Notes under the pieces: generated by a model | Seen by the model: only the letters and a program-made list of their open reading frames with translations | What the model was told of the DNA's origin: nothing | Database searches by the model: none | NCBI GenBank assembly: GCA_950106755.1 | Contig: OX467092.1 | Span: 27,356,582-27,420,581 of the forward strand | Length of the DNA stretch: 64,000 nt | Direction of reading: 5' to 3' | Source: Climacium dendroides | Lineage: Eukaryota; Streptophyta; Bryopsida; Hypnales; Climaciaceae | Translations under genes and position numbers: made by a program | In this document: positions 1 through 64,000 of the stretch, piece after piece | Layout: the number at the start of each line of letters is the position of its first letter | Numbering within the stretch: position 1 is the first letter of the stretch

Positions 1-3000
1 TCAGAGCAAGGTCGGCCTTTAGAGGTGTGAGAGGATTGGGTGATCTTACTTTGCGGATCCTGTCGTAGAGAGGAGGAGGATTGACCGGGAGCTGTGGCAA
101 GAAAAGGCAGGAGGTTTGAGTGGTGAGTGTTTTAGAGAGTTCTGCAACCATGGTGAAGGCGGAAGCAAGCGGGTCATTTTCTTTCAAGATCAAGAGCATC
201 TGTCCAGTGATTTCGAAGGATGACGGAGAGCGGAAGCAACTGGAGGAGGATCTAGGCCAACTCGGGTGTGCGGGATTCCTCTGCCGACCATGGAGCTTGA
301 AGAGCGAGGAACTGATCCAGGAGTTGATGAAGGAACAATCGAACGAATGGATCAAGACCGTCCGAGCTCTACCCGGAAGGTAGACTATGGACATCTGGAA
401 GAGGGTCTACGACTTTCCTCGACCTAGAGAGGGGATGGCTTCGCGGGTACACAAGTTCGCGGAAGGTAAATTCTCTAATCCTCCTCACCCTAAGGATGGC
501 TACGCAATAGCAGATTGCAAGGTGGCAAGAGAGAGGAGGATGTTAGAATTTGTAGTACCGATCCTGTATCCGGAACGGCCAAACCGGGTCACGGTAACTT
601 GGGCCAATACGATCTTCGGAGCGTTGAGTGGGGAAAGGAAAGTGTTTTGGGGAGGAATAGTGAAAGATCTGATAGGGAAGATGATGAACGCCCTAGGAAA
701 CGCAAAGGCTACCTCCATTGGGCCATTCCTCTTTCACCTGTATGACTTCCTAGGTACTCTGAAAACTTCAGAGAAGACCATGTACAAGGCCGCAGCCACC
801 CTAGTGAAGCTTAATCTTACTCCACCCCGAGAGGAAGAGGAAGAAGAGAGAAAGGAGGGACCAGATGAGGGATCTGAGAGGGGATCCTCAGAGAGAAGGA
901 AGGAGCCTTCCGAAAGGAGGACAGAGGCTGAGAGGGTTTCAATCTCTTCTAAGAAGGGATCCAGAGAGAAGAGGAAAGTCTCGCCAGAACCGGAAGTTCT
1001 AGAAGAGGATACTTTGGGGAGGATCATTTCGGACTTAGGGAAAGTTCGGGAGGAGCTTGATACGGAGAGAGGAGTAGTGAGGAATGTATGTGGACTGCTT
1101 GGAGGGATCAATGTGTCAGAGCTCGCGGAGAAAGTAGAAGGGTTGATCCGGGATAGTGAAAACCGGAAGTGGGAGACCCGCATCAAGGAGTTGACTGAGA
1201 GGAATGCGGATCTCCAGCGGCAAATTGAGAAGGGTGAGGAAAAGAAGAGAGAGGTGGAACGGCTTACCTCAGAGTTTAAAGGGGCCATTAGGAGAGTTGG
1301 GGCCTTTGTTTCCAATACTGCAGATGTTGTAAACAAAGCCAAACTCTATGATGAGGGAATCCATGAGGCAGGACCGGAAGCCGTAGGTAAGGCTGTCTTA
1401 GTTTTGGCAGAGTATTCCGAGGAGATGGAGAGGTTCATGTTTGAAGTCCGAGATGTTCTTTACCAAGCAGAACGGTTTCCGGAATCCGGAATAAAGAGGA
1501 AGGATGAAGAGATGGAGCCAACCAAAAAGGATGCGCCCACAAAGACTCCAACAAAGACGCCAGCCAAGCGGGAAAGGCAGGAGGATGAGTTGACACCAAC
1601 CTCTAAGGGTATGGAGGAGAGGAAAGAAGGATCAGTGCACGGATCCGGATCAAAGGATCAAATCCGGAAGTCGGAATCCGACTTAGGCACACCATAGAGT
1701 AAAGGTTCTCAACCCTCACCCGCCAAGAAGATTGTGAAGAAGGTTACTCCCATCAGAGGAAGAGACGTGCCTCTAAGGAGTCAACAATCCGCGGAGGACA
1801 AGTCTCCAAGCCAATCCGAGCGAGAGGAAAGTCGGTCGAGATCCGGAGAAGAGGATTCGGAAGACACCGGATCAGAAGAGGAATCGGAACCTGAGCAAAT
1901 CTCACCAGCAAAGTTCAAAGGGAGAACCTCAACACCATCTAAGGGAAAGCCGCCCTTGAGTGGGAAACCGTCAGCCAGTAGGAAACAGCCAACTAGGAAG
2001 GGGGAAACAAAGTTAGAGGAACCTTCTCCAAAGAAGGCTAGGAAATAGATAGGAAAGTTGTTAGGAACTTTTTGGGAAGCGACCCTAGCATGGTCAGCCA
2101 AAAACTCAAGTTTTTGATAGGTAGGAAGTAGCTTGGGAGGTGCTTTTCAGGTGCATGCACTTGGGCTGCACTTTCCGGATTTTTAGGATTTGAGATCCAC
2201 ATTTTGCAGTCGGATGGGGTTGGTAGGAAAGTCAACTTAGAAGAATAAGGAATGACACCTGTCATTCTCCTGTCCTTTAGTTGTATTCCTTGGGACCTTT
2301 GGGGTTCCCTAGAGTGTGTATTTAGGAGACTGAAGTTAGTTTGAAGCCCCGGGTGTTTTCTTATTTGTGTTTTTCAAACACTTTGCGAATTGATTTCAGA
2401 TTTCCACTTCATAAGTGCTAGCCTAAAAAGGCTAAGTTCTGTGTTGGTATGTCGTGCAATGCTATAACCATTGTTTAGTGCGGGTAGCTGGTTTGTAGGT
2501 GTGGAAGAAGACAAGTAGCCCCCGGATTCTGTCCAGGATCTGATTTTGTGAGCTTTGAGGATTTGGTTAAGGAAAACTTTGTGTACTAAGAGGGTATTTT
2601 AGTTGCTGAAGTTTCTTGGGAGTTTTCTGAGTAGGATAGCCATTCTTAGGTTGGGTGAATTCTTCAGGAGGGAGAACGAATGCTAGCCGACGTTTGATGA
2701 GGTCCTACTGGATCCGGAAGAGAGGAACATGAAGGTAGTTAGGATCTCTCAGTTATCGAGTGCCGGATCACGCTCTTGGGGTCCTGTCCGAATAGGTCTG
2801 TCGTTGTAGTACTGGAAGGATAATAGGGGTTTCTTGAGTGACTTGCTAGTCTGGATCAACATCCGGATTAGTTGTGAGGAAGTAACTATTTCCTATTTCT
2901 TTTTGGTATTTGTTGTTGTTATTCTAAGTGGATCTTCATTTCACTCTAAACACGTTTGAAGGGTAGGGTTTTCGTTCCCTTCCTAAAACCAAAGAGCGGA

Positions 3001-3385
3001 ACCCTCTTGGTAGAGGTAAAACTAACATTTTGTGAGTTACTGCAATCGGATAGAAATCCTCTTTCCGGTTCCACATCCATCTAAGTCGATCCGGATAGGG
3101 AGGGGTAGAGGATTATGACCATTCTCCTTGTTTGATTATTGGTGATAGACTTGGAGTGGATGTAAGGGAATCAGAACATGGAGAAGAGAGGGTATTGAGA
3201 GAGAGTTTCATGTTGCAAATATTTAGATCCGATTTTGCTTGGGTTTGGTGTTTTCCGAATCCTGTTCTGGATATCTTGAGGAAACTAACGTTGAAATCCT
3301 GTGGGAACGATACACGAGTCATCTAAGGTGTTTTACATCAATTTAACACCTAAGGGTAGGATTTGTGCTTCCTTGTGCTATGACA
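1..3385 (+). mobile_element. E0: ORF-bearing TG...CA element, family B, 5' end outside window
   Basis: This is the same family as E5 and E4: a Gag-like ORF, then about 1.3 kb of noncoding sequence rich in TCCGGA words. The 3' end is placed at the ACA near 3385 (CTATGACA) because E5 and E4 end in the related CGTACGACA. The beginning lies outside the window, so no target duplication can be tested. No reverse transcriptase, integrase or second terminal repeat is visible. The stretch 2049-3385 holds no gene that I recognise. Confidence 0.6.
150..2048 (+). pseudogene. Gag-like / plant-transposon-type protein of E0, two in-frame stops
   Basis: One reading frame runs from ATG at 150 to TAG at 2048 (633 codons) and is broken only by in-frame TAGs at about 381 and 1695. 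The N-terminal ~250 residues form a helical domain with the family landmarks LEEDLGQLGC, RPWSLKSEEL, DIWKRVY, EGKFSNPPHPKDG and ILYPERPNRVTV. These are shared with E4 and E5 and, more remotely, with E1-E3. A very acidic/basic linker follows, then a predicted coiled coil (about residues 290-420) and a Lys/Ser/Pro-rich tail. The arrangement resembles retroelement Gag, or the 'putative plant transposon protein' families of plants, but no zinc knuckle is visible. The function is inferred only from repetition and context. Confidence 0.55.
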
Positions 3386-3740
3386 GCCACAACTCAATAG
3401 AAACATTGAGAGTTCCAAATTAAACCAATGTCGCTTTTACAACACCCTACCTTCAAAGCAAGTACTTCAATGGACTTTTGCTTAGCATTGATTTGCCATT
3501 TCCTTCAAATTTATGAAGCAATACATTCATTTGTGAATTTGTTGCTATAAAAATTAAAGAGAAATCCTTACACTACATTAATTCTCCCATGGGAACAAAG
3601 TACACTTTAATTTAATAATTTACATATACCCAAACCATTTAAATTATAAGAATCTTAATTACTCAGCAATGGGACAACACTTGGCTACAATTAATGGAAT
3701 GTAACTTAGTAGCACACTAGAGTGCGTTGTGGCATTACCA

Positions 3741-4140
3741 GAATTAAAACAAAAGTAAAAGTAATTTTCAAATTTTTGAAAACAAAAAGCAACTCAAAAA
3801 TCCATAACTTTCTCACTGTGAGTTGGAATGCCATGAAACCAAGACTGTGCACCCCTCCTTGCCGAGAGCTTTCCGATGGTACCAAAATTGTGACCAAAAT
3901 ATAAGAAAAAGTAATTTTCTAATTTTTTTAGAACCAAAAACAACTTGAAAATGCATTACTTTCTCACCGTGAGTTGGAATGCCACGAAACAAAGCTCGTG
4001 CACCCCACCTCGCCGAGGGCTTTCCAACGGTACCAAGATTGTGACCAAAATGTAAGTAAAACTAATGTTCTAATTTTTTAGTTCATAAAAGTACTTCAAA
4101 ATTCAATAACTTTTTCACCATGAATCGGAATGCCATGAAA
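3741..4140. repeat. Diverged tandem repeat, ~155-165 bp unit, about 2.5 copies
   Basis: Three successive segments each carry the landmarks ATAACTTTCTCACCGTGAG, TTGGAATGCCA(C/T)GAAAC, GTGCACCCC, GAGAGCTTTCC and GGTACCAA(A/G)ATTGTGACC. The last copy is partial. A related 'cataacttt...ctcacaactcc...' style occurs at 47210-47700, so this is a dispersed family. Confidence 0.7.
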
Positions 4141-5046
4141 CAAACAAACATCCTATCTTAATAGAAGAGATTGATTTCAAAACCATAAATTCTTGTTTTC
4201 CAAGAAGATAATTCCCTCACCTTGACAAAGTGCACTTATTTGAAATATACTATTGGATTCTTTTTAATTTCCTACATGCTTTAAAATTTTATCTAATTGC
4301 TCATGGTGGATATAGAAGCATAGGCAATAGAAAGCTAGAATTGTGTTGTCATAGGCAACCGCCTAATCTTCTATAGTCAAGTGGTTTTAATGAAAGCGAT
4401 AGAATTACAATGTATTTTTGGAAGGGAACTAGTAGTGGTATAGTGCATTTCAATACTTTTGTTGTTGAAACATTCTTTTTGAATCCATTGTGCACTGCAA
4501 CCAAGTAGATTTCTCTGTACGAAAGAAGCACATTCCAGGTTTTAATACAAGTTCATTAATTATTTATTTGCTTATGCAAGACACACATAAAGAAGTAAAC
4601 AAATACTTATTTCAAGAAACTAATGACCTCTACACTCAAATGCACAATCAAATGACCACAAAGTCAAGCCTTCGTCACTGTTGTTCCCTTCATAGAAAAG
4701 GTTGCCATTGGGTATAGGGACGCTTTCAGGTGACTCTACCTTACTGCAATAAATTCCATAAACTAATTATGGGATCACTGCTGTAAAATAGTACTATACA
4801 ATAAACAGCCCAAAAATTCCCAACCATCCCTCCATTTCCAACTTGTAGACTATTGAACCCATTTCCAAAAGTTCTACTGTAGTTCAAGGAGTACTTTGGG
4901 TGCATTATGATTGACAACAAGGCTATCAATATTGCAACTGTTTCTACATCGATTAATAAAGTGGCAAATGGTTGTGTGTTAAGGGGTTAAATTTGCAACA
5001 TCCATCCATTAAGTTAGAATGTTTGTTTGTTTGTTTCTTAGGTACA

Positions 5047-5337
5047 TTGAAATCTCCCAAACTGTGTGTTCCTAAGTGCATTCTTGGTACAATTAGAAAG
5101 CTCTCAACAAGGAGGGATGTCAGGCTTAGTTTAATGGCATTTGGACCTACGATTGGAAAGATATGGAATTTCAAAGTTTTTATGAGTAAGAAAATTAGAA
5201 AATTTATTTTTCTTCTGAATATGGCAACAACACAAACCACAATAGTTTCCCATACCTTAAATTTAGTTGTTTGTTTTGTTTTGTTTGTTACAAAGACATC
5301 TTCTACATTGTGTGCCCTCTAGTTGCATTTTCTGTAC
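5047..5337. repeat. Diverged host repeat flanking E5 (left copy)
   Basis: Landmarks are GTGCATTCTTGGTAC, GGCATTTGGACCTACG, TTTCCCATACCTTAAATTTAG and GTTGCATTTTCTGTAC. The last two recur immediately right of E5 at about 12409-12495, where GGCATTTGGACCTATG then follows at about 12545. The spacing between successive landmarks suggests a unit of about 250 bp. Confidence 0.6.
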
Positions 5338-5619
5338 TGTGGGAATCCGGAAACTTGGGACGAGTCGAGATTTGAAGGAAACATGTAGAAAGAAGTGAAA
5401 ATTGCAAAAAAAATTTAGTTAGAACTTGAATTTAGTTTAATAAAACCCGAATTAGAAAATAGACGTTCCGGCAAAATCCGTAACCAAATCCTATTCGGAT
5501 CCGGAAATTACCGGAACTGAGGAACCTATAGTGTAGACCTCTAGGGCTACGAGTATAGAATACTGTTCCTAAAACGGTCTTGTAGCCGTTATCTCGATGA
5601 CCATAGAAAGACGTGCCAG

Positions 5620-5627
5620 TATTTAAG
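5620..5627 (+). promoter_or_regulatory. TATA-like box of E5
   Basis: TATTTAAG lies about 140 bp upstream of the E5 ORF start, at the position where E1, E2 and E3 carry TATAAG. This is inferred from position only. Confidence 0.4.
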
Positions 5628-5760
5628 CAAATTGCTCATGGGTTCCTTCTTCATTTTCTTGTCTGTACGCTAGTCTTCCGCATTGGTAGCTGAGAGAAAG
5701 AGTAGTGAGATAGCAACCGCATTAGGTTTTCTTTTTCTCACCTCATTTCCGCTTAGCTTT

Positions 5761-7697
5761 ATGGTGACGGGACTTGTTCGGAAACTAGTTGTGCCTGCCC
5801 AGATCATTTCTCCGGCCATTCCGAAACAGTACAAGTAGTTAGAAGAGGATCTGACTAGTCTAGGATGTGTCGGTCTGTTACGCCGACCATGGAGTATAAA
5901 GAGTGAGGGGATGATTCATGAATTGATCCACAGAGTTTCGAATTAGTATGAACTCACTTTGAGAGGATGGCCGGTCACGTGGACAGAAGATATCTGGGCG
6001 GATGTTTACTAGTTCCGGAAGAGCGGAGTCGGATTAGCTTCGAGGATGGATCGTTTTATAGCAGAAAAGTTTGTAGGATCAGCAAACTCTAAAGTGGGGT
6101 TCGCTATTAGTGATTGCAAGGACAAGAGACATAGGAGAGTCCTAGAATTTTTCATCCCAATTTTATATCCGGAAAAACCTACGTAGGTCAACGTTACGGT
6201 AGCCAACACGATCTTTGGGACTATGGAAAATAGAATTGTCCACTGGGATAGGGTCATAGCCGGAATAGTCGCCAAGTTAGCTGAACATGTGACCCGGGCT
6301 AAGGCCTGTCCGGTTAGCACTTATCTCTTCCACCTGTATCACTAGCAGGAAATCTTGAGCAATGAAGAGATAGTCCAATATGATACAAGAAAGGTTATTC
6401 TGATATACGAGTTTACGGGAGAAGAGCTAGAAGATCTAGTTGAGTCAAAATCGGAAGAGCAAACCAAGGAGCCTCTAACCAATCCAAGGACAAAGAAGAA
6501 GAAGTCGACGGATCCGGGGTCACGGATCAAACCTCTGGTTATGGAGAAAGGCGAGTCAAACAAAGATCCGGAAGAAGACCACGGGTCGGCATTTTTCAAT
6601 GCCGAATTCGAGTGGATATGTGAAGCCAAGGTGCTCTACGATAGCCTAGCAGACCTGGTGATTGAGACTACAGAAGTCCTGAAGGTGGAACCAAACCAAA
6701 TTGTATAAGCGGTCAAGCGACTACCAAAACCGTAAGACTTGAAGAGCAAAGAGGACCAGATTCATGAGTTGGAGGCGGAATGAGATCAATTTCTATCTCG
6801 ACTGAACTGGGCGGAAGGAGAGTTGGTGGCCACGAAATAGCAAGAGAAGGAGGCCCTAGCCCTCGTCAAAAACCTATCCGTATTGATAGATGCAATAGCA
6901 GACGTCGTCACAAAAGCGGCCATATTCGATGCTAGATTACTATAAGAGGGTCACGTGACCAAATGCAAGTGGTGATGATCTTGGTAGATTTCACCGCACA
7001 GATAGAGCGGATTCTAAGAGAAATGTGGCATTTGTTGAGTAGCATGGATCCAAATCAAGTAATGGATTTCTCGAACTTTCCGGAACTTTCTTTTGTCATA
7101 GGCACTCCAAGGCGGCCATTAGCACATTGTTCAACTTGGACAGAAGGGATAAAGAAAATACTCGTGCCAGATGAGTCCACTTCTAGCAAGATGTGGATGA
7201 CAGAGTTGAACTTGAAGCCAACTTTGGATCTGGAGCACGAATCCAGTGCAAAGTCCATTCTGGTGCCACCCAAAGCTTCAACACTGAACCCCCTTAGGGC
7301 CCAGACGGCACCCAACCTCTTGAGAGGAACCTTCAAAGTTCCGGGAAAGGGAGTTAGGGGTGATTTCATTGAGTGAATTGTTGGAATGACCAATCCGGCT
7401 CGAATGAATCCGGATAGTTTCACGCACATGCAGGAGACTACATCGAAGAAGGAGAGCGAACCAATGATACTAGAGGAGATGCGGCTAAAGAAGGGGACGG
7501 AGGTCCAAGTCATTGAAGATTCCGAGGAAGAAAGCGGTCATTCCACATCCGGAATGGAGGGGGATAGTGATCCGTCTCCAACATGGCATAACATTCAGAC
7601 CCGGGCGGCAATGAAGACAACTCCGGGGAGGAGCGTTAAGGGGACGCCGACTAGTCATGCAGGCAGCCGCTCGAAGAAGACTCGGAAGGCGAGATAG
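5761..7697 (+). pseudogene. Gag-like protein of E5, multiple stops
   Basis: ATG at 5761 opens a reading frame homologous to E4 (53678-55641, minus). Shared landmarks include SPAI, LEEDLTSLGCVGLLRRPW, DIWADVY and ILYPEKPT, followed by a coiled-coil part and a C-terminal tail that resumes at MTNPAR (7386) and ends at the TAG at 7695-7697. At least ten in-frame stops are present (for example near 5839, 5946, 6010 and 6184), so no intact protein is made. Longer open stretches survive at 6355-6708, 6963-7376 and 7386-7697. Confidence 0.55.
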
Positions 7698-7834
7698 TAG
7701 TGCTTTAGGAACGGATAGTTTTGAATCTGGAACGGGTTTCCAAGCGTAGGCCCGGGTTCCAGATTTTTAGGCAAGGAATCTTCGGTTTTCTCAAGGCAAC
7801 TAGCACTAATCTCTTTGAATATTCCGGAGTATAC

Positions 7835-7839
7835 ACTAA
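7835..7839 (+). repeat. Target-site duplication of E1, left copy (ACTAA)
   Basis: ACTAA sits directly before the TGTGGGAATG start of E1 and is repeated exactly after its ...CGCTACA end at 11522-11526. Confidence 0.85.
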
Positions 7840-8129
7840 TGTGGGAATGCGATCCCACATGCTAGACCCATAATACTAGCATAGGACAGAAAAATTCAAA
7901 AATTGTCTCCCTCTGAGGGAAAGTTTTTGAGTTCTCCTAGGAAGTTAGGGCAAATTAGGAAAACTGGATTTTCGGATCCGTAAAAATTTCATTAGGGCTA
8001 AAAACCTAAAATCCAAAACCCTAGAAAGTTCCGGAAATCAGATGACGGCACCGGCCCTAAAAGCCGGAAACCGGATCCGTACTAGGGATAGGGTTTTGCC
8101 GCCAAAACCTGTCCCGTACATCGGGCCAG

Positions 8130-8135
8130 TATAAG
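8130..8135 (+). promoter_or_regulatory. TATA box of E1
   Basis: TATAAG in the context CCAGTATAAGAGG, about 200 bp upstream of the ORF ATG at 8333. The same word and spacing are conserved in E2 (36891) and, reversed, in E3 (52216-52221). Confidence 0.55.
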
Positions 8136-8332
8136 AGGAGGACTGTAGCCGGCCGCGGGCACACTTATCTTCTTTCTTTTGTTCTTCCGCCGGCGTATTC
8201 CGTTTTCCTTGGTTTGTTAGAATTCTGGTAGATTGAGGGACTGTGTGAGTTGCGATCGTGTAGGGGTTACCGGAGTGAAAGTTGTGAGCAGAGATTTAGA
8301 GAGAGATTGTGTGAGGATTGTTGGTGAACACA

Positions 8333-10421
8333 ATGGCTTCTAGGACAAGCCGGCGGAAGTTGAAGGACTTGCCTGAGGATTCGGAGGACGAGGCGCCAAC
8401 GCCGGCACCTCGACCAAGGACTATCCCGGTGATGAAGGTGGTTCCGGAGGTTCCGACGAAGGAGGACCGGTTGGCGCGCCTACGGGAGCATCTCCACAAC
8501 ATGGGGTGTGATGGACTCCTAGAAGTGCCGTGGGGGATCCGAGAGGAGAGTCTGGTTTCGAATATACTTCGTCTGGAAATTGGTATCTTGGATACCACCA
8601 TTCGGGCGAAGCCAGACCTATGGATGGTGAACACTTGGCGGGCCGTCTACAAGTTCCGGGAGGCTCCGGACAAGGTCATGGAGAAGAACTAGGAGGTGAT
8701 GGAGGGAGAGTTCCGGGCGCCCGCCAATCCGAAGGAAGGTAACCAGGTTTCCGACCTGGTGAATCCGGAGTACCAGGATGTGGTAGCGTTTCTCAACCCT
8801 ATCCTCCATCCCACCAAGCCGCGGCGAGTAGTAGCAAAGTAGCCTCCACCATCTTGGGGAGCCTCCAGGGAAAGATGATGATGGACTGGGCAGCCATCAT
8901 CCATGAGCTAGTCGGAGACTTAGTGCGTGCCCTCCGGTCCAGAAAGAAGAGCCAAAGTCCTCTTCCGGCATATTTGTCTCATTTGTACGCCCACCACTCT
9001 CTGCTCAAGGCAAATGAGGAAAGTGCGTATCAGGACCTAGTCCAACTTCAGCAATACAGAGGAGAGGAGCCCTCGCCTCGAGACGGACCGAACGATGAGG
9101 ACACTGAAGAAGAGGAGCCGGTCTCTCCGCTAAAGAAGAGGAAAAGGCGGAATAGGACGCCGCCGGTAAGTCCGTTTGAGGAGCCTCCTACACCGGAACC
9201 ACAGGAAGAGGTTCAGGAGGTAAAGACGGAGACCGGACCTGTTCCGAAGGGAGTCCAACCATCCTTGCAACTGGTTGGGCCAGTACGACCGCACACCGTC
9301 GCCACTTAGGCTGAGGCCGGACCCTCCCGGACCCGGATGATAGAGGTGGAGGAGAGGGATCGGACAACCATGCGATTGGGAGGGTCGCCCCTAGAAGACA
9401 TCTAGGAGATGGCTCAGCATCTAGTGTGGCGGGCAGACAATCTCTTCCAGATCTGCGAGAACTATAATGGAGCCCTCAAACGAGTGTGCCGGAAGATGGC
9501 GCTAACCGACTGGAACGCCATTTTCCGGAGGACGGATGCATTGGTGGCAGCGGAGCAGCAAAACAACCTCCTCATAGCAGAACAGAAGAATTTGGTAACA
9601 GAGCTAGGGGCGTTGCGCGTAGAAAACCGGACGTTGCAAGACCTAGTCCGGAACTCGGAATCCCGGTGTGTGAATTTAGAGAGCACCATCCGCACCGCTA
9701 AGGAGACAGCCCGGCTCACAGAAGAAGCTCATCGCCGGCAGATAGCGGCCTTGTGCGAAAGTGTAGTTCAGCTCCGGAGCTCTCTAGAGGTCCCGGCAGA
9801 CTATATCAACAAGGCCTGGCTGTTTGAAACTAACCTCGATGCAACCGCCAGCTCAAGCCGGGTTCCTATCGTCAAATGCTTACTGGAGCAGGCAAGACGA
9901 ATGGATACATCCCAGGCCGCGATGAGGGAGATGATGGAGTACATTATGTCCACGGAGTCGGATCCGGCACCTCAATCTTCCCCGTCAGCGCAGACTTTGG
10001 TGGTTCCAGAAAGCAGCGATCCGGAACCTATGGTTACGGAGGTCTCACCGGTGGTCCCGGTAAATCTGGAACTTTCACCACCAGTCGGAACTTTCACCGG
10101 GGAGCAGTGGTACCTCCGGGAAGTGAAGACCTGCTGCCGGTGACTCCGACCATTGACCTGACGGGTGCTTCTCCGGAAGTTCACATCGGACGGACGGTGC
10201 AATCTTCTCCGCGTCATAAGAAGACTCAGAAGGATGCGAGAGGGAGTCCAGACACTCAGGTAGTCGGAACTAGGAGTGTAGACAGGGACACCAGTATTGT
10301 GGGAATCCCAAGATGGGGCCAAAGGGGTCCGAATCTGTTTTCTCCGGAGGGTAGTCGGAAAGAGGTAAAGCTGGATCTTCTGAAGAACTATGTTCCTCCT
10401 AAAGATCCAGATTCAAAATAA
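8333..10421 (+). pseudogene. Gag-like protein of E1, decayed
   Basis: ATG at 8333 (MASRTSRRKLKDLPEDSED) opens a protein of roughly 690 codons shared with E2 and E3. In order: an acidic N-terminal tail; a helical domain (PWGIREESLV, TWRAVYKFRE, EGEFRAPANPKEG, NPILHPTKPRRVV, LPAYLSHLYAHHSLL); an acidic and KKRKRRNR-type basic linker; a long coiled coil (LVWRADNLFQICENY to LEQARRMD); and a Pro/Ser tail with IDLTGASPE. Lesions visible against E2 are TAG at 8690 (E2 has CAG), a one-base deletion near 8839, TAG at 9307 (E2 has CAG), TAG at 9403 (E2 has CAA) and a scrambled patch near 10085 that shifts the frame. No protease, RT or integrase follows. Confidence 0.6.
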
Positions 10422-11521
10422 TAGTATACAGTAGTGTAGTATAGCGGCAATATCGGAGTCCGGCCGTCAAAGCCGGAAAAACAGGATCTGGAATCTTCCG
10501 GAAATCTAGCGGACCAGTAGGAATGCTTTGTAGGATTTTTAGGATGACGTTAGTCTTAGTATAAGTAGGACTTTTAATGTCCTTTCTGGGCATTCACAGC
10601 CATCTCATAGTTTCAGCATTGTACCTTTTTCTGAGCTTAAATCTAAAGTGTGTTGGAGTATCTAATCTCTTATCTTTCTTGTGTACGGTATATGTTTGTG
10701 AGAGGTGTGAGTCCGTTCTTGCGTTTCCGGGACTGAGAATTTACCTTGTCTGGCAAGAGTCGATGTTGTGAGAGTATCCGTATGTATTAACTTGAGGGGG
10801 AGATCAACCGGATGGTTCCGGCAGTAAGGTTAGGGTAGTACTACTCGGATGCCGGTATAGCCTGCATGTAGGATATAGCCCTAGGTGAAAAAGGGTATCT
10901 GAGAGGCTGCTAGCAAACTTCCGTGTACGGAGGTATTGCCGGACGTGCCTGAATTCCGGATTGCCGGAATTCCTCGTAGAACAGAGTTAAGCCCCGGCGC
11001 AAGCCCAAGAAAGTACAGGAGAAACCAGTCGGTCGACATAAGGCTCAGTGTTCGGTTAAAGGTTAGAATGTCGTTGTAGTTCTTGACCGTCCCTGTGTGA
11101 CCTAATCCAGAAGAACTTCCGGATTTGTGAGGCAACGGAACAGGAGGACACTTCCGGTCCCTGAAAAGTTAGGTTGCTATTAGTATTAGAGACAGAGAGA
11201 GACAGAGAGAGTGAAAGAGAGCATGTTTCCGGACACAGTAAGCATCCGGAAGGTGGATCTGGCCACTCGTCATCCAAACCCAGGGATACCGGAAGGGACA
11301 CTGAAACGGCTTCCGGAACCCACCCGGCACTAGGGTCCGGACCGGACCTAAAGTCCGGAATAATTTGACGGAGAGAAAAGTGAATGCTTAGACCGGGATA
11401 GCCTATGAAACTGTAATCCACAAGTCCTCGTGGGAACAATTCCGGAGCGGTTTACTCTAAGAAGGCCTTTGGTGTGAATTAAGGGCTAACTGGAGGAATA
11501 CTGGTCCGACTAATCGCTACA

Positions 11522-11526
11522 ACTAA
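11522..11526 (+). repeat. Target-site duplication of E1, right copy (ACTAA)
   Basis: Exact repeat of 7835-7839, immediately after the CGCTACA end of E1. E5 sequence resumes here. Confidence 0.85.
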
Positions 11527-12396
11527 TCTCTTTGGATATTCCGGAGGATTGTGTTCAGAATTGTAGCTGGTGTGTATGTGTAAATACCTGGGTATTGGAA
11601 TGAGAGAAGGACGGGTGAGGAGGAATCCGGGATTTGAATGACGGATCTCTTGGGTGTTGGAATAGTTATGAGGAGATGCAATCTAGATGAAGGAGTGTGA
11701 GCGTAATGTGCCTTTAAATCACTGTAACAGCGATTTGGGTAGAAAAGTAGAGGTCCATGCGAGTTCGAAATCAGGGAGATTCCGTGCGGAGGTAAGTAAC
11801 CGCTAAAGGAAAGATTTTCTGCTACTTTGGAAGGTCTATCAACCTCTAAATTAGTACGCTAACCTTCCATTAACATTCTACTCCCTTGAATCTAGAAGTT
11901 CGGATCTGTTGTTGTAGTGAGAGGGGTGTTAGAGTTCCTTTGTGTGACCTGTCTCTAGATCAGCCAATCCGCAAATTGTAAAAGGATACTTTCCCTTCTT
12001 CGTAATGCAAATGTGTCAACTTGGTGTTTTATTAATTAGATTCAGAGTGTAGAGATCTTAAACAAACAAGTGGTGAGTCTCCACCTCTTTTCAGATCAAG
12101 GGCGGACCCTCTGAGGGTAAAACAGAGGCAATAAAAACCATTAGTGGAAGGAGACAAAACCAGGTTTTGTGTGTGTTCCGGATACGAATCGGAATCCGAA
12201 AAGTCTTGATTTTCCGGAACGTAGTGAGGAAGTAGTGAAAAGTACGAATGAATTGGAGGTTTGAGAAAGAAGTAATGACGGTCCGGAAGTCACTAAATCA
12301 ACAACACCATATTAGAATTCCCTGGGACGATAACTCGTGTCATCTTCCAACAATTTGTTGTTGTAAAGATACTTACGGCTAACTGCGCGTACGACA

Positions 12397-13156
12397 GCAT
12401 ATTAGTTTCCCATACCTTAAATTCAGTTGTTTGTTTTGTTTTGTTTATTACAGTGACATCTTTTACATTGTGTGTCCCTTAGTTGCATTTTTTGTACCGT
12501 TGGAAAACCCTCATTGAGAAGGGGTACATAGTCTTCAATTCACGGCATTTGGACCTATGTTGGGAAAAATGTTTAATTTCTAAGTTTTTTTTAATGAATT
12601 AAAGTAGGTTAACCCAAATGTGCCACTAACCTTAAACCGCCATCTATACTACATGTAAATCTTGATAACCTATGTGGAAGAAACGCTTTTAGAACCAAAC
12701 TTTGTTTCTTAACCTCTAAATGATGAACCTATTATCGTTGATTTTTAGCCTCATTGTCATCACTCAAGTTGTTGCCATTTTGCAACAAGATATGTATGAA
12801 ATTTTTTTATTTATTTTTCAAAGATGAAACAAGTAACATGTCTTCTTTGTTTCACCAAAATTTTAGATTCTTTTGAGAATTATTGATTTGTTTGTGAAAT
12901 TTAGAAGATATAATGAATACAAATCATATCAAATAAAAAATTATTTCAAAAAATCTGAAAATATCACCATTTGTGCATATTATAGTGATGAACAACATGG
13001 TATAAAATCAATTTCCGTGGCATTCTATAATTAAAACATAGTAGACATTAAAAATACATTCAAAGTTTAAACTGCAAAAGTAAATTGATTATCAAGAATT
13101 TTTTCAAACTTCCTATTGGAATAGAAACTACAGTGAATGAATATGATTTTGTTAGT
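12397..13156. other. AT-rich host spacer right of E5
   Basis: It begins with the second copy of the host repeat seen left of E5 (TTTCCCATACCTTAAATTCAG) and then becomes AT-rich with no recognisable gene. It ends at the terminus of split element E3, where the adjoining 5-mer is TTAGT. Confidence 0.5.
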
Positions 13157-13214
13157 TGTAGTGATTAGTCGGACCAGTATTCCTCCAATTAGCCCTTAAT
13201 TCTCACTAAAGGCC
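13157..13214 (-). mobile_element. E3 fragment: detached 3' terminus of the minus-strand family A element
   Basis: The sequence TGTAGTGATTAGTCGGACC... is the reverse complement of the last ~58 bp of E1 and E2 (...GGTCCGACTAATCGCTACA). It stops at AAAGGCC, exactly where the rest of E3 resumes at 48900 (ACTAAAGGCCCACTTAGAG). Joining the two parts restores the same length and sequence found uninterrupted in E2, apart from single substitutions. The insertion between them is the OUTER transposon. Confidence 0.85.
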
Positions 13215-13216
13215 CA
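13204..13216 (+). repeat. Region containing the target duplication of the OUTER element, left copy
   Basis: CACTAAAGGCCCA here is repeated exactly at 48899-48911. By alignment with the INNER ends, the OUTER element starts at CAACGAAGCTAG (13215). That leaves a true duplication of about 9-10 bp (CTAAAGGCC or ACTAAAGGCC). The extra identical bases make the exact boundary ambiguous. Confidence 0.75.
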
Positions 13217-13290
13217 ACGAAGCTAGTATACGAGCGTAAAGCGGGAGCGTAGAGCGTAGAGCATGGAATTGGAGCGTAGAGCATGTATAT
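13215..13290 (+). repeat. OUTER left terminal inverted repeat and GAGC subterminal repeats
   Basis: CAACGAAGCTAG is followed by repeated GAGCG-type words (ACGAGCG, GGGAGCG, TAGAGCG, TAGAGCATGG, GGAGCG, TAGAGCATG). The right end has an equivalent cluster in inverted orientation (48850-48899). Such subterminal clusters are usual transposase binding sites, which is an inference here. Confidence 0.65.
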
Positions 13291-15601
13291 AGGGCGTTTT
13301 TCTGTACTTTTGTGTGATAAAAATTTATTTATTTATTTATTTTGTTGAATTTGGGTGTTCAACTTCCAAAGCCGACTATAAATTTTGGGCCTTTTTTCAT
13401 AAATCAGCATACTTTAGGGTAATAAAAAGGCAAGTCTCAAAATTAAGAGATTTAAAAAATTCTAACCTCAAAAGTTTATGGTGGACTAAAATCTGAATAT
13501 GTGTACAAAAATTTTAGGACCATTGACCACATGGAAGAAAGCGTTATATTGATTGAACTTAGAAGAATGTATTTGTTATTGTTGGTGTATAATTTCAACA
13601 ATGACATTTTCCCCCCCCTACGCTTGGATTATGACAAACCAATTTGTGTAGGGGATTGGTGTTTTAATGCAATATCAATTTATTGGTTCATGTGCCAAAG
13701 TTTAGTGGCTTGTCTTTCAAGTGGATATTGAGATTGTCTCACTATCCACTACCCAAAACAATGAAATTGAATTTTTGTAACACCCACCAATAACCTCAAA
13801 TTTTTGGGTTGTTAAATATAGTATTTTAGTTCCCCCCCTCCTCCCCTTCTATAATTTTGAAGTCGGGGTGAGGGTAACATTTGATATGGGATGTATCCAT
13901 ATCCGTACTTCATACCTCGTATTTTGTATCTATATTGTATCATATTTATATTGCATTTGAACTATATTTTGTATCTCAATTGTGTACCATATTATATTTC
14001 TATTGTATTTGAACTATATCTTGTATCTCATATCCAGACTGTATCTATATTATATCGTATCTATCCCTATATAGCATCCCTACCCGTATCCAGATCAACA
14101 GCATGGGAAGGAGAAAGGAGTTTGTTTTCTTTAAAGATTGGCATTTCAATTTCCGAGACTGAAGTGGGGAGAAGAGATGGAGGAATAAGAAGGTTCTTTT
14201 TTTTCCAGGGGATAGTTAGGGTATAGGGCATTTTGCCAAAGTTGCCCAAGAAGATAGACGCCTCACTGTTATACATGTTATGGCGGGCAATTCATTGGGA
14301 ATATTTTCAAATCAACCAAATAGATGACTTCTTTTACATTTCATGCAAAAATCCATTGAACATTTAAAGAAAAAGGTGTTCATGGTTATGTATCCCAAAT
14401 TGAATGAACTTGTGAATGAAGTATGTCTTGCAGACGTTTAGACTAGGGTTGCTTTGGAGTTATAGGGTTTAGAACATGATAACTTTATGTTCGTCCCCCT
14501 ATGACCGTGAAAATGGACCTATCACCGTGGACCCAAGACAGGAGACCCTAAGTCTATAGCAAAAAGAGTATTGAGGGTGTGAACCCATAACTGTGTTATA
14601 AAGAACCAGGACATAACCTTTCACCGTATTTCTTTTCCTAAAGGTTGTGAAATCCAAGCATTGCTTGTGAACACAATTTCGTTCACAAAATTTTAATTGG
14701 GTGGCAACTGTATTAGGAACCATTTTTTTTCCCTTGAAGTTCTGGAAGGCAAAAACCACTAGTGAACACAAATTCATTCACGAATTTAAATGGGGATAAA
14801 CTTCATCACTCACCATATTTTTTTTTCTATAGCTTGTGAAAGCCAAGCACCAGCAATAAACAAAAATTCATTCACAAATTTTAATTGGGGGGGGAACTCC
14901 ATCACTCGCCATTTCATCTCAAATACAAAGTTGCCTGAATACAAGGTGCACATAACATAATTAATCTTGAACAAAATTCCGGAGGATCGTTGGGAATATA
15001 ATATGCCACACATTTACGGCCAATGTCTATTCCTCGACCGGTCCACTCGGAATGATGGTTCATTGAACATGCCAGCTTTTATAGTGAGTCCAGCGAGTAA
15101 TGCCAATCGTTATGGGACAAGTGAAGACTAAGAAGTGACCTCTGAACATGTATTGTCGAACGTAGGAATAGAACCCCGAGAACAGTGGTCGACAAATGTT
15201 CCCCATTTTCAGCTCTCATCAATACGGTATGCTCACGTATTAGCATGGTTGGAGACATCATATGCCATGGAAAGTATTACAAAGAGAAGTATGCATGAAA
15301 TGGATTCAAGAGTGAAAATGGAAATGGAAATCATATGAAAAAAATTGTTTCAACTCATTTCAACCAATCTAAACAACCCTGTAAGAATATTTTATATTCA
15401 GAGATACAAACAAATCATACTAGAGTGTAGTGTGGGCAATCACGCATGATAGTACAACATGCAATGGACAAATGGCAATTGAAATGAAGTAGTGGCCCTT
15501 TTAGTCTCACTACAATTCTTACATGAAACAAGTTTGGAGCACATCATCCAAAACCACATTGCAGTATGCTGGCGCATACTGTCATGAAGTACAGCTATGT
15601 A
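13291..15601. other. OUTER left noncoding arm
   Basis: No gene recognised. It holds a low-complexity TATC/TATT/TGTATC tract (about 13890-14090), three diverged copies of a segment ending TTCACAAAATTTTAATTGGG (about 14650-14705, 14755-14791, 14829-14890), and two copies of the 14-mer motif CCTATNACCGTGRA (14498, 14518) that recurs at both ends of INNER. Confidence 0.5.
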
Positions 15602-16655
15602 CTAATTGGGTTTCAACTTCAAGATACCACTCTGAAGTATGCGTTTTACTTCGTTAAAGCTAAAGCTTGGAGTATGAATAAAAAGATCTACTTCTGCATC
15701 CAATTGGCAAACTCCAGTGAACAAAAAATACAAGTGCTTGCAATTAGCCCATTGTCCTCTTTTTCCTAGAGCCTTTGTCGACATCTCCTTGAAATACGGG
15801 CAAGTGCATTCAGGAAATGCACTTACAGTGATCATGTAATGTTCAGTGCTTGGTGGTGTACCTGAGTCTAGTGCAACGATGCATCCAAAGCCTGGATGCG
15901 GTACCATAGTAACTTCACGAACCACTGCCTTCATTGTGAGTACGGAGGCACAATTGTTAGCTTGCTTTGTTGTAGGTGCTTTTGGATTCCTCCGAATCTT
16001 CTTTCTTGACTGTGTACTGGGGTGTTCTGTGGGTGACTCTGGAACATGAAGTCCCAAAATATCTGGTGGCAAATCATGATTTCCAAATAGCCTACGAGGA
16101 GAAATTTCAAGACGCTGCAGAAGACAGAACCCTGCATTTTGAAGGTCTAGTATCTCTTTGGGCGTAAGATTGGTTCCAACTTTCACTGGCCAAATGTCTG
16201 GTACTTCTGGTTTTGATAAAACCCATTTCCGCCGGGAACCTTTGACACAACGCGATATATCATCATTGCAAAAAAAGAATTGCATACTCTCAATCCTATT
16301 TTTCTTGTAGTTATCCATGCTGCCAGTGTATGTAGGTGCAGCTGTTGCCCTATTGCCTTACACTATCTTTGCAACACACTTTCTCTGCGTAATGGCCTGC
16401 AATGCAAAACATGCTTTTGAGGATGTCTTAGGCAAGCGGGCAATATGCCATCGACACTCATCACAATCAGTTTCTTGGACGGTCCGCACTTGAGAGGCTA
16501 CCTTAGTAGAAGGAGTTGACCTTGTCTTGGGTGACTTCAGCAAATCCGGATAATCTTCATGCGTCACAGGCTGTGGTTCTTCAGAAATCCGATCCAAGGA
16601 AATGACTAGTGTGAGGGTAGGGGTTGCCCTCTTTCCAACACGGGGGCGGGAGAAA
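15602..16655 (-). pseudogene. Transposase B, C-terminal part with SWIM zinc finger (split gene, part 2)
   Basis: This is the 3' part of the OUTER transposase, separated from 32433-35191 by the INNER insertion. If the INNER element and one CGGGAGAAA are removed, the frame reads straight through (KVNFS|RPRVGKR), matching copy A (KVNFSQPRVQRR). It contains CDECRWHIARLP, FFFCNDDISRCVKGS, and the SWIM signature C-x-C-xn-C-x-H as ECTCPYFKEM...ANCKHLYFLF, then FIHTPSFSFNEVK and a TAG/TAA-type end near 15602. One further lesion is an in-frame TAA directly after CVAKIV (about 16358), where copy A has an Ala/Lys. SWIM domains bind DNA or protein and are typical of MULE transposases. Confidence 0.75.
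16647..16655 (+). repeat. Target-site duplication of INNER, left copy (CGGGAGAAA)
   Basis: This 9-bp sequence is repeated exactly at 32433-32441. It lies in the coding sequence of transposase B. A 9-bp duplication is the usual length for Mutator-like elements. Confidence 0.9.
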
Positions 16656-16740
16656 CAGCGGTGCTAGATTGTGAGCTTGCGAGCACGAGCCTGTGAGCTG
16701 TAAGTAGGGTTATGTGAGCAGTAAGCAAGATTATGTGAGC
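16656..16740 (+). repeat. INNER left terminal inverted repeat and GTGAGC subterminal repeats
   Basis: CAGCGGTGCTAG is followed by seven GAGC words (TGTGAGC, GCGAGC, ACGAGC, TGTGAGC, TGTGAGC and so on) within 85 bp. The right end (32352-32432) has a matching inverted cluster. Confidence 0.75.
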
Positions 16741-16840
16741 ATTGACACCAAAAATTATTATTTTTTTGGCAACAAATAAAAAATATTTCTAAAAATAAAA
16801 TTTGTAATTTATTTTATTATATTTTAAGTAAATCAAATCA

Positions 16841-16882
16841 CCTATTACCGTGGAACAATGAATGAGGACCCATTATCGTGGA
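16841..16882 (+). repeat. Two copies of 14-mer subterminal motif CCTATNACCRTGGA (INNER left)
   Basis: CCTATTACCGTGGA at 16841-16854 and CCCATTATCGTGGA at 16869-16882. Matching copies lie inverted at the right end (32247-32260, 32305-32318) and direct in the OUTER left arm (14498-14511, 14518-14531). Confidence 0.6.
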
Positions 16883-17155
16883 AACTAGGACTGTAGACCT
16901 ATAATTTTAGCTAACGTACAGTTTTTGGAGAATTTTTGGGTTCCATTAGTTTTTAAAATGTCAAAAGAATATATAATAGAAAAAAATAATTCAAGTACAG
17001 TAAATTCAAATGGAAAGTGAAAATAGGGTATATTAAATATGTTGGCAAATACAATATTCGGCCAATTGAAAATAAATACTCCTTCACCTACATATTTAAC
17101 TACAGTCTAAACTCTTTCACTCTCAAATGTCAAGTATTGAAACACTTTGTGGCTT

Positions 17156-20100
17156 CTAGACACGTTCAAGATTCTCAGTCGAAGTCTTGATTATACCAGC
17201 CCTAATGAGAAGAAGCTTCACTTCATTGAAACTGAAGCTTGGAGAATGTATGAACTTATCATCTATAGGATTCATTTTGCAAAAATAACGAAATAAGTAG
17301 TAAAGGTGCTTGCAATTGACATACTGATGGCGGCCCCAATTGCTGAAACAGCCATGTCTACAAAATTGGGACAAGTACACTCGGAGTACATGCCAAGTGT
17401 GATTCTATAAACCTTCTGTGTGGGCTCTGTTCCAGATTGAAGGGAGATTATGGCTCCAATCCGGGAAAGGGGAGCATGGTTACTCCCAAAATCATTCCTT
17501 TAACATTACCAGCACTCTCCCAATTATTGTGATGCTCTGTAGTCGGAGCGTTTGCAATACGTCGAATCGCCTTGCTCCTTCGGGTTGATGGATATGTATC
17601 CGCATTCACAGGGCTAGGTTGATCGTAATAGACTGCTGTGAAAACATTTGACATTGCAAATAAACGACGAGGTGACATAGGAGGTCGTTCTTGGAGTTGA
17701 AAGCCGGCTTCTTGCAGTAGTAGGGTTTCTTGGCGGGTTAAGCTGGTATTAGTTAGGATAGGCCAGACGTCTAGTACTTGAGGCCAGTCAATTACCCAAG
17801 CTCGTTTAGAGCCTCGTACACATCGTTCAATATCATCAGAACAAAACCAAAAGTCAGTGACGATCTCCTTGTTTCCACCATATTGTTTCTTGCGACCACG
17901 ATACGTTGGAGCTGGAGTACTTTTAGAACCCTTAGCTATTTTGGCAACACAACAGATATTCGTACCTCTCTGTTGGGCATGACATTTGCAGCTAGATTTA
18001 TGGGATAGTCTGGCAATATGCCACTATGAAATGTCACAATCACTTTCCATTGTAGTTGTGACATGTGGTGTAGGTGTAGAGGAAGCTGCCATGCCAAGTT
18101 CATTGCAGAGAACATCAGGTGTAGAAGTAGATCGCCTTTGCACTCTTGGCTGAGAGAAGTTGACCTTGTCTGAACAATGAGAATCACCATCAGAACCAAT
18201 AGGGACATCAAGCTTGCGTTTACTACTGCCAAACACCTCTTCGCCTTCCAAATGTGGAATATGGGTTCCAACGTCACTGAGGCAAGGGAGACCATTTATC
18301 GCCTCTGCAATCTTCTTTGGGTCCCCGCTGCGTCTCGCGCCTCTTAATTTCAACTCCTCTTTTGATGGCCCCGACCTTGATGTTGTGCCGTTTAAGAAAG
18401 CTCGATAATTTGTCATCTACATGAAGGCTCGAATGCAATCATCACAGGTGGCAGCAAACAAATCATTACCTCGATTACCCGATTGTTGCAACCATCTATT
18501 ATGAACTGTTTCGGATAAGTTGCAGGATGGCATGTCTGCCATCTCTTCGAGATTCAAATCCTGGAGGAAATAGAATGTGCATTCAAAGTCAAAAAGCAAT
18601 CCCACAACAAATTAATGACGCACTTTCAATACAAGCTAACCACCATAAACTTCATTTGATTGGTAGGTAAATTCCCACCTCAGCGCCGAGGCGAGAATTA
18701 GACCTCGTTCCTGAGGGTCACATCACTTACTCTATATACAAATCAGAATTTCATCTTTCCTTGATAGTTCTTTACGCAAGAAAAAAAAACGAAGTTCACC
18801 TTTGGAGAAGGCAATATAAAATGTAAGTGAACTTGAACGGTATATATAATACAAAAAATAAGGACTGATGAAAATACCATTTGCATGAAGCCACCCCATT
18901 GGCGATATCGGAAGTGCCAGAACACAAGCCACAATTCCAATTTACGCAAACCATCTTCGGAGGTTGCTCCGGAGGAAAGCCACCAAGAACGAATCACTAG
19001 ATACCGCATCTCCGCTTCCTCCATAGTCTTGGAATCTTTATATTGCTTGCAAAGACGAGTATGTTGGTGTTGTAAATCTGGTTTGATGAGCTTTTGTGTA
19101 TGGCGATGCAGTGATGTACTCCAATGTAACAAACAAGTTCGCTCACGGTTCACCATCTCTATTTTGGAATCCCCCGAACCATATACGATGCGAACAGCAT
19201 TCCAATTGGCTTGTGCACTATCAGCCATGAAGCCCTTGAAGTTCATATTTGATATACCATTCCGTTTCATGACATCATTTAATAACCTCCACATAATAGT
19301 TTGAATCTCGGTGTCCTTAGATTGCATGTCACAGACAGCAATTGTCATCACCTTTCTACAATTAGTGTCATAAACGTGGCACGCCATGGTTGTCCAATCC
19401 TTCACACGCTTGACGTGGTCGAACATGAGCCATGCATTTTCCAAGTCTCCACCCGGTTGCATGCGCCTTACCAAATCCACTCCACTACCAGGTCCTTCTA
19501 CCAACATTTTGAATAAGTATACCTTCTCCTTTCCTTGTCTAGGGAACACACTATCATGAATGTATTCGAACTTCAAATTCCATTTCATATTCATGATGCT
19601 ATCTATGACCCCATTTTTCCCAGTGCTACGAAACGAAGTAATAACGTTCCGGATATTAGATGAACTTAGTCTCTAGAACCTATCCATAACATCCTTTAAC
19701 GATTTTCCTTGCAACATCTCCATAGGGCCTTCACCATTGTGTATAAGGTGGTTGTCTAGAAATTGCTTACTTGCTGCCAAGGCAATGGCTAAGTTGGTTG
19801 CAGTCGGAGTTCTGGCCACCTCACATACAATGAGACCTGAAATAGTATCTATAGCCTCTCTACATGTTCCAGAAGCTACAGGATGCATATGATTACCTAA
19901 GTGAATGCACACTTGGGTCATGAAAGTAGTATCACTGTGGATGTAATAGATTCTAGCATCACAAGTACTAATACAATCAGGTGAACTCTTGCATATCTTG
20001 CACAAAAGACATGAATCCTTCGGAGGATTAGTACCAACATAGAATGGGGTGGGAGTATAACCACACCACTCTGTCTCATTGGGCTTCGAGAATCGCTTCA

Positions 20101-21037
20101 AATAGTCACACTCAGAATTATTACAGATGAGATGGCCTGCACAAGAGGATTTTCTAAACTTCAAACCATCTTCATTGTGGATATTGGATGTCATGGTCCG
20201 ACACCAAGCATGACCATCGTATTTTTTATCCATCCCTTGTAGATTTCCACCAGAAGATGATGAAGACGAGACACGAAGGGAAGGCAACTCAAATATCAAA
20301 TCCCCATTAAAGTCGACCGGCAGATACTGCACTTTGTGGTGGACTAAGGAATTGTAGTTCAAAGTAGCAATTTTGTTCCTAGACTTACGAATGGTGGCAA
20401 GTTTACGCAAGCAACCAACAATACTAACCGAGGCTGTACTATTTGGATATGTTGGCGAGCGAGAATGCGTAGACAAAGAAGGACTACTTGCTAGCGTTTG
20501 GTATATACCGGAAGATGTCTTGAAGACATCATTAGGGACTCTAACAGGCACAGATGCTTGAATATTTTGCTGGCTCGGAGACTCTCCTTCAGATTCACTA
20601 GAGAGATCTATAATGGGGCCATTGAATTCTTGTTTTACACGCATAAGTGGAATAGGTGTACTAGCATTTAAAACATGATCACGATCCGGAGAAATACTAC
20701 TGGTATGTCGAGCAGGAGGCATATTCATAGTAGAGGGGTCTGACTGGCGAGGTAATATTTGAATAGTAGCATTGAGAACAGGAGACAGCAATCCATAAGC
20801 TCTGTGTCGACCTTGCCGAAGGTGCCACACATGATCGGTTTGGAATTCTAATTTTAACATAGGTATATACTTCTTCAAGCGCCCATCCTCAGACATGACT
20901 TCTTCTTCAACATATATACTAGATTCGACAAAACCAAATCGCACATGAAGAAGGTGTAAAGACAATACAGCATATCCTTCGGGCCCAAGAGGAAGAACTA
21001 GTGGAATCTCATGGCCATCCGCTCGAATGGAGGCCAT
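17156..21037 (-). pseudogene. Transposase A: MULE-like DDE transposase with zinc-binding N-terminus and SWIM domain (INNER)
   Basis: Two exons. Exon 1 is 21037-18878 (720 codons, start MASIRADGHE, chosen because copy B has MATVRANGER at the same place) and ends in a GT donor. Exon 2 runs from 18560 (after CCTCCAG) to 17156. Order: a variable N-terminus; a Cys/His cluster (SSCAGHLICNNSECDYL, CKICKSSPDC, CIHLGNHMHP) recalling WRKY/FAR1-type zinc fingers; the catalytic core with Asp in LMFDHVKRVKDW, Asp in FKGFMADSAQANWNAV and the C-x2-H in RTCLLHW; then ECTCPNF...NCKHLYYLF, the SWIM signature. Lesions are TAG near 19680, TAG near 18415, TAG near 18026, and frameshifts near 17462 and 17335. It would cut and join element ends in the nucleus; this copy cannot make the full protein. 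Confidence 0.8.
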
Positions 21038-21064
21038 TGAGTGAAAAAGAAAGCACAACAACAA

Positions 21065-22600
21065 TGAGACGCTTACAAGAGGTAGGCAGTAGAGATTAGA
21101 GATGGGTTGAATGAATTTGAACTTCTATTTAATATATGAATATGTTTTATTTAAATATTATTTTAAATTAAAATCGTTGAGAGAGAGCCGTATCTTCGAG
21201 CACACTCATAAACTCAAGTGTAATATAATTGAAGTAATAAGATTTCATTGTTATAGATCTTGGATCCATTAAGATTTTGCAAATATTATGTATATGCTGT
21301 TGTTAATAACTCCCACTCTTGTCCTTATAGGAAGTCTTGTAACTTAAATTTCAACTAATCTCAACGTATACATTCACTAATGACTCATTTAAGAGGGACA
21401 TTAAAACGGCTACTTGGTGGACATACATTAATTTATTAAAAGCATAAAAAAGATTTAGAAAGCCCAAACATTCATCATGAATTAGGAGACATCCATTTCA
21501 AATTGTAGAGGTTATCTACCATATCTATAAAATCTAAATGTATTGGATACACAATAGATTTCAAACAATAAGTTTTTCTATACTCTTTGCCGTTATGGAG
21601 TATTTTATAGATAGGATCTGACAAATATTTAGAGATAGTAGTTTACCGATTAGTGTAGCAAACTTTCAAATTTCAAATTTGAATACCAACCGAAAAGATG
21701 TTTGGATTCCCTATAAGATGATGTAAAGATATAAGGTTTAGCCATTCTTGTGAAAGCATTACGTAGAAGATTTTGGTGTTTAGGTCATGCGTTAGATTGA
21801 GTGACTAGTGCTAATTAGAATGTTAACTTCATTTTTTGCTCCTACTCCTACCCACTTTGTAGAAATCCTCTGTATTATGATCCGCTAGTCTCATGCGTGT
21901 TGAAAAGGATATAAGTGTGAGTAGTCCTCAATATAATTTGACAAAGCGGAGAAAGAGAAGAAAGCTTTTCTTTTCATCCCGTAAGGAGTTGCAACGGGCA
22001 CAGGCGGTACAAGACAATATTGGTTTAGGAAAAAAGGTAATACCTCCAAATCCCACTTGCATCTTCAATTATATCAAGAAAGATGTTTATGATAGAAATG
22101 AAAGAAGCTTACAGGAAGATTTGAACGTGAAGGTGAACCTGAAGGACTTATTCACTCAGGGATATTAGCCGATTTCAAGTGTAAGTTTATCACGGAATGC
22201 TTTTTATTTCAAATATTATATTCTAGAGAATAATTGCTTAGTATTCAGAAATCAACCTGTGCAGTGAAAATCTAGATTGTACCAAATGGCTAGATACGAA
22301 TTTGTAGGAATGTGCCTTACATTATGTAAGATATCAAAAATATTGAAAGTATAGCAAAGTATTCCTAGTTTCAAGAAACAAACTACAACAATTTAAATGC
22401 ATTATTTATGACATTTTATGTATTAACAAAAGAGGTTCATAAATAGGAAAGAAAATGAAGGTCGTAAGATTTTGTAATGCAACTTTTACCTTCCAATAAT
22501 AAACAAATAGCATTGCCTAATCTGAATGTACCTATCGCATAACACATACTGCTTGAATATAAACGGGAGCCTAACCTGCTTGAATATTAACGGGAATTTT
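21065..22600. other. AT-rich spacer between the divergent genes of INNER
   Basis: Apart from the small ORF at 21893-22168, nothing recognisable is seen. The divergent promoters would have to lie within 21.04-22.9 kb. Confidence 0.4.
21893..22168 (+). CDS. Small basic ORF, 91 codons, unknown
   Basis: ATG-initiated ORF with a basic cluster TKRRKRRK near the start that would serve as a nuclear localisation signal, then a mixed-charge tail. I do not recognise it and there is no counterpart in the OUTER element. It could be a chance ORF or a first exon. Confidence 0.25.
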   Translation: MRVEKDISVSSPQYNLTKRRKRRKLFFSSRKELQRAQAVQDNIGLGKKVIPPNPTCIFNYIKKDVYDRNERSLQEDLNVKVNLKDLFTQGY

Positions 22601-22923
22601 GCTATACTTGTACAAATACCATTTCAGTATGTACGGGAGAGTATACAGACGTAAAGAATCCCGCCTCTGGCTCGGAGCACGTCTGTCGGATTTACAGATA
22701 GTGGTGAATCTGCATTGCGGCACTTCAGCCTCATGCCAAAGTGAACTAGTTGTCGCTTTTCAATTTTGAGTCTGTGAGCTCCGATAGTGGGCAAGTCCCC
22801 GTTTGGCATCCTATTCGAAATTTGTTCATTGTGGTTGCCGCTCATTCACATTTCCACTTGCTGCGATTCTCTCAGACAGGAAATAACGTGGGGTTTAGGG
22901 TATCTGTGTAGGGTGACAAGACA

Positions 22924-23052
22924 ATGGCAAGAAGGCCAGCGACGAGGAGAGCGGCTCTTGGAGAGACAAGAGGCATTGTAGACGGAAGCGAAAGTAATGA
23001 AGACCCCGTACATGGAGATCACGTGGTCTCCAATCTCTCCACGGGACATCAG
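22924..23052 (+). CDS. Possible first coding exon of the INNER ParB-methyltransferase-like gene
   Basis: ATG at 22924 opens 43 codons beginning MARRPATRRAALGETRG and ending in CAG directly before a GT (23053), in phase 0. The first well-supported exon of the ParB-like gene starts at 27151, also in phase 0, after TTTTACAG, so the two could be spliced in frame across an intron that holds the 139-bp array. There is no transcript evidence and no counterpart found in OUTER, so this is a hypothesis. Confidence 0.3.
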
Positions 23053-23199
23053 GTTTGCAATTTCCTCCCACTCTTTTTAAGTCGACACGCATAAAATCTG
23101 ACCATTTTGTAGTGGCCGCAACAAGTAGTCAGGAATTCCGACTGGCGTAAACTGTCTGTCGTTCGAAGTTCATGGTGATATCTTGGTTTAGGGTTCATA

Positions 23200-25010
23200 A
23201 AAAATTTGTCCCTGTTCGGTGGACTTCAGTTGTCCGACCAAGATTTACGGTTTAGGGATTCAAAAAATTATGGGATCCAAAAGTCTTCCTCGGCGCCGAG
23301 GCAGTTCGGAGGGCCTCTTCAAGGTGAGTTTTACCGCCTTCAATTTGTCCCTGTTCGGTGGACTTCAGCTGTCCGACCAAGATTTACGGTTTAGGGATTC
23401 AAAAAATTATGGGATCCAAAAGTCTTCCTCGGCGCCGAGGCAGATTGGAGGGCCTCTTCAAGGTGAGTTTTACCGCCTTCAATTTGTCCCTGTTCAGTAG
23501 ACTTCAGCTGTCCGACCAAGATTCACGGTTTAGGGATTCAAAAAATTATGGGATCCAAAAGTCTTCCTCGGCGCCGAGGCAGATCGGAGGGCCTCTTCAA
23601 GGTGAGTTTTACCGCCTTCAATTTGTCCCTGTTCGGTAGACTTCAGCTGTCCGACCAGGATTCACGGTTTAGGGATTCAAAAAATTATGGAATCCAAAAG
23701 TCTTCCTCGGTGCCGAGGCAGATCGGAGGGCCTCTTCAAGGTGAGTTTTACTGCCTTCAATTTGTCCCTGTTCGGTGGACTTCAGCTGTCCGACCAAGAT
23801 TCACGGTTTAGGGATTCAAAAAATTATGGGATCCAAAAGTCTTCCTCGGCGCCGAGGCAGATTGGAGGGCCTCTTCAAGGTGAGTTTTACCGCCTTCAAT
23901 TTGTCCCTGTTCAGTAGACTTCAGCTGTCCGACCAAGATTCACGGTTTAGGGATTCAAAAAATTATGGGATCCAAAAGTCTTCCTCGGCGCCGAGGCAGA
24001 TCGGAGGGCCTCTTCAAGGTGAGTTTTACCGCCTTCAATTTGTCCCTGTTCGGTAGACTTCAGCTGTCCGACCAGGATTCACGGTTTAGGGATTCAAAAA
24101 ATTATGGGATCCAAAAGTCTTCCTCGGCGCCGAGGCAGATCGGAGGGCCTCTTCAAGGTGAGTTTTACCGCCTTCAATTTGTCCCTGTTCGGTAGACTTC
24201 AGCTGTCCGACCAGGATTCACGGTTTAGGGATTCAAAAAATTATGGAATCCAAAAGTCTTCCTCGGTGCCGAGGCAGATCGGAGGGCCTCTTCAAGGTGA
24301 GTTTTACTGCCTTCAATTTGTCCCTGTTCGGTGGACTTCAGCTGTCCGACCAAGATTCACGGTTTAGGGATTCAAAAAATTATGGGATCCAAAAGTCTTC
24401 CTCGGCGCCGAGGCAGATTGGAGGGCCTCTTCAAGGTGAGTTTTACCGCCTTCAATTTGTCCCTGTTCAGTAGACTTCAGCTGTCCGACCAAGATTCACG
24501 GTTTAGGGATTCAAAAAATTATGGGATCCAAAAGTCTTCCTCGGCGCCGAGGCAGATCGGAGGGCCTCTTCAAGGTGAGTTTTACCGCCTTCAATTTGTC
24601 CCTGTTCGGTAGACTTCAGCTGTCCGACCAGGATTCACGATTTAGGGATTCAAAAAATTATGGGATCCAAAAGTCTTCCTCGGCGCCGAGGCAGATCGGA
24701 GGGCCTCTTCAAGGTGAGTTTTACCGCCTTCAATTTGTCCCTGTTCGGTAGACTTCAGCTGTCCAACCAGGATTCACGGTTTAGGGATTCAAAAAATTAT
24801 GGGATCCAAAAGTCTTCCTCGGCGCCGAGGCAGTTCGGAGGGCCTCTTCAAAGTGAGTTTTACCGCCTTCAATTTGTCCCTGTTCGGTGGACTTCAGTAA
24901 ACCGACCAAGATTTACGGTCTAGTGTTTGAAAATACTATGGGATCCAGAAGTCTTCCTCGACGCCGAGGCAGTTCGGACGGCCTCATCAAGGTGAGTATT
25001 ACCGCCTTCA
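23200..25010 (+). repeat. 139-bp tandem array, about 13 monomers, each with a 14-bp palindrome
   Basis: Thirteen monomers repeat exactly every 139 bp. Each contains CCTCGGCGCCGAGG, a perfect palindrome, at 23288, 23427, 23566 and so on; two units read GGTGCC and the last CGACGCC at the centre. Variants recur every four monomers (556 bp): the units starting near 23762-24179 and near 24318-24596 have the same order, showing higher-order duplication. The edges are more diverged. Since 139 is not a multiple of 3, the array gives a ladder of overlapping ORFs with the same peptides; these are not treated as genes. Each monomer also has an ATG-initiated 18-codon run ending in AAG|GTGAGT and an upstream CTTCAG. 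Confidence 0.9.
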
Positions 25011-25303
25011 GTTTGTAGGAAGATTCCTGTCGATTCCTGTCTAATTATATCAAAGACCTTGTTCGTTGTAGTGCCTAGACAAGTTCTTGTCCTTTTGCAT
25101 GGAATTTCAAGTGTAACATCGAAGCTTGTAGTTCATGTGAAGCACTGTTACATATAGCTTTCTTTTTTGTGAAGATTGTCAATTGCTGTTCATAATATCA
25201 CAGATCAATAGCTAGCAATGCCTGTTGAAACCATTCTCTGACTGCTATGGGCTTTTTCTAGAGCTTATTGAGTTTCTGTTTTTTTCTTCGAATTGCAGCT
25301 GAA

Positions 25304-25427
25304 GTCGCACATGCCTTCTGCACTACTAGAGTCTATTGATCAATGGTTGACGGATCTGTTGAACCTGCTGGATTCAGTAGTCTTGAGAACTAAATGGATG
25401 CTCCGGAACAAGAGGCAAGACTAAAGC
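25304..25427 (+). CDS. Possible short terminal exon, unknown
   Basis: A strong 3' splice site (TTTTTTCTTCGAATTGCAG) is followed by about 41 open codons (LKSHMPSALLESIDQWLTDL...) ending in TAA. Just upstream the last monomers of the tandem array provide AAG|GTGAGT donors. It is possibly a captured or host-derived exon. No function is recognised. Confidence 0.25.
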
Positions 25428-26036
25428 TTTGGATAAGAGCTTTGCAGATTTGCTGTAACCTAGTTTCCCATCATAGGTGTGGATTCTCATTCCTTTGTTA
25501 ATCCAGAGTTTTGTAGCAGTTTTGACTTGGTCATATGATGGCCTTCTCTGAGTCCCATTTTTTCTTTCCGCCAGTGGATGCTATGTTCTTTGACTGATTC
25601 TTGTGATATAGAAATTTTCCCTATTGTCAAAAAACGAACAAAAAATGGTCCCCGCCTTAATTATACTGTTCAAATTGTTTTTTTCAAACGATAAATCCTG
25701 GTCCTATTGGGGTAAAGCACCAGCCTCAATTTCGCCTTTCTTTGGCTTATCATTAATTTTCTCATTGGAAGCTGAAGGGCATGTTTCGGGGTGGCTAGGT
25801 TGACAACTGGTGGAAGAAACTACTTCCAAAGGTAGCTCCTGAATTGTTTTCAGCAGAGGGTTTAGTGATTATGGTTCAGGTAATTTTCTTTCCACGTCGT
25901 GATTCTTTACTAACAATGAATTGCGTTTAGGGTGAATAACATGATGGTGAAGGATAGATCTTTTAATTAGGAGAAAGAATTGAAAATAATCTTACTAATA
26001 ACGTGAGTGTACTTAGGTCTTTAATATGAATTGATC
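25428..26036. other. Noncoding spacer in INNER
   Basis: No gene or repeat recognised. Confidence 0.4.
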
Positions 26037-26200
26037 TATCCCTGTTCGGTGGACTTCAACTGTCCGACCAAGATTTGCGGTGTGGTTTCTAAATATTATG
26101 GGATCTAGAAGGCATCCTCGACGCCAAGGCAGTTTGGAGGGCTGCTATCATCCCAAATTTTACCCAACAACCGAAAGCCTTCCTCGGTGCCGAGGGAGCT
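26037..26200 (+). repeat. Isolated diverged 139-bp monomer plus palindrome fragments
   Basis: TCCCTGTTCGGTGGACTTCA, ...TGTCCGACCAAGATTTGCGG and TCCTCGACGCCAAGGCAG reproduce one monomer with about 15-20% change. A further copy of the palindrome, CCTCGGTGCCGAGG, follows at 26182-26195; others are at 26731-26744, 26825-26838 and, one base altered, 18678-18691 in the transposase A intron. Confidence 0.75.
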
Positions 26201-26326
26201 CGAAGGGCTCCAGTTGATCAACACTTCAAGCGCGGGTGAGGCACGGACCAGGTTCACGGAATTTCAAACGCATGTCCTCCTAGCGGGGTTCTGATCAGAT
26301 TGCGATGTGGCCCCGTGGCCTGTGTA

Positions 26327-26693
26327 CAAGAATGGAACGTGTGGGAGTTTGGATGACGCTTGAGATTCTGACCTCATGAAGGTTCGTGATGTAATCACGT
26401 GGACCGTGATGATTTGGTGCACCTGCCAAACACGGCTGTGGCACAGTCTTCCAAGCGGAACTTATGTGTGAGCACTGCTCTTGTCCACCTGTCTAGAAAA
26501 TTGTGGCGGTTTGGTTGATTCTCGGCTAGTATTGGACTGGATGGAGGATCGTGAGGTGTTCACGTTTAACGTGATGATCTGTGAGACTGCCGAACGCGGA
26601 TGTGGGCAAGAAGCATATGATCAGTTCATGCAAATGCATAGGGAAGCCATCGAATTTCATGCATGCATGTTCTCGAGCGTTCTAAATCCGTGA
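26327..26693 (+). pseudogene. Degraded PPR-repeat fragment captured in INNER
   Basis: Two consecutive PPR-like motifs are readable: CGSLDDA(stop)DSDLMKVRDVITWTVMI (about 26338-26417) and NCGGLVDSRLVLDWMEDREV followed by FTFNVMI...GCGQEAYDQFMQM (about 26496-26640). These are the hallmark PPR strings (CGSLDDARxVFDxM..RDVxTWTVMI, GxGQEAYxLFxQM) in different frames with stops. PPR proteins bind organellar RNA. Here a short dead piece lies between copies of the palindrome repeat, as in gene capture by Pack-MULEs. A low-activity host origin by ordinary duplication is the alternative. Confidence 0.7.
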
Positions 26694-27150
26694 TCAAGCA
26701 TAGGGCTTTGAAATGGGACATGGGAACTGGTCTCGGCGCCGAGGGAGCGTAAATCGTTATCTTCAACAAACAGAAAGTCAAGTTCTACCTGAGGTTCAAG
26801 ATAGTCCCCGCTACCAGAAGTCCGCCTCGGTGCCGAGGTGACCTGTGGCTCAAGTTGTTGAAGCAAGACGGATGCACTTCAGTTACTGTATGTCGGATGC
26901 CAAATTGATTTTAGGCAGCCCTCAAGAATCCAGTTCATGAAATGGGTACAGAAGGTCGAACCCCAAAATGATACACCACGGCGCTGAGGCTGCTTCAGTG
27001 ATCGGGACTCTGGACTCCGGGGCTTGTTTTTAATGCGATGGGAGCTACTTCATTCTCATTACGTGGCTGTTCGGGTATTACCTGTTTTATTTATTATCAA
27101 TTTATTAATTGCTTCATTGAATTTATGAATTTATATTTTGTCTTTTACAG

Positions 27151-30100
27151 GTTGTGGAAGATAAATCTCCCGGCTCACAATGCATGGGTGTTGAAGAGGA
27201 GCACACTGGTGGAGATTTAGATAGAGAAAGGACATCTTCAGTGCAGAATAAGGAGATTGCCGAAACAGACTTCACCACTGAAGATGCCTTTCGAAAGTCT
27301 CAGAAAGTGAACTCAGTGGCCTCGATTTCGGCTTTAAGACTGAAACCAAATTCAATATCTCGGCTCCGAATTCCCTTGTGCCGCCTTGTCATTATGCCCA
27401 TGATTCAACCTGCACTTCAATGTGACTTCACCTGATTAGAACAGGAGTTTGTGCATGGGTACCGAGATGGTTCCAATGTGTTTTATGTGTCTCTTACTAA
27501 CGAGCAAGGCGATATTCAACTGGTATCTGATGTTGACAAGGAGGCATGGGGGCCACTATGGAATGAGGAGAATGACATCTTTAATTCCATTCTCAATGCA
27601 ACACCAGGCTTGGAGAACTTTCAGAACTCGAAATTCTTTGTTTGTGATGGAAATCACAGGTTGATGGCGTGGTCATCCTACATTTCGAAATATCATTCAA
27701 CTGATCGAGATTGGCATATCTCGGTTGATTCCATAGTTTTGGAGACGAAGGGGAGGATTGGTGAAGTCATACATGCAATGCATGATATAAACCAGTAAGT
27801 GCATCCATTGATCAATTTTGTTTGATTTCGGGTTTTTTTAATGTTTATATTTTAATTTTACTTATCATCTTATTTTTGATTCGCAGGCATACCGAAAATT
27901 CGTTTATCAAAACGAATTTAGTACACACGTTATATCGTATCCAAAAATACGGAGTTCTTCCGTTGGACAAATTTGCAAAACATTTGAGTGAATTTGAGAT
28001 GGCACAATGCACTACTAACATTCGAAAGAGTTGGTATACGATGTCGGTTGAGGTTTTCACTTCATTTATTTTTTGGGTAAAATATCTCATTCAACGTTTC
28101 CATGAATTTCTTTCATTTTTTTTTATTTTGACGAAAATTTGCTAATTTTTTTGTGGTGTGTAGTATGAGATTGCTGCAGCAGCTGATTTGGCATGCCGAA
28201 TATTCAAAGAAGAAACTGCAGCAGAAGACCAATCTCCGGAAAGCATTCTGGTTGTGATGAAATCGGCTACCAAGGAAACAACATCCAAGTTGCAGCAGAA
28301 GCTGAATAAGTTGACTGCAGTTGCTAATCCCCAGTTTGGTCCTGATTTCCTTAAAGAGGTATGAATTTCTAGACCGAGTCAAATATTAGAATCTATATTT
28401 ATTGCTTAAGTTTAATGGATTTATTTTAACTTTCATGTTTCTGCGATGTAGATTGAGAGACACTATACACAGAACATCAGTCCAGAGATGACGCTTGAGA
28501 AGTTGCAATTGATTGTAACTTCGAATGTGAGCAATCAGTATAAAGTGAGGTGGCTTCAATGGTGGAATTGTTCTAATGAAACACAGGAGGCATTATGGTT
28601 TCCACTGAAGCCGGTTGGTGAGAGTGATTTGAAGGCCTTCCTAGTGAAAGCTTGTTGGTATGTTTGGGTAAGTAATTTTCTTCAGTTTAATGTTTTCTCA
28701 AATTCCACTCTTCTTCATTGAAGTGATGGATGTTTTTTTATCATCTTTATATATTTCCTTTGGCATATCTATACTCTCTTCATTCCATAGATTGAAGAAA
28801 TGGGCTCCGAAATGTTTGAGGACATTGCCAAGAAGGATCGGTTGCCGCTGGTTATGGATTCACCCAAAAAACCGGCCATTTTTTCTGATTATGTTGAGGG
28901 ATGGCGGATTCTAGTTTGGGACAAAGCATTTCTGTCTCATTTCAGAGGGCAAGAAGGTTTCAAGAAGTCAGATGACTTCAAAAAGCGCAATGGCACTGAC
29001 TTAGTATTGAAGCGTGTCCTTTTCCGGTAAGAATTCGATCGCATGCGTTCCATAATCTTGTTCTTGTGAATTGAATTGCATTAAGATGGAATGTTTTCAT
29101 TTTTTTCAAACGATAAATTTTTTCTGTATCTACAGGTATTTCAAGTATGAGCTGTTGGAAAATGGGGCCATTGCAAAGCGCGATTTACCCCTTTTTCTGT
29201 CCACATGGGTGGATATTAATTCCGAACATTGTATGTTTTCCCAGTCTCAATTGCAATGGTGGACAAGTGCACACCTGAAGACGGGTGCTTGGTACCTGGA
29301 TTGCCCCCCGGAGTTTACACCTGAGTCTGAGGAGGAGTTGAAATGGTCTATTGATTCCCACAGTCGTGAAGAAGAGATCAATGATTTTGCTGGTCTTGAC
29401 GAGCAAGCAAGAGCTAAAGCATTGAAGAAGCGGGAAGAAGCTGACAAAAGAATTGTCTTGAAGAATTCCGAGGCAGTGAACAAAGCCAAGGAAAAACTAA
29501 CAAAGAAGTCTTTGAAGGAGACCAAAGAGGCATCGACACCAAGGAAGGGTAGGAAGAGGAAGACCAATGATGAAGTTCCACTTTCATCTACAAAAGACGA
29601 GGTTTCTCAGCATCAAGGGTCTTTCTCCCGCGGCACCAAACGTGATGCAGACTTCGCATCACTTAGCGAAGAAGGCATGCTACACGGCCCATCCACCTCT
29701 GAGTTCTTACAGGACTCAGAGATTTCCTTGTCTGAGTTGATTTTGAATCATTCTTTGGAAACTGTTCTAGATGATCCTCTTCCCCAGGTGTACCACGACA
29801 TTATAAAATTCCTGGACAAGGTCAGTTTCTTTACTTGCTTTGAATTCTTTGATCAATATATTTTATTGACATTCAATAAATTTTTATTTTTTTTATACTT
29901 ATCGTTACGTGTGTATTGCAGCATAAGGGGGAAAAAGAACGTCTCTTCAAAGGAAAGAAGAGTGATTCCCCACGAGTCGACCTTATTATTGGAGACATAC
30001 CTGAGGGCTTGCCCGTCCCTGGTTTGTCTTTACCTAGAACCAGCATTCCTAAGTGGAATGCGGAAGATCCAGAGTGGCTACAGTTGTTTTTTGAATTCAG

Positions 30101-31480
30101 TGACGGCCATATTCATGACGATGGAGCTGTTATTATTATATATCCTTTGAGGGCGATAACGAAGGCTACCATTGTGTAATACGGTGTTACCTACTCTTTC
30201 GAGCCGATGAAAGATTGGTGGGGAACAAATGCTTTGCATTTGGCATCACCTATAACTCCAGGGAGAACAGTAGATTCCTTTGTCATTTCACTTCTGGATT
30301 TTTATAATTTTTTAAAGGTGTTTTATTGTCAAACATAGAATTTGCATAGTTTAGTATTGTACTTTCGATTTTAATGCATTGTTTGATTATATAAAATCAT
30401 ACCTATATTCCTTGAATGGTATAGTCTTCTTTGATTTAACTAAATCCTATACATCTTCTTTTTTGCAGACACAGCGGTTCGAAATTATGTTGCTTGTCAG
30501 GAAATTGCCCAGTATTCAGCCTTTGAAGTTTCAATTCCAGCCATGCCCGCCAAATTTAGCAAAACTAAATTTGGATGTGGCGGCTAATGATATCCTTCAG
30601 AATTTCACAAACTTGGAGACTATGACAATGGATTGCAACTCCAAGCCTTGGAGAGGGGCGAGAGAAAAAGACCCTCGATTATTGCAAATGCTAATCCAAC
30701 GATGCTCATTTTTAAATGACATTGTTATGGATTGCACTGTTGCAACAGGTATTATCAAGTGACTTCGATGATACTTGTTTTTTATTTTCACTTCTCTCTT
30801 ATGCTTGCCAATGTCTTCTTACTTATTGTATTTGTGTTTTATTTGATACCAGGGGCTTCAATCCACACTTGCAGGAACTTGGGTAGGCACATAATTGCAC
30901 TTGAGTCCGACAAAGCCCTATTTGATGCGGTTTTGGCTCCTATGATTCGCCCAATTGCAGAGGTTACTAAACCATCCTCAACAGTCCTTTTGCTTGACGC
31001 CGATGAAGATGCAGTGGAAGTTCAAGTCCCACGCATTGTCAAGAAATCTCGTTTCACATGTGAATAAGTCTACCGGTTAACATTATTTTTTAGCATTACA
31101 TGTGTAGTTCTAATGCTATTGTCATTCTTCTTTTACATTCACCTTATATATATGATTTATCATCAAAGTGATTGATAATTACGTTCTAATACTTCTTTGA
31201 TTTGTGCAGCATGATTTCAAACAAGGCAACTCAGCGTCCTTTTTTCACTTTGCCTTCTTTTTTCCCAAGCCCGAAGAAGTCATACATATTGCCGTCATAT
31301 GCAGAGGCTATAGCATCTACTTTAGCATTTGAAAAAGACATTCCTGCACGGAAGAAGTATACTTCTATAGATCTAAGAGTTTTAAAGTTTGTGGATGTGG
31401 AAGCTTTAGAATCAGATACAGAGACATCGTCGGCTGATAGTAGTGGCCATTCTCAGTCTATGTCTACATCTTCTTTCTGA
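27151..31480 (+). pseudogene. ParB-like / beta-class DNA-methyltransferase-like fusion gene, INNER copy
   Basis: Ten exons: 27151-27794, 27887-28076, 28164-28358, 28452-28667, 28791-29026, 29136-29820, 29922-30269, 30469-30748, 30853-31063 and 31210-31480, about 1,092 codons. Exon 1 holds a ParB/sulfiredoxin-like domain (RIPLCRLV, FFVCDGNHRLMAW). Exons 2-6 hold a helical and charged middle with a basic, NLS-like GRKRKTND. Exon 7 has DLIIGDIPEG, in the position of methyltransferase motif IV (DPPY). Exons 8-9 have NDIVMDCTVATG and GRHIIALESD, in the position of motif I and the following acidic strand; this order is the beta class. Lesions: TGA in exon 1 (27433), TAA in exon 7 (30177), and a GT>AT change at the last donor (31064). 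A role in modifying or protecting element DNA is inference. It is transcribed away from transposase A. Confidence 0.75.
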
Positions 31481-32345
31481 TTCCTTTGTTTGTTACATTA
31501 CACTTAATGGATTTCATTTTATCTAATATTATATGTTGTTTTTGGTCTTTAAACCATCAGTATTCTGTTACCTTAACTTCTGTTAGAATATAAAATGTAC
31601 AAGTTATTATTTGGTTCAAATCTTTAGTTTTTGCTTACAGGATTAATAAGAGGGGTCCTCTCTTTTGCCTTTTCATCTAGGCTTATGTTTTTTTTGGCTT
31701 TTTTTTTCTACTCTTATCTCTTCATTGTCTAGCCAGCCTTTGTTGGTTTAGCTGCCTTCTACTTGGTTTCCATGTTTTTTCTCAATGGTTTCTTTCTATT
31801 TGTTCTGAAAATAAGTAAATAAATAAATGTAAAAGTTATGTATGATATAGTAATCATTATGTCTGCCTATTGTGATAATGCGAAGTGGTCTTCTCACCCT
31901 AAAAATAAAAACTATCAAAAATGGTTAGAAGATCATCTATATTTTACTTCATATAATCTATTTACTATTTCATTTAATAAGCTGCTCTTCTTTAGCTTAG
32001 ACAAACATATAGAGGACATCATTTCAATGTGAAAAATGAATGAATTTAGGTAGGAACTTTGAAATGGATAAAATGCACTACACAAGTTATGTCCATGGAT
32101 TATGTTATTTTTCTTTAAATTCTAAACCCTAATCATATCAAAGAAGTTGTCAACAAATTCCACTACAAATGATTTGAGTGCCCTCTAAAAAAAAAAATTA
32201 ATTACCATTTCTTCTTTTCATTTTGCATTAAATCATTATTGAAGAATCCACGGTTATAGGATAGTCTATTTATTTAAAAAATAAAAAAATAAAAACCAAA
32301 AAAATCCATGGTCATAGGTACCTTCTAAATTTTAAAATCAAAAAA
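31481..32345. other. INNER right noncoding arm
   Basis: AT-rich. No gene is seen. It contains two inverted copies of the 14-mer motif (32247-32260 and 32305-32318). Confidence 0.5.
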
Positions 32346-32351
32346 ATGTAC

Positions 32352-32432
32352 AGTCATATGTTCACAAGCTCGCAGCTTCACGCTCACAGGCTCGCAGGCT
32401 CACGCTCACAGGCTCACAAAATAGCAACCCTG
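32352..32432 (-). repeat. INNER right terminal inverted repeat with GAGC repeats
   Basis: Read on the minus strand it begins CAGGGTTGCTATTTTGTGAG and continues with GTGAGC, GCGAGC and GTGAGC words, mirroring 16656-16740. Confidence 0.75.
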
Positions 32433-32441
32433 CGGGAGAAA
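32433..32441 (+). repeat. Target-site duplication of INNER, right copy (CGGGAGAAA)
   Basis: Exact repeat of 16647-16655, directly after the right end of INNER. Transposase B coding sequence resumes here on the minus strand. Confidence 0.9.
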
Positions 32442-35191
32442 TTCACTTTGTCGGGACGATGCGAGTCAAATTCTGAACTAGGTGGAAGATTGGGCATTCG
32501 CTTTTCAGATCCAAAAACTTCCTCACCTTCCAGATGGGGCTTCCTAGTGCAATACTCATTACCACCTGGTATAGATGCCATGGCCTCATTTAGTCCTTTG
32601 GGATTACCGGTATGTTGGGCATATCTCTGTGCTACACGAAGCAATAGTTCTTCTTTTCCTGGACCAGTTCCTGGCTTCTCCCCCTTTAGAAACTGGTAAT
32701 ATCTAACCATTTGCATGAATGCTCGAACATAGTCATCGATAGTGGCAACGTACAAGTCAGAGCCACGTTTTCCAGATTGCTGCAACCATTTGTTATGGAC
32801 GGTCTCTGCGAGGTTGCAAGTAGGAACGAGTCCAAGTTCATCTTCAGTGAGTCCCTGTACCGTAGAGTATGGATTAAAGATACTACAAATGAAGAGTACC
32901 GAAATATACTTGGTTTAATGTCTACGATTAAGGTTGTTACACGAAGTACTCAAGAAATTGAAGATAGAAAGCATTCAAAAAACAAATGATTAGCAATGAT
33001 GGGAGATAACACAAGAAAAAGAAGTAATGAACCCTAGCTTGGGAAAAAAAAAAACGAGGGATAGGGTGAGCAAGAAACTTACAGTGTCCATGAATGCTCC
33101 CCATTGCCTATACTGGAAGTGCCAAAATGCTAACCACAACTCCAAACGACGAAGCCCCTCCCCGCTTGTGGCTCCAGATGAATGCCACCACGTTCGAATT
33201 GCATGAAACCTAGTCTCTGCCTCTGCTAAGGAATTTGCATCCTTATATTGCTTACACAGCTTTCGATGTTGGTCTTGAAGGTCACTCCGAATGTTTGCTT
33301 TCGTGTGTTTCTCCATAGACTGAGTCCAGTGAAATAAACATGTACGTTCTCGATTGGGCATGGGCTTGGTTGGATCACCACTTCCATAAACAATGCGCAC
33401 CGCATTCCAGTTTGCTTGTGCCGAATCAGCCATAAATCCCTTAAAATAAGGCAAGGGGTATCCATGTCTACCCATCACAAGGTTTAAGTTTTTCCAGAAG
33501 TCGCATTGGGCAACTACATCTTCTGATTGCATGTCGCAAACCGCAATAGTCATGACGCGGCAGTAGGTCGTGTCATAAACATGATATGCAATCGTAGTCC
33601 ACAACTTCACTCGCCTAACATGATCAAACATGATCCATGCGTCCTCAAGGTCACCACCAGGCTGCATACGCGATACCAAGTCAACGCCGCTTCCAGGACC
33701 GACCTTGGACATTTTGAACACAAAGACTTTGTCAGAGTCAGATCCCTGTCCAGGGAATTTGTTTTCTTGTACAAAAGCCCAATTGCTACAGCCACGAAGC
33801 TTTGTGATGCTGTCCATGATTCCAAAGCGTCGGAAGTACTTAAACGTACTAACTTCATTGCAAATACTTGGGGAACTCATGAATTTGCATTTCTCCAAAA
33901 CCGGCATCAATTCCTGTAGTCCAAATGGGGTAGGCGTAGCTCCTTCAGGTCGAAGTAGCATCTCTCCGAGGAACTCTTTGCTGGCCTCCAAGATGATGGC
34001 GGAATTTGTTCCGGACGGGTTCCGCTCAACTTGGTCTGATATCAGGGACCGAGTTCTCTCCTTGGAGTCTCGGCAATCTCCATCTTTCACAGGGTGGTTG
34101 TGAATACCGAAATGAATACAAGCCCGAGTCATGTCGTTTGACCCAACTACATAATAGATTTTCGCAGGACAACTACCAATACACGATGGGGCCATTAAAC
34201 AAATCTTGCATGTGATACTGGAACCAACCGGAGGATTGGCACGAACCTCATATGGAAGAGGAGAACAACCATCCCATTCCATCTCGTTGATGAGAGCTAC
34301 ACGGTGCTTTCAAGTAAGGTAGTCACAACTGGGGTTGTCACATCGTAGGTGACCCATGCACGATGCCAACCGGAATGTGAGGCCATCTCCATTCTTTATA
34401 TTTGTTGTATGGAGATTTGTCCAGACGTGACCATCGTATCGTTTCTCCATTCCAGTGAGAAGTTTAGCCTGATTCTCAGTTCCCGAAACATCTCCAACGG
34501 GTGGTAATTCGAATATCACATCGCCATTGAACGAAGGTGGAACAAATTGGACTACAGAAATTTTGATAGAGTTCCACTCGATCTTCTTGAACGGATTCTT
34601 ACAACCTTTGGTGGAGCCCAACTTCTGCAAACATGAAACAATAGAGGACCCACAATAAGTTGAGGATGGTGTTCCTAAGACTGGAGAAGGTGAGATGGAT
34701 GGTGTCCTTAAGGCTGGCAAAGGCAAAGTGGATGTGGTCGCTCTATGAATTGGTGGTGCCAAAGTTGGTCGCATAAATTTATATGGAGGCGACGAACCAT
34801 CGGAATCATCGCTATCAATGGCAATGACCTCAACACCTGGCTCAATCTTTACAGTACTAAGCAACGCTGTCTCGAAAGTGCTAGCGCTGGATACTCTAGT
34901 GGTACCTTGTCGAGTTGGTGCTTCCACAATGGTTTCAGGTAAGCCATACACTAAATATCTACCTGGATGTAAATGCCACTGCCTCACTAGGTTAGAGACA
35001 ATGGGCTCCTGACCTACAATATGGGTGAGATCACCACTCGAACTATCAAATACTTCCTCGTCAATATCCAACGAGTTCTCTGCAAGATGAAAGCGAGCAC
35101 TTAGTCGAGACGAAGTCACAACAGCGTATCCCAAGTCACCAATCGGAAAAGAAATAGGGACCCGTTCTCCATTTGCCCTAACGGTTGCCAT
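32433..35191 (-). pseudogene. Transposase B: MULE-like transposase, N-terminal and catalytic part (split gene, part 1)
   Basis: Start MATVRANGER at 35191. Exon 1 is 35191-33083 (703 codons, GTAAGT donor) and exon 2 starts at 32854 (after GGTACAG). Exon 2 is cut at 32433 by INNER and continues at 16655-15602. It has the same domain order as copy A: a Cys/His cluster (CMGHLRCDNPSCDYL, CKICLMAPSC, CIHFGIHNHP), then Asp in IMFDHVRRVKLW, Asp in FKGFMADSAQANWNAV, C-x2-H in RTCLFHW, and RWxHSSGATSGEGLRRLELW. The identical intron position in A and B supports the gene model. One in-frame TGA follows CDYLT (about 34308-34310), where copy A has KRFS. The INNER insertion alone would abolish it. The middle, with the three catalytic-type landmarks, is otherwise open. 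Confidence 0.8.
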
Positions 35192-35206
35192 TCGATTGTG
35201 CTCCAT

Positions 35207-36450
35207 TCAAACAGTTCATGCACTCTACCTCAAAAGCACAGAAACGCATCAATCGTACACCTCATGAGCTACAGTAAGGAAATCTTACAACAAGGAAATC
35301 AACGGACCTCGATGACATTGCTACAAGTGTTTTGTTATTAACCAGAACACCTTTTATGACATACTACTCCGCTCATCATGAAGGCAAGACCGCCAGAGTT
35401 GTAATGAATGAAATCCCTTCAAATATACCGAAGCGGAATGCAGCATAATGAGAAGTTCACTTGGCGCTCTGCTTATTAACTGACATTAATATTATAAAAT
35501 ATAATAAGGATAAAAACCTCTCACTACAAATGTCGGACCAGATTTGTATACCCGGAACAGTATGACGGTCATTAGCATTAATGCAAATAAGGCAACGACT
35601 TTAAAATCGAATCGACTTCATAAATAACATGTAGAGTAAAGAGTGGCACAATCCTATGCAAGATACTACTCAAATAAATGGATCCCAACAATACCACCAC
35701 GTCATTGTGATGCATCATCCTTATGAGGCAATCCCAAATCCCAAAGCAATATTAATTAGAAAGCATACAATGTGCGTCCTAAGTGTAGCAGGAAAATTAA
35801 AAATATACATGTACAGTAGGAACTGCATCCACACACTAGGGGATCAAGTATGAGGACAATACCGAATATCGAATCCAAATTCACAAATCACTTCAACCTT
35901 AAAGTATTACTCAAGAAATGATTGATGTAATACAAGAACAAGATCACGCAGGGAAAGTAAAATATTATAAAGTAGACAACCAATTGACAACAACATGCTC
36001 AATCTAGAAAGAAGAAGAATTTCTTATCAACCCCTAGACCTGAACCAACAACCTTCAACACCCCACCCTGAGGTCCCAACCGGGAGACCCGAACCTCGAG
36101 TCCCGACCCTAGAACCCAACCCTAGGAAATCATGACCGGGGACTCGTCCGCCAGGTCCAGGTCGATGAGGGCTGTCGACTGAGACAAGTTTCGCCTATCC
36201 CACCGACCTCACTAACTCACCTAGCTTGAACTGAAGCAACGAGGATTTGTCGGCGTTGGATAACCACGAGTGTCGGCGTTGGAGAAGTGGATTTGACTAT
36301 GGAGCGAACCTTGCGTCCAAGGCGTGGACATGCTGTAGAAACTCAGCGGCAATCTCCACGGCGTCAGACATCGAGACGGAACACCCAGGTAATGAACCCA
36401 AAACCCCTCTTGATTCGCAAATTGGCGCTTGATCGCGGTCCTGGTTGCAA
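35207..36450. other. OUTER intergenic region upstream of transposase B
   Basis: No gene recognised. The divergent promoter of transposase B should lie just right of 35206. A C/G-rich stretch at about 36060-36180 precedes the GTGGTC minisatellite. Confidence 0.4.
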
Positions 36451-36602
36451 TCCTCGTCGTGTTGGTGCTCGTGGTTTTGTCGTGTTGGTGCGCGTGTCCC
36501 CGTCGTGGTCCTGATCGTGTTCCTGCTCGTGGTCTCGTCGTGTTCCTGCTCGTGGTCTCATCGTGGTCCTGCTCGTGGTCTCGTCGTGGTCTTGTTCGTG
36601 GT
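36451..36602 (+). repeat. GTGGTC(CTGCTC)-type minisatellite, part left of E2
   Basis: About 23-bp units (GTGGTCCTGCTCGTGGTCTC, GTC...) run up to the E2 insertion and continue after it at 40300. Confidence 0.8.
36598..36602 (+). repeat. Target-site duplication of E2, left copy (GTGGT)
   Basis: GTGGT precedes TGTCGGAATGC and is repeated after CGCTACA at 40300-40304. The target is a repeat rich in GTGGT, so chance agreement is somewhat more likely than for E1. Confidence 0.75.
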
Positions 36603-36890
36603 TGTCGGAATGCAATCCCACATGCTAGACCCATAATACTAGCATAGGACGGAAAAATTCAAAAATTGTCTCCTTCCGAAGGAAAGTTTTTGAGTTCTCC
36701 TAGGAAGTTAAGGCAAATTAGGAAAATCGGATTTCCGGATCCGAAAAAATTTCATTAGGGCTAAAAACCTAAAAGCCGGAACCCTAGAAAGTTCCGGATT
36801 TCGGATGACGGCGCCGGCCCTAAACCGGAAACCGGATCCGTACTAGGGATAGGGTTTTGCCGCCAAAACCTGTCCCGTACATCGGGTCCG

Positions 36891-36896
36891 TATAAG
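36891..36896 (+). promoter_or_regulatory. TATA box of E2
   Basis: TATAAG, 203 bp upstream of the ATG at 37094. The same word, context and distance occur in E1. Confidence 0.55.
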
Positions 36897-37093
36897 AGGG
36901 GGACTGTAGCCGGCCGCAGGCACACTTATCCTCTTTCTTTTGTTCTTCCGCCGACGTATTCCGTTTTCCTTGCTTCGTTAGAATTCCGGTAGACTGAGGG
37001 ACTGTGTGAGTTGCGATCGTGCAGGGGTTACCGGAGTGACAGTTGTGAGCAGAGATTTAGGGAGAGATTGTGTAAGGATTGATCGTGAGCACA

Positions 37094-39196
37094 ATGGCTT
37101 CTAGGGTAAGCCGGTGGAAGTTGAAGGACATGCCTGAGGACTCAGAGGACGAGGCGCCGGCACTTGTACCTCGACCGAAGACCATCCCGATGATGAAGGT
37201 GGTTCCGGAGGTTCCGACGGAGGAGGACCGGCTGGCACACCTACGGGAGCATCTCCGCAACATGGGGTGTGACGGACTCCTAGAAGTGCCGTAGGGAATC
37301 CAAGAGGAGAGCCTGGTTTCAAACATACTTCGTCCGGAAATTGGTATCTTGGATACCACCATTCGGGCGAAATGAGACCTGTGGACGGTGAACACTTGGC
37401 GGGCCGTCTACAAGTTCCGGGAGGCGCTGGACAAGGTCATGGAGAAGAATCAGGAGGTGATGGAGGGAGAGTTCCGGGCGCCCGCCAATCCGAAGGAAGG
37501 TAACCAGGTTTCCGACCTGGTGAATCCGGAGTACCGGGATGTGGTAGCGTTTCTCAACCCTATCCTCCATCCCACCAAGCCGCGGCGAGTAGTAGCAAAG
37601 GTAGCCTCCACCATCTTGGGGAGCCTCTAGGGAAAGATGATGATGGACTGGGCAGCCATCATCCACGAGCTAGTCAGAGACTTAGTGCGTGCCCTTCGGT
37701 CCAAAAAGAAGAGCTAGAGTCCTCTTCCGGCATATTTGTCTCATTTGTACGCCCACCACTCTCTGCTCAAGGCGAATGAAGAGAGTGCGTACCAGGACCT
37801 AGTCCAACTACAGTAGTACGGAGGAGAGGAGCCCTCGCCTCGAGACGGACCGGACGATGAGGACACTGAAGAAGAGGAGCCGGTCTCTCCGCTAAAGAAG
37901 AGGAAAAGGCGGAATAGGACGCCGCCGGTAAGTCCGTCAGAGGAGCCTCCTACACCGGAACCACAGGAAGAGGTTCAGGAGGTAAAGACAGAAACTGGAC
38001 CTATTCCGAAGGGAGTCCAACCATCCTTGCAACTGGTTGGGCCGATACGACCGCACACCGTCGCCACTCAGGCTGAGGCCGGACCCTCCCGGACCCGGAT
38101 GATAGAGGTGGAGGAGAGGGATTGGACAACCATGCGATTGGGAGGGTCGCCCCTAGAAGACATCCAAGAGATGGCTCAGCATTTGGTGTGGCGGGCAGAC
38201 GATCTCTTCCAGATCTGCGAGAACTATGATGGAGCCCTCAAACGAGTGTGTTGGAAGATGGCGCTAACCGACCGGAACGCCATTTTCCGAAGGACGGATG
38301 CATTGGTGGTAGTGGAGCAACAAAACAACCTCCTCATAGCAGAACAGAAGAATTTGGTAACAGAGCTGGGGGCGTTGCGCGTAGAAAACCGGACGTTGCG
38401 AGACCAAGTCCGAAACTCGGAATCCCGCTGTGTGGATTTAGAGAGCACCATCCGCACCGCTAAGGAGACAGCCCGGCTCACAGAAGAAGCTCATTGCCGG
38501 CAGATAGCGGCCTTGTGCGAAAGTGTAGTTCAGCTTCGGAGCTCTCTAGAGGTCCCGACAGACTATATCAACAAGGCTCGGCTATTTGAAACTAACCTCG
38601 ATGCAGCCGCCAGCTCAAGCCGGGTTCCTATTGTCAAATGCTTACTGGAGCAGGCAAGACGAATGGATACATCCCGGGCCGCGATGAGGGAGATGCTGGA
38701 GTACATTATGTCCACGGAGTCGGATCCGGCACCTCAATCTTCCCCGTCAGCGCAGACTTTGGTGGTTCCAGAAAGTAGCGATCCGAAACGTATGGTTACG
38801 GAGGTCTCACCGGTGGTCCCGGTAAATCCGGAACTTTCACCACCAGCTGGAAGACCAGAAGGAGTGGACTGGGGAGCAGTGGTACCTCCGGGAAGTGAAG
38901 ACCTGCTGCCGGTGACTCCGACCATTGACCTGACGAGTGCTTCTCCGGAAGTTCACATCGGACGGATGGTGCAATCTTCTCCGCGTCATAAGAAGACTCA
39001 GAAGGATGCGAGAGGGTGTTCGGACACTCAGATAATTGGGACTAGGAGTGTAGACAGGGACACCAGCATTGTGGAAATCCCAAGATGGGGCCAAAGGGGT
39101 CCGAATCTGTTTTCTCCAAAAGGTAGCCGGAAAGAAGTAAAGTTGGATCTTCTGAAGGACTATGTTCCTCCTAAAGATCCAGATTCAAAAGAATAG
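37094..39196 (+). pseudogene. Gag-like protein of E2, N-terminal half broken, coiled-coil half open
   Basis: Homologous to the E1 protein, from ATG at 37094 (MASRVSRWKLKDMPEDSEDE) to TAG at 39196. Stops visible against E1 and E3 are TAG at 37292 (E1 TGG), TGA near 37374, TAG at 37628 (E1 CAG), TAG near 37716 and TAG near 37815 (E1 CAA). From 38027 to the end the frame is open for 389 codons, covering the coiled coil (LVWRADDLFQICENYDGALK to LEQARRMDTS) and a Pro/Ser tail with IDLTSASPE. No enzymatic domain is visible. Confidence 0.6.
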
Positions 39197-40299
39197 TATA
39201 CAATAGTGTAGTATAGCGGCAATATCGGAGTCCGACCGTCAAAGCCGGAAAAACAGGATCTGGAATCTTCCGGAAATCTAGCAGACCAGTAGGAATGCTT
39301 TGTAGGATTTTTAGGATGACGTTAGTCTTAGTATAAGTAGGACTTTTAATGTCCTTTCTGGGCATTCACAACCATCTCATAGTTTCAGCATTGTACCTTT
39401 TTCTGAGCTTAAATCTAAAGTGTGTTGGAGTATCTAATCTCTTATCTTTCTTGTGTACGGTATATGTTTGTGAGAGGTGTAAGTCCGTTCTTGCGTTTCC
39501 AGGACTGAGAACTCACCTTGTGTGGCAAGAGTCGATGTTGTGAGAGTATCTAGATGTATTAACTTGAGGGGGAGATCAATCGGATGGTTCCGGCAGTAAG
39601 GTTAGGGTAGTACTGCTCGGATGCCGGTATAGCCTGCGTGTAGGATATAGCCCTAGGGGAAAAGGGGTATCTGAGAGGCTGCTAGCAAACTTCCGTGTAC
39701 GGAGGTATTGCCGGACGTGCCCGAATTCCGGATTGCCGAAATTCCACGTAGAACAGAGTTAAGCCCTGGCACAAGCCCAAGAAAGTACAGGAGAAATCAG
39801 CCGATCGACAGGAGGCTCAGTGTTCGGTTAAAAGTTAGAATGTCGTTGTAGTTCTTGACCGTCCCTATGTGACCTAATCTGGAAGAGCTTCCGGATTTGT
39901 GAGGCGACGGAACAGGAGGACACTTCCGGTCCATGAAGAGTTAGGTTGTTGTTAGTATTAGAAAGAGAGACAGAGAGAGTGAAAGAGAGCGTGTTTCTGG
40001 ACACAGTAAGCATCCGGACGGTGGATCTAGCCACTCGTCATCCAAACCCAGGGATCCCGGAAGGGACACTGAAACGGTTTCCGGATCCTTCCGGAACCCA
40101 CCAGGCACTAGTATCCGGACCAGACCGAAAGTCCGGACTAAGCCGACGGAGAGAAAAGTGAGTGCTTAGACCGGGATAGCCTATGAAACTGTAATCCACA
40201 AGTCCTCGTGGGAACGATTCCGGAGCGGTTTACTCTAAGTAGGCCTTTGGTGTGAATTAAGGGCTAATTGGAGGAATACTGGTCCGACTAATCGCTACA

Positions 40300-40990
40300 G
40301 TGGTCCTGTTCGTGGTCATGTCGTGGTCGTGGTCTTCGTGCTCATCTGGTTGCATCCGGGGGACCCTCCCGAGGAGCCTCTCGGCCCCGAGAGGGGTTCG
40401 GGAGGGGAGGGGGGCATGGCTCGTTTCCCCGTCGTGGTCCTGTGCGCGGTCTCGTCGTGGTCCTGCTCGTAGTCTCGTCGTGGTCCTATTCGTGGTCATG
40501 TCGTGGTCGTGGTCTTCGTGCTCATCTGGTTGCATCCGGGGGACCCCTCGAGGAGCCTCTCGGCCTCGAGAGGGGTTCGGGAGGGGAGGGGGGCATGGCT
40601 CGTTTCCTCGTCGTGGTCCTGCTCGTGGTCTTGTTGTGGTCCTACTCGTGGTCTCGTCGTGGTTTTGTTCGTGGTCTTGTCGTGGTTGTAGTCTTCGTGC
40701 TCATTTGGTTGCATCCGGGGGACCCCCCCGAGGAGCCTCTCGGCCCCGAGAGGGGTTCGGAAGGGGAGGGGGGCATGGCTCGTTTCCCCGTCGTGGTCCT
40801 GCTCGTGGTCTCGTCGTGGTCTTGCTCGTGGTCTTGTTTGTGGTCCTGTTCGTGGTCATGTCATGGTCGTGGTCTTCGTGCTCATCTGGTTGCATCCGGG
40901 GGACCCCCCCGAGGAGCCTCTCGGCCCCGAGAGGGGTTCGGGAGGGGAGGGGGGCATGGCTCGTTTCCCCATCGTGCTCATCTGGTTTCA
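40300..40990 (+). repeat. 180-bp tandem array with palindrome, about 3.8 copies (OUTER)
   Basis: The landmark TTCGTGCTCATCTGGTTGCA falls at 40335, 40515, 40694 and 40875, a period of about 180 bp. Each unit combines GTGGTC minisatellite with GAGGAGCCTCTCGGCCCCGA and GGGAGGGGAGGGGGGC. The inverted repeat CCTCTCGG-CC-CCGAGAGG sits at 40377, 40556 (with CT), 40736 and 40917. ORFs running through it are repeat-derived and not annotated. Confidence 0.85.
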
Positions 40991-41037
40991 TCAATGTCCA
41001 ATTGTGGATACTTATTATCTTCGTTCTATATTGACAG

Positions 41038-41493
41038 GGTACACTCTCGGGTACAAGGGAAGAGGCTGCGTTTGATTCCACTGAGGCTGTGGCAACATCC
41101 GAAGATGTTGCAATAGTGGCTGACTTGCAAGCAGTTTCTGAGGTTGTGGTTTCAGCCGCCATGGATTGTTCTGATCTCCTTCCAGAAGTCGCACCTAATA
41201 TTGTCGGGCCATGGCCAAGGGTGAGCTTAGATGATCTTATCCGTGAATTAGATTCCTCTGCTAATGACTTGTCCGAGGAGGGGCTGATGTCGCCCCTTCA
41301 TTCATCGTGCACATCATTGGGAGTAGATGATAGAGAGCAGGTTTTGACCTATGATGAGGATGAGTTCTAGGGATGTACTTGCACACATGGTAATGTCCAT
41401 GTTAGCATAGACATTGACTATGATGACGATGTCCTTATATTATGTTGCGGGAGCTACAGAGCAATATGTGCAACTTGTATTAGCACTCACTGA
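41038..41493 (+). pseudogene. Acidic ORF followed by Cys-rich zinc-finger-like tail, one in-frame TAG
   Basis: After a good acceptor (TATATTGACAG) an open frame gives 110 acidic codons (including PWPRVSLDDLIRELDSS and YDEDEF) up to TAG at 41368-41370. The same frame continues for 40 codons as GCTCTHGNVHVSIDIDYDDD, then LILCCGSYRAICATCISTH, ending in TGA at 41493. The C-x-C-x-H...CC...C-x2-C-x3-H pattern resembles a treble-clef/RING-like metal site, so the TAG is probably a mutation. No upstream exon is recognised and no counterpart was found in INNER. It could be the 5' part of the ParB-like gene or a third element gene. Confidence 0.4.
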
Positions 41494-41688
41494 GACTCAA
41501 CTTGAGGTGTTGCTATATTTTGTATCAATATATTAGTTCTGATGTTGTATTGATACTTTTGATTTGATAGTCCACTTTTTTGTGATATTGATGACATTGT
41601 TCATCCATCTCTGGCATTGAAGAAATACGGAGGGGATATTTAGGATTCTGTTTGAGTGTTCATATTCTTTTCTATTTTGCAACCATCG

Positions 41689-44600
41689 ATGAATGCTGAG
41701 ACCGGAGACACGCCTCCCAAGTCCACAGCTTCATCGCAACTGGAGCCCCAACCAGAAAAGCAAATATCCCCCGAGGCTGACATGAATAACGTGGGAGAAG
41801 ATTGCATACATGGATGGCAGGATGACGCTATGGAAGATGAGATTCGACAATCTCAAAGGCTTGACACAGTGGCAATCATTTCAAGCTTGAGGTTGACAAA
41901 ATCGGAGCACTCACGTTGGCGCATTCCACTCTGCAGGTTGGTTCCGATGCCAATGGTTTGTCCAACCCTCGAATGCGACTTGACAATGTTGGAGAACCAA
42001 TTCAGCAAGGGGTACGAGGAGGGGGCCAGGGTGTTCTATGTGTCTATTGTGGACGAGAGTAGTGAGACATCTGTCTTCTCCGAGGAGGAGAAAGCTACTT
42101 GGGGGCCGATTTGGAATTATGTGAATGACAAGTTCAACGTTCAGTTGCAGTCGATCCCTCAACTCCAGCATCTGGTGGACTGCAAGTTTTTCGTCTGTGA
42201 TGGAAACCACAAACGAATAGCGTGGATGAATTACATTCAGCAATGCCATGCAACCAATCTCGACTGGCATATCACTGTGGACTCCATCATTTTGGACACA
42301 AGGAATCGCATAGGCGTGGCAATGCAAGCCATGCATGACATCAATAAGTGAGACGTCTTTTTCCTTTCTATTTGATTTACCATCATAGTCTTTTAGATAT
42401 CATCATGCAGTGATCACTTGAATTGCTTAATCGTTACTCTAATTGGATTTTAATCTTCCATGGATTGGCAGGTAGACGGAAAACTCCCATATCAAAACAA
42501 ACCTTGTTTACACGTTGTATAGGGTGCAGAAGTACGGTCTAATGGATGTGGAGAAATTCAATGAGCTTCTCAGTCCAGAGGAAGTGAGGGCGTGCCAACA
42601 ATCAGCACGGAAGACGTGGTACAAAATGCCTTTGGAGGTTTTCACCTCTTTCATTTTTAAGGTATGACTGAAAATCATTATCATATATTTCTTTCATTTT
42701 ATTCCAACTATTTATCCTTGAGGTATTGGTCATTCTTAATGGACACTTTTTGCTTGTCTTCTTGCAGCAAGACATCGCCATTGCGACTGATGCTGCTGTA
42801 CGCAAGTACCATGAGGATACTCCCAAGGACGAAGTTTCCAAGGAGGGAGTAGCAACCGCAATGCGTACAGCTATCAAAGCTGAGACGGATAGGCTTTACA
42901 AGAAGCTATCCAAATTTGTTGCGGTAGCCTCTCTGCATCTTGGGTCAGATTGGCTAAAGGAGGTACAACACATGACTCATATTTCCCTTACGACTTAGCC
43001 GGTTCATTGCTTGCATCCTCTGTCGATTTTAACTTCTCTTTCATCACAGATTGAGCGACATTGGACCCTTTTTGCCGCACCTGAATTCACCTTGGAGAAA
43101 TTACAATTGATAGCGACCACCAATGTCCCACCGTCATTCAAGGTGAAGTGGTTAAGGTGGATGAACTTGTCCCCTGCCTCTCGAGAGGCACGGAGACTTC
43201 CGCCTCGCATCGTGAATGAAGAAAAGCTGACGATTTTTCTTACTAAAGCGGCTTGGTATGCCGGGGTATGTTCCATCACAATGCTTCCTTGTTTGCCCTA
43301 CAATGACAAGAGTTTGACGTCAATACCCTACTCTTCATATGCATTCACTGGTAGTTATTAGTTGCCTTGTCATTTCTCTTGATGGATGACATTAGCTTCA
43401 CTTGCATTTGTGCAGCTTGAGGAGGTAGCGATTGAAATGTTTGAAGTCATCATGCGCTCGGATAATATTTCTATTGACTGGAGCGTCGGCGGGGAACCGG
43501 AGAAATTGGTAGACTATTTGGAGGGGTGGAGGATGAAGCTATGAGATCATGCCTATACGGGGATGTTCAAGGGCACGGATGCCTTCAAGAAATCAGATTC
43601 TTTCAAGGACTTTAGGGGATCTATGCTTGCAGTTAAGCGGGTCATTTACAGGTAATTGAATGCACAGCTATCCACTTAGGTGCAATGTCAATCCCAATGT
43701 GGACATGGGGTAGGGGATTCAACCTACTCCCTTCTGATTGAGCTTTAATTATGGTTTATTTATACTTAGGCATTGGTGATCATTTTGGAAGGACCAAACC
43801 CTACATTAGTTTCAATATGAAGTTACACTTATTTTTGTCTTCTAAACAACCTTGTATAGTAGCTTCCCTTTGTACATACATTAATATATCTCCCGAGCTC
43901 CCTAGGCTCATATTATGAATGTGGAGACTGGTTTTGATTTTCTTAAATTCAAACTTGACCCGAATGCACAGGTATTTCAAGTTTGAGCTCTACGGGAAGA
44001 AGGCTATGGCAAAGGCCAATTTGCCACCCTTCCTCACTACATAGTTAGACAGATCATCAGCGGATTGTATGTTTTCTTCTACGCAATTGAAGAACTGGAC
44101 AAGCTCGCACTTACAAGCGTGTCCGTGGTACCTTGAGTGCAATTTCGGAACCACTCCTCCGGAAGAGCAAGCTCTCTTCCTCAAACTCAAAGAGAGCGCT
44201 CCCGTAGAGCCCGAGTTTGATGAGTTTGCCGACTTAGACCTGCAAGCCCGGGAACGTGCTCTCAGACGACGTGAGGTTTCTGATAAGAAGAAGGCGGAGA
44301 GATGGGAAGAGGCTGCTAAGAAGACCGAGGACATCAAGAACAAAAGATTGGCGGCCCAAGCGGAGAAAGACAAGGAGAAGGCCAAGAAGAAGGGTACCAA
44401 GAGGAAAGCTGAGTCACCGGTGCAAGAACCTGCTAATAGCACAGCGGACATCGTAGAGGGCTCTTCAGGTTTCTCTCTCACGCAAGAACGTTTAGTACAT
44501 GGACTGACACCGACAAATCAGAATCTGGACCTAGTCCCGGACATCGATGAGTGCATTTTGAACTTGTCACTAGATGCCTTGCCAAGCAATCCGGATGCCT

Positions 44601-46160
44601 ACAACCGCGTATTAGCTTTTCTAGCCATGGTATAGACTCACCCTTGATTCCTCTCCTCATTTTTTCTGTCCAATCATTAGGTGCCTACAGGTAATGGATA
44701 AGTTTGCTTGTTCAATTTTGATGCCTACTGACCCTATGCTTCTGTCTTTATCTATGTCATGTAATACTCTTCAAGCATATGTATTGATGTATTCTAAACT
44801 CGTTTTTGTAGCATTCCGCTGACAAGGACCGGCATTTCAATGGAGCATTGAGTACACAATCAGCTGTGGACTTGATGTTTGTCGATGTACCCGAGGGGTT
44901 GCATGTTCCAACTATCTCCGCCCCCCCTGGACGTATTCCAAAGTGGAATGAGTTCCACGAACAATGGCTGGTACCTATATTTGACTTTGCGGAACAATAC
45001 CTGCACGATACTGGAGCTCTCATTGTCATGTATCCAGCCCCCTCAAAGTAGCACCTCAGCCACCTCCGCAGATGCTGTGAAGAATACAAGTTCAAAATAC
45101 TTCTAACTTGGTTCAGGATGAACCATCTTCACTTAACATCACCGGCGGATCCTACAAAGACGGTACTTCACTAGGACACTCTCTTCAGTATATTTGCATG
45201 TCTTCCATGTTGTTCTACATATGGAGTCTCACCAAATTGGGTTTGTTTTTCAGACCATGCGATTTGCTATATCTCTTGTGGTTCGGCAATGGGGGCCAAG
45301 GATGGAGTCTCACTTCCCATTTCAGTTCGTTCCTTCTCATGAAGCCGTTGGGGTCAATGTCACACGAGATGACATATTACAAAACTTCTGCAACAGAGAG
45401 GATGTATCCATGAATGGGAACCGGCCTTGGCGTGGACCTCGTGAGAAGGCAAGGCAATTCATGTAGATGCTAGTGGAGGCATGTTCTCAGCCAGGGGATG
45501 TTGTTGTGGATTGCACTGCAGCAACAGGTGAGTCATGATACACTGTTGAAATTTTTGTGGCAAACTTTTTGATTAATTTTGTAAATCTCGTTCATCATTT
45601 TGAAACATTCATATTTTGTACAGGTGCATGCATTCAAGCTTGCCGTGCAACACGTCGGCATATTTTAGCGTTTGAGGATGTCAAGGCTATTTTTGATGCC
45701 CTCATTGCCCCTGCTATGCGTGCTAGCGTTGTTAATCAGCCCAATCCGCCTCAAAATTCTGGTCCTATTGATCTTGAAGAGGATGACGTACCTGTTCAAC
45801 GTGTCGTGAGGACATCACGATTCAGTAAGTAAGTTTTGAATTATTGATGTTGATTTTTTGTATTTGCGGAATACCTTAGTCCTTTGATCTAACATTTCTT
45901 CTACTGGATGTTCTAGGCCAACCCAAGATGTGAGAGCTGTCCCGTTCTTTGCAAACCGCAATTTCTTTCCTAGTCTTCCTAAACCATATCAATTACCGGT
46001 TTATGCTGAGGCAATTTCTAGGGATTTAGTTGCCCTTAATCCTAGGCCAACATCTAGAGCACGATCGGTAGATCCCAGAGTTCTCGAACTTGTAGATGAT
46101 CGTGCTGGACACTCTGATTCACAGACCTCAAATAGTGACGGCAGTTCAGCATCAGCATAG
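41689..46160 (+). pseudogene. ParB-like / beta-class DNA-methyltransferase-like fusion gene, OUTER copy
   Basis: Ten exons: 41689-42347, 42472-42661, 42768-42962, 43050-43265, 43416-43651, 43972-44629, 44812-45162, 45254-45527, 45624-45828 and 45917-46160, giving 1,076 codons. All introns are GT-AG, and exons 2-5 have exactly the same lengths as in INNER (190, 195, 216, 236). The ParB-like domain covers about residues 78-205 with FFVCDGNHKRIAW (DGNH 171-174). A Lys/Glu-rich region with GTKRKAES lies in exon 6. Motif-IV position: DLMFVDVPEG (about 743-747 for DVPEG). Motif-I position: PGDVVVDCTAATG (about 921-927), preceded by REKARQFM, which fits the usual KP-x-xLL helix. Stops: TAG 42473, TGA about 43543, TAG about 44042, TAG 45049 and TAG about 45464. 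Five stops make it a clear pseudogene. Start ATG at 41689 is a guess; an upstream exon is possible. Confidence 0.75.
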
Positions 46161-47879
46161 TCCACCTAGGGTACAAGCTGTACATCAGCCCCTACTTTTT
46201 CTCGTCCTGCAGAGTCAAAATCATTACCATATATGACACTGTTGTTGGTATTCTATCTAGTGTGCTATGTTCACGGCATTCTACTATCTCTTCCATTTGA
46301 TGATCTCTAGAACTATTACATTTTGGTATTATTGAATGAATCCGATCCAAAAACAGAAATTGGATTTTGTGCAAGGCCCCCTCCACTCCCCTCCCATCTG
46401 CCTCTTAGCACTGAGAGGCTCCTCATGGGCCACAGAGCTATGCATCTTTAAACACAATGACGGGCACCATATAAGAACCAAGACTATCAGAATTCCAACA
46501 CCATTGGGCTATAAAACAATCCCATACAAAAAAGGAGAGAAAGCTTTTGGGTATACAAGGTTTACATATGTCGCGACCCAAGTGACACCTAACAGCTTCT
46601 AGCAGCTCACTAGGTTCAGTCCAACTCACTTATAGCGTCACTTGGTCACCAACTGCCTAACACTGCACATGCCAAGCACACACAGTGTTAGCCCCCATTT
46701 CCAACTCAGTTTGCCAAGTCCCAGTCACCGGGACTACTAGCACACACTCCCATCGTGACATCGGGCATGTCACTTAGTAACATGTGGCGGAACTTCCACC
46801 TTAATGTGCAAGGACCCATGGTGGCACTACTCACCATGGTCCTAACCGCCCTTGAGTGTCACCCCACTCTATGCTAGTCCTTTTTGCATTTGCTACTCAT
46901 CCACTAGAGGTAACCGGCACTCACAACTCGGGACACATCCAAGGAGGCCTAGCAAGGAGCGGGACTCCACCCAACCGATGCCACGGGACACACACAAGTG
47001 TCCCATGGTGCCTTGAAGTGGTGGTGAAGTCACCACCACCAACCATAAGTCACTGGAACTCACCAAGGCTTCAAGAGGGAGTGAGGAGGGAGACCAACCC
47101 CTCCTATAGTACTCTCTGTGGTATTCGGCAGACCCCCCCCGTCCTAGGTCGAAGGAAGTCCTTGGATAACCTTAGGTTGTGAAAGACCACCCACTTCCAA
47201 CCCAAATCGCCAAGTTACGTCACCGTTTGGGCTCCCGAACTTCCAACCGGCGTAACTTTGCGCTCAGAGCTCCAAATCCAACATGCGAGCCCATTTTAGA
47301 CATCTACGCAACGAGTAAATGCCGATGGACTGCTCACTCGTCCCATTTGGACAAGTTCTTACAAAGTTATGGCCCTCTAAAGATTCGGATGCACCGGGGG
47401 AGGCGTCACGCCTTCACCACGGCTCTTCTTTTGGCCATAACTTTTGACTCATGTCTTAGAACCTCGTAATGCTTGTCATTCTAGGTTCCTTGTGTTCATA
47501 GTTTTCCAATGATATGCCACATGCCATACTTTGTTGTGGGCTTCATTGAAAACCCCTCACACCTAACCCTCAAGTGTCCCGGCGCCCCCGGGACCCAGTC
47601 AACTTTGAGCGGCCATAACTTTTCGCTCACAACTCCAAATTGCGCGTTCTTTACGCCATTAGAAGCGTATTGTCAAGAGATTTCCAAGCATGTGTGGAAA
47701 TCTCATGTTCACATCAAAACCAGGGTGCTATTGCGCCCTATTTGATCGGGAGTCTCTTCATTCTCCCTACCTAGTCTATTGCAAGGCTTGGGAAGTCACC
47801 CCCAAGGTCCCCCTTGCGCAGTAAGGTTCATTTGGGCACCCCAAGTAGATAGGGGCGTGACAACATAGGAAGATGGCGT

Positions 47880-48140
47880 GTATGAGAGGGGCAAAGGAGG
47901 CTACGGAAGGAATGAAGAAGGGAGGGGAGGGCAAGAGGGGAAGGGAGGGGAGGGGAGGAGAAGGGAGGGGAAGGGAGGGGAAGGAAGGGGAAGGGAGGGA
48001 GAAAGGAGGGGAAGGGAGGGAGAAAGGAGGGGAAGGGGGGAGGGGAGGAGAAAAGAAGGGAGGAGAAGGGGAAGGCAAGGAGGTAGGGGAGGGGAGGGGA
48101 AAAGAGGCGAGGAGAATGGAGGGGAAGGGAGAAAGGAGGG
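47880..48140 (+). repeat. Purine-rich GGGAGGGGAA-type microsatellite
   Basis: About 260 bp almost wholly of G and A with GGGAGG, GGGAAGG and GGAGAAAG words. It creates a Gly/Glu/Arg ORF on one strand that is not a gene. G-quadruplex or triplex formation is possible. Confidence 0.85.
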
Positions 48141-48369
48141 CTACTACCAACAATGAAATCAATGGTTCACCACTTTTCTCCAAGATTGCTGAAGATATCT
48201 CTTGTCAATTGTCTCATGTCATGATTCTTGACCCTATAAATTTCTTACCTTTTCTACACAGTTCAAAGCTATTTAGTATTATATTGTATTGTTCAATGGT
48301 AAAGAGCGCTCTTCTATATTGTTTTGTACTGTTCTCCAGAGCTTCACGTCGTTCCACTATATTCAATTC

Positions 48370-48660
48370 ATATTTTCATCCTCATTCATCCATTGTTTTT
48401 CATCCACATTCATTTAATGTTTTTCATCCACATTCATTTAATGTTTTTCATCCACATTCATTTAATGTTTTCATCCACATTCATTTAATGTTTTTCATCC
48501 ACATTCATTTAATGTTTTTCATCCTCATTCATCCAATGATTTTCATCCACATTCATCCAATGTTTTCATCCACATTCATTTAATGTTTTCCATCCTCATT
48601 CATCTAACGTGTTTCATCTATTTTTTCATCTACATTCATCCATATTTTTTATCCATCCTT
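48370..48660 (+). repeat. 24-25 bp minisatellite (TTTTCATCCACATTCATTTAAT)
   Basis: About ten tandem copies with small variants, e.g. CATCCTCATTCATCCAATG. Periodic peptides in the ORFs here (HPHSFNVF) simply reflect the 24-bp unit. Confidence 0.85.
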
Positions 48661-48849
48661 ACCTCAAACTTAATCCAACCACATTCGTTCATTTTCCCTA
48701 AACCCTTAAAATTGCTTTCATTTGTCTCGATTAGGCAATCATGATGAACTTTCATCCTTTTTTCAACTAATGTTGTCCTTTTCCCATCCTATTTTTCACA
48801 TCTTTTTTCTTTTTTCTTACAACATTATTGCTCCCCATTCACTAATCCC

Positions 48850-48899
48850 CGCTTCCCGCTCGCCGCTCGTTGCTCCCCGCTCGCATACCAGCATTCCCC
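48850..48899 (-). repeat. OUTER right terminal inverted repeat and GAGC repeats
   Basis: Read on the minus strand: GGGAATGCTGGTATGCGAGC, then GGGGAGC, ACGAGC, GGCGAGC and GGGAAGC. It mirrors the left end at 13215-13290. Confidence 0.65.
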
Positions 48900-48911
48900 A
48901 CTAAAGGCCCA
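48899..48911 (+). repeat. Region containing the target duplication of OUTER, right copy
   Basis: CACTAAAGGCCCA, identical to 13204-13216. E3 continues to the right (CTTAGAGTAAACCGC). Confidence 0.75.
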
Positions 48912-51900
48912 CTTAGAGTAAACCGCTTCGGAATCGTTCCCACAAGGACTCAAGGCTCACAGATCCATAGGCTAATTCGATCTAAATTTTCACTTTCTCC
49001 CCCACTTACTGATTCGGACTATAGGTCCGGTTCGGCCACTAGTGCCGGATGGGTTCCGGAAAAGTCCGGAAACCATTCAGTTGCCCCTTCTGGGATCCCT
49101 GGGTTTAGGTGACGAGTAGCCAGATCCACCGTCCGGATGTTTACCGTGTCTGGAAACACTGACTCTCCCTCTTTCTCTGCTAATACTAACTTGACTTCAG
49201 GGACCGGAAGTATCCTACTGTTCCGTCACCTCACAAATCCAGAATACTTACCGGACCAGGTCACGTAGGGACGGTCAAGGACTACAACAACATTCTAGCA
49301 TCAACCCGACACTGAGCCTCCCATCGACCCGGTGGATATCCTCGCACTTTCTTGGGCGTTACACCAGGGCTTTGACTCCGTCTATGGGGAATTCCGGCAT
49401 CCGGAATTCGGGCACGTCTTGCAAACTCCCTTCCACGGAAGTTGCTAGCAACCTCTCAGATACCTTCACACCTAAGGCCGTATCCTACCTTCTGGATATA
49501 CCGGCATCTAGGCAGGTAGTACATTAACACTATTGTCGGAACAATCCGGCCGATCTCCCCATCAATCTAGTGACGTCCGGAAACCACTCACAATTGAAAG
49601 TTGACTCTTACTAGTCAAGGTAAGTTCTCAGCATCCAGAAAAGGCACGAATGGACTCACAACCCCACAAGTATGCACCAAATACAAGAAGGAAGAGAATG
49701 GAAAGCCTCCAAACGCTTGAATTAAGCTCAAAAGGTACAAACTAAAAATAGTGGGATGAATGTGAATGACCACAAAGGTCCATCAAAACCTAACTTATAC
49801 TAATACTAATATCATCTCAAAAATCCCACAAAACATTCCTATTGATCCGCTAGATTTTCAGTAATCTACTAGATCCTATTTTTCCGGCTTTGACGGCCGG
49901 ACTCCGGTACTGTCACAAGTATGTACAAAATTGCCCCCTATTCCCCTACATCCTTATCCTTGGGAGGAATAAGGTCCTTTAACAAGTCAAGGTTTATCTA
50001 CTTCTGGCTACTCCTGGGAGAAAACAAATCAGGGCCCCTTACTCCCCAACTTGGATCTCCCACGATATTGGTTCCTCTGTCTACACTCCGGATTCCGACT
50101 ATCGGAACTTCCGGACTTCCTCGGGAATCTTTCCGGGTCTGTTTGTGGCGGGGAGAAGACTGTACCAACCAAGTCCCCCAAGTCTCCGGAGGAGTAATTG
50201 TAAGGTCGATGATCGGGGTCTCTGGGAGGAGGTCCTCACTACCTTTCGGTACCACGGCACCCCAATCCACTCCTTTTGGTCTCTCCGGCGGTGGTGAAAG
50301 TTTCGGAACAGGCGGTACCACTGGCAATACTTCTATAACAAAAAATTCCGGAACATGACCTTCTGGAACTGTCAAGGCATGTACGGGAGAGGAAGGAGGA
50401 GTTACCGGATTTGGCCCTACTAGGGCCAAATACTCCACCATGTCCCGCATCTCGGCTTGCGATGCATCCATCCGTCTTGCCTACTCTAGTAAACACTTGA
50501 CAATGGGCACCCGACTCGAGCTTATGCTACGTCAAAGTTGACCTCGAACAACCGGACTTTGTTGATGTAGTCCGCTGGAACTTCCAAAGAACTTCGGAGC
50601 TGGGTCACACCCCGGCACAGTGCCTCTATTTGCCGGCAGTGCTCTTCTTCCACGACTCTGGCCTTCTCTTGGGCTGTTTGTAGATCACTCTCCAACCTGA
50701 CACAAATAGACTCTGACTCTTAGGCTCGTTCCAACAAAGTCCGTTTTCCCACTCGTAAAACGCCCGCCTCCGTCACCAATTTCTTTTGCTCCTCTACCAG
50801 GAGGGCGTTTTGTTTCTCCACCACCACCAAAGCGTCCGTCCTCCGAAAGATGGCGTTCCGGTCGATCAGTGCCATCTTCCGGCACACCCGTTTGAGAGTC
50901 CCCTCATAGTTTTGGAGAATCTTCATGATGTCTTCTATCTGATACACGATGTGCTGGGCCAATTCTGAAATGTCCTCAAAGGGCGACCCCCCTAGTCGGA
51001 GCTCAGTCCTCTCTTCCTCCTCTTCCTCCGTAAGTCTAGTCCGGGAGGGTCCGGCCTCAGTCTGAGCGGGACCAGCTTCCGGCTGAGAAGGTCCGGCCTC
51101 TTGCGGAGAAGGTCCGACTTCTTCTTTCCGATCCGAAGCTCCCTCCTCCACTTGTTTTGGCGCGGAAGGATCCTCCGTTGGCATTACCAGTGGAGTCACC
51201 TACCGCCAGGACTTCTTCGTCAAAGGAGTAGGCAGCTCCTCGTCCTTCGTCTCCTCGTCATCCGGTCCTTCCCGGGGAGAGGGTTCTTCTCTTCCATACT
51301 TCTGGAGCTGAACCAACTCTTGATAAGCGTCCTCCTCGTTCGTCTTGAGTAGGGAGTGGTGGGAATACAGGTGGGAGACATAAGCCGGAAGAGGGCTCCC
51401 ACCCTTCTTCCCCTGCCGGAAGGAACGCACAAGGTCCCCTACCAATTCGAAGATGACAAAGGCCCAATCCATCATCAACTTCCCTTGAAGACTCCCTAGG
51501 ATGGTGGAAGCCACCTTGGCCACCACTCGCCTTGGCTTGGTCGGGTGAAAGATAGGGTTGAGAAACACTACCACATCCCAATATTTCGGCTTTACTAGGT
51601 CTGAAACCTGGTGACCATCCTTTGGGTTTGCTGGCGCTTGGAACTCGCCCTCCATGCACTCTTGGTTCTTTTCCATGACCTTGTTCGGCGCCATCCGGAA
51701 CTCGTAGACAGCTCTCCGCTCATTGATCGTCCACAGTTCCAGCTTCGCCCGGAGGGTGGTATTCAAGATACTGCTTTCCGGTCGAAGCAAATCCGCCACC
51801 AAACTCTCCTCACGGATGCCCCAGGGGACATCCATCAAACCCTCATACTCCATGTTGGTGAGGTTCTGTCGTAGGCGCTCCAACCGGACCTCATTGGTTG

Positions 51901-52334
51901 GAATTTCTGGCACCACCCGCATTAACGGAATTGCCTTCGACCGGGGTGGTGGCACTAGAATCGCCTCGTCTGAGTCCTCCGGCTCCTCCCTCAGCCTATG
52001 CTGGCTCGCTCTAGAAGACATTGCTCTTACAAGGGACCTTGCACAAGCTCTCCCTATCCCTCTTGCTCACAAAAGATCACTCCGGAATACCTTGCATGAT
52101 TGCAACTCACATAGTCCCTCAATCTACCGGAAATTTTTAAGAGTTGGAAAGGCGGAAAACGCAGATGTAAGGAAATAAGAAGGCAACCATGCCTTCCGCC
52201 GGCTACAGTTCTCTTCTTATACTGGCCAGACAGATGGATGGTTGGACGAGAGTACGGGATAGGTTTTGGCGGCAAAACCTAACCCTAGTACGGATCCGGT
52301 TTCCGATTTTTAGGGCTGGCGCCGTCATAACACT
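48900..52334 (-). mobile_element. E3: main part of the minus-strand family A element
   Basis: Colinear with E1 and E2 in reverse: from the AAAGGCC near the 3' end, through the coding part, to the TATA box (52216-52221) and the GGATCCGG/GGCGCC leader. It stops at ATGACGGCGCC (52334), lacking the first ~210-230 bp that E1 and E2 have. The missing 3' end is at 13157-13214. Its proteins are more diverged from E1 and E2 than those are from each other, so E3 looks like an older copy or subfamily. Confidence 0.75.
49998..52021 (-). pseudogene. Gag-like protein of E3
   Basis: ATG at 52021 (MSSRASQHRLREEPEDSDE). The first 273 codons are open (52021-51200) and include PWGIREESLV, ERRAVYEFRM, EGEFQAPANPKDG, NPIFHPTKPRRVV and LPAYVSHLYSHHSLL, the best-preserved N-terminal domain of family A here. 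After a TAG the same frame continues (51199-50720) with a repeated AGPSQPEAGPAQTEAGPS stretch and the coiled coil, and a last open part (50471-49998) carries IDLTITPPE and the C-terminal tail. At least three stops are present. Confidence 0.6.
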
Positions 52335-52517
52335 ATATTCATTAAAATGAGAGATTTCCAGAGAATTGAAAGATTAAAAAATCACAATTGTTTATGAATA
52401 CACAAATATTGGAGCATGGTAGAAGAGTGAAAAGCAATAAACTTATACAAATAGCACAAATGCAGGTGCAAGTTCCTTTCAAAACCAATGCACTTTATAG
52501 GAAATAGCCATCACATA
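52335..52517. other. Short spacer between E3 and E4
   Basis: 183 bp. It begins TATTCATTAAAATGAGAG, and a near-identical TATTCATTAAATTGAGAG lies on the other side of E4 at about 55783. No gene. Confidence 0.6.
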
Positions 52518-55500
52518 TGTCGTACGTGTAGTTAGTCGTAAGTATCCTTACAATGACAAATTGTTGCAAGATGACACGAATTATCGTTCCAGGGAACTTC
52601 TAGTATGATATCGATTGGATTAGAAGTATCCGGATTGTGACTACTCACTTAATCCCCCTTATTTCACTTCCCTACCTCATTCCGGAAACTTAGTACATTC
52701 CAGATTCCGTTCCGGATCCGAACACACCCGGAACTGAGTTTCGTCTTTCTTCTGTTATTAGTTTTTTGTTGCCTCAGTTTTACCCTCAGAGGGTTCGCCC
52801 TTGATCTAGAAAGGGGTGGGGAATCACCACTTGTGTGACTAACCTTTCTACATCCAAATCCTAACTAACAACACACCCAAGACAACATAGTTGTAGGAGG
52901 AGGGAGGAGTATTCTCTCACAGTTTCCGGATTGGCCGATCCGGAAGCAGGTCACATAAAGAAATTCTCACACCTCTCTTAGTACAACGACGGATCCGAAC
53001 TCATAAACCCAAGGGAGTAAAGTTTCAAGGAGAAGACAATGTACCAAGGGGGAGGTTGGTAGACCTTCCGGAGTAGCGGGAGTTCCTTTCCTCTCGCGGT
53101 TGCTTATCTCCGTACAGAACCCTCCTAGTTCTGGACTCGCAGGGACCTCTACCTTCTTATCCGGGTTGCCGTTCCGGCAATTTAAAGGCATGTAACGCTC
53201 ACACTCCCTTACTCAGCTTGCATTCCTTCTGACTAGCTCAACCTCCAAGAGATCCGTAGCTCAAGATCCGGATTCCTCTACTCCCTCCCTTCTCTTTCTC
53301 CAGTACAAGGATACAACACACATGAATACACTTAACCAAAGACTCTGTCTAGTAAGCAAAATGCAGCTAGAGGCACCCTGGCTGACTTAGATTAAGAAAA
53401 GAAAATTGTAATACATACATGAAAGCACTAAGATGGAATGGAATAGAATGACAGACCACTAACTTGCCTGCCCTTAAAATACTAACACAAAAACCGAAAG
53501 TCAACTTCTAAAAGCCTGAAAAGGAAACCCGGAAATCCAGGCAACCAATCACTGAACCTTCAAAATATCCAGAAAGGCTAATAACTACCGTCCGAGATTG
53601 CCGAATTTTCGTACTATCCGCCTAAGATTCCGGAAAGTGGTCCCATGCTCGGAAACCCGATCTGGATCCTATACTACTTATCCTACAAATTCTAATGCTT
53701 TTGGCTTCCATCTTTTCCTTGAGCGGCTCCCTGCTTGACTGTTTGGCGTCCTTTTCGTATTTTTAGTTGGCGTCGTTTTCGCTGTTGCTCGAGTCTGGTT
53801 ATGGCGCGTTGCGGGAGACGGATCGTTGTCTTCTTCAGTTCCGAAAGTGGAGTGGGCACTCTCCTCCTCAGAGTCTTCGATGACTTGAACTTCCTTCTCC
53901 TTTTTTGGCGGTGTATCCTCCAATGTTGCAAGTTCGCTTCTCTTTTTCGGTGTGGTTTCTTGCATGTGTGAAAACCCTTTCGGATTAGTCCGAGCCGGAT
54001 TGGTCATTCCACTATCCGGTTGATGAGGTCTCCTCTGACTTGCTGTCCTGGAACCTTGAATGTTCCGCTCATCAGATTCAGCATTGTTTGTGACTTGGGA
54101 ACTTCCGGAGTTGAGAATTTGGGTGGTACCGGAACCAATTTCACGCTGGACTCAAGTTCCGGTTCCGAAGCTGGCCTCAAATTCAGCTCCGTCATCCGCA
54201 TCTTGCTGGTGGAAGGCTCGGCTGGCGTGAGTATCCCCCTCAATTCTTCCATTCGAGTTGCACGATCCGGTACCGGTCTCCCTGGAGTACCCGAGACAAA
54301 AGGAAGTTCCAAACAGGTGGAGAAATCCATCACCTGATTTGGATCGATGGCCGCCAATAGCTGCCGGAGCTCCCCAAAAACTTACTCTATCTTCACAGTG
54401 AAGTCCACGAGGATGGTCACTACCTTAGTTCCGGTAATGTGGCCTTCCAATATCAACTTCGAGTCAAACAAAGCAGCTTTCGTGATGACGTCGGCTTTGA
54501 TGTTGACTGCTTCGGATAGATTCTTGATAAGAGAGAGAGATTCTTTCTCTTTCTCTTTTGAAGTTGCCATTTTCCCTTCCGCCCAATTCACTCGGGCCTG
54601 GAGTTGGTTCCGTTCCGCCTCCAACTCCTGAATTCGCTCCTCCCTTCTCTTTAGATCTTCCGGTTTGGGCAGTCGCTTAATAGATTCCACAATCTGATCC
54701 GGTTCCACCTTCAAAACTTCCGCGGTATCTATCACCAAATCCGCCAGGCTGTCGTGGAGTACCTTGGCCTCGCGTATCCACTCGAACCCAGCATTGAAAA
54801 ATGCTGATTTAGTTTCCACTTCCGGTCCTTTGCTGGACTCCCCCATCTCCATCGCCGGTGGCTTGGATCGCGACCTCGGATCGGTTGACTTCCTCTTCTC
54901 GTTCCTCGGATCGGTTAAGTGTTCCTCGGGGGGTTCTTCCGGATCCAACTCGATCGGATTTTCCGCTTCCTCCCCGGAAAGTCCGTATGACAAAATCACC
55001 TTTCCGGTGTCATACTGGATTACTTCCGCTGCACTCAAAAGTTCCTGCTGATGGTACAGATGGAACAAGTAGGTGCTAACTGGACTCGCCTTTGCTCGGG
55101 TCACATGATCCGCTAACTTAGCCACTATCCCGGCTATGACTCTACCCTAGTGCACCACTCGGTTCTCCATAGCCCCGAAAATAGTATTGGCCACCGTAAT
55201 GGTAACCCGTGTAGGTTTTTCCGGATACAAGATGGGAATGAGAAATTCTAGTATCTGCCTATGTCTCTCGTCCTTGCATTCGCTAATAGCGAATCCGTCC
55301 TTAGGGTTTGTAGACCCTGTGAACTTCCCAGCTACAAAACAGTCCGTCCTTGATGCTAATCCGTTCCCGCTCTTCCGGAACTGATAGACATCCGCCCAAA
55401 TGTCCTCGGTCCACGTGACTGGCCGCCCCCTCAAAGTGAGCTCATACTGATTCAAAACACCATGAAGTAGCTTCCGAATCATATCCTCACTTTTGAGGTT

Positions 55501-55775
55501 CCATGGTCGGTGTAGTAGACCGACACACCCTAACTTAGTTAAATCTTCCTCTAACTGCTTGTATAGTTCCAAATTGTCCGAAATGGCCGGAGAGATAACC
55601 CGGGCAGATACCGCTACCTTCCGTACTGGTCCGGATGCCATAAGATCTAAGTCAGGACGAGAGAGAAGTAACCCTACTTCAGTTGCTAACTCACCACTCT
55701 TTCTCTCAACTACTCACACGGACAGTCTCAGAGAAGCAAAATAGGAAAGTGAAGAGGAAAACGCTAGGCAACGTA
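52518..55775 (-). mobile_element. E4: family B element, minus strand, 5'-truncated
   Basis: The 3' terminus is CGTACGACA on the minus strand, at 52518, matching E5. The 5' end breaks off near 55775, about 330 bp short of the start seen in E5. The leader retains GAGAGAAAGAGTGGTGAG...TAGCAAC, as in E5 (GAGAGAAAGAGTAGTGAGATAG). The stretch 52519-53677 is noncoding and TCCGGA-rich. Confidence 0.65.
53678..55641 (-). pseudogene. Gag-like protein of E4
   Basis: ATG at 55641 (MASGPVRKVAVSARVISPAI). The N-terminal domain is open to 55147 (LEEDLTKLGCVGLLHRPW, DIWADVYQFRKSG, ILYPEKPTRVTI) and is then stopped by a TAG where E5 has TGG (HW). The frame continues as 55125-54382 (acidic/basic linker and coiled coil) and, after a TAA, 54357-54004. 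A one-base loss then shifts the last part (54007-53678, MTNPARTNPKGF...) so that the two ORFs overlap as ATGA. It ends with a Lys/Arg-rich tail. Confidence 0.6.
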
Positions 55776-56223
55776 ATATTCATTAAATTGAGAGTATTCC
55801 ACCGAAATGAGAGTTATAGAAGTCTAATTTCATTCGAAAACGGAGAAGAGAATTCCTCAAACAATATTCAAATCATTCAAGAATTAAAATCAGATGAACA
55901 CAAGTAGGAATCAAATATCAGAACCACAAGGTAAATGTTCATATTGACCTTTCACTTGTACACTATGAGTTGTTCCATACATCTCCAACTATGCTTGGGT
56001 AGGGCCAGTGACACTATATTACAGGCAACGAACTATAAAGGCCAGTAATGTAGTTCATTACATTGCACTGTGTACACTATAAAAGCTACGAGTGTGATTC
56101 ACTCGAGCGTTGAGTTCTTTTGTAATATGAACATTGAGCTTTCATGAAGCATGAATGTATGACTCTACACTATGAACAAGTACTATACATGTCATTTACT
56201 CTTGAGCTCCACGATTGCCTTCG
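55776..56223. other. Spacer right of E4
   Basis: No gene or repeat recognised apart from the TATTCATTAAATTGAGAG word noted above. Confidence 0.4.
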
Positions 56224-57650
56224 TCATCTTCGGCTTGTGGTTGTACTTGCTTGTAATCCATGAGCTTGGAAAGCCCTCATACTTCCTTGAACATCCGAGG
56301 AAGGACCCACGTCCTCACCATATAGTTTCCGTTGTGTTGCTCTATTGCAAGGTGAGGACGACATCGGTGTAGCAAAAACATCGTTAGACTTCATGGGCGA
56401 TGGAGAACATGATTTTGGACGATGTGGAGCTGAACCCGGGGGACTATCCACCACCCCATCATCAACGGGCTTTAGGGAGAAGTCCATTGTCACTAGAAGA
56501 AAAACGTGTCTGTTGCAACCCACTGAGATGCGACTATGTGTCCTATACAACTGAAATGCGACTGTAGCCCTCTGTATTTGCACCAAATTTCACGTGTATG
56601 TAGTTGTAGTCGCAAAGTAGTCGGAAAATGAAGAATAGGGTTACGATACTGTAACAGAAGAACTGACATGAGGTGTTATACATCCAGTATTCATTGCAGT
56701 TGTCCATGTGGACAGCTATCCGCGAAGTAGAGTCCACCGTGGAAAAATGCAATCGCTCTGATTACAGGCTGCAATTAAAAACTAGAAGATTGCAACTTAG
56801 AAATGACTCAAATGCAACTAGGAATCAACTATAATGCAACTAGAGCCCGACTACAGTGCAACTAAAAAACGATTCAAATGCAACTAGAGAACAAGTGCAA
56901 TGCAGCTAGAACATGACTGAAAATCGACTCAATTGTCCCATATCGATTGTCAAGAATACCATCAGCTTGAACAGATAAGAATGATAAGTTACAGCATTCT
57001 TGTGTAATGAATTTTGATAGTGAAATTCTAATATTTATATATTTTGTAGATTTTTACACTTTGTAGATTTCTATAATCTACAAGTCTATAAATTATAACC
57101 AAGTCGCAAACTAGTTGCAAACTAGTTGTATGTCAATTGCAAACCAGTTGCACACTAATCGCAAACGAGTTGCACATCAATCGCAAACTAGTTGCACACT
57201 AATTGCAAACCAATTGTATGTCAATCGCAAACGAGTTGCACTCTAGTCGCAAACGAGTTGCACATCAATTGCAAACTAGTTGCACACAAATAAGTGAAAT
57301 AATTTCCACGTAAGCAACCACGTCACAGCAGTTCATCGACGAAGTTCTCCATTGACTATCGAATGACAAACAACCTTGCGACTGCAGTGCAACTCATGTG
57401 ACTTGTCCACTGCGACTGCGGACTCCAAAATATCACCAAGTCGCAAACATCCGATACGACTACAAACCAGTCGCAAACCGCAGTTGCAAAACCTTGTTTT
57501 TTCTTCTAGTGTGTCGAATTTGCAGTGGTAGCCGAACACATGAAGTTTCCTGTACTCAGAATTAGATTCTGCCTTAGTCAAAGAATGAGTCAGCTGATGC
57601 AGTTCACGGAAGACTGGTGTGCCAAACAGGAGAGGACAACGTTCCCAAAT
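56224..57650 (-). pseudogene. Unknown coding exon interrupted by a CACTA element
   Basis: An exon starts at 57650 (after TTTCTTAG) and reads IWERCPLLFGTPVFRELHQL...KLHVFGYHCKFDT up to 57515. The CACTA element and one TGT are then inserted. The same frame resumes at 56490 as MDFSLKPVDDGVVDSPPGSA...SSDVQG and ends at 56224. Removing the element gives about 137 open codons. I do not recognise the protein. Upstream exons may lie right of 57650. It is on the same strand as the FCP1-like gene 0.5 kb away. Confidence 0.5.
56491..57511. mobile_element. Non-autonomous CACTA (En/Spm-type) element, 1,021 bp
   Basis: It begins CACTAGAAGAAAAA and ends TTTTTTCTTCTAGTG, a terminal inverted repeat with the CACTA signature, flanked by the 3-bp duplication TGT (56488-56490, 57512-57514). 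The interior has many short repeats of the TTGCAAACTAGTTGCACA / GTCGCAAAC type, as expected for CACTA subterminal regions. There is no transposase. Confidence 0.9.
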
Positions 57651-58183
57651 TCTAAGAAAAGAAAGAGATTAGAACAATTCAAACAAAAACTGTAACTGTA
57701 ATTACATTTACAAGTAAACTCCAATAACAAATATGCAGTCTAGGAAGTCCTGGCCATTGAATGAGGTCGACCCGACCTAAACTGGAGGAAGAAGAAAATA
57801 TAGAAAGGTATTCATAAAAAAATTATATTATAGAAATTATGTATATCTCTAACTATACATGCGAATGCACGAGCCATTAAGGTCGAGGCGAGCTAAAGTT
57901 CACTAGGAACTCAGAGAACAATCCACATGCCATTCAGGACGACTCTACCTAAACTAAAGCAATAATTAATCTACCCTCTCGTAACGCCGATTAGACGATG
58001 ACACAATCACTGCATCGACGTAGTTGATGAACAGCAATGAAATGCAGTGCGCTATCGGTACGCTGAAGACACTCTGACTACATCCATAAGACTATTGTAC
58101 ATGCCACGATTTCTCTCGTCATACAACATCTTCCGCCCAATTTTCCCCGCACTACTCTTGCGAAATGATTTCAACCCTTCATC
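57651..58183. other. Spacer
   Basis: Probably intron or intergenic sequence. No coding segment recognised. Confidence 0.35.
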
Positions 58184-59128
58184 TCAAGCTACGTGAAGTT
58201 GCCTGACCATGTCCAAATATGAGTCCTTGGGGCCGTTACCCTTGGGAGACCAACTGATGGGGAGAACAACGTTCTCTGACTTGTTCATGAAGTGTTCTAT
58301 AGGACTGTCGTCAACTATGACAATATTCTCTCGAAGAAATTGTCCATTGAAATTATTAAACAAGGTGTTCGCGTCCTTCACGAACAGGTCCTTGGTGGTG
58401 CCTGACTCCCTGAATGTGACTATCCGGCCTTGATCTTCACACTTGAGCGTTGTGCAAGACTCCTGCCCAAGTATAATGCGAGGCTTATCTAGACCGACAA
58501 AAAGATAATCGACGATTTTTTGAACGGTAAACTTCTTCATCGAGCTCCAAATAGAAACGTGTGCTATCAATCCTAGCTCACGAAGAAAATGAGCGCAATT
58601 CGGGCGGACAAAGACAGCCTTCAGTCCCACAATCACAGGAATCGTGGCGGAGTGCGGTTGGTCTGCATTCCTTACATGCACAGCCCACCCCTTGTACTTG
58701 GCGTCTTCACAGACACACAAGACTCCATTCAAGTCCAGGACAACATTCAGCCACTTCTCGGCGACGATCACCCTGGACGTCAATGGGATCTCAACATCCT
58801 TCGATGTATCTCCACGTTTAGATGGAGGAACCGATCCCTGCTATCAAACGGACAAATGTGTAGCCAGTTACTAAGCTGTACTAACACATTTTGAAACTCA
58901 GGGAAAAAGGCAAAATCCAAACGTCGCAGAGTATATATGAATACAGAGGTACCTATTAGCGCAGAGATCAAGGATGCATGGGCACGAGGTTACCTTTTCC
59001 CGCAAAGACAACGTCGGTCCAACAAGGTCTGGCATTTCAATCTCCAGAAGCTGAGCGTCGGGAATAGAGACGTCATCATCTAAGTGCATAGACTCAGATT
59101 CAGATGCACCTCTACTTGTAGCTTCCAT
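58184..59128 (-). CDS. FCP1/NIF-like HAD-family phosphatase-type protein
   Basis: Two exons: ATG 59128 to 58994 (45 codons, GGTAACC donor) and 58837 to 58184 (218 codons, after GATAGCAG), giving 262 residues with no stop. HAD motif I is VVLDLNGVLCVCED, where the usual DxDx(T/V) reads D-L-N-G-V. Then come the motif II-like SIWSSMKKFTVQKIVDYLF and the motif IV acidic pair ENIVIVDDSP. An N-terminal Glu/Asp/Ser-rich tail precedes the domain. 'LDLNG' HAD proteins are a known plant group related to FCP1/TIM50-type enzymes. Activity is uncertain because the second Asp is Asn. An open frame continues upstream to an acceptor at 59226, so further 5' exons may exist. It is the best candidate for an intact gene in the window. 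Confidence 0.65.
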
Positions 59129-59472
59129 ACCGCCACAACCAAATGGTGGACATTGTACATGTTGTATAGGAGCAATAGATTTCGGAAGATCATTCGGTCC
59201 AGTTGAGATAGCGATCAGACGAGGTTCTGCAATTCAGAAAGGGCCAGACAAACAAGACTTAAAATTTTTACTGAAAAATCCGTATAATTGATTAATAAAA
59301 TTCAGTACAAAAAAATCATCATCTTACATGAAGATATGGATAAGCCAAAAAATTGTTTTCTATCAAAAAGTATTGTCTCCCACACTAAGGGTCTCTATCT
59401 AAGTACAACCTATGACACAAATTAGCTCGAGTCGAGCTAATTCTATATAAATGACATCGAGTGATTGTGTGG

Positions 59473-60072
59473 TCAACTTGATGGTGCATCCTGGCCATCC
59501 AATGCATGACTCCGATCATCATCGATGGCGATGGCAGGATCCGCGGGCATCTTCGGGCTAGACTCCAAGGTCTCTGAGGACCTGCCACCATTAAGTGGAA
59601 CTCGTGCCATGTCCTCGTCATCAGGTGGAGGTGTAGGGGTCGAGGGGCACTCCTCAGTAGGAAGAGGAGCTGGAGGATTTGTGGAACCTGTAAGAAAAGT
59701 GAGAGCCACAAAAGGCACCCCAGTCAATCGTGGAGTGGTGGGTAAGCTTGAGGATCCACTCATCGTTGGTCTTGCTGGCACTCCCTACAGCAAAAGCTCT
59801 TGGTCAACCTGAGACGGCTGTACGGATGCTAGACGCATGGCCCCACCAAGACTGTTGATAATGGCCTCCAGTTTGGAGTCGTTCTTTTGTGACATTGCCA
59901 CCATAAATTGTCGCAACTCCGCCATCTCCCTGGCCTGTCTGTCAAACATCATCTAGTCCTGTTCCCGCCTCCTCTTCAGCTCTGCAATTTCTGCATCATA
60001 GTCGGCGGCGGCTTGCGATCTTCCCCTCTTTCGCTTCTCCCTAGAGGCTGGAGACGGCATGGTAGACGGCAT
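59473..60072 (-). pseudogene. Exon of unknown gene: basic, coiled-coil and Pro-rich
   Basis: Reads from ATG 60072: MPSTMPSPASREKRKRGRSQ, then a helical AELKRRREQD (TAG) MMFDRQAREMAELRQFMVAM and a Pro/Ser-rich segment (TNPPAPLPTEECPSTPTPPP) ending DAPSS-stop at 59473. In-frame TAGs lie near 59953 and 59782; the second, in CTTTTGCTGTAG|GGAG, may instead mark an intron end. The basic-helical pattern suggests a nuclear protein. It is not assigned to a family. Confidence 0.35.
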
Positions 60073-60110
60073 TGTAGACAGATCAAGTCGACTCGACCTG
60101 AATATCTTAC

Positions 60111-60390
60111 CATGAATTTCTTCTTATTTGTTGTACTCTCAACGTTTCGCCTGACGTTGGACATTGTCGCTATTGGGGCGGCTTCCTTCAGATTGCGTGG
60201 CCTCCCCATTAGTTCCCACACTTTTCTGGCTCCCAGAATGTTTGTTGACCACGAGGGCTTCTGCACCACGAAGTGGTTGACCCTATTGTAGTACGCCGAT
60301 ATGTCCCGTAGTTCTTGGGCATCGGTGGACCAGACCACGTAGCAATCCCATTGACGAAAGTTCTTGACAATCTCTTGACCTGATCTGCAT
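60111..60390 (-). CDS. Upstream exon of the unknown gene
   Basis: Open segment between an acceptor (TTAACATCAG) at 60390 and a GTAAGA donor after 60111. It includes NFRQWDCYVVWSTDAQELRD, then HFVVQKPSWSTN, ARKVWELMGRPRNLKEAAP and NVRRNVES. The strand, splice signals and protein-like composition suggest it belongs with 59473-60072. The family is not recognised; a transposon origin is possible. Confidence 0.35.
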
Positions 60391-60749
60391 CTGATGTTAA
60401 CAATGATGTTATTTCTTCTCTTACATGTTAGTGCAATTACCTGTTATTTAGTTGAATCTTCATGCACACAATGCTAGTAGGTGTACATTTCAGATCGAAC
60501 TCACCTGAAATGCATGTTAATCTGATCTCAAAATTATCCATGAACTAGCACGGACAGAAGCATCGGTTTGAGAGACGATATGTTTGAACAGGCTTTGTAA
60601 TTCAGGTCGATGCGACCTGAACTGTAGTTTGGTTCATGTGACATTCATTCGTGATACGTTTAAGGATTTAGAATGATACCCGAGTAGTACCAAGCTGATT
60701 CCCGTGAATTTGTGTGGTTGTGGCCGGTCATTTATTACTGTGAGATTAT

Positions 60750-60930
60750 GAATTCTAATTCCTAGACCTGAAGCAAACCCTAGACCCTAAGCAATGGACC
60801 CTAATGAAACCCTAGACCCTAAGCACTGGACCCTAAACAAACCCTAGACCCTAAGCACTAGGCCCTAAACAAATCTTGACCCTAAACAATGAATGCCTAT
60901 TTCTGAACCCTAAACCCTAAACAAAGTCCT
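60750..60930 (+). repeat. Interstitial degenerate telomere-like repeats (CCCTAAA)
   Basis: AACCCTAGACCCTAAGCA and GGACCCTAA-type words recur about every 30 bp, ending in CCCTAAACCCTAAAC. These are variants of the plant telomere unit TTTAGGG. They are short and diverged, so not a chromosome end. Confidence 0.6.
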
Positions 60931-62700
60931 GTGCATTAAAACTCACCTGGGAATTGACAAATGAAGACCTTGAAATGCAATGCAGATGGATTAATCTCCA
61001 AATTCTACAAGATTATCCACATTTTCGACAAATTCAGGAGTTGAAAAATGCCAAAACATCGAAAACAGCAACATCGCAAACCAAAAGACAACCTAAACCA
61101 AAAACCCAAGACTAATTGTGCAAACTTACAACATCTCAAACAAGCATGCTTCCATCTAACAACTCCCAAACCATGAATTCTAACAAAAACCAACAAACCT
61201 CAAGAGAACCAAAAAACGCACGTATGCACACGATACATTCTGCAACTTAAACCCCAATAACACATTCATTGGACATTGCAGCTAGCTTTACAACAATCAC
61301 AAAAATCACTATTCAAAGCACAAATGGTGCAAGAGAATTGAAATTAATACATACCTAAGTTTCTACAAGCAAGCGCTATGCAACTTCACCCGTAGCTGCT
61401 TATTATGGACTCCCTAATGTTGTAACTCCAGTGCTATAATCGTCAATCTACAAGCAAAAACAACCCAAATTTAAAAAACTTACATTGCAAACCAAATTCC
61501 AAGAAACAAACTACAAACACATTCCAAGCAACCAGATTCATTGCAACAATTAAAAAGAAACATCCAATCTGTTGGGAGCAAATACCTACCAACACAATAC
61601 ACAACACAATCGTCACTCAATCAGATCATTCCAACATCAAAAGAAGCAAATTCAAAACTGATTTCGAAACAATGTGATTTCATCCTCAATTTTTGGGAAT
61701 TCAAGACCATTTTTCCACAGAACCCTACATTTGGTACGGCAAGCTTCGAAACAAGGTGCCCAACCAATCTACTTATTATTGCAAGGTATTGCAATTCTCC
61801 AACACTTTCAATCAAGCTCCATTTTCTTAACTTATATACAATATCCACTACTCCAAAATCCATACATCAAATGCGTTCACTCAAACCTCCAATACTTGGG
61901 TTTCAAAGTTCCATTTTCTTAACTCATATATAATCCAGTACTCTCAAAATCCATACATCAAGCGCGTTCAAACGCTCAAACCTCCAACACCGCAGTCTGA
62001 AAGCTCCAACAAATTCATTCAAGCTCCATTTTCTTAACTCATATACAATATCTACTACACCGAAATCCATTCATCAAACACGTTTACTCAAACCTTCAAG
62101 ACTTGCGTCACTAAAAACTCTGCAGTGTTGACCTAGGGAGAAGGGCTCGCCTATGTTGCACCATATGAATCAAACACATTAACATAGAGAACAGAGTTCA
62201 CAAAAGATCAAGTGAGGGTGAGAAGAGCTAATGCCTCAAATCGCAAAGCAATCAGGCATCTAGGTGCCCAAATTATGAAAGACATTTTCATCAGAATACT
62301 AAAATTGATCATGATTCCACGAAATACACAACCAAACAGAATCTCCTCAATCGACAACCCCTACAACTCATTCAAAACCTTCCGTGATAGCCAACAAACC
62401 CTAAACGCCAAAAAATCTTGTAGCGCTGATCTACAGAGAAGGCCTCGCTAATGTTTTGCCGTAGCTCAGTCCTTTTACAAAGCACACCTCAAGGTGAAGG
62501 ATTACAATTACAAAGCACACTTCAACCAACGCATCGAGACCTCAACCTGCGTCGCACCTCAACCTGTGTCGCCCGCTGCTATTGCGTTCGCTGCTGTTGC
62601 GCCCTCAGCGAGCACTCAAGTTCTACCCTAAACCGCTGTGAGTAAGATCCTCCTCCCTTACGAAATAGAAAAACAACAACGACACAAGCAAACATCAACG
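60931..62700. other. Noncoding region with weak tandem repeats
   Basis: No gene recognised. At about 61810-62110 three diverged copies of a ~100-bp unit are seen, with landmarks CCATTTTCTTAACT, AAATCCATACATCAAA and CTCAAACCTCCAA. Confidence 0.45.
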
Positions 62701-62747
62701 ACAGAGGAAAGCAAGAACGACACAGCGCTAAACCCTAACCCGCATCC

Positions 62748-62990
62748 GCCCGAACCAGAGCCCGATACCCTCTGATACCCGCCCACGATACCCTTCTTGT
62801 ACCCGTTGCCCGAACCAGAGTCCGATACCCTCCTATACCCGCCCACGATACCCTTCCTATACCCGTCGCCCGAACGAGAGCCCAATACCCTCCTATACCC
62901 GCGCACGATACCCTTCCTGTACCCGTCGCCCGAACCAGAGCCCGATACCCTTCTATACCTGCCCATGATACCCTTCCTGTACCCACAACG
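62748..62990 (+). repeat. 60-bp tandem repeat, about 4 copies
   Basis: The unit is GCCCGAACCAGAGCCCGATA...CCCGCCCACGATACCCTTCC...GTACCCGTC, in exact 60-bp register from 62748 onward, with decayed continuation (GATACCC words) to about 63170. Translations give Tyr/Pro-rich peptides that are repeat artefacts. Confidence 0.85.
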
Positions 62991-63239
62991 ATACCCGCCC
63001 CTGAACCCTGTTGTACCCGCCACCACGATACCCTCCTGGACCCTCCTGGACCCGCCACGATACCCTCCTGAATCCGGACCAGCCTCGATATGGCCCCAGA
63101 ACATGGAGACCCGCCCCATACCCACCTCATACCCACCTCATACTCGTCTGGTACCCGCCTCATACCCGATACACCTTTTACTGAAAATGGACCATGCCTT
63201 GTACCCTGTCCCCCGGCTTATACCAACCCCTATCATGCA

Positions 63240-64000
63240 TACGTAGAAATTGTATTTTCATACAATGTGATATTACAAAAATAGAGTAGTAGTTTCCTAT
63301 TCATACTACTAAAATCATAGATCCCTCTGTAATATCACAAATGCTACCATTAATACTAGGGGCTCATGCTTGCTATGCTACGCATTCATTGTATCACATA
63401 TTAGTAAAATTTTGATACATTTGAATAGAATTCATGATAATGATTTCAATAAGTCTTTAAAATAATTATTTTATAAAAATATTTGCAATCATGCATACAT
63501 AAAAATCGTATTTTTACACAATGTGATATTATAGAAATAGAATAGCAATTTGCAATCACTTCTATAATATCACCTCGAATATCACTTTTTACAAAGGGTG
63601 ATATTATAAAAATAATATAATTGTTGCAATTCAGGTGATATTAAAGAGGATCCATAGGGTGATATTATAGAGGTAGCAAATCCATTGCTTCTCTTGGCTT
63701 TCACTTCTTTGCATTTCTTTGATTTTGTGCTTTTGTGAGCTTTGAGCTTTCATAATTTCAATTTTCTATTGCTACTACCAAATGATTTGAGAAATTTATT
63801 AGATTGAACCAATTGGATTTCACAACAATTAAATTGTTCACGAAGCATTTGAGGTTTACAAGTTCTTCTTCTAAATTCTTCTATTTGGGTTGCCATTGTT
63901 TGTAACAATTGAGTCCAAACAAATAGTAAAATTTTGACACATTTGTATAGAATGCATAATAATGATTTCAATAAGTCCTTAAAATAATTATTTTAAATAT
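63240..64000. other. AT-rich end region with dispersed short repeats
   Basis: Repeated words are ATACATAAAAATCGTATTTT, CAATGTGATATTA and GTGATATTATAAAA (e.g. 63240-63280, 63495-63530, 63595-63660). TTCAATAAGTC(C/T)TTAAAATAAT occurs near 63450 and again at the window end (about 63968). No gene recognised. Confidence 0.5.

Follow-up and report, generated by a model that had tools for sequence, protein, structure and literature searches.

Does a gene related to DNA methyltransferases belong to the transposons in which it lies, and if so, what would it do for them? The question arises in a 64-kb window (the whole stretch of DNA analysed, 64,000 nucleotides) of Climacium dendroides, where an earlier note had described two nested elements, each with a SWIM/MULE-like transposase gene and, divergent from it, a ParB-methyltransferase-like gene. 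All element comparisons reported here are between two copies in this one window.

Two nested elements with the same gene pair

The outer element, B, extends from about 13215 to 48900, and is interrupted, within an exon of its transposase gene, by the inner element, A (16656-32432; Table 1). B is flanked by CTAAAGGCC, whose only plus-strand copies in the window are these two (the minus strand holds one, at 14). The sequence common to both sides, CACTAAAGGCCCA, is 13 bp long, so that the duplication is 9-13 bp long and the position of either end of B is fixed within 4 bases, a range that includes the right boundary proposed earlier, 48899. The landing site of B is a retroelement: when joined, the flanks align without a gap across the target to two uninterrupted retroelement copies. 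The plus-strand copies of CGGGAGAAA are likewise only the two flanking A, with a single minus-strand copy at 29622. Here 10 bp are common to both sides, and the CAG...CTG symmetry of the ends favours a duplication of 9 bp. With one copy of the duplication kept, the frame of the B transposase reads through the A site ('DKVNFSR/PRVGKRAT'), and the transposase of copy A aligns gap-free across this insertion point ('DKVNFSQPRVQRRST'). The duplications, the empty site of B and the read-through frame thus bear out the nested arrangement.

A measures 15,777 bp. For B, subtraction from 35,686 bp of A with its duplication (15,777 + 9) and of a 3,697-bp retroelement with its 5-bp duplication, GTGGT, leaves 16,198 bp, and the earlier estimate of about 16 kb each holds. 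The gene pair is co-linear and divergent in both elements. Both copies are broken: the composite transposase genes contain three (A) and two (B) in-frame stops, the composite accessory genes two (A) and four (B), and transposase A has two apparent frame shifts besides. A search of the window against Rfam gave no match.

Table 1. Features of elements A and B, in window coordinates.
Feature	Position	Strand	Details
Target-site duplication CTAAAGGCC, B left	13206..13214		shared stretch 13204-13216
B left end, GAGC array	13215..13297	+	GAGC at 18, 31, 38, 45, 58, 65
B transposase-like gene, 3' part	15605..16645	-	SWIM-like CxC..CxH at 15722-15811
Target-site duplication CGGGAGAAA, A left	16647..16655		shared stretch 16646-16655
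A left end, GAGC array	16656..16741	+	GAGC at 18, 26, 32, 40, 61, 82
A transposase-like gene	17186..21037	-	homology blocks 18884-21037, 17463-18566, 17335-17472, 17186-17332
A transposase D/D/CxxH/E motifs	19412-19426, 19211-19228, 19121-19135, 18929-18940	-	
A spacer array, 139 bp x 13.1	23203..25016	+	12 units with exact CTCGGNNCCGAG, another with a single mismatch; 96% matches
A, three further exact CTCGGNNCCGAG sites	26183..26837	+	26183, 26732, 26826; between array and accessory gene
A accessory gene	27154..31453	+	ten homology blocks; DGNHR 27646-27660, DIPEG 29994-30008, DCTVATG 30730-30750
A right end, GAGC array	32362..32432	-	
Target-site duplication CGGGAGAAA, A right	32433..32441		
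B transposase-like gene, 5' part	32433..35191	-	blocks 33089-35191, 32433-32860
B transposase D/D/CxxH/E motifs	33617-33631, 33416-33433, 33326-33340, 33134-33145	-	
B spacer, 23-bp tandem repeats	36451..36602	+	left of retroelement insertion; without palindrome
Later retroelement insertion in B spacer	36603..40299	+	TG...CA, 5-bp duplication GTGGT; not part of element
B spacer array, 180 bp x 3.8	40300..40976	+	CTCGGNNCCGAG exact at 40380, 40739, 40920; one mismatch at 40559
B accessory gene	41689..46157	+	ten homology blocks; DGNHK 42199-42213, DVPEG 44884-44898, DCTAATG 45509-45529
B right end, GAGC array	48820..48900	-	
Target-site duplication CTAAAGGCC, B right	48901..48909		shared stretch 48899-48911

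Each of the four ends carries GAGC repeats in a single orientation, starting at position 18-19. Per 150 bp, the ends hold 6, 6, 6 and 5 copies, versus 0.41 expected, and none on the other strand. Four GAGC within 30 bp are found window-wide only at these four ends (8 overlapping hits). Terminal inverted repeats are present but imperfect, over about 20-40 bp. For the first 40 bases, the left and right ends of A align with a score of 36, equalled by 2 of 5,000 40-mers from the window, and those of B with a score of 21 (14 of 5,000). The four pairings of an inner with an outer end are weak, their scores being reached by 97, 600, 1,046 and 1,523 of 5,000 window 40-mers. CGAG, which forms the core of the half-site of the palindrome CTCGGNNCCGAG described below, occurs in some of the end repeats.

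Conservation of the pair and the transposase-like gene

Between A and B, protein identity is 44% for the accessory gene and 48% for the transposase-like gene. Fourfold-degenerate third positions agree at 46 of 173 (27%) and 55 of 232 (24%), respectively, which is the chance level. Since the proteins are conserved while these positions agree at chance, the comparison indicates that both have been kept by selection across a long divergence. At the nucleotide level (blastn, E up to 0.01), each of the seven A-B matches overlaps a coding block, and three extend 4 to 46 bp beyond a block edge. The pair, its order and its orientation are kept in both saturated copies, in agreement with the earlier claim that the accessory gene is an integral component.

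MULEs generate target duplications of 8-11 bp, usually 9 bp, and their DDE core has a CxxH between the second D and the E. A 9-bp duplication fits both elements (the shared stretches allow 9-10 bp for the inner and 9-13 bp for the outer one), and D523, D589, CxxH 618-621 and E684 are conserved in both aligned copies, with motifs assigned by eye. Comparison by eye with known signatures also picked out CxC..CxH at the C terminus and a Cys/His cluster at the N terminus. Profile searches of the transposase-like protein for MULE and SWIM domains, which the earlier note had suggested, were negative: neither copy matched any Pfam family, even at E values as high as 1. The best match among solved structures had an E of 0.19. 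Two plasmid records found by tblastn with the core (E 0.9) were taken as chance, as were the radical-SAM models that were the only NCBIfam matches (E 0.036 and 0.9). The structure model of the core is poor (mean pLDDT 42.8), and the fold search, with nothing at E up to 0.001, is uninformative. A MULE/SWIM identity is plausible, given target duplications no shorter than 9 bp and the motifs seen by eye; because no MULE or SWIM family of Pfam matched, we label the family MULE-like and not a proven MULE member. Among other superfamilies, KDZ (Kyakuja-Dileera-Zisupton), which is recognised by KDZ/CxC domain profiles, was neither accepted nor rejected on a Pfam search without hits; Sola, with target duplications of 4 bp, was rejected, since those of both elements measure at least 9 bp.

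An accessory protein related to DNA methyltransferases

Of the two profiles named earlier for the accessory protein, N6_N4_Mtase, the C-terminal domain of the ParB-methyltransferase accessory class, matches with E values of 2.5e-4 (B) and 1.6e-3 (A), both under the gathering score. Profile-profile comparison (hhalign) gives a methyltransferase probability of 97-99%, with an alignment over 209 columns that includes both motif regions, and one of 72-90% against a second phage reference set. As single sequences, 14 phage records match the methyltransferase part only weakly, the best with an E of 0.06. Active N6/N4 DNA methyltransferases have a (D/N/S)PP(Y/F/W) catalytic motif and a FxGxG SAM motif, and neither accessory copy carries these signatures. 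In both copies, DPPY of motif IV is replaced by D[IV]PEG, and GSG of motif I by ATG (DCT[VA]ATG). The Y and the GSG are intact in all ten phage references. Of the 14 loci from which these were drawn, five gave annotated single-sequence matches and five were among the 60 matches listed of 1,411, chosen since only the C-terminal part matched, with L006, L012, L013 and L014 left out. Because both motifs are altered in both copies, this relative of N6/N4 methyltransferases is probably not a normal methylase, which makes the earlier suggestion that it marks its own DNA less likely. Activity on a different substrate is still conceivable for an active site in which E replaces Y.

The second profile, ParB, received no statistical support. 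Against phage ParB, the hhalign probability is under 1%, and the ParB profile score is no better than that of shuffles. An N-terminal ParB domain is possible and is kept as a candidate without statistical support, its trace being a DGNH[RK] motif seen by eye. The model of the presumed ParB exon is poor (mean pLDDT 37.3), and its fold search, again with nothing at E up to 0.001, is uninformative. Because no ParB relation was detected, the DNA-binding part of the protein is only putative. Scans of viral contigs gave 120 and 100 pattern matches, none confirmed as a relative, and two further scans had no exact match.

Four phage ParB-methyltransferases (L007, L008, L010 and L011) align with the accessory protein through their C-terminal N6_N4_Mtase part, but they are 384-422 aa long, have DPPY and GSG intact, and their ParB part has no match in it. 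Pfam ParB_N was found in these four, below the cut-off for L007. CcrM, MboIIA and DpnA give weak matches in the motif I region, whereas both signature motifs are altered in the accessory protein.

According to PMC12477816, a ParB-methyltransferase accessory gene has been described for Sola1-1_Ec32, a transposon of Ectocarpus, and similar proteins, for which it cites Iyer 2011 and Petroll 2025, are known in green and red algal transposons, where they are proposed to bind and modify the DNA of their own element. As described there, Sola1-1_Ec32 is also a large DNA transposon (21.5 kb, versus about 16 kb here), and its accessory gene, of 1104 aa (about 1,100 aa here) and with an N4/N6 methyltransferase domain, lies on the strand opposite the transposase, as in both of our elements. 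In contrast, Sola1-1_Ec32 has a reported ParB domain, which we did not detect in A or B. The carriers also differ, a Sola1 transposon (with the 4-bp duplications mentioned above) versus elements with duplications of at least 9 bp and MULE-like transposase features. No MULE-type carrier of such a gene was found in the open-licence literature, and to that extent the earlier view of the gene as undescribed in MULEs stands; the class itself is already known from Sola1-1_Ec32 and algal transposons (PMC12477816). Relative to the features described there, what is new is the MULE-like carrier with 9-bp duplications, the altered active site and the shared palindrome.

Palindrome arrays and the possible role of the accessory protein

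Between the two genes of each element, the units of tandem arrays carry a 12-bp palindrome, CTCGGNNCCGAG. All 18 exact sites are inside the two spacers, with none elsewhere in the 64 kb; when one mismatch is allowed, two sites fall outside the spacers (18679 and 27359). Sharing of any such palindrome between array units occurred in none of 8,000 Markov resamples, and a shared palindrome with at least four sites in the array-collapsed spacer A in none of 800. At least one such palindrome common to both array-collapsed spacers is found in 7% of resamples by chance, and no palindrome with arms of 6 is common to both. The strength of the signal lies in its array placement and copy number.

The reading that we favour, tentatively, is that A and B are diverged members of a single family of DNA transposons with two genes. 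A MULE-like transposase would act on the GAGC-rich ends of the element. The methyltransferase relative has probably lost catalysis; its predicted binding sites are the CTCGGNNCCGAG palindromes in the spacer, and once bound it would keep both divergent genes transcribed and the element switched on. We infer such an anti-silencing role by analogy with VANC of the VANDAL MULEs of Arabidopsis. Those transposons also carry an accessory gene, the VANC target motifs lie in tandemly repeated non-coding DNA of the element, and anti-silencing, conjectural here, has been demonstrated (PMC5735166).

Rather less probable is that a host factor binds the palindromes and arrays as promoter elements, with the accessory protein acting elsewhere: the sites do lie between two divergent genes, but the 64 kb hold no exact palindrome outside the two spacers, a weak objection confined to this window. 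We consider it unlikely that the protein, with its altered motifs, still methylates adenine or N4 of cytosine, binding and marking the DNA of its own element, as proposed for the algal relatives. Its alignment does span both motif regions, but both copies have E at the position of the catalytic aromatic residue and ATG for the GSG of motif I, despite the constraint on the protein overall. To a similar degree we doubt that it partners the transposase, for instance by holding the ends together, with the palindromes as loading sites like parS for ParB; the two genes share an element and a similar constraint, and CGAG occurs in some end repeats, but the palindromes are found between the genes, not at the ends, and ParB gave no match. 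That the pair are bystanders, host genes caught by chance, would suit a sample of two copies only, but is hardly credible with pair, order, orientation and block structure kept in both copies despite synonymous saturation.

VANC-type anti-silencing is marked by a loss of cytosine methylation on target copies upon expression, and VANC is not known to be a methyltransferase relative. A bolder version of the favoured reading, which we regard as rather doubtful, is that, in an old lineage of eukaryotic transposons, a DNA methyltransferase of bacterial type became an activator that reads palindromes and is catalytically dead, with the CTCGGNNCCGAG arrays as its loading platform and with protein and array travelling together to synonymous saturation. 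It would represent a second, independent VANC-like anti-silencing system in MULE-like elements. The case is old and constrained, with active-site motifs altered in both copies and a concrete candidate binding site, and whether the protein methylates or merely reads its own element can be tested directly with a single protein and a single 12-bp palindrome. The case would also extend the accessory class to a carrier with 9-bp duplications.

The nested elements and their ends

Two copies of one two-gene DNA transposon family were found nested in the window, an inner element (A) interrupting an outer one (B). The flanks of B share 13 bp and those of A 10 bp, so that the target duplications are 9–13 and 9–10 bp long, respectively; a length of 9 bp, compatible with both, was used throughout. 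B is also interrupted by a 3,697-bp retroelement, and its own target was an older, reverse-oriented copy of this same retroelement: the joined flanks of B aligned gap-free over the target with two uninterrupted copies. The insertion site of A is an exon of B's transposase gene. Once A was removed and one copy of the duplication kept, the B frame was uninterrupted, and A's own transposase protein aligned gap-free over the insertion point in the B protein. Without later insertions the elements measured 15,777 bp (A) and 16,198 bp (B), close to the 16 kb estimated in an earlier note.

Alignment of the ends gave a good match within the inner pair, a moderate one within the outer pair and a weak one between inner and outer ends. 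Common to all four was a single-orientation GAGC array, beginning 18–19 bases in, and no comparable GAGC cluster was found elsewhere in the window.

Positions of the two elements, their spacer arrays and other features of the window
Feature	Position	Details
Outer element B	about 13215-48900	duplication CTAAAGGCC
Inner element A	16656-32432	duplication CGGGAGAAA
A spacer tandem array		139 bp x 13.1
B spacer tandem array		180 bp x 3.8, plus 23-bp repeats; split by the retroelement
Related retroelement copies (three)	about 7840-11521; 36603-40299; 48910-52328 with 13157-13214	TG...CA ends; gag-like reading frames (by eye), no Pfam match; second copy in B spacer (5-bp duplication GTGGT), third split by B
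Palindrome in B accessory gene	43175-43190	perfect, 16 bp, TGCCTCTCGAGAGGCA; similar to B array palindrome
Simple arrays near B right end	47917-48618	GGGAG-type and 24-bp TTTTCATCCACATTCATTTAATGT-type
Diverged inverted pair	5813-6880; 54513-55580	long, 73-74%; on either side of the nested block; possibly a further repeat present twice
Short-period arrays	56791-57307	22-bp and 11-bp, TGCAACTAG/GTTGCA-type
Short-period array	62748-62987	four 60-bp units
Phosphatase-like reading frame	58187-58840	outside the elements; NLI-interacting-factor-like domain (Pfam NIF 3.1e-13)

The gene pair and the probable transposase

In both elements a central spacer is flanked by divergent genes, the left on the minus and the right on the plus strand. 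They encode a transposase-like protein of about 1,190 aa (48% identity between A and B) and an accessory protein of about 1,085 aa (44%). Agreement at codon positions 1, 2 and 3 was 60, 65 and 34% for the former gene, and 56, 66 and 34% for the latter. At fourfold-degenerate codons for the same amino acid, third bases agreed at chance level in both (55 of 232 and 46 of 173, respectively). Both proteins appear to have been preserved by selection while synonymous sites became saturated, which argues that the accessory gene belongs to the element, as had been claimed earlier. Seven blastn matches linked A and B at E up to 0.01; all overlapped coding blocks, three extending 4 to 46 bp beyond the block edge. 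The accessory gene has ten homology blocks, with edges drawn from homology and not from transcripts, and these correspond one-to-one between A and B. Stops break both copies, and A additionally has apparent frame shifts.

Pfam searches matched no family with the composite transposase of each copy and gave only weak, unrelated matches with single exons; NCBIfam matches were at chance level. By eye, both transposases share D523, D589, CxxH at 618–621 and E684, a SWIM-like C-terminal CxC...CxH and an N-terminal Cys/His cluster. Read against the MULE and SWIM family signatures, these residues and the 9-bp duplications point to a MULE-like transposase; on these features the earlier MULE/SWIM assignment is plausible.

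The accessory protein

Several searches agree in suggesting a methyltransferase relation: Pfam N6_N4_Mtase (2.5e-4 for copy B, 1.6e-3 for copy A, both under the gathering score), PHROG (three methyltransferase families matching both copies, two more matching one), NCBIfam CcrM (both copies, best E 0.007, far under cut-off) and, among solved structures, DpnA (0.0065). Single-sequence tblastn matched 14 phage records weakly, the best at E 0.06. When the protein was aligned by profile with five phage methyltransferases, the probabilities were 97.3% (local, 209 columns) and 98.6% (global, 240 columns); with five further ones, four with a Pfam ParB_N match, they were 72% and 90%, these percentages being single comparisons and not database E-values.

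The earlier note had called the protein ParB-methyltransferase-like. Its N-terminal DGNH[RK] resembles ParB by eye and may mark a ParB part; the ParB profile comparison gave a probability under 1%. With a profile of five phage N-termini, copy B scored -0.1 bits, which 188 of 726 reported shuffles equalled or passed and which is below an unrelated copy A segment (0.5); copy A's own N-terminus was absent among the reported matches.

In both local alignments, the catalytic DPPY (or DLPY) lies opposite DIPEG/DVPEG and motif I GSG opposite ATG, positions at which 10 of 10 reference phage methyltransferases, not randomly drawn, have Y and GSG. Because it is common to copies 44% identical overall, this change probably predates the A–B split rather than reflecting decay. 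The protein is predicted to be unlikely to act by the standard catalytic mechanism; methylation by it is kept as an alternative, as is a role in the transposition complex.

Spacer palindromes and a proposed mechanism

No exact 12-mer is common to the two spacers. Their array units contain palindromes, CCTCGGCGCCGAGG in A (10 perfect copies) and CCTCTCGGCCCCGAGAGG in B (3 copies), with the common core CTCGGNNCCGAG. This core has 18 exact copies, 3 in the B spacer and 15 in the A spacer (12 in the array, the other 3 between it and the accessory gene), and occurs nowhere else in the 64 kb. Allowing one mismatch added four sites: two within the arrays (24957 and 40559), one between two A transposase blocks (18679) and one within the A accessory gene (27359). 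The Markov resamples took in palindromes only, of any sequence, with 5-base arms and a gap up to 4. One was common to both array units in 0 of 8,000 resamples and common to array-collapsed spacers at any place in 7%; none of 800 resamples gave a common one with at least four sites in A. The motif having been spotted before testing, these figures carry some selection bias. With arms of 6, the real spacers had none in common.

The pairing involves a known kind of accessory, but from another transposon superfamily: PMC12477816 describes it for Sola1-1_Ec32 of Ectocarpus and mentions similar proteins in transposons of green and red algae. A literature search of open-licence papers found no description in a MULE-like carrier. 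In VANDAL elements, according to PMC5735166, the motifs targeted by VANC proteins lie within non-coding tandem repeats, and the action of these proteins leads to a loss of DNA methylation.

In the mechanism we propose, the GAGC-rich ends would be where the transposase cuts, and insertion would produce 9-bp duplications. For the accessory protein, a methyltransferase relative lacking the usual active site, recognition of the spacer-array palindromes is predicted. This last link is the weakest step of the model, and the palindrome binder could be a host factor or the transposase. If it is the accessory protein, its binding would protect the two divergent promoters from host silencing and keep them open.
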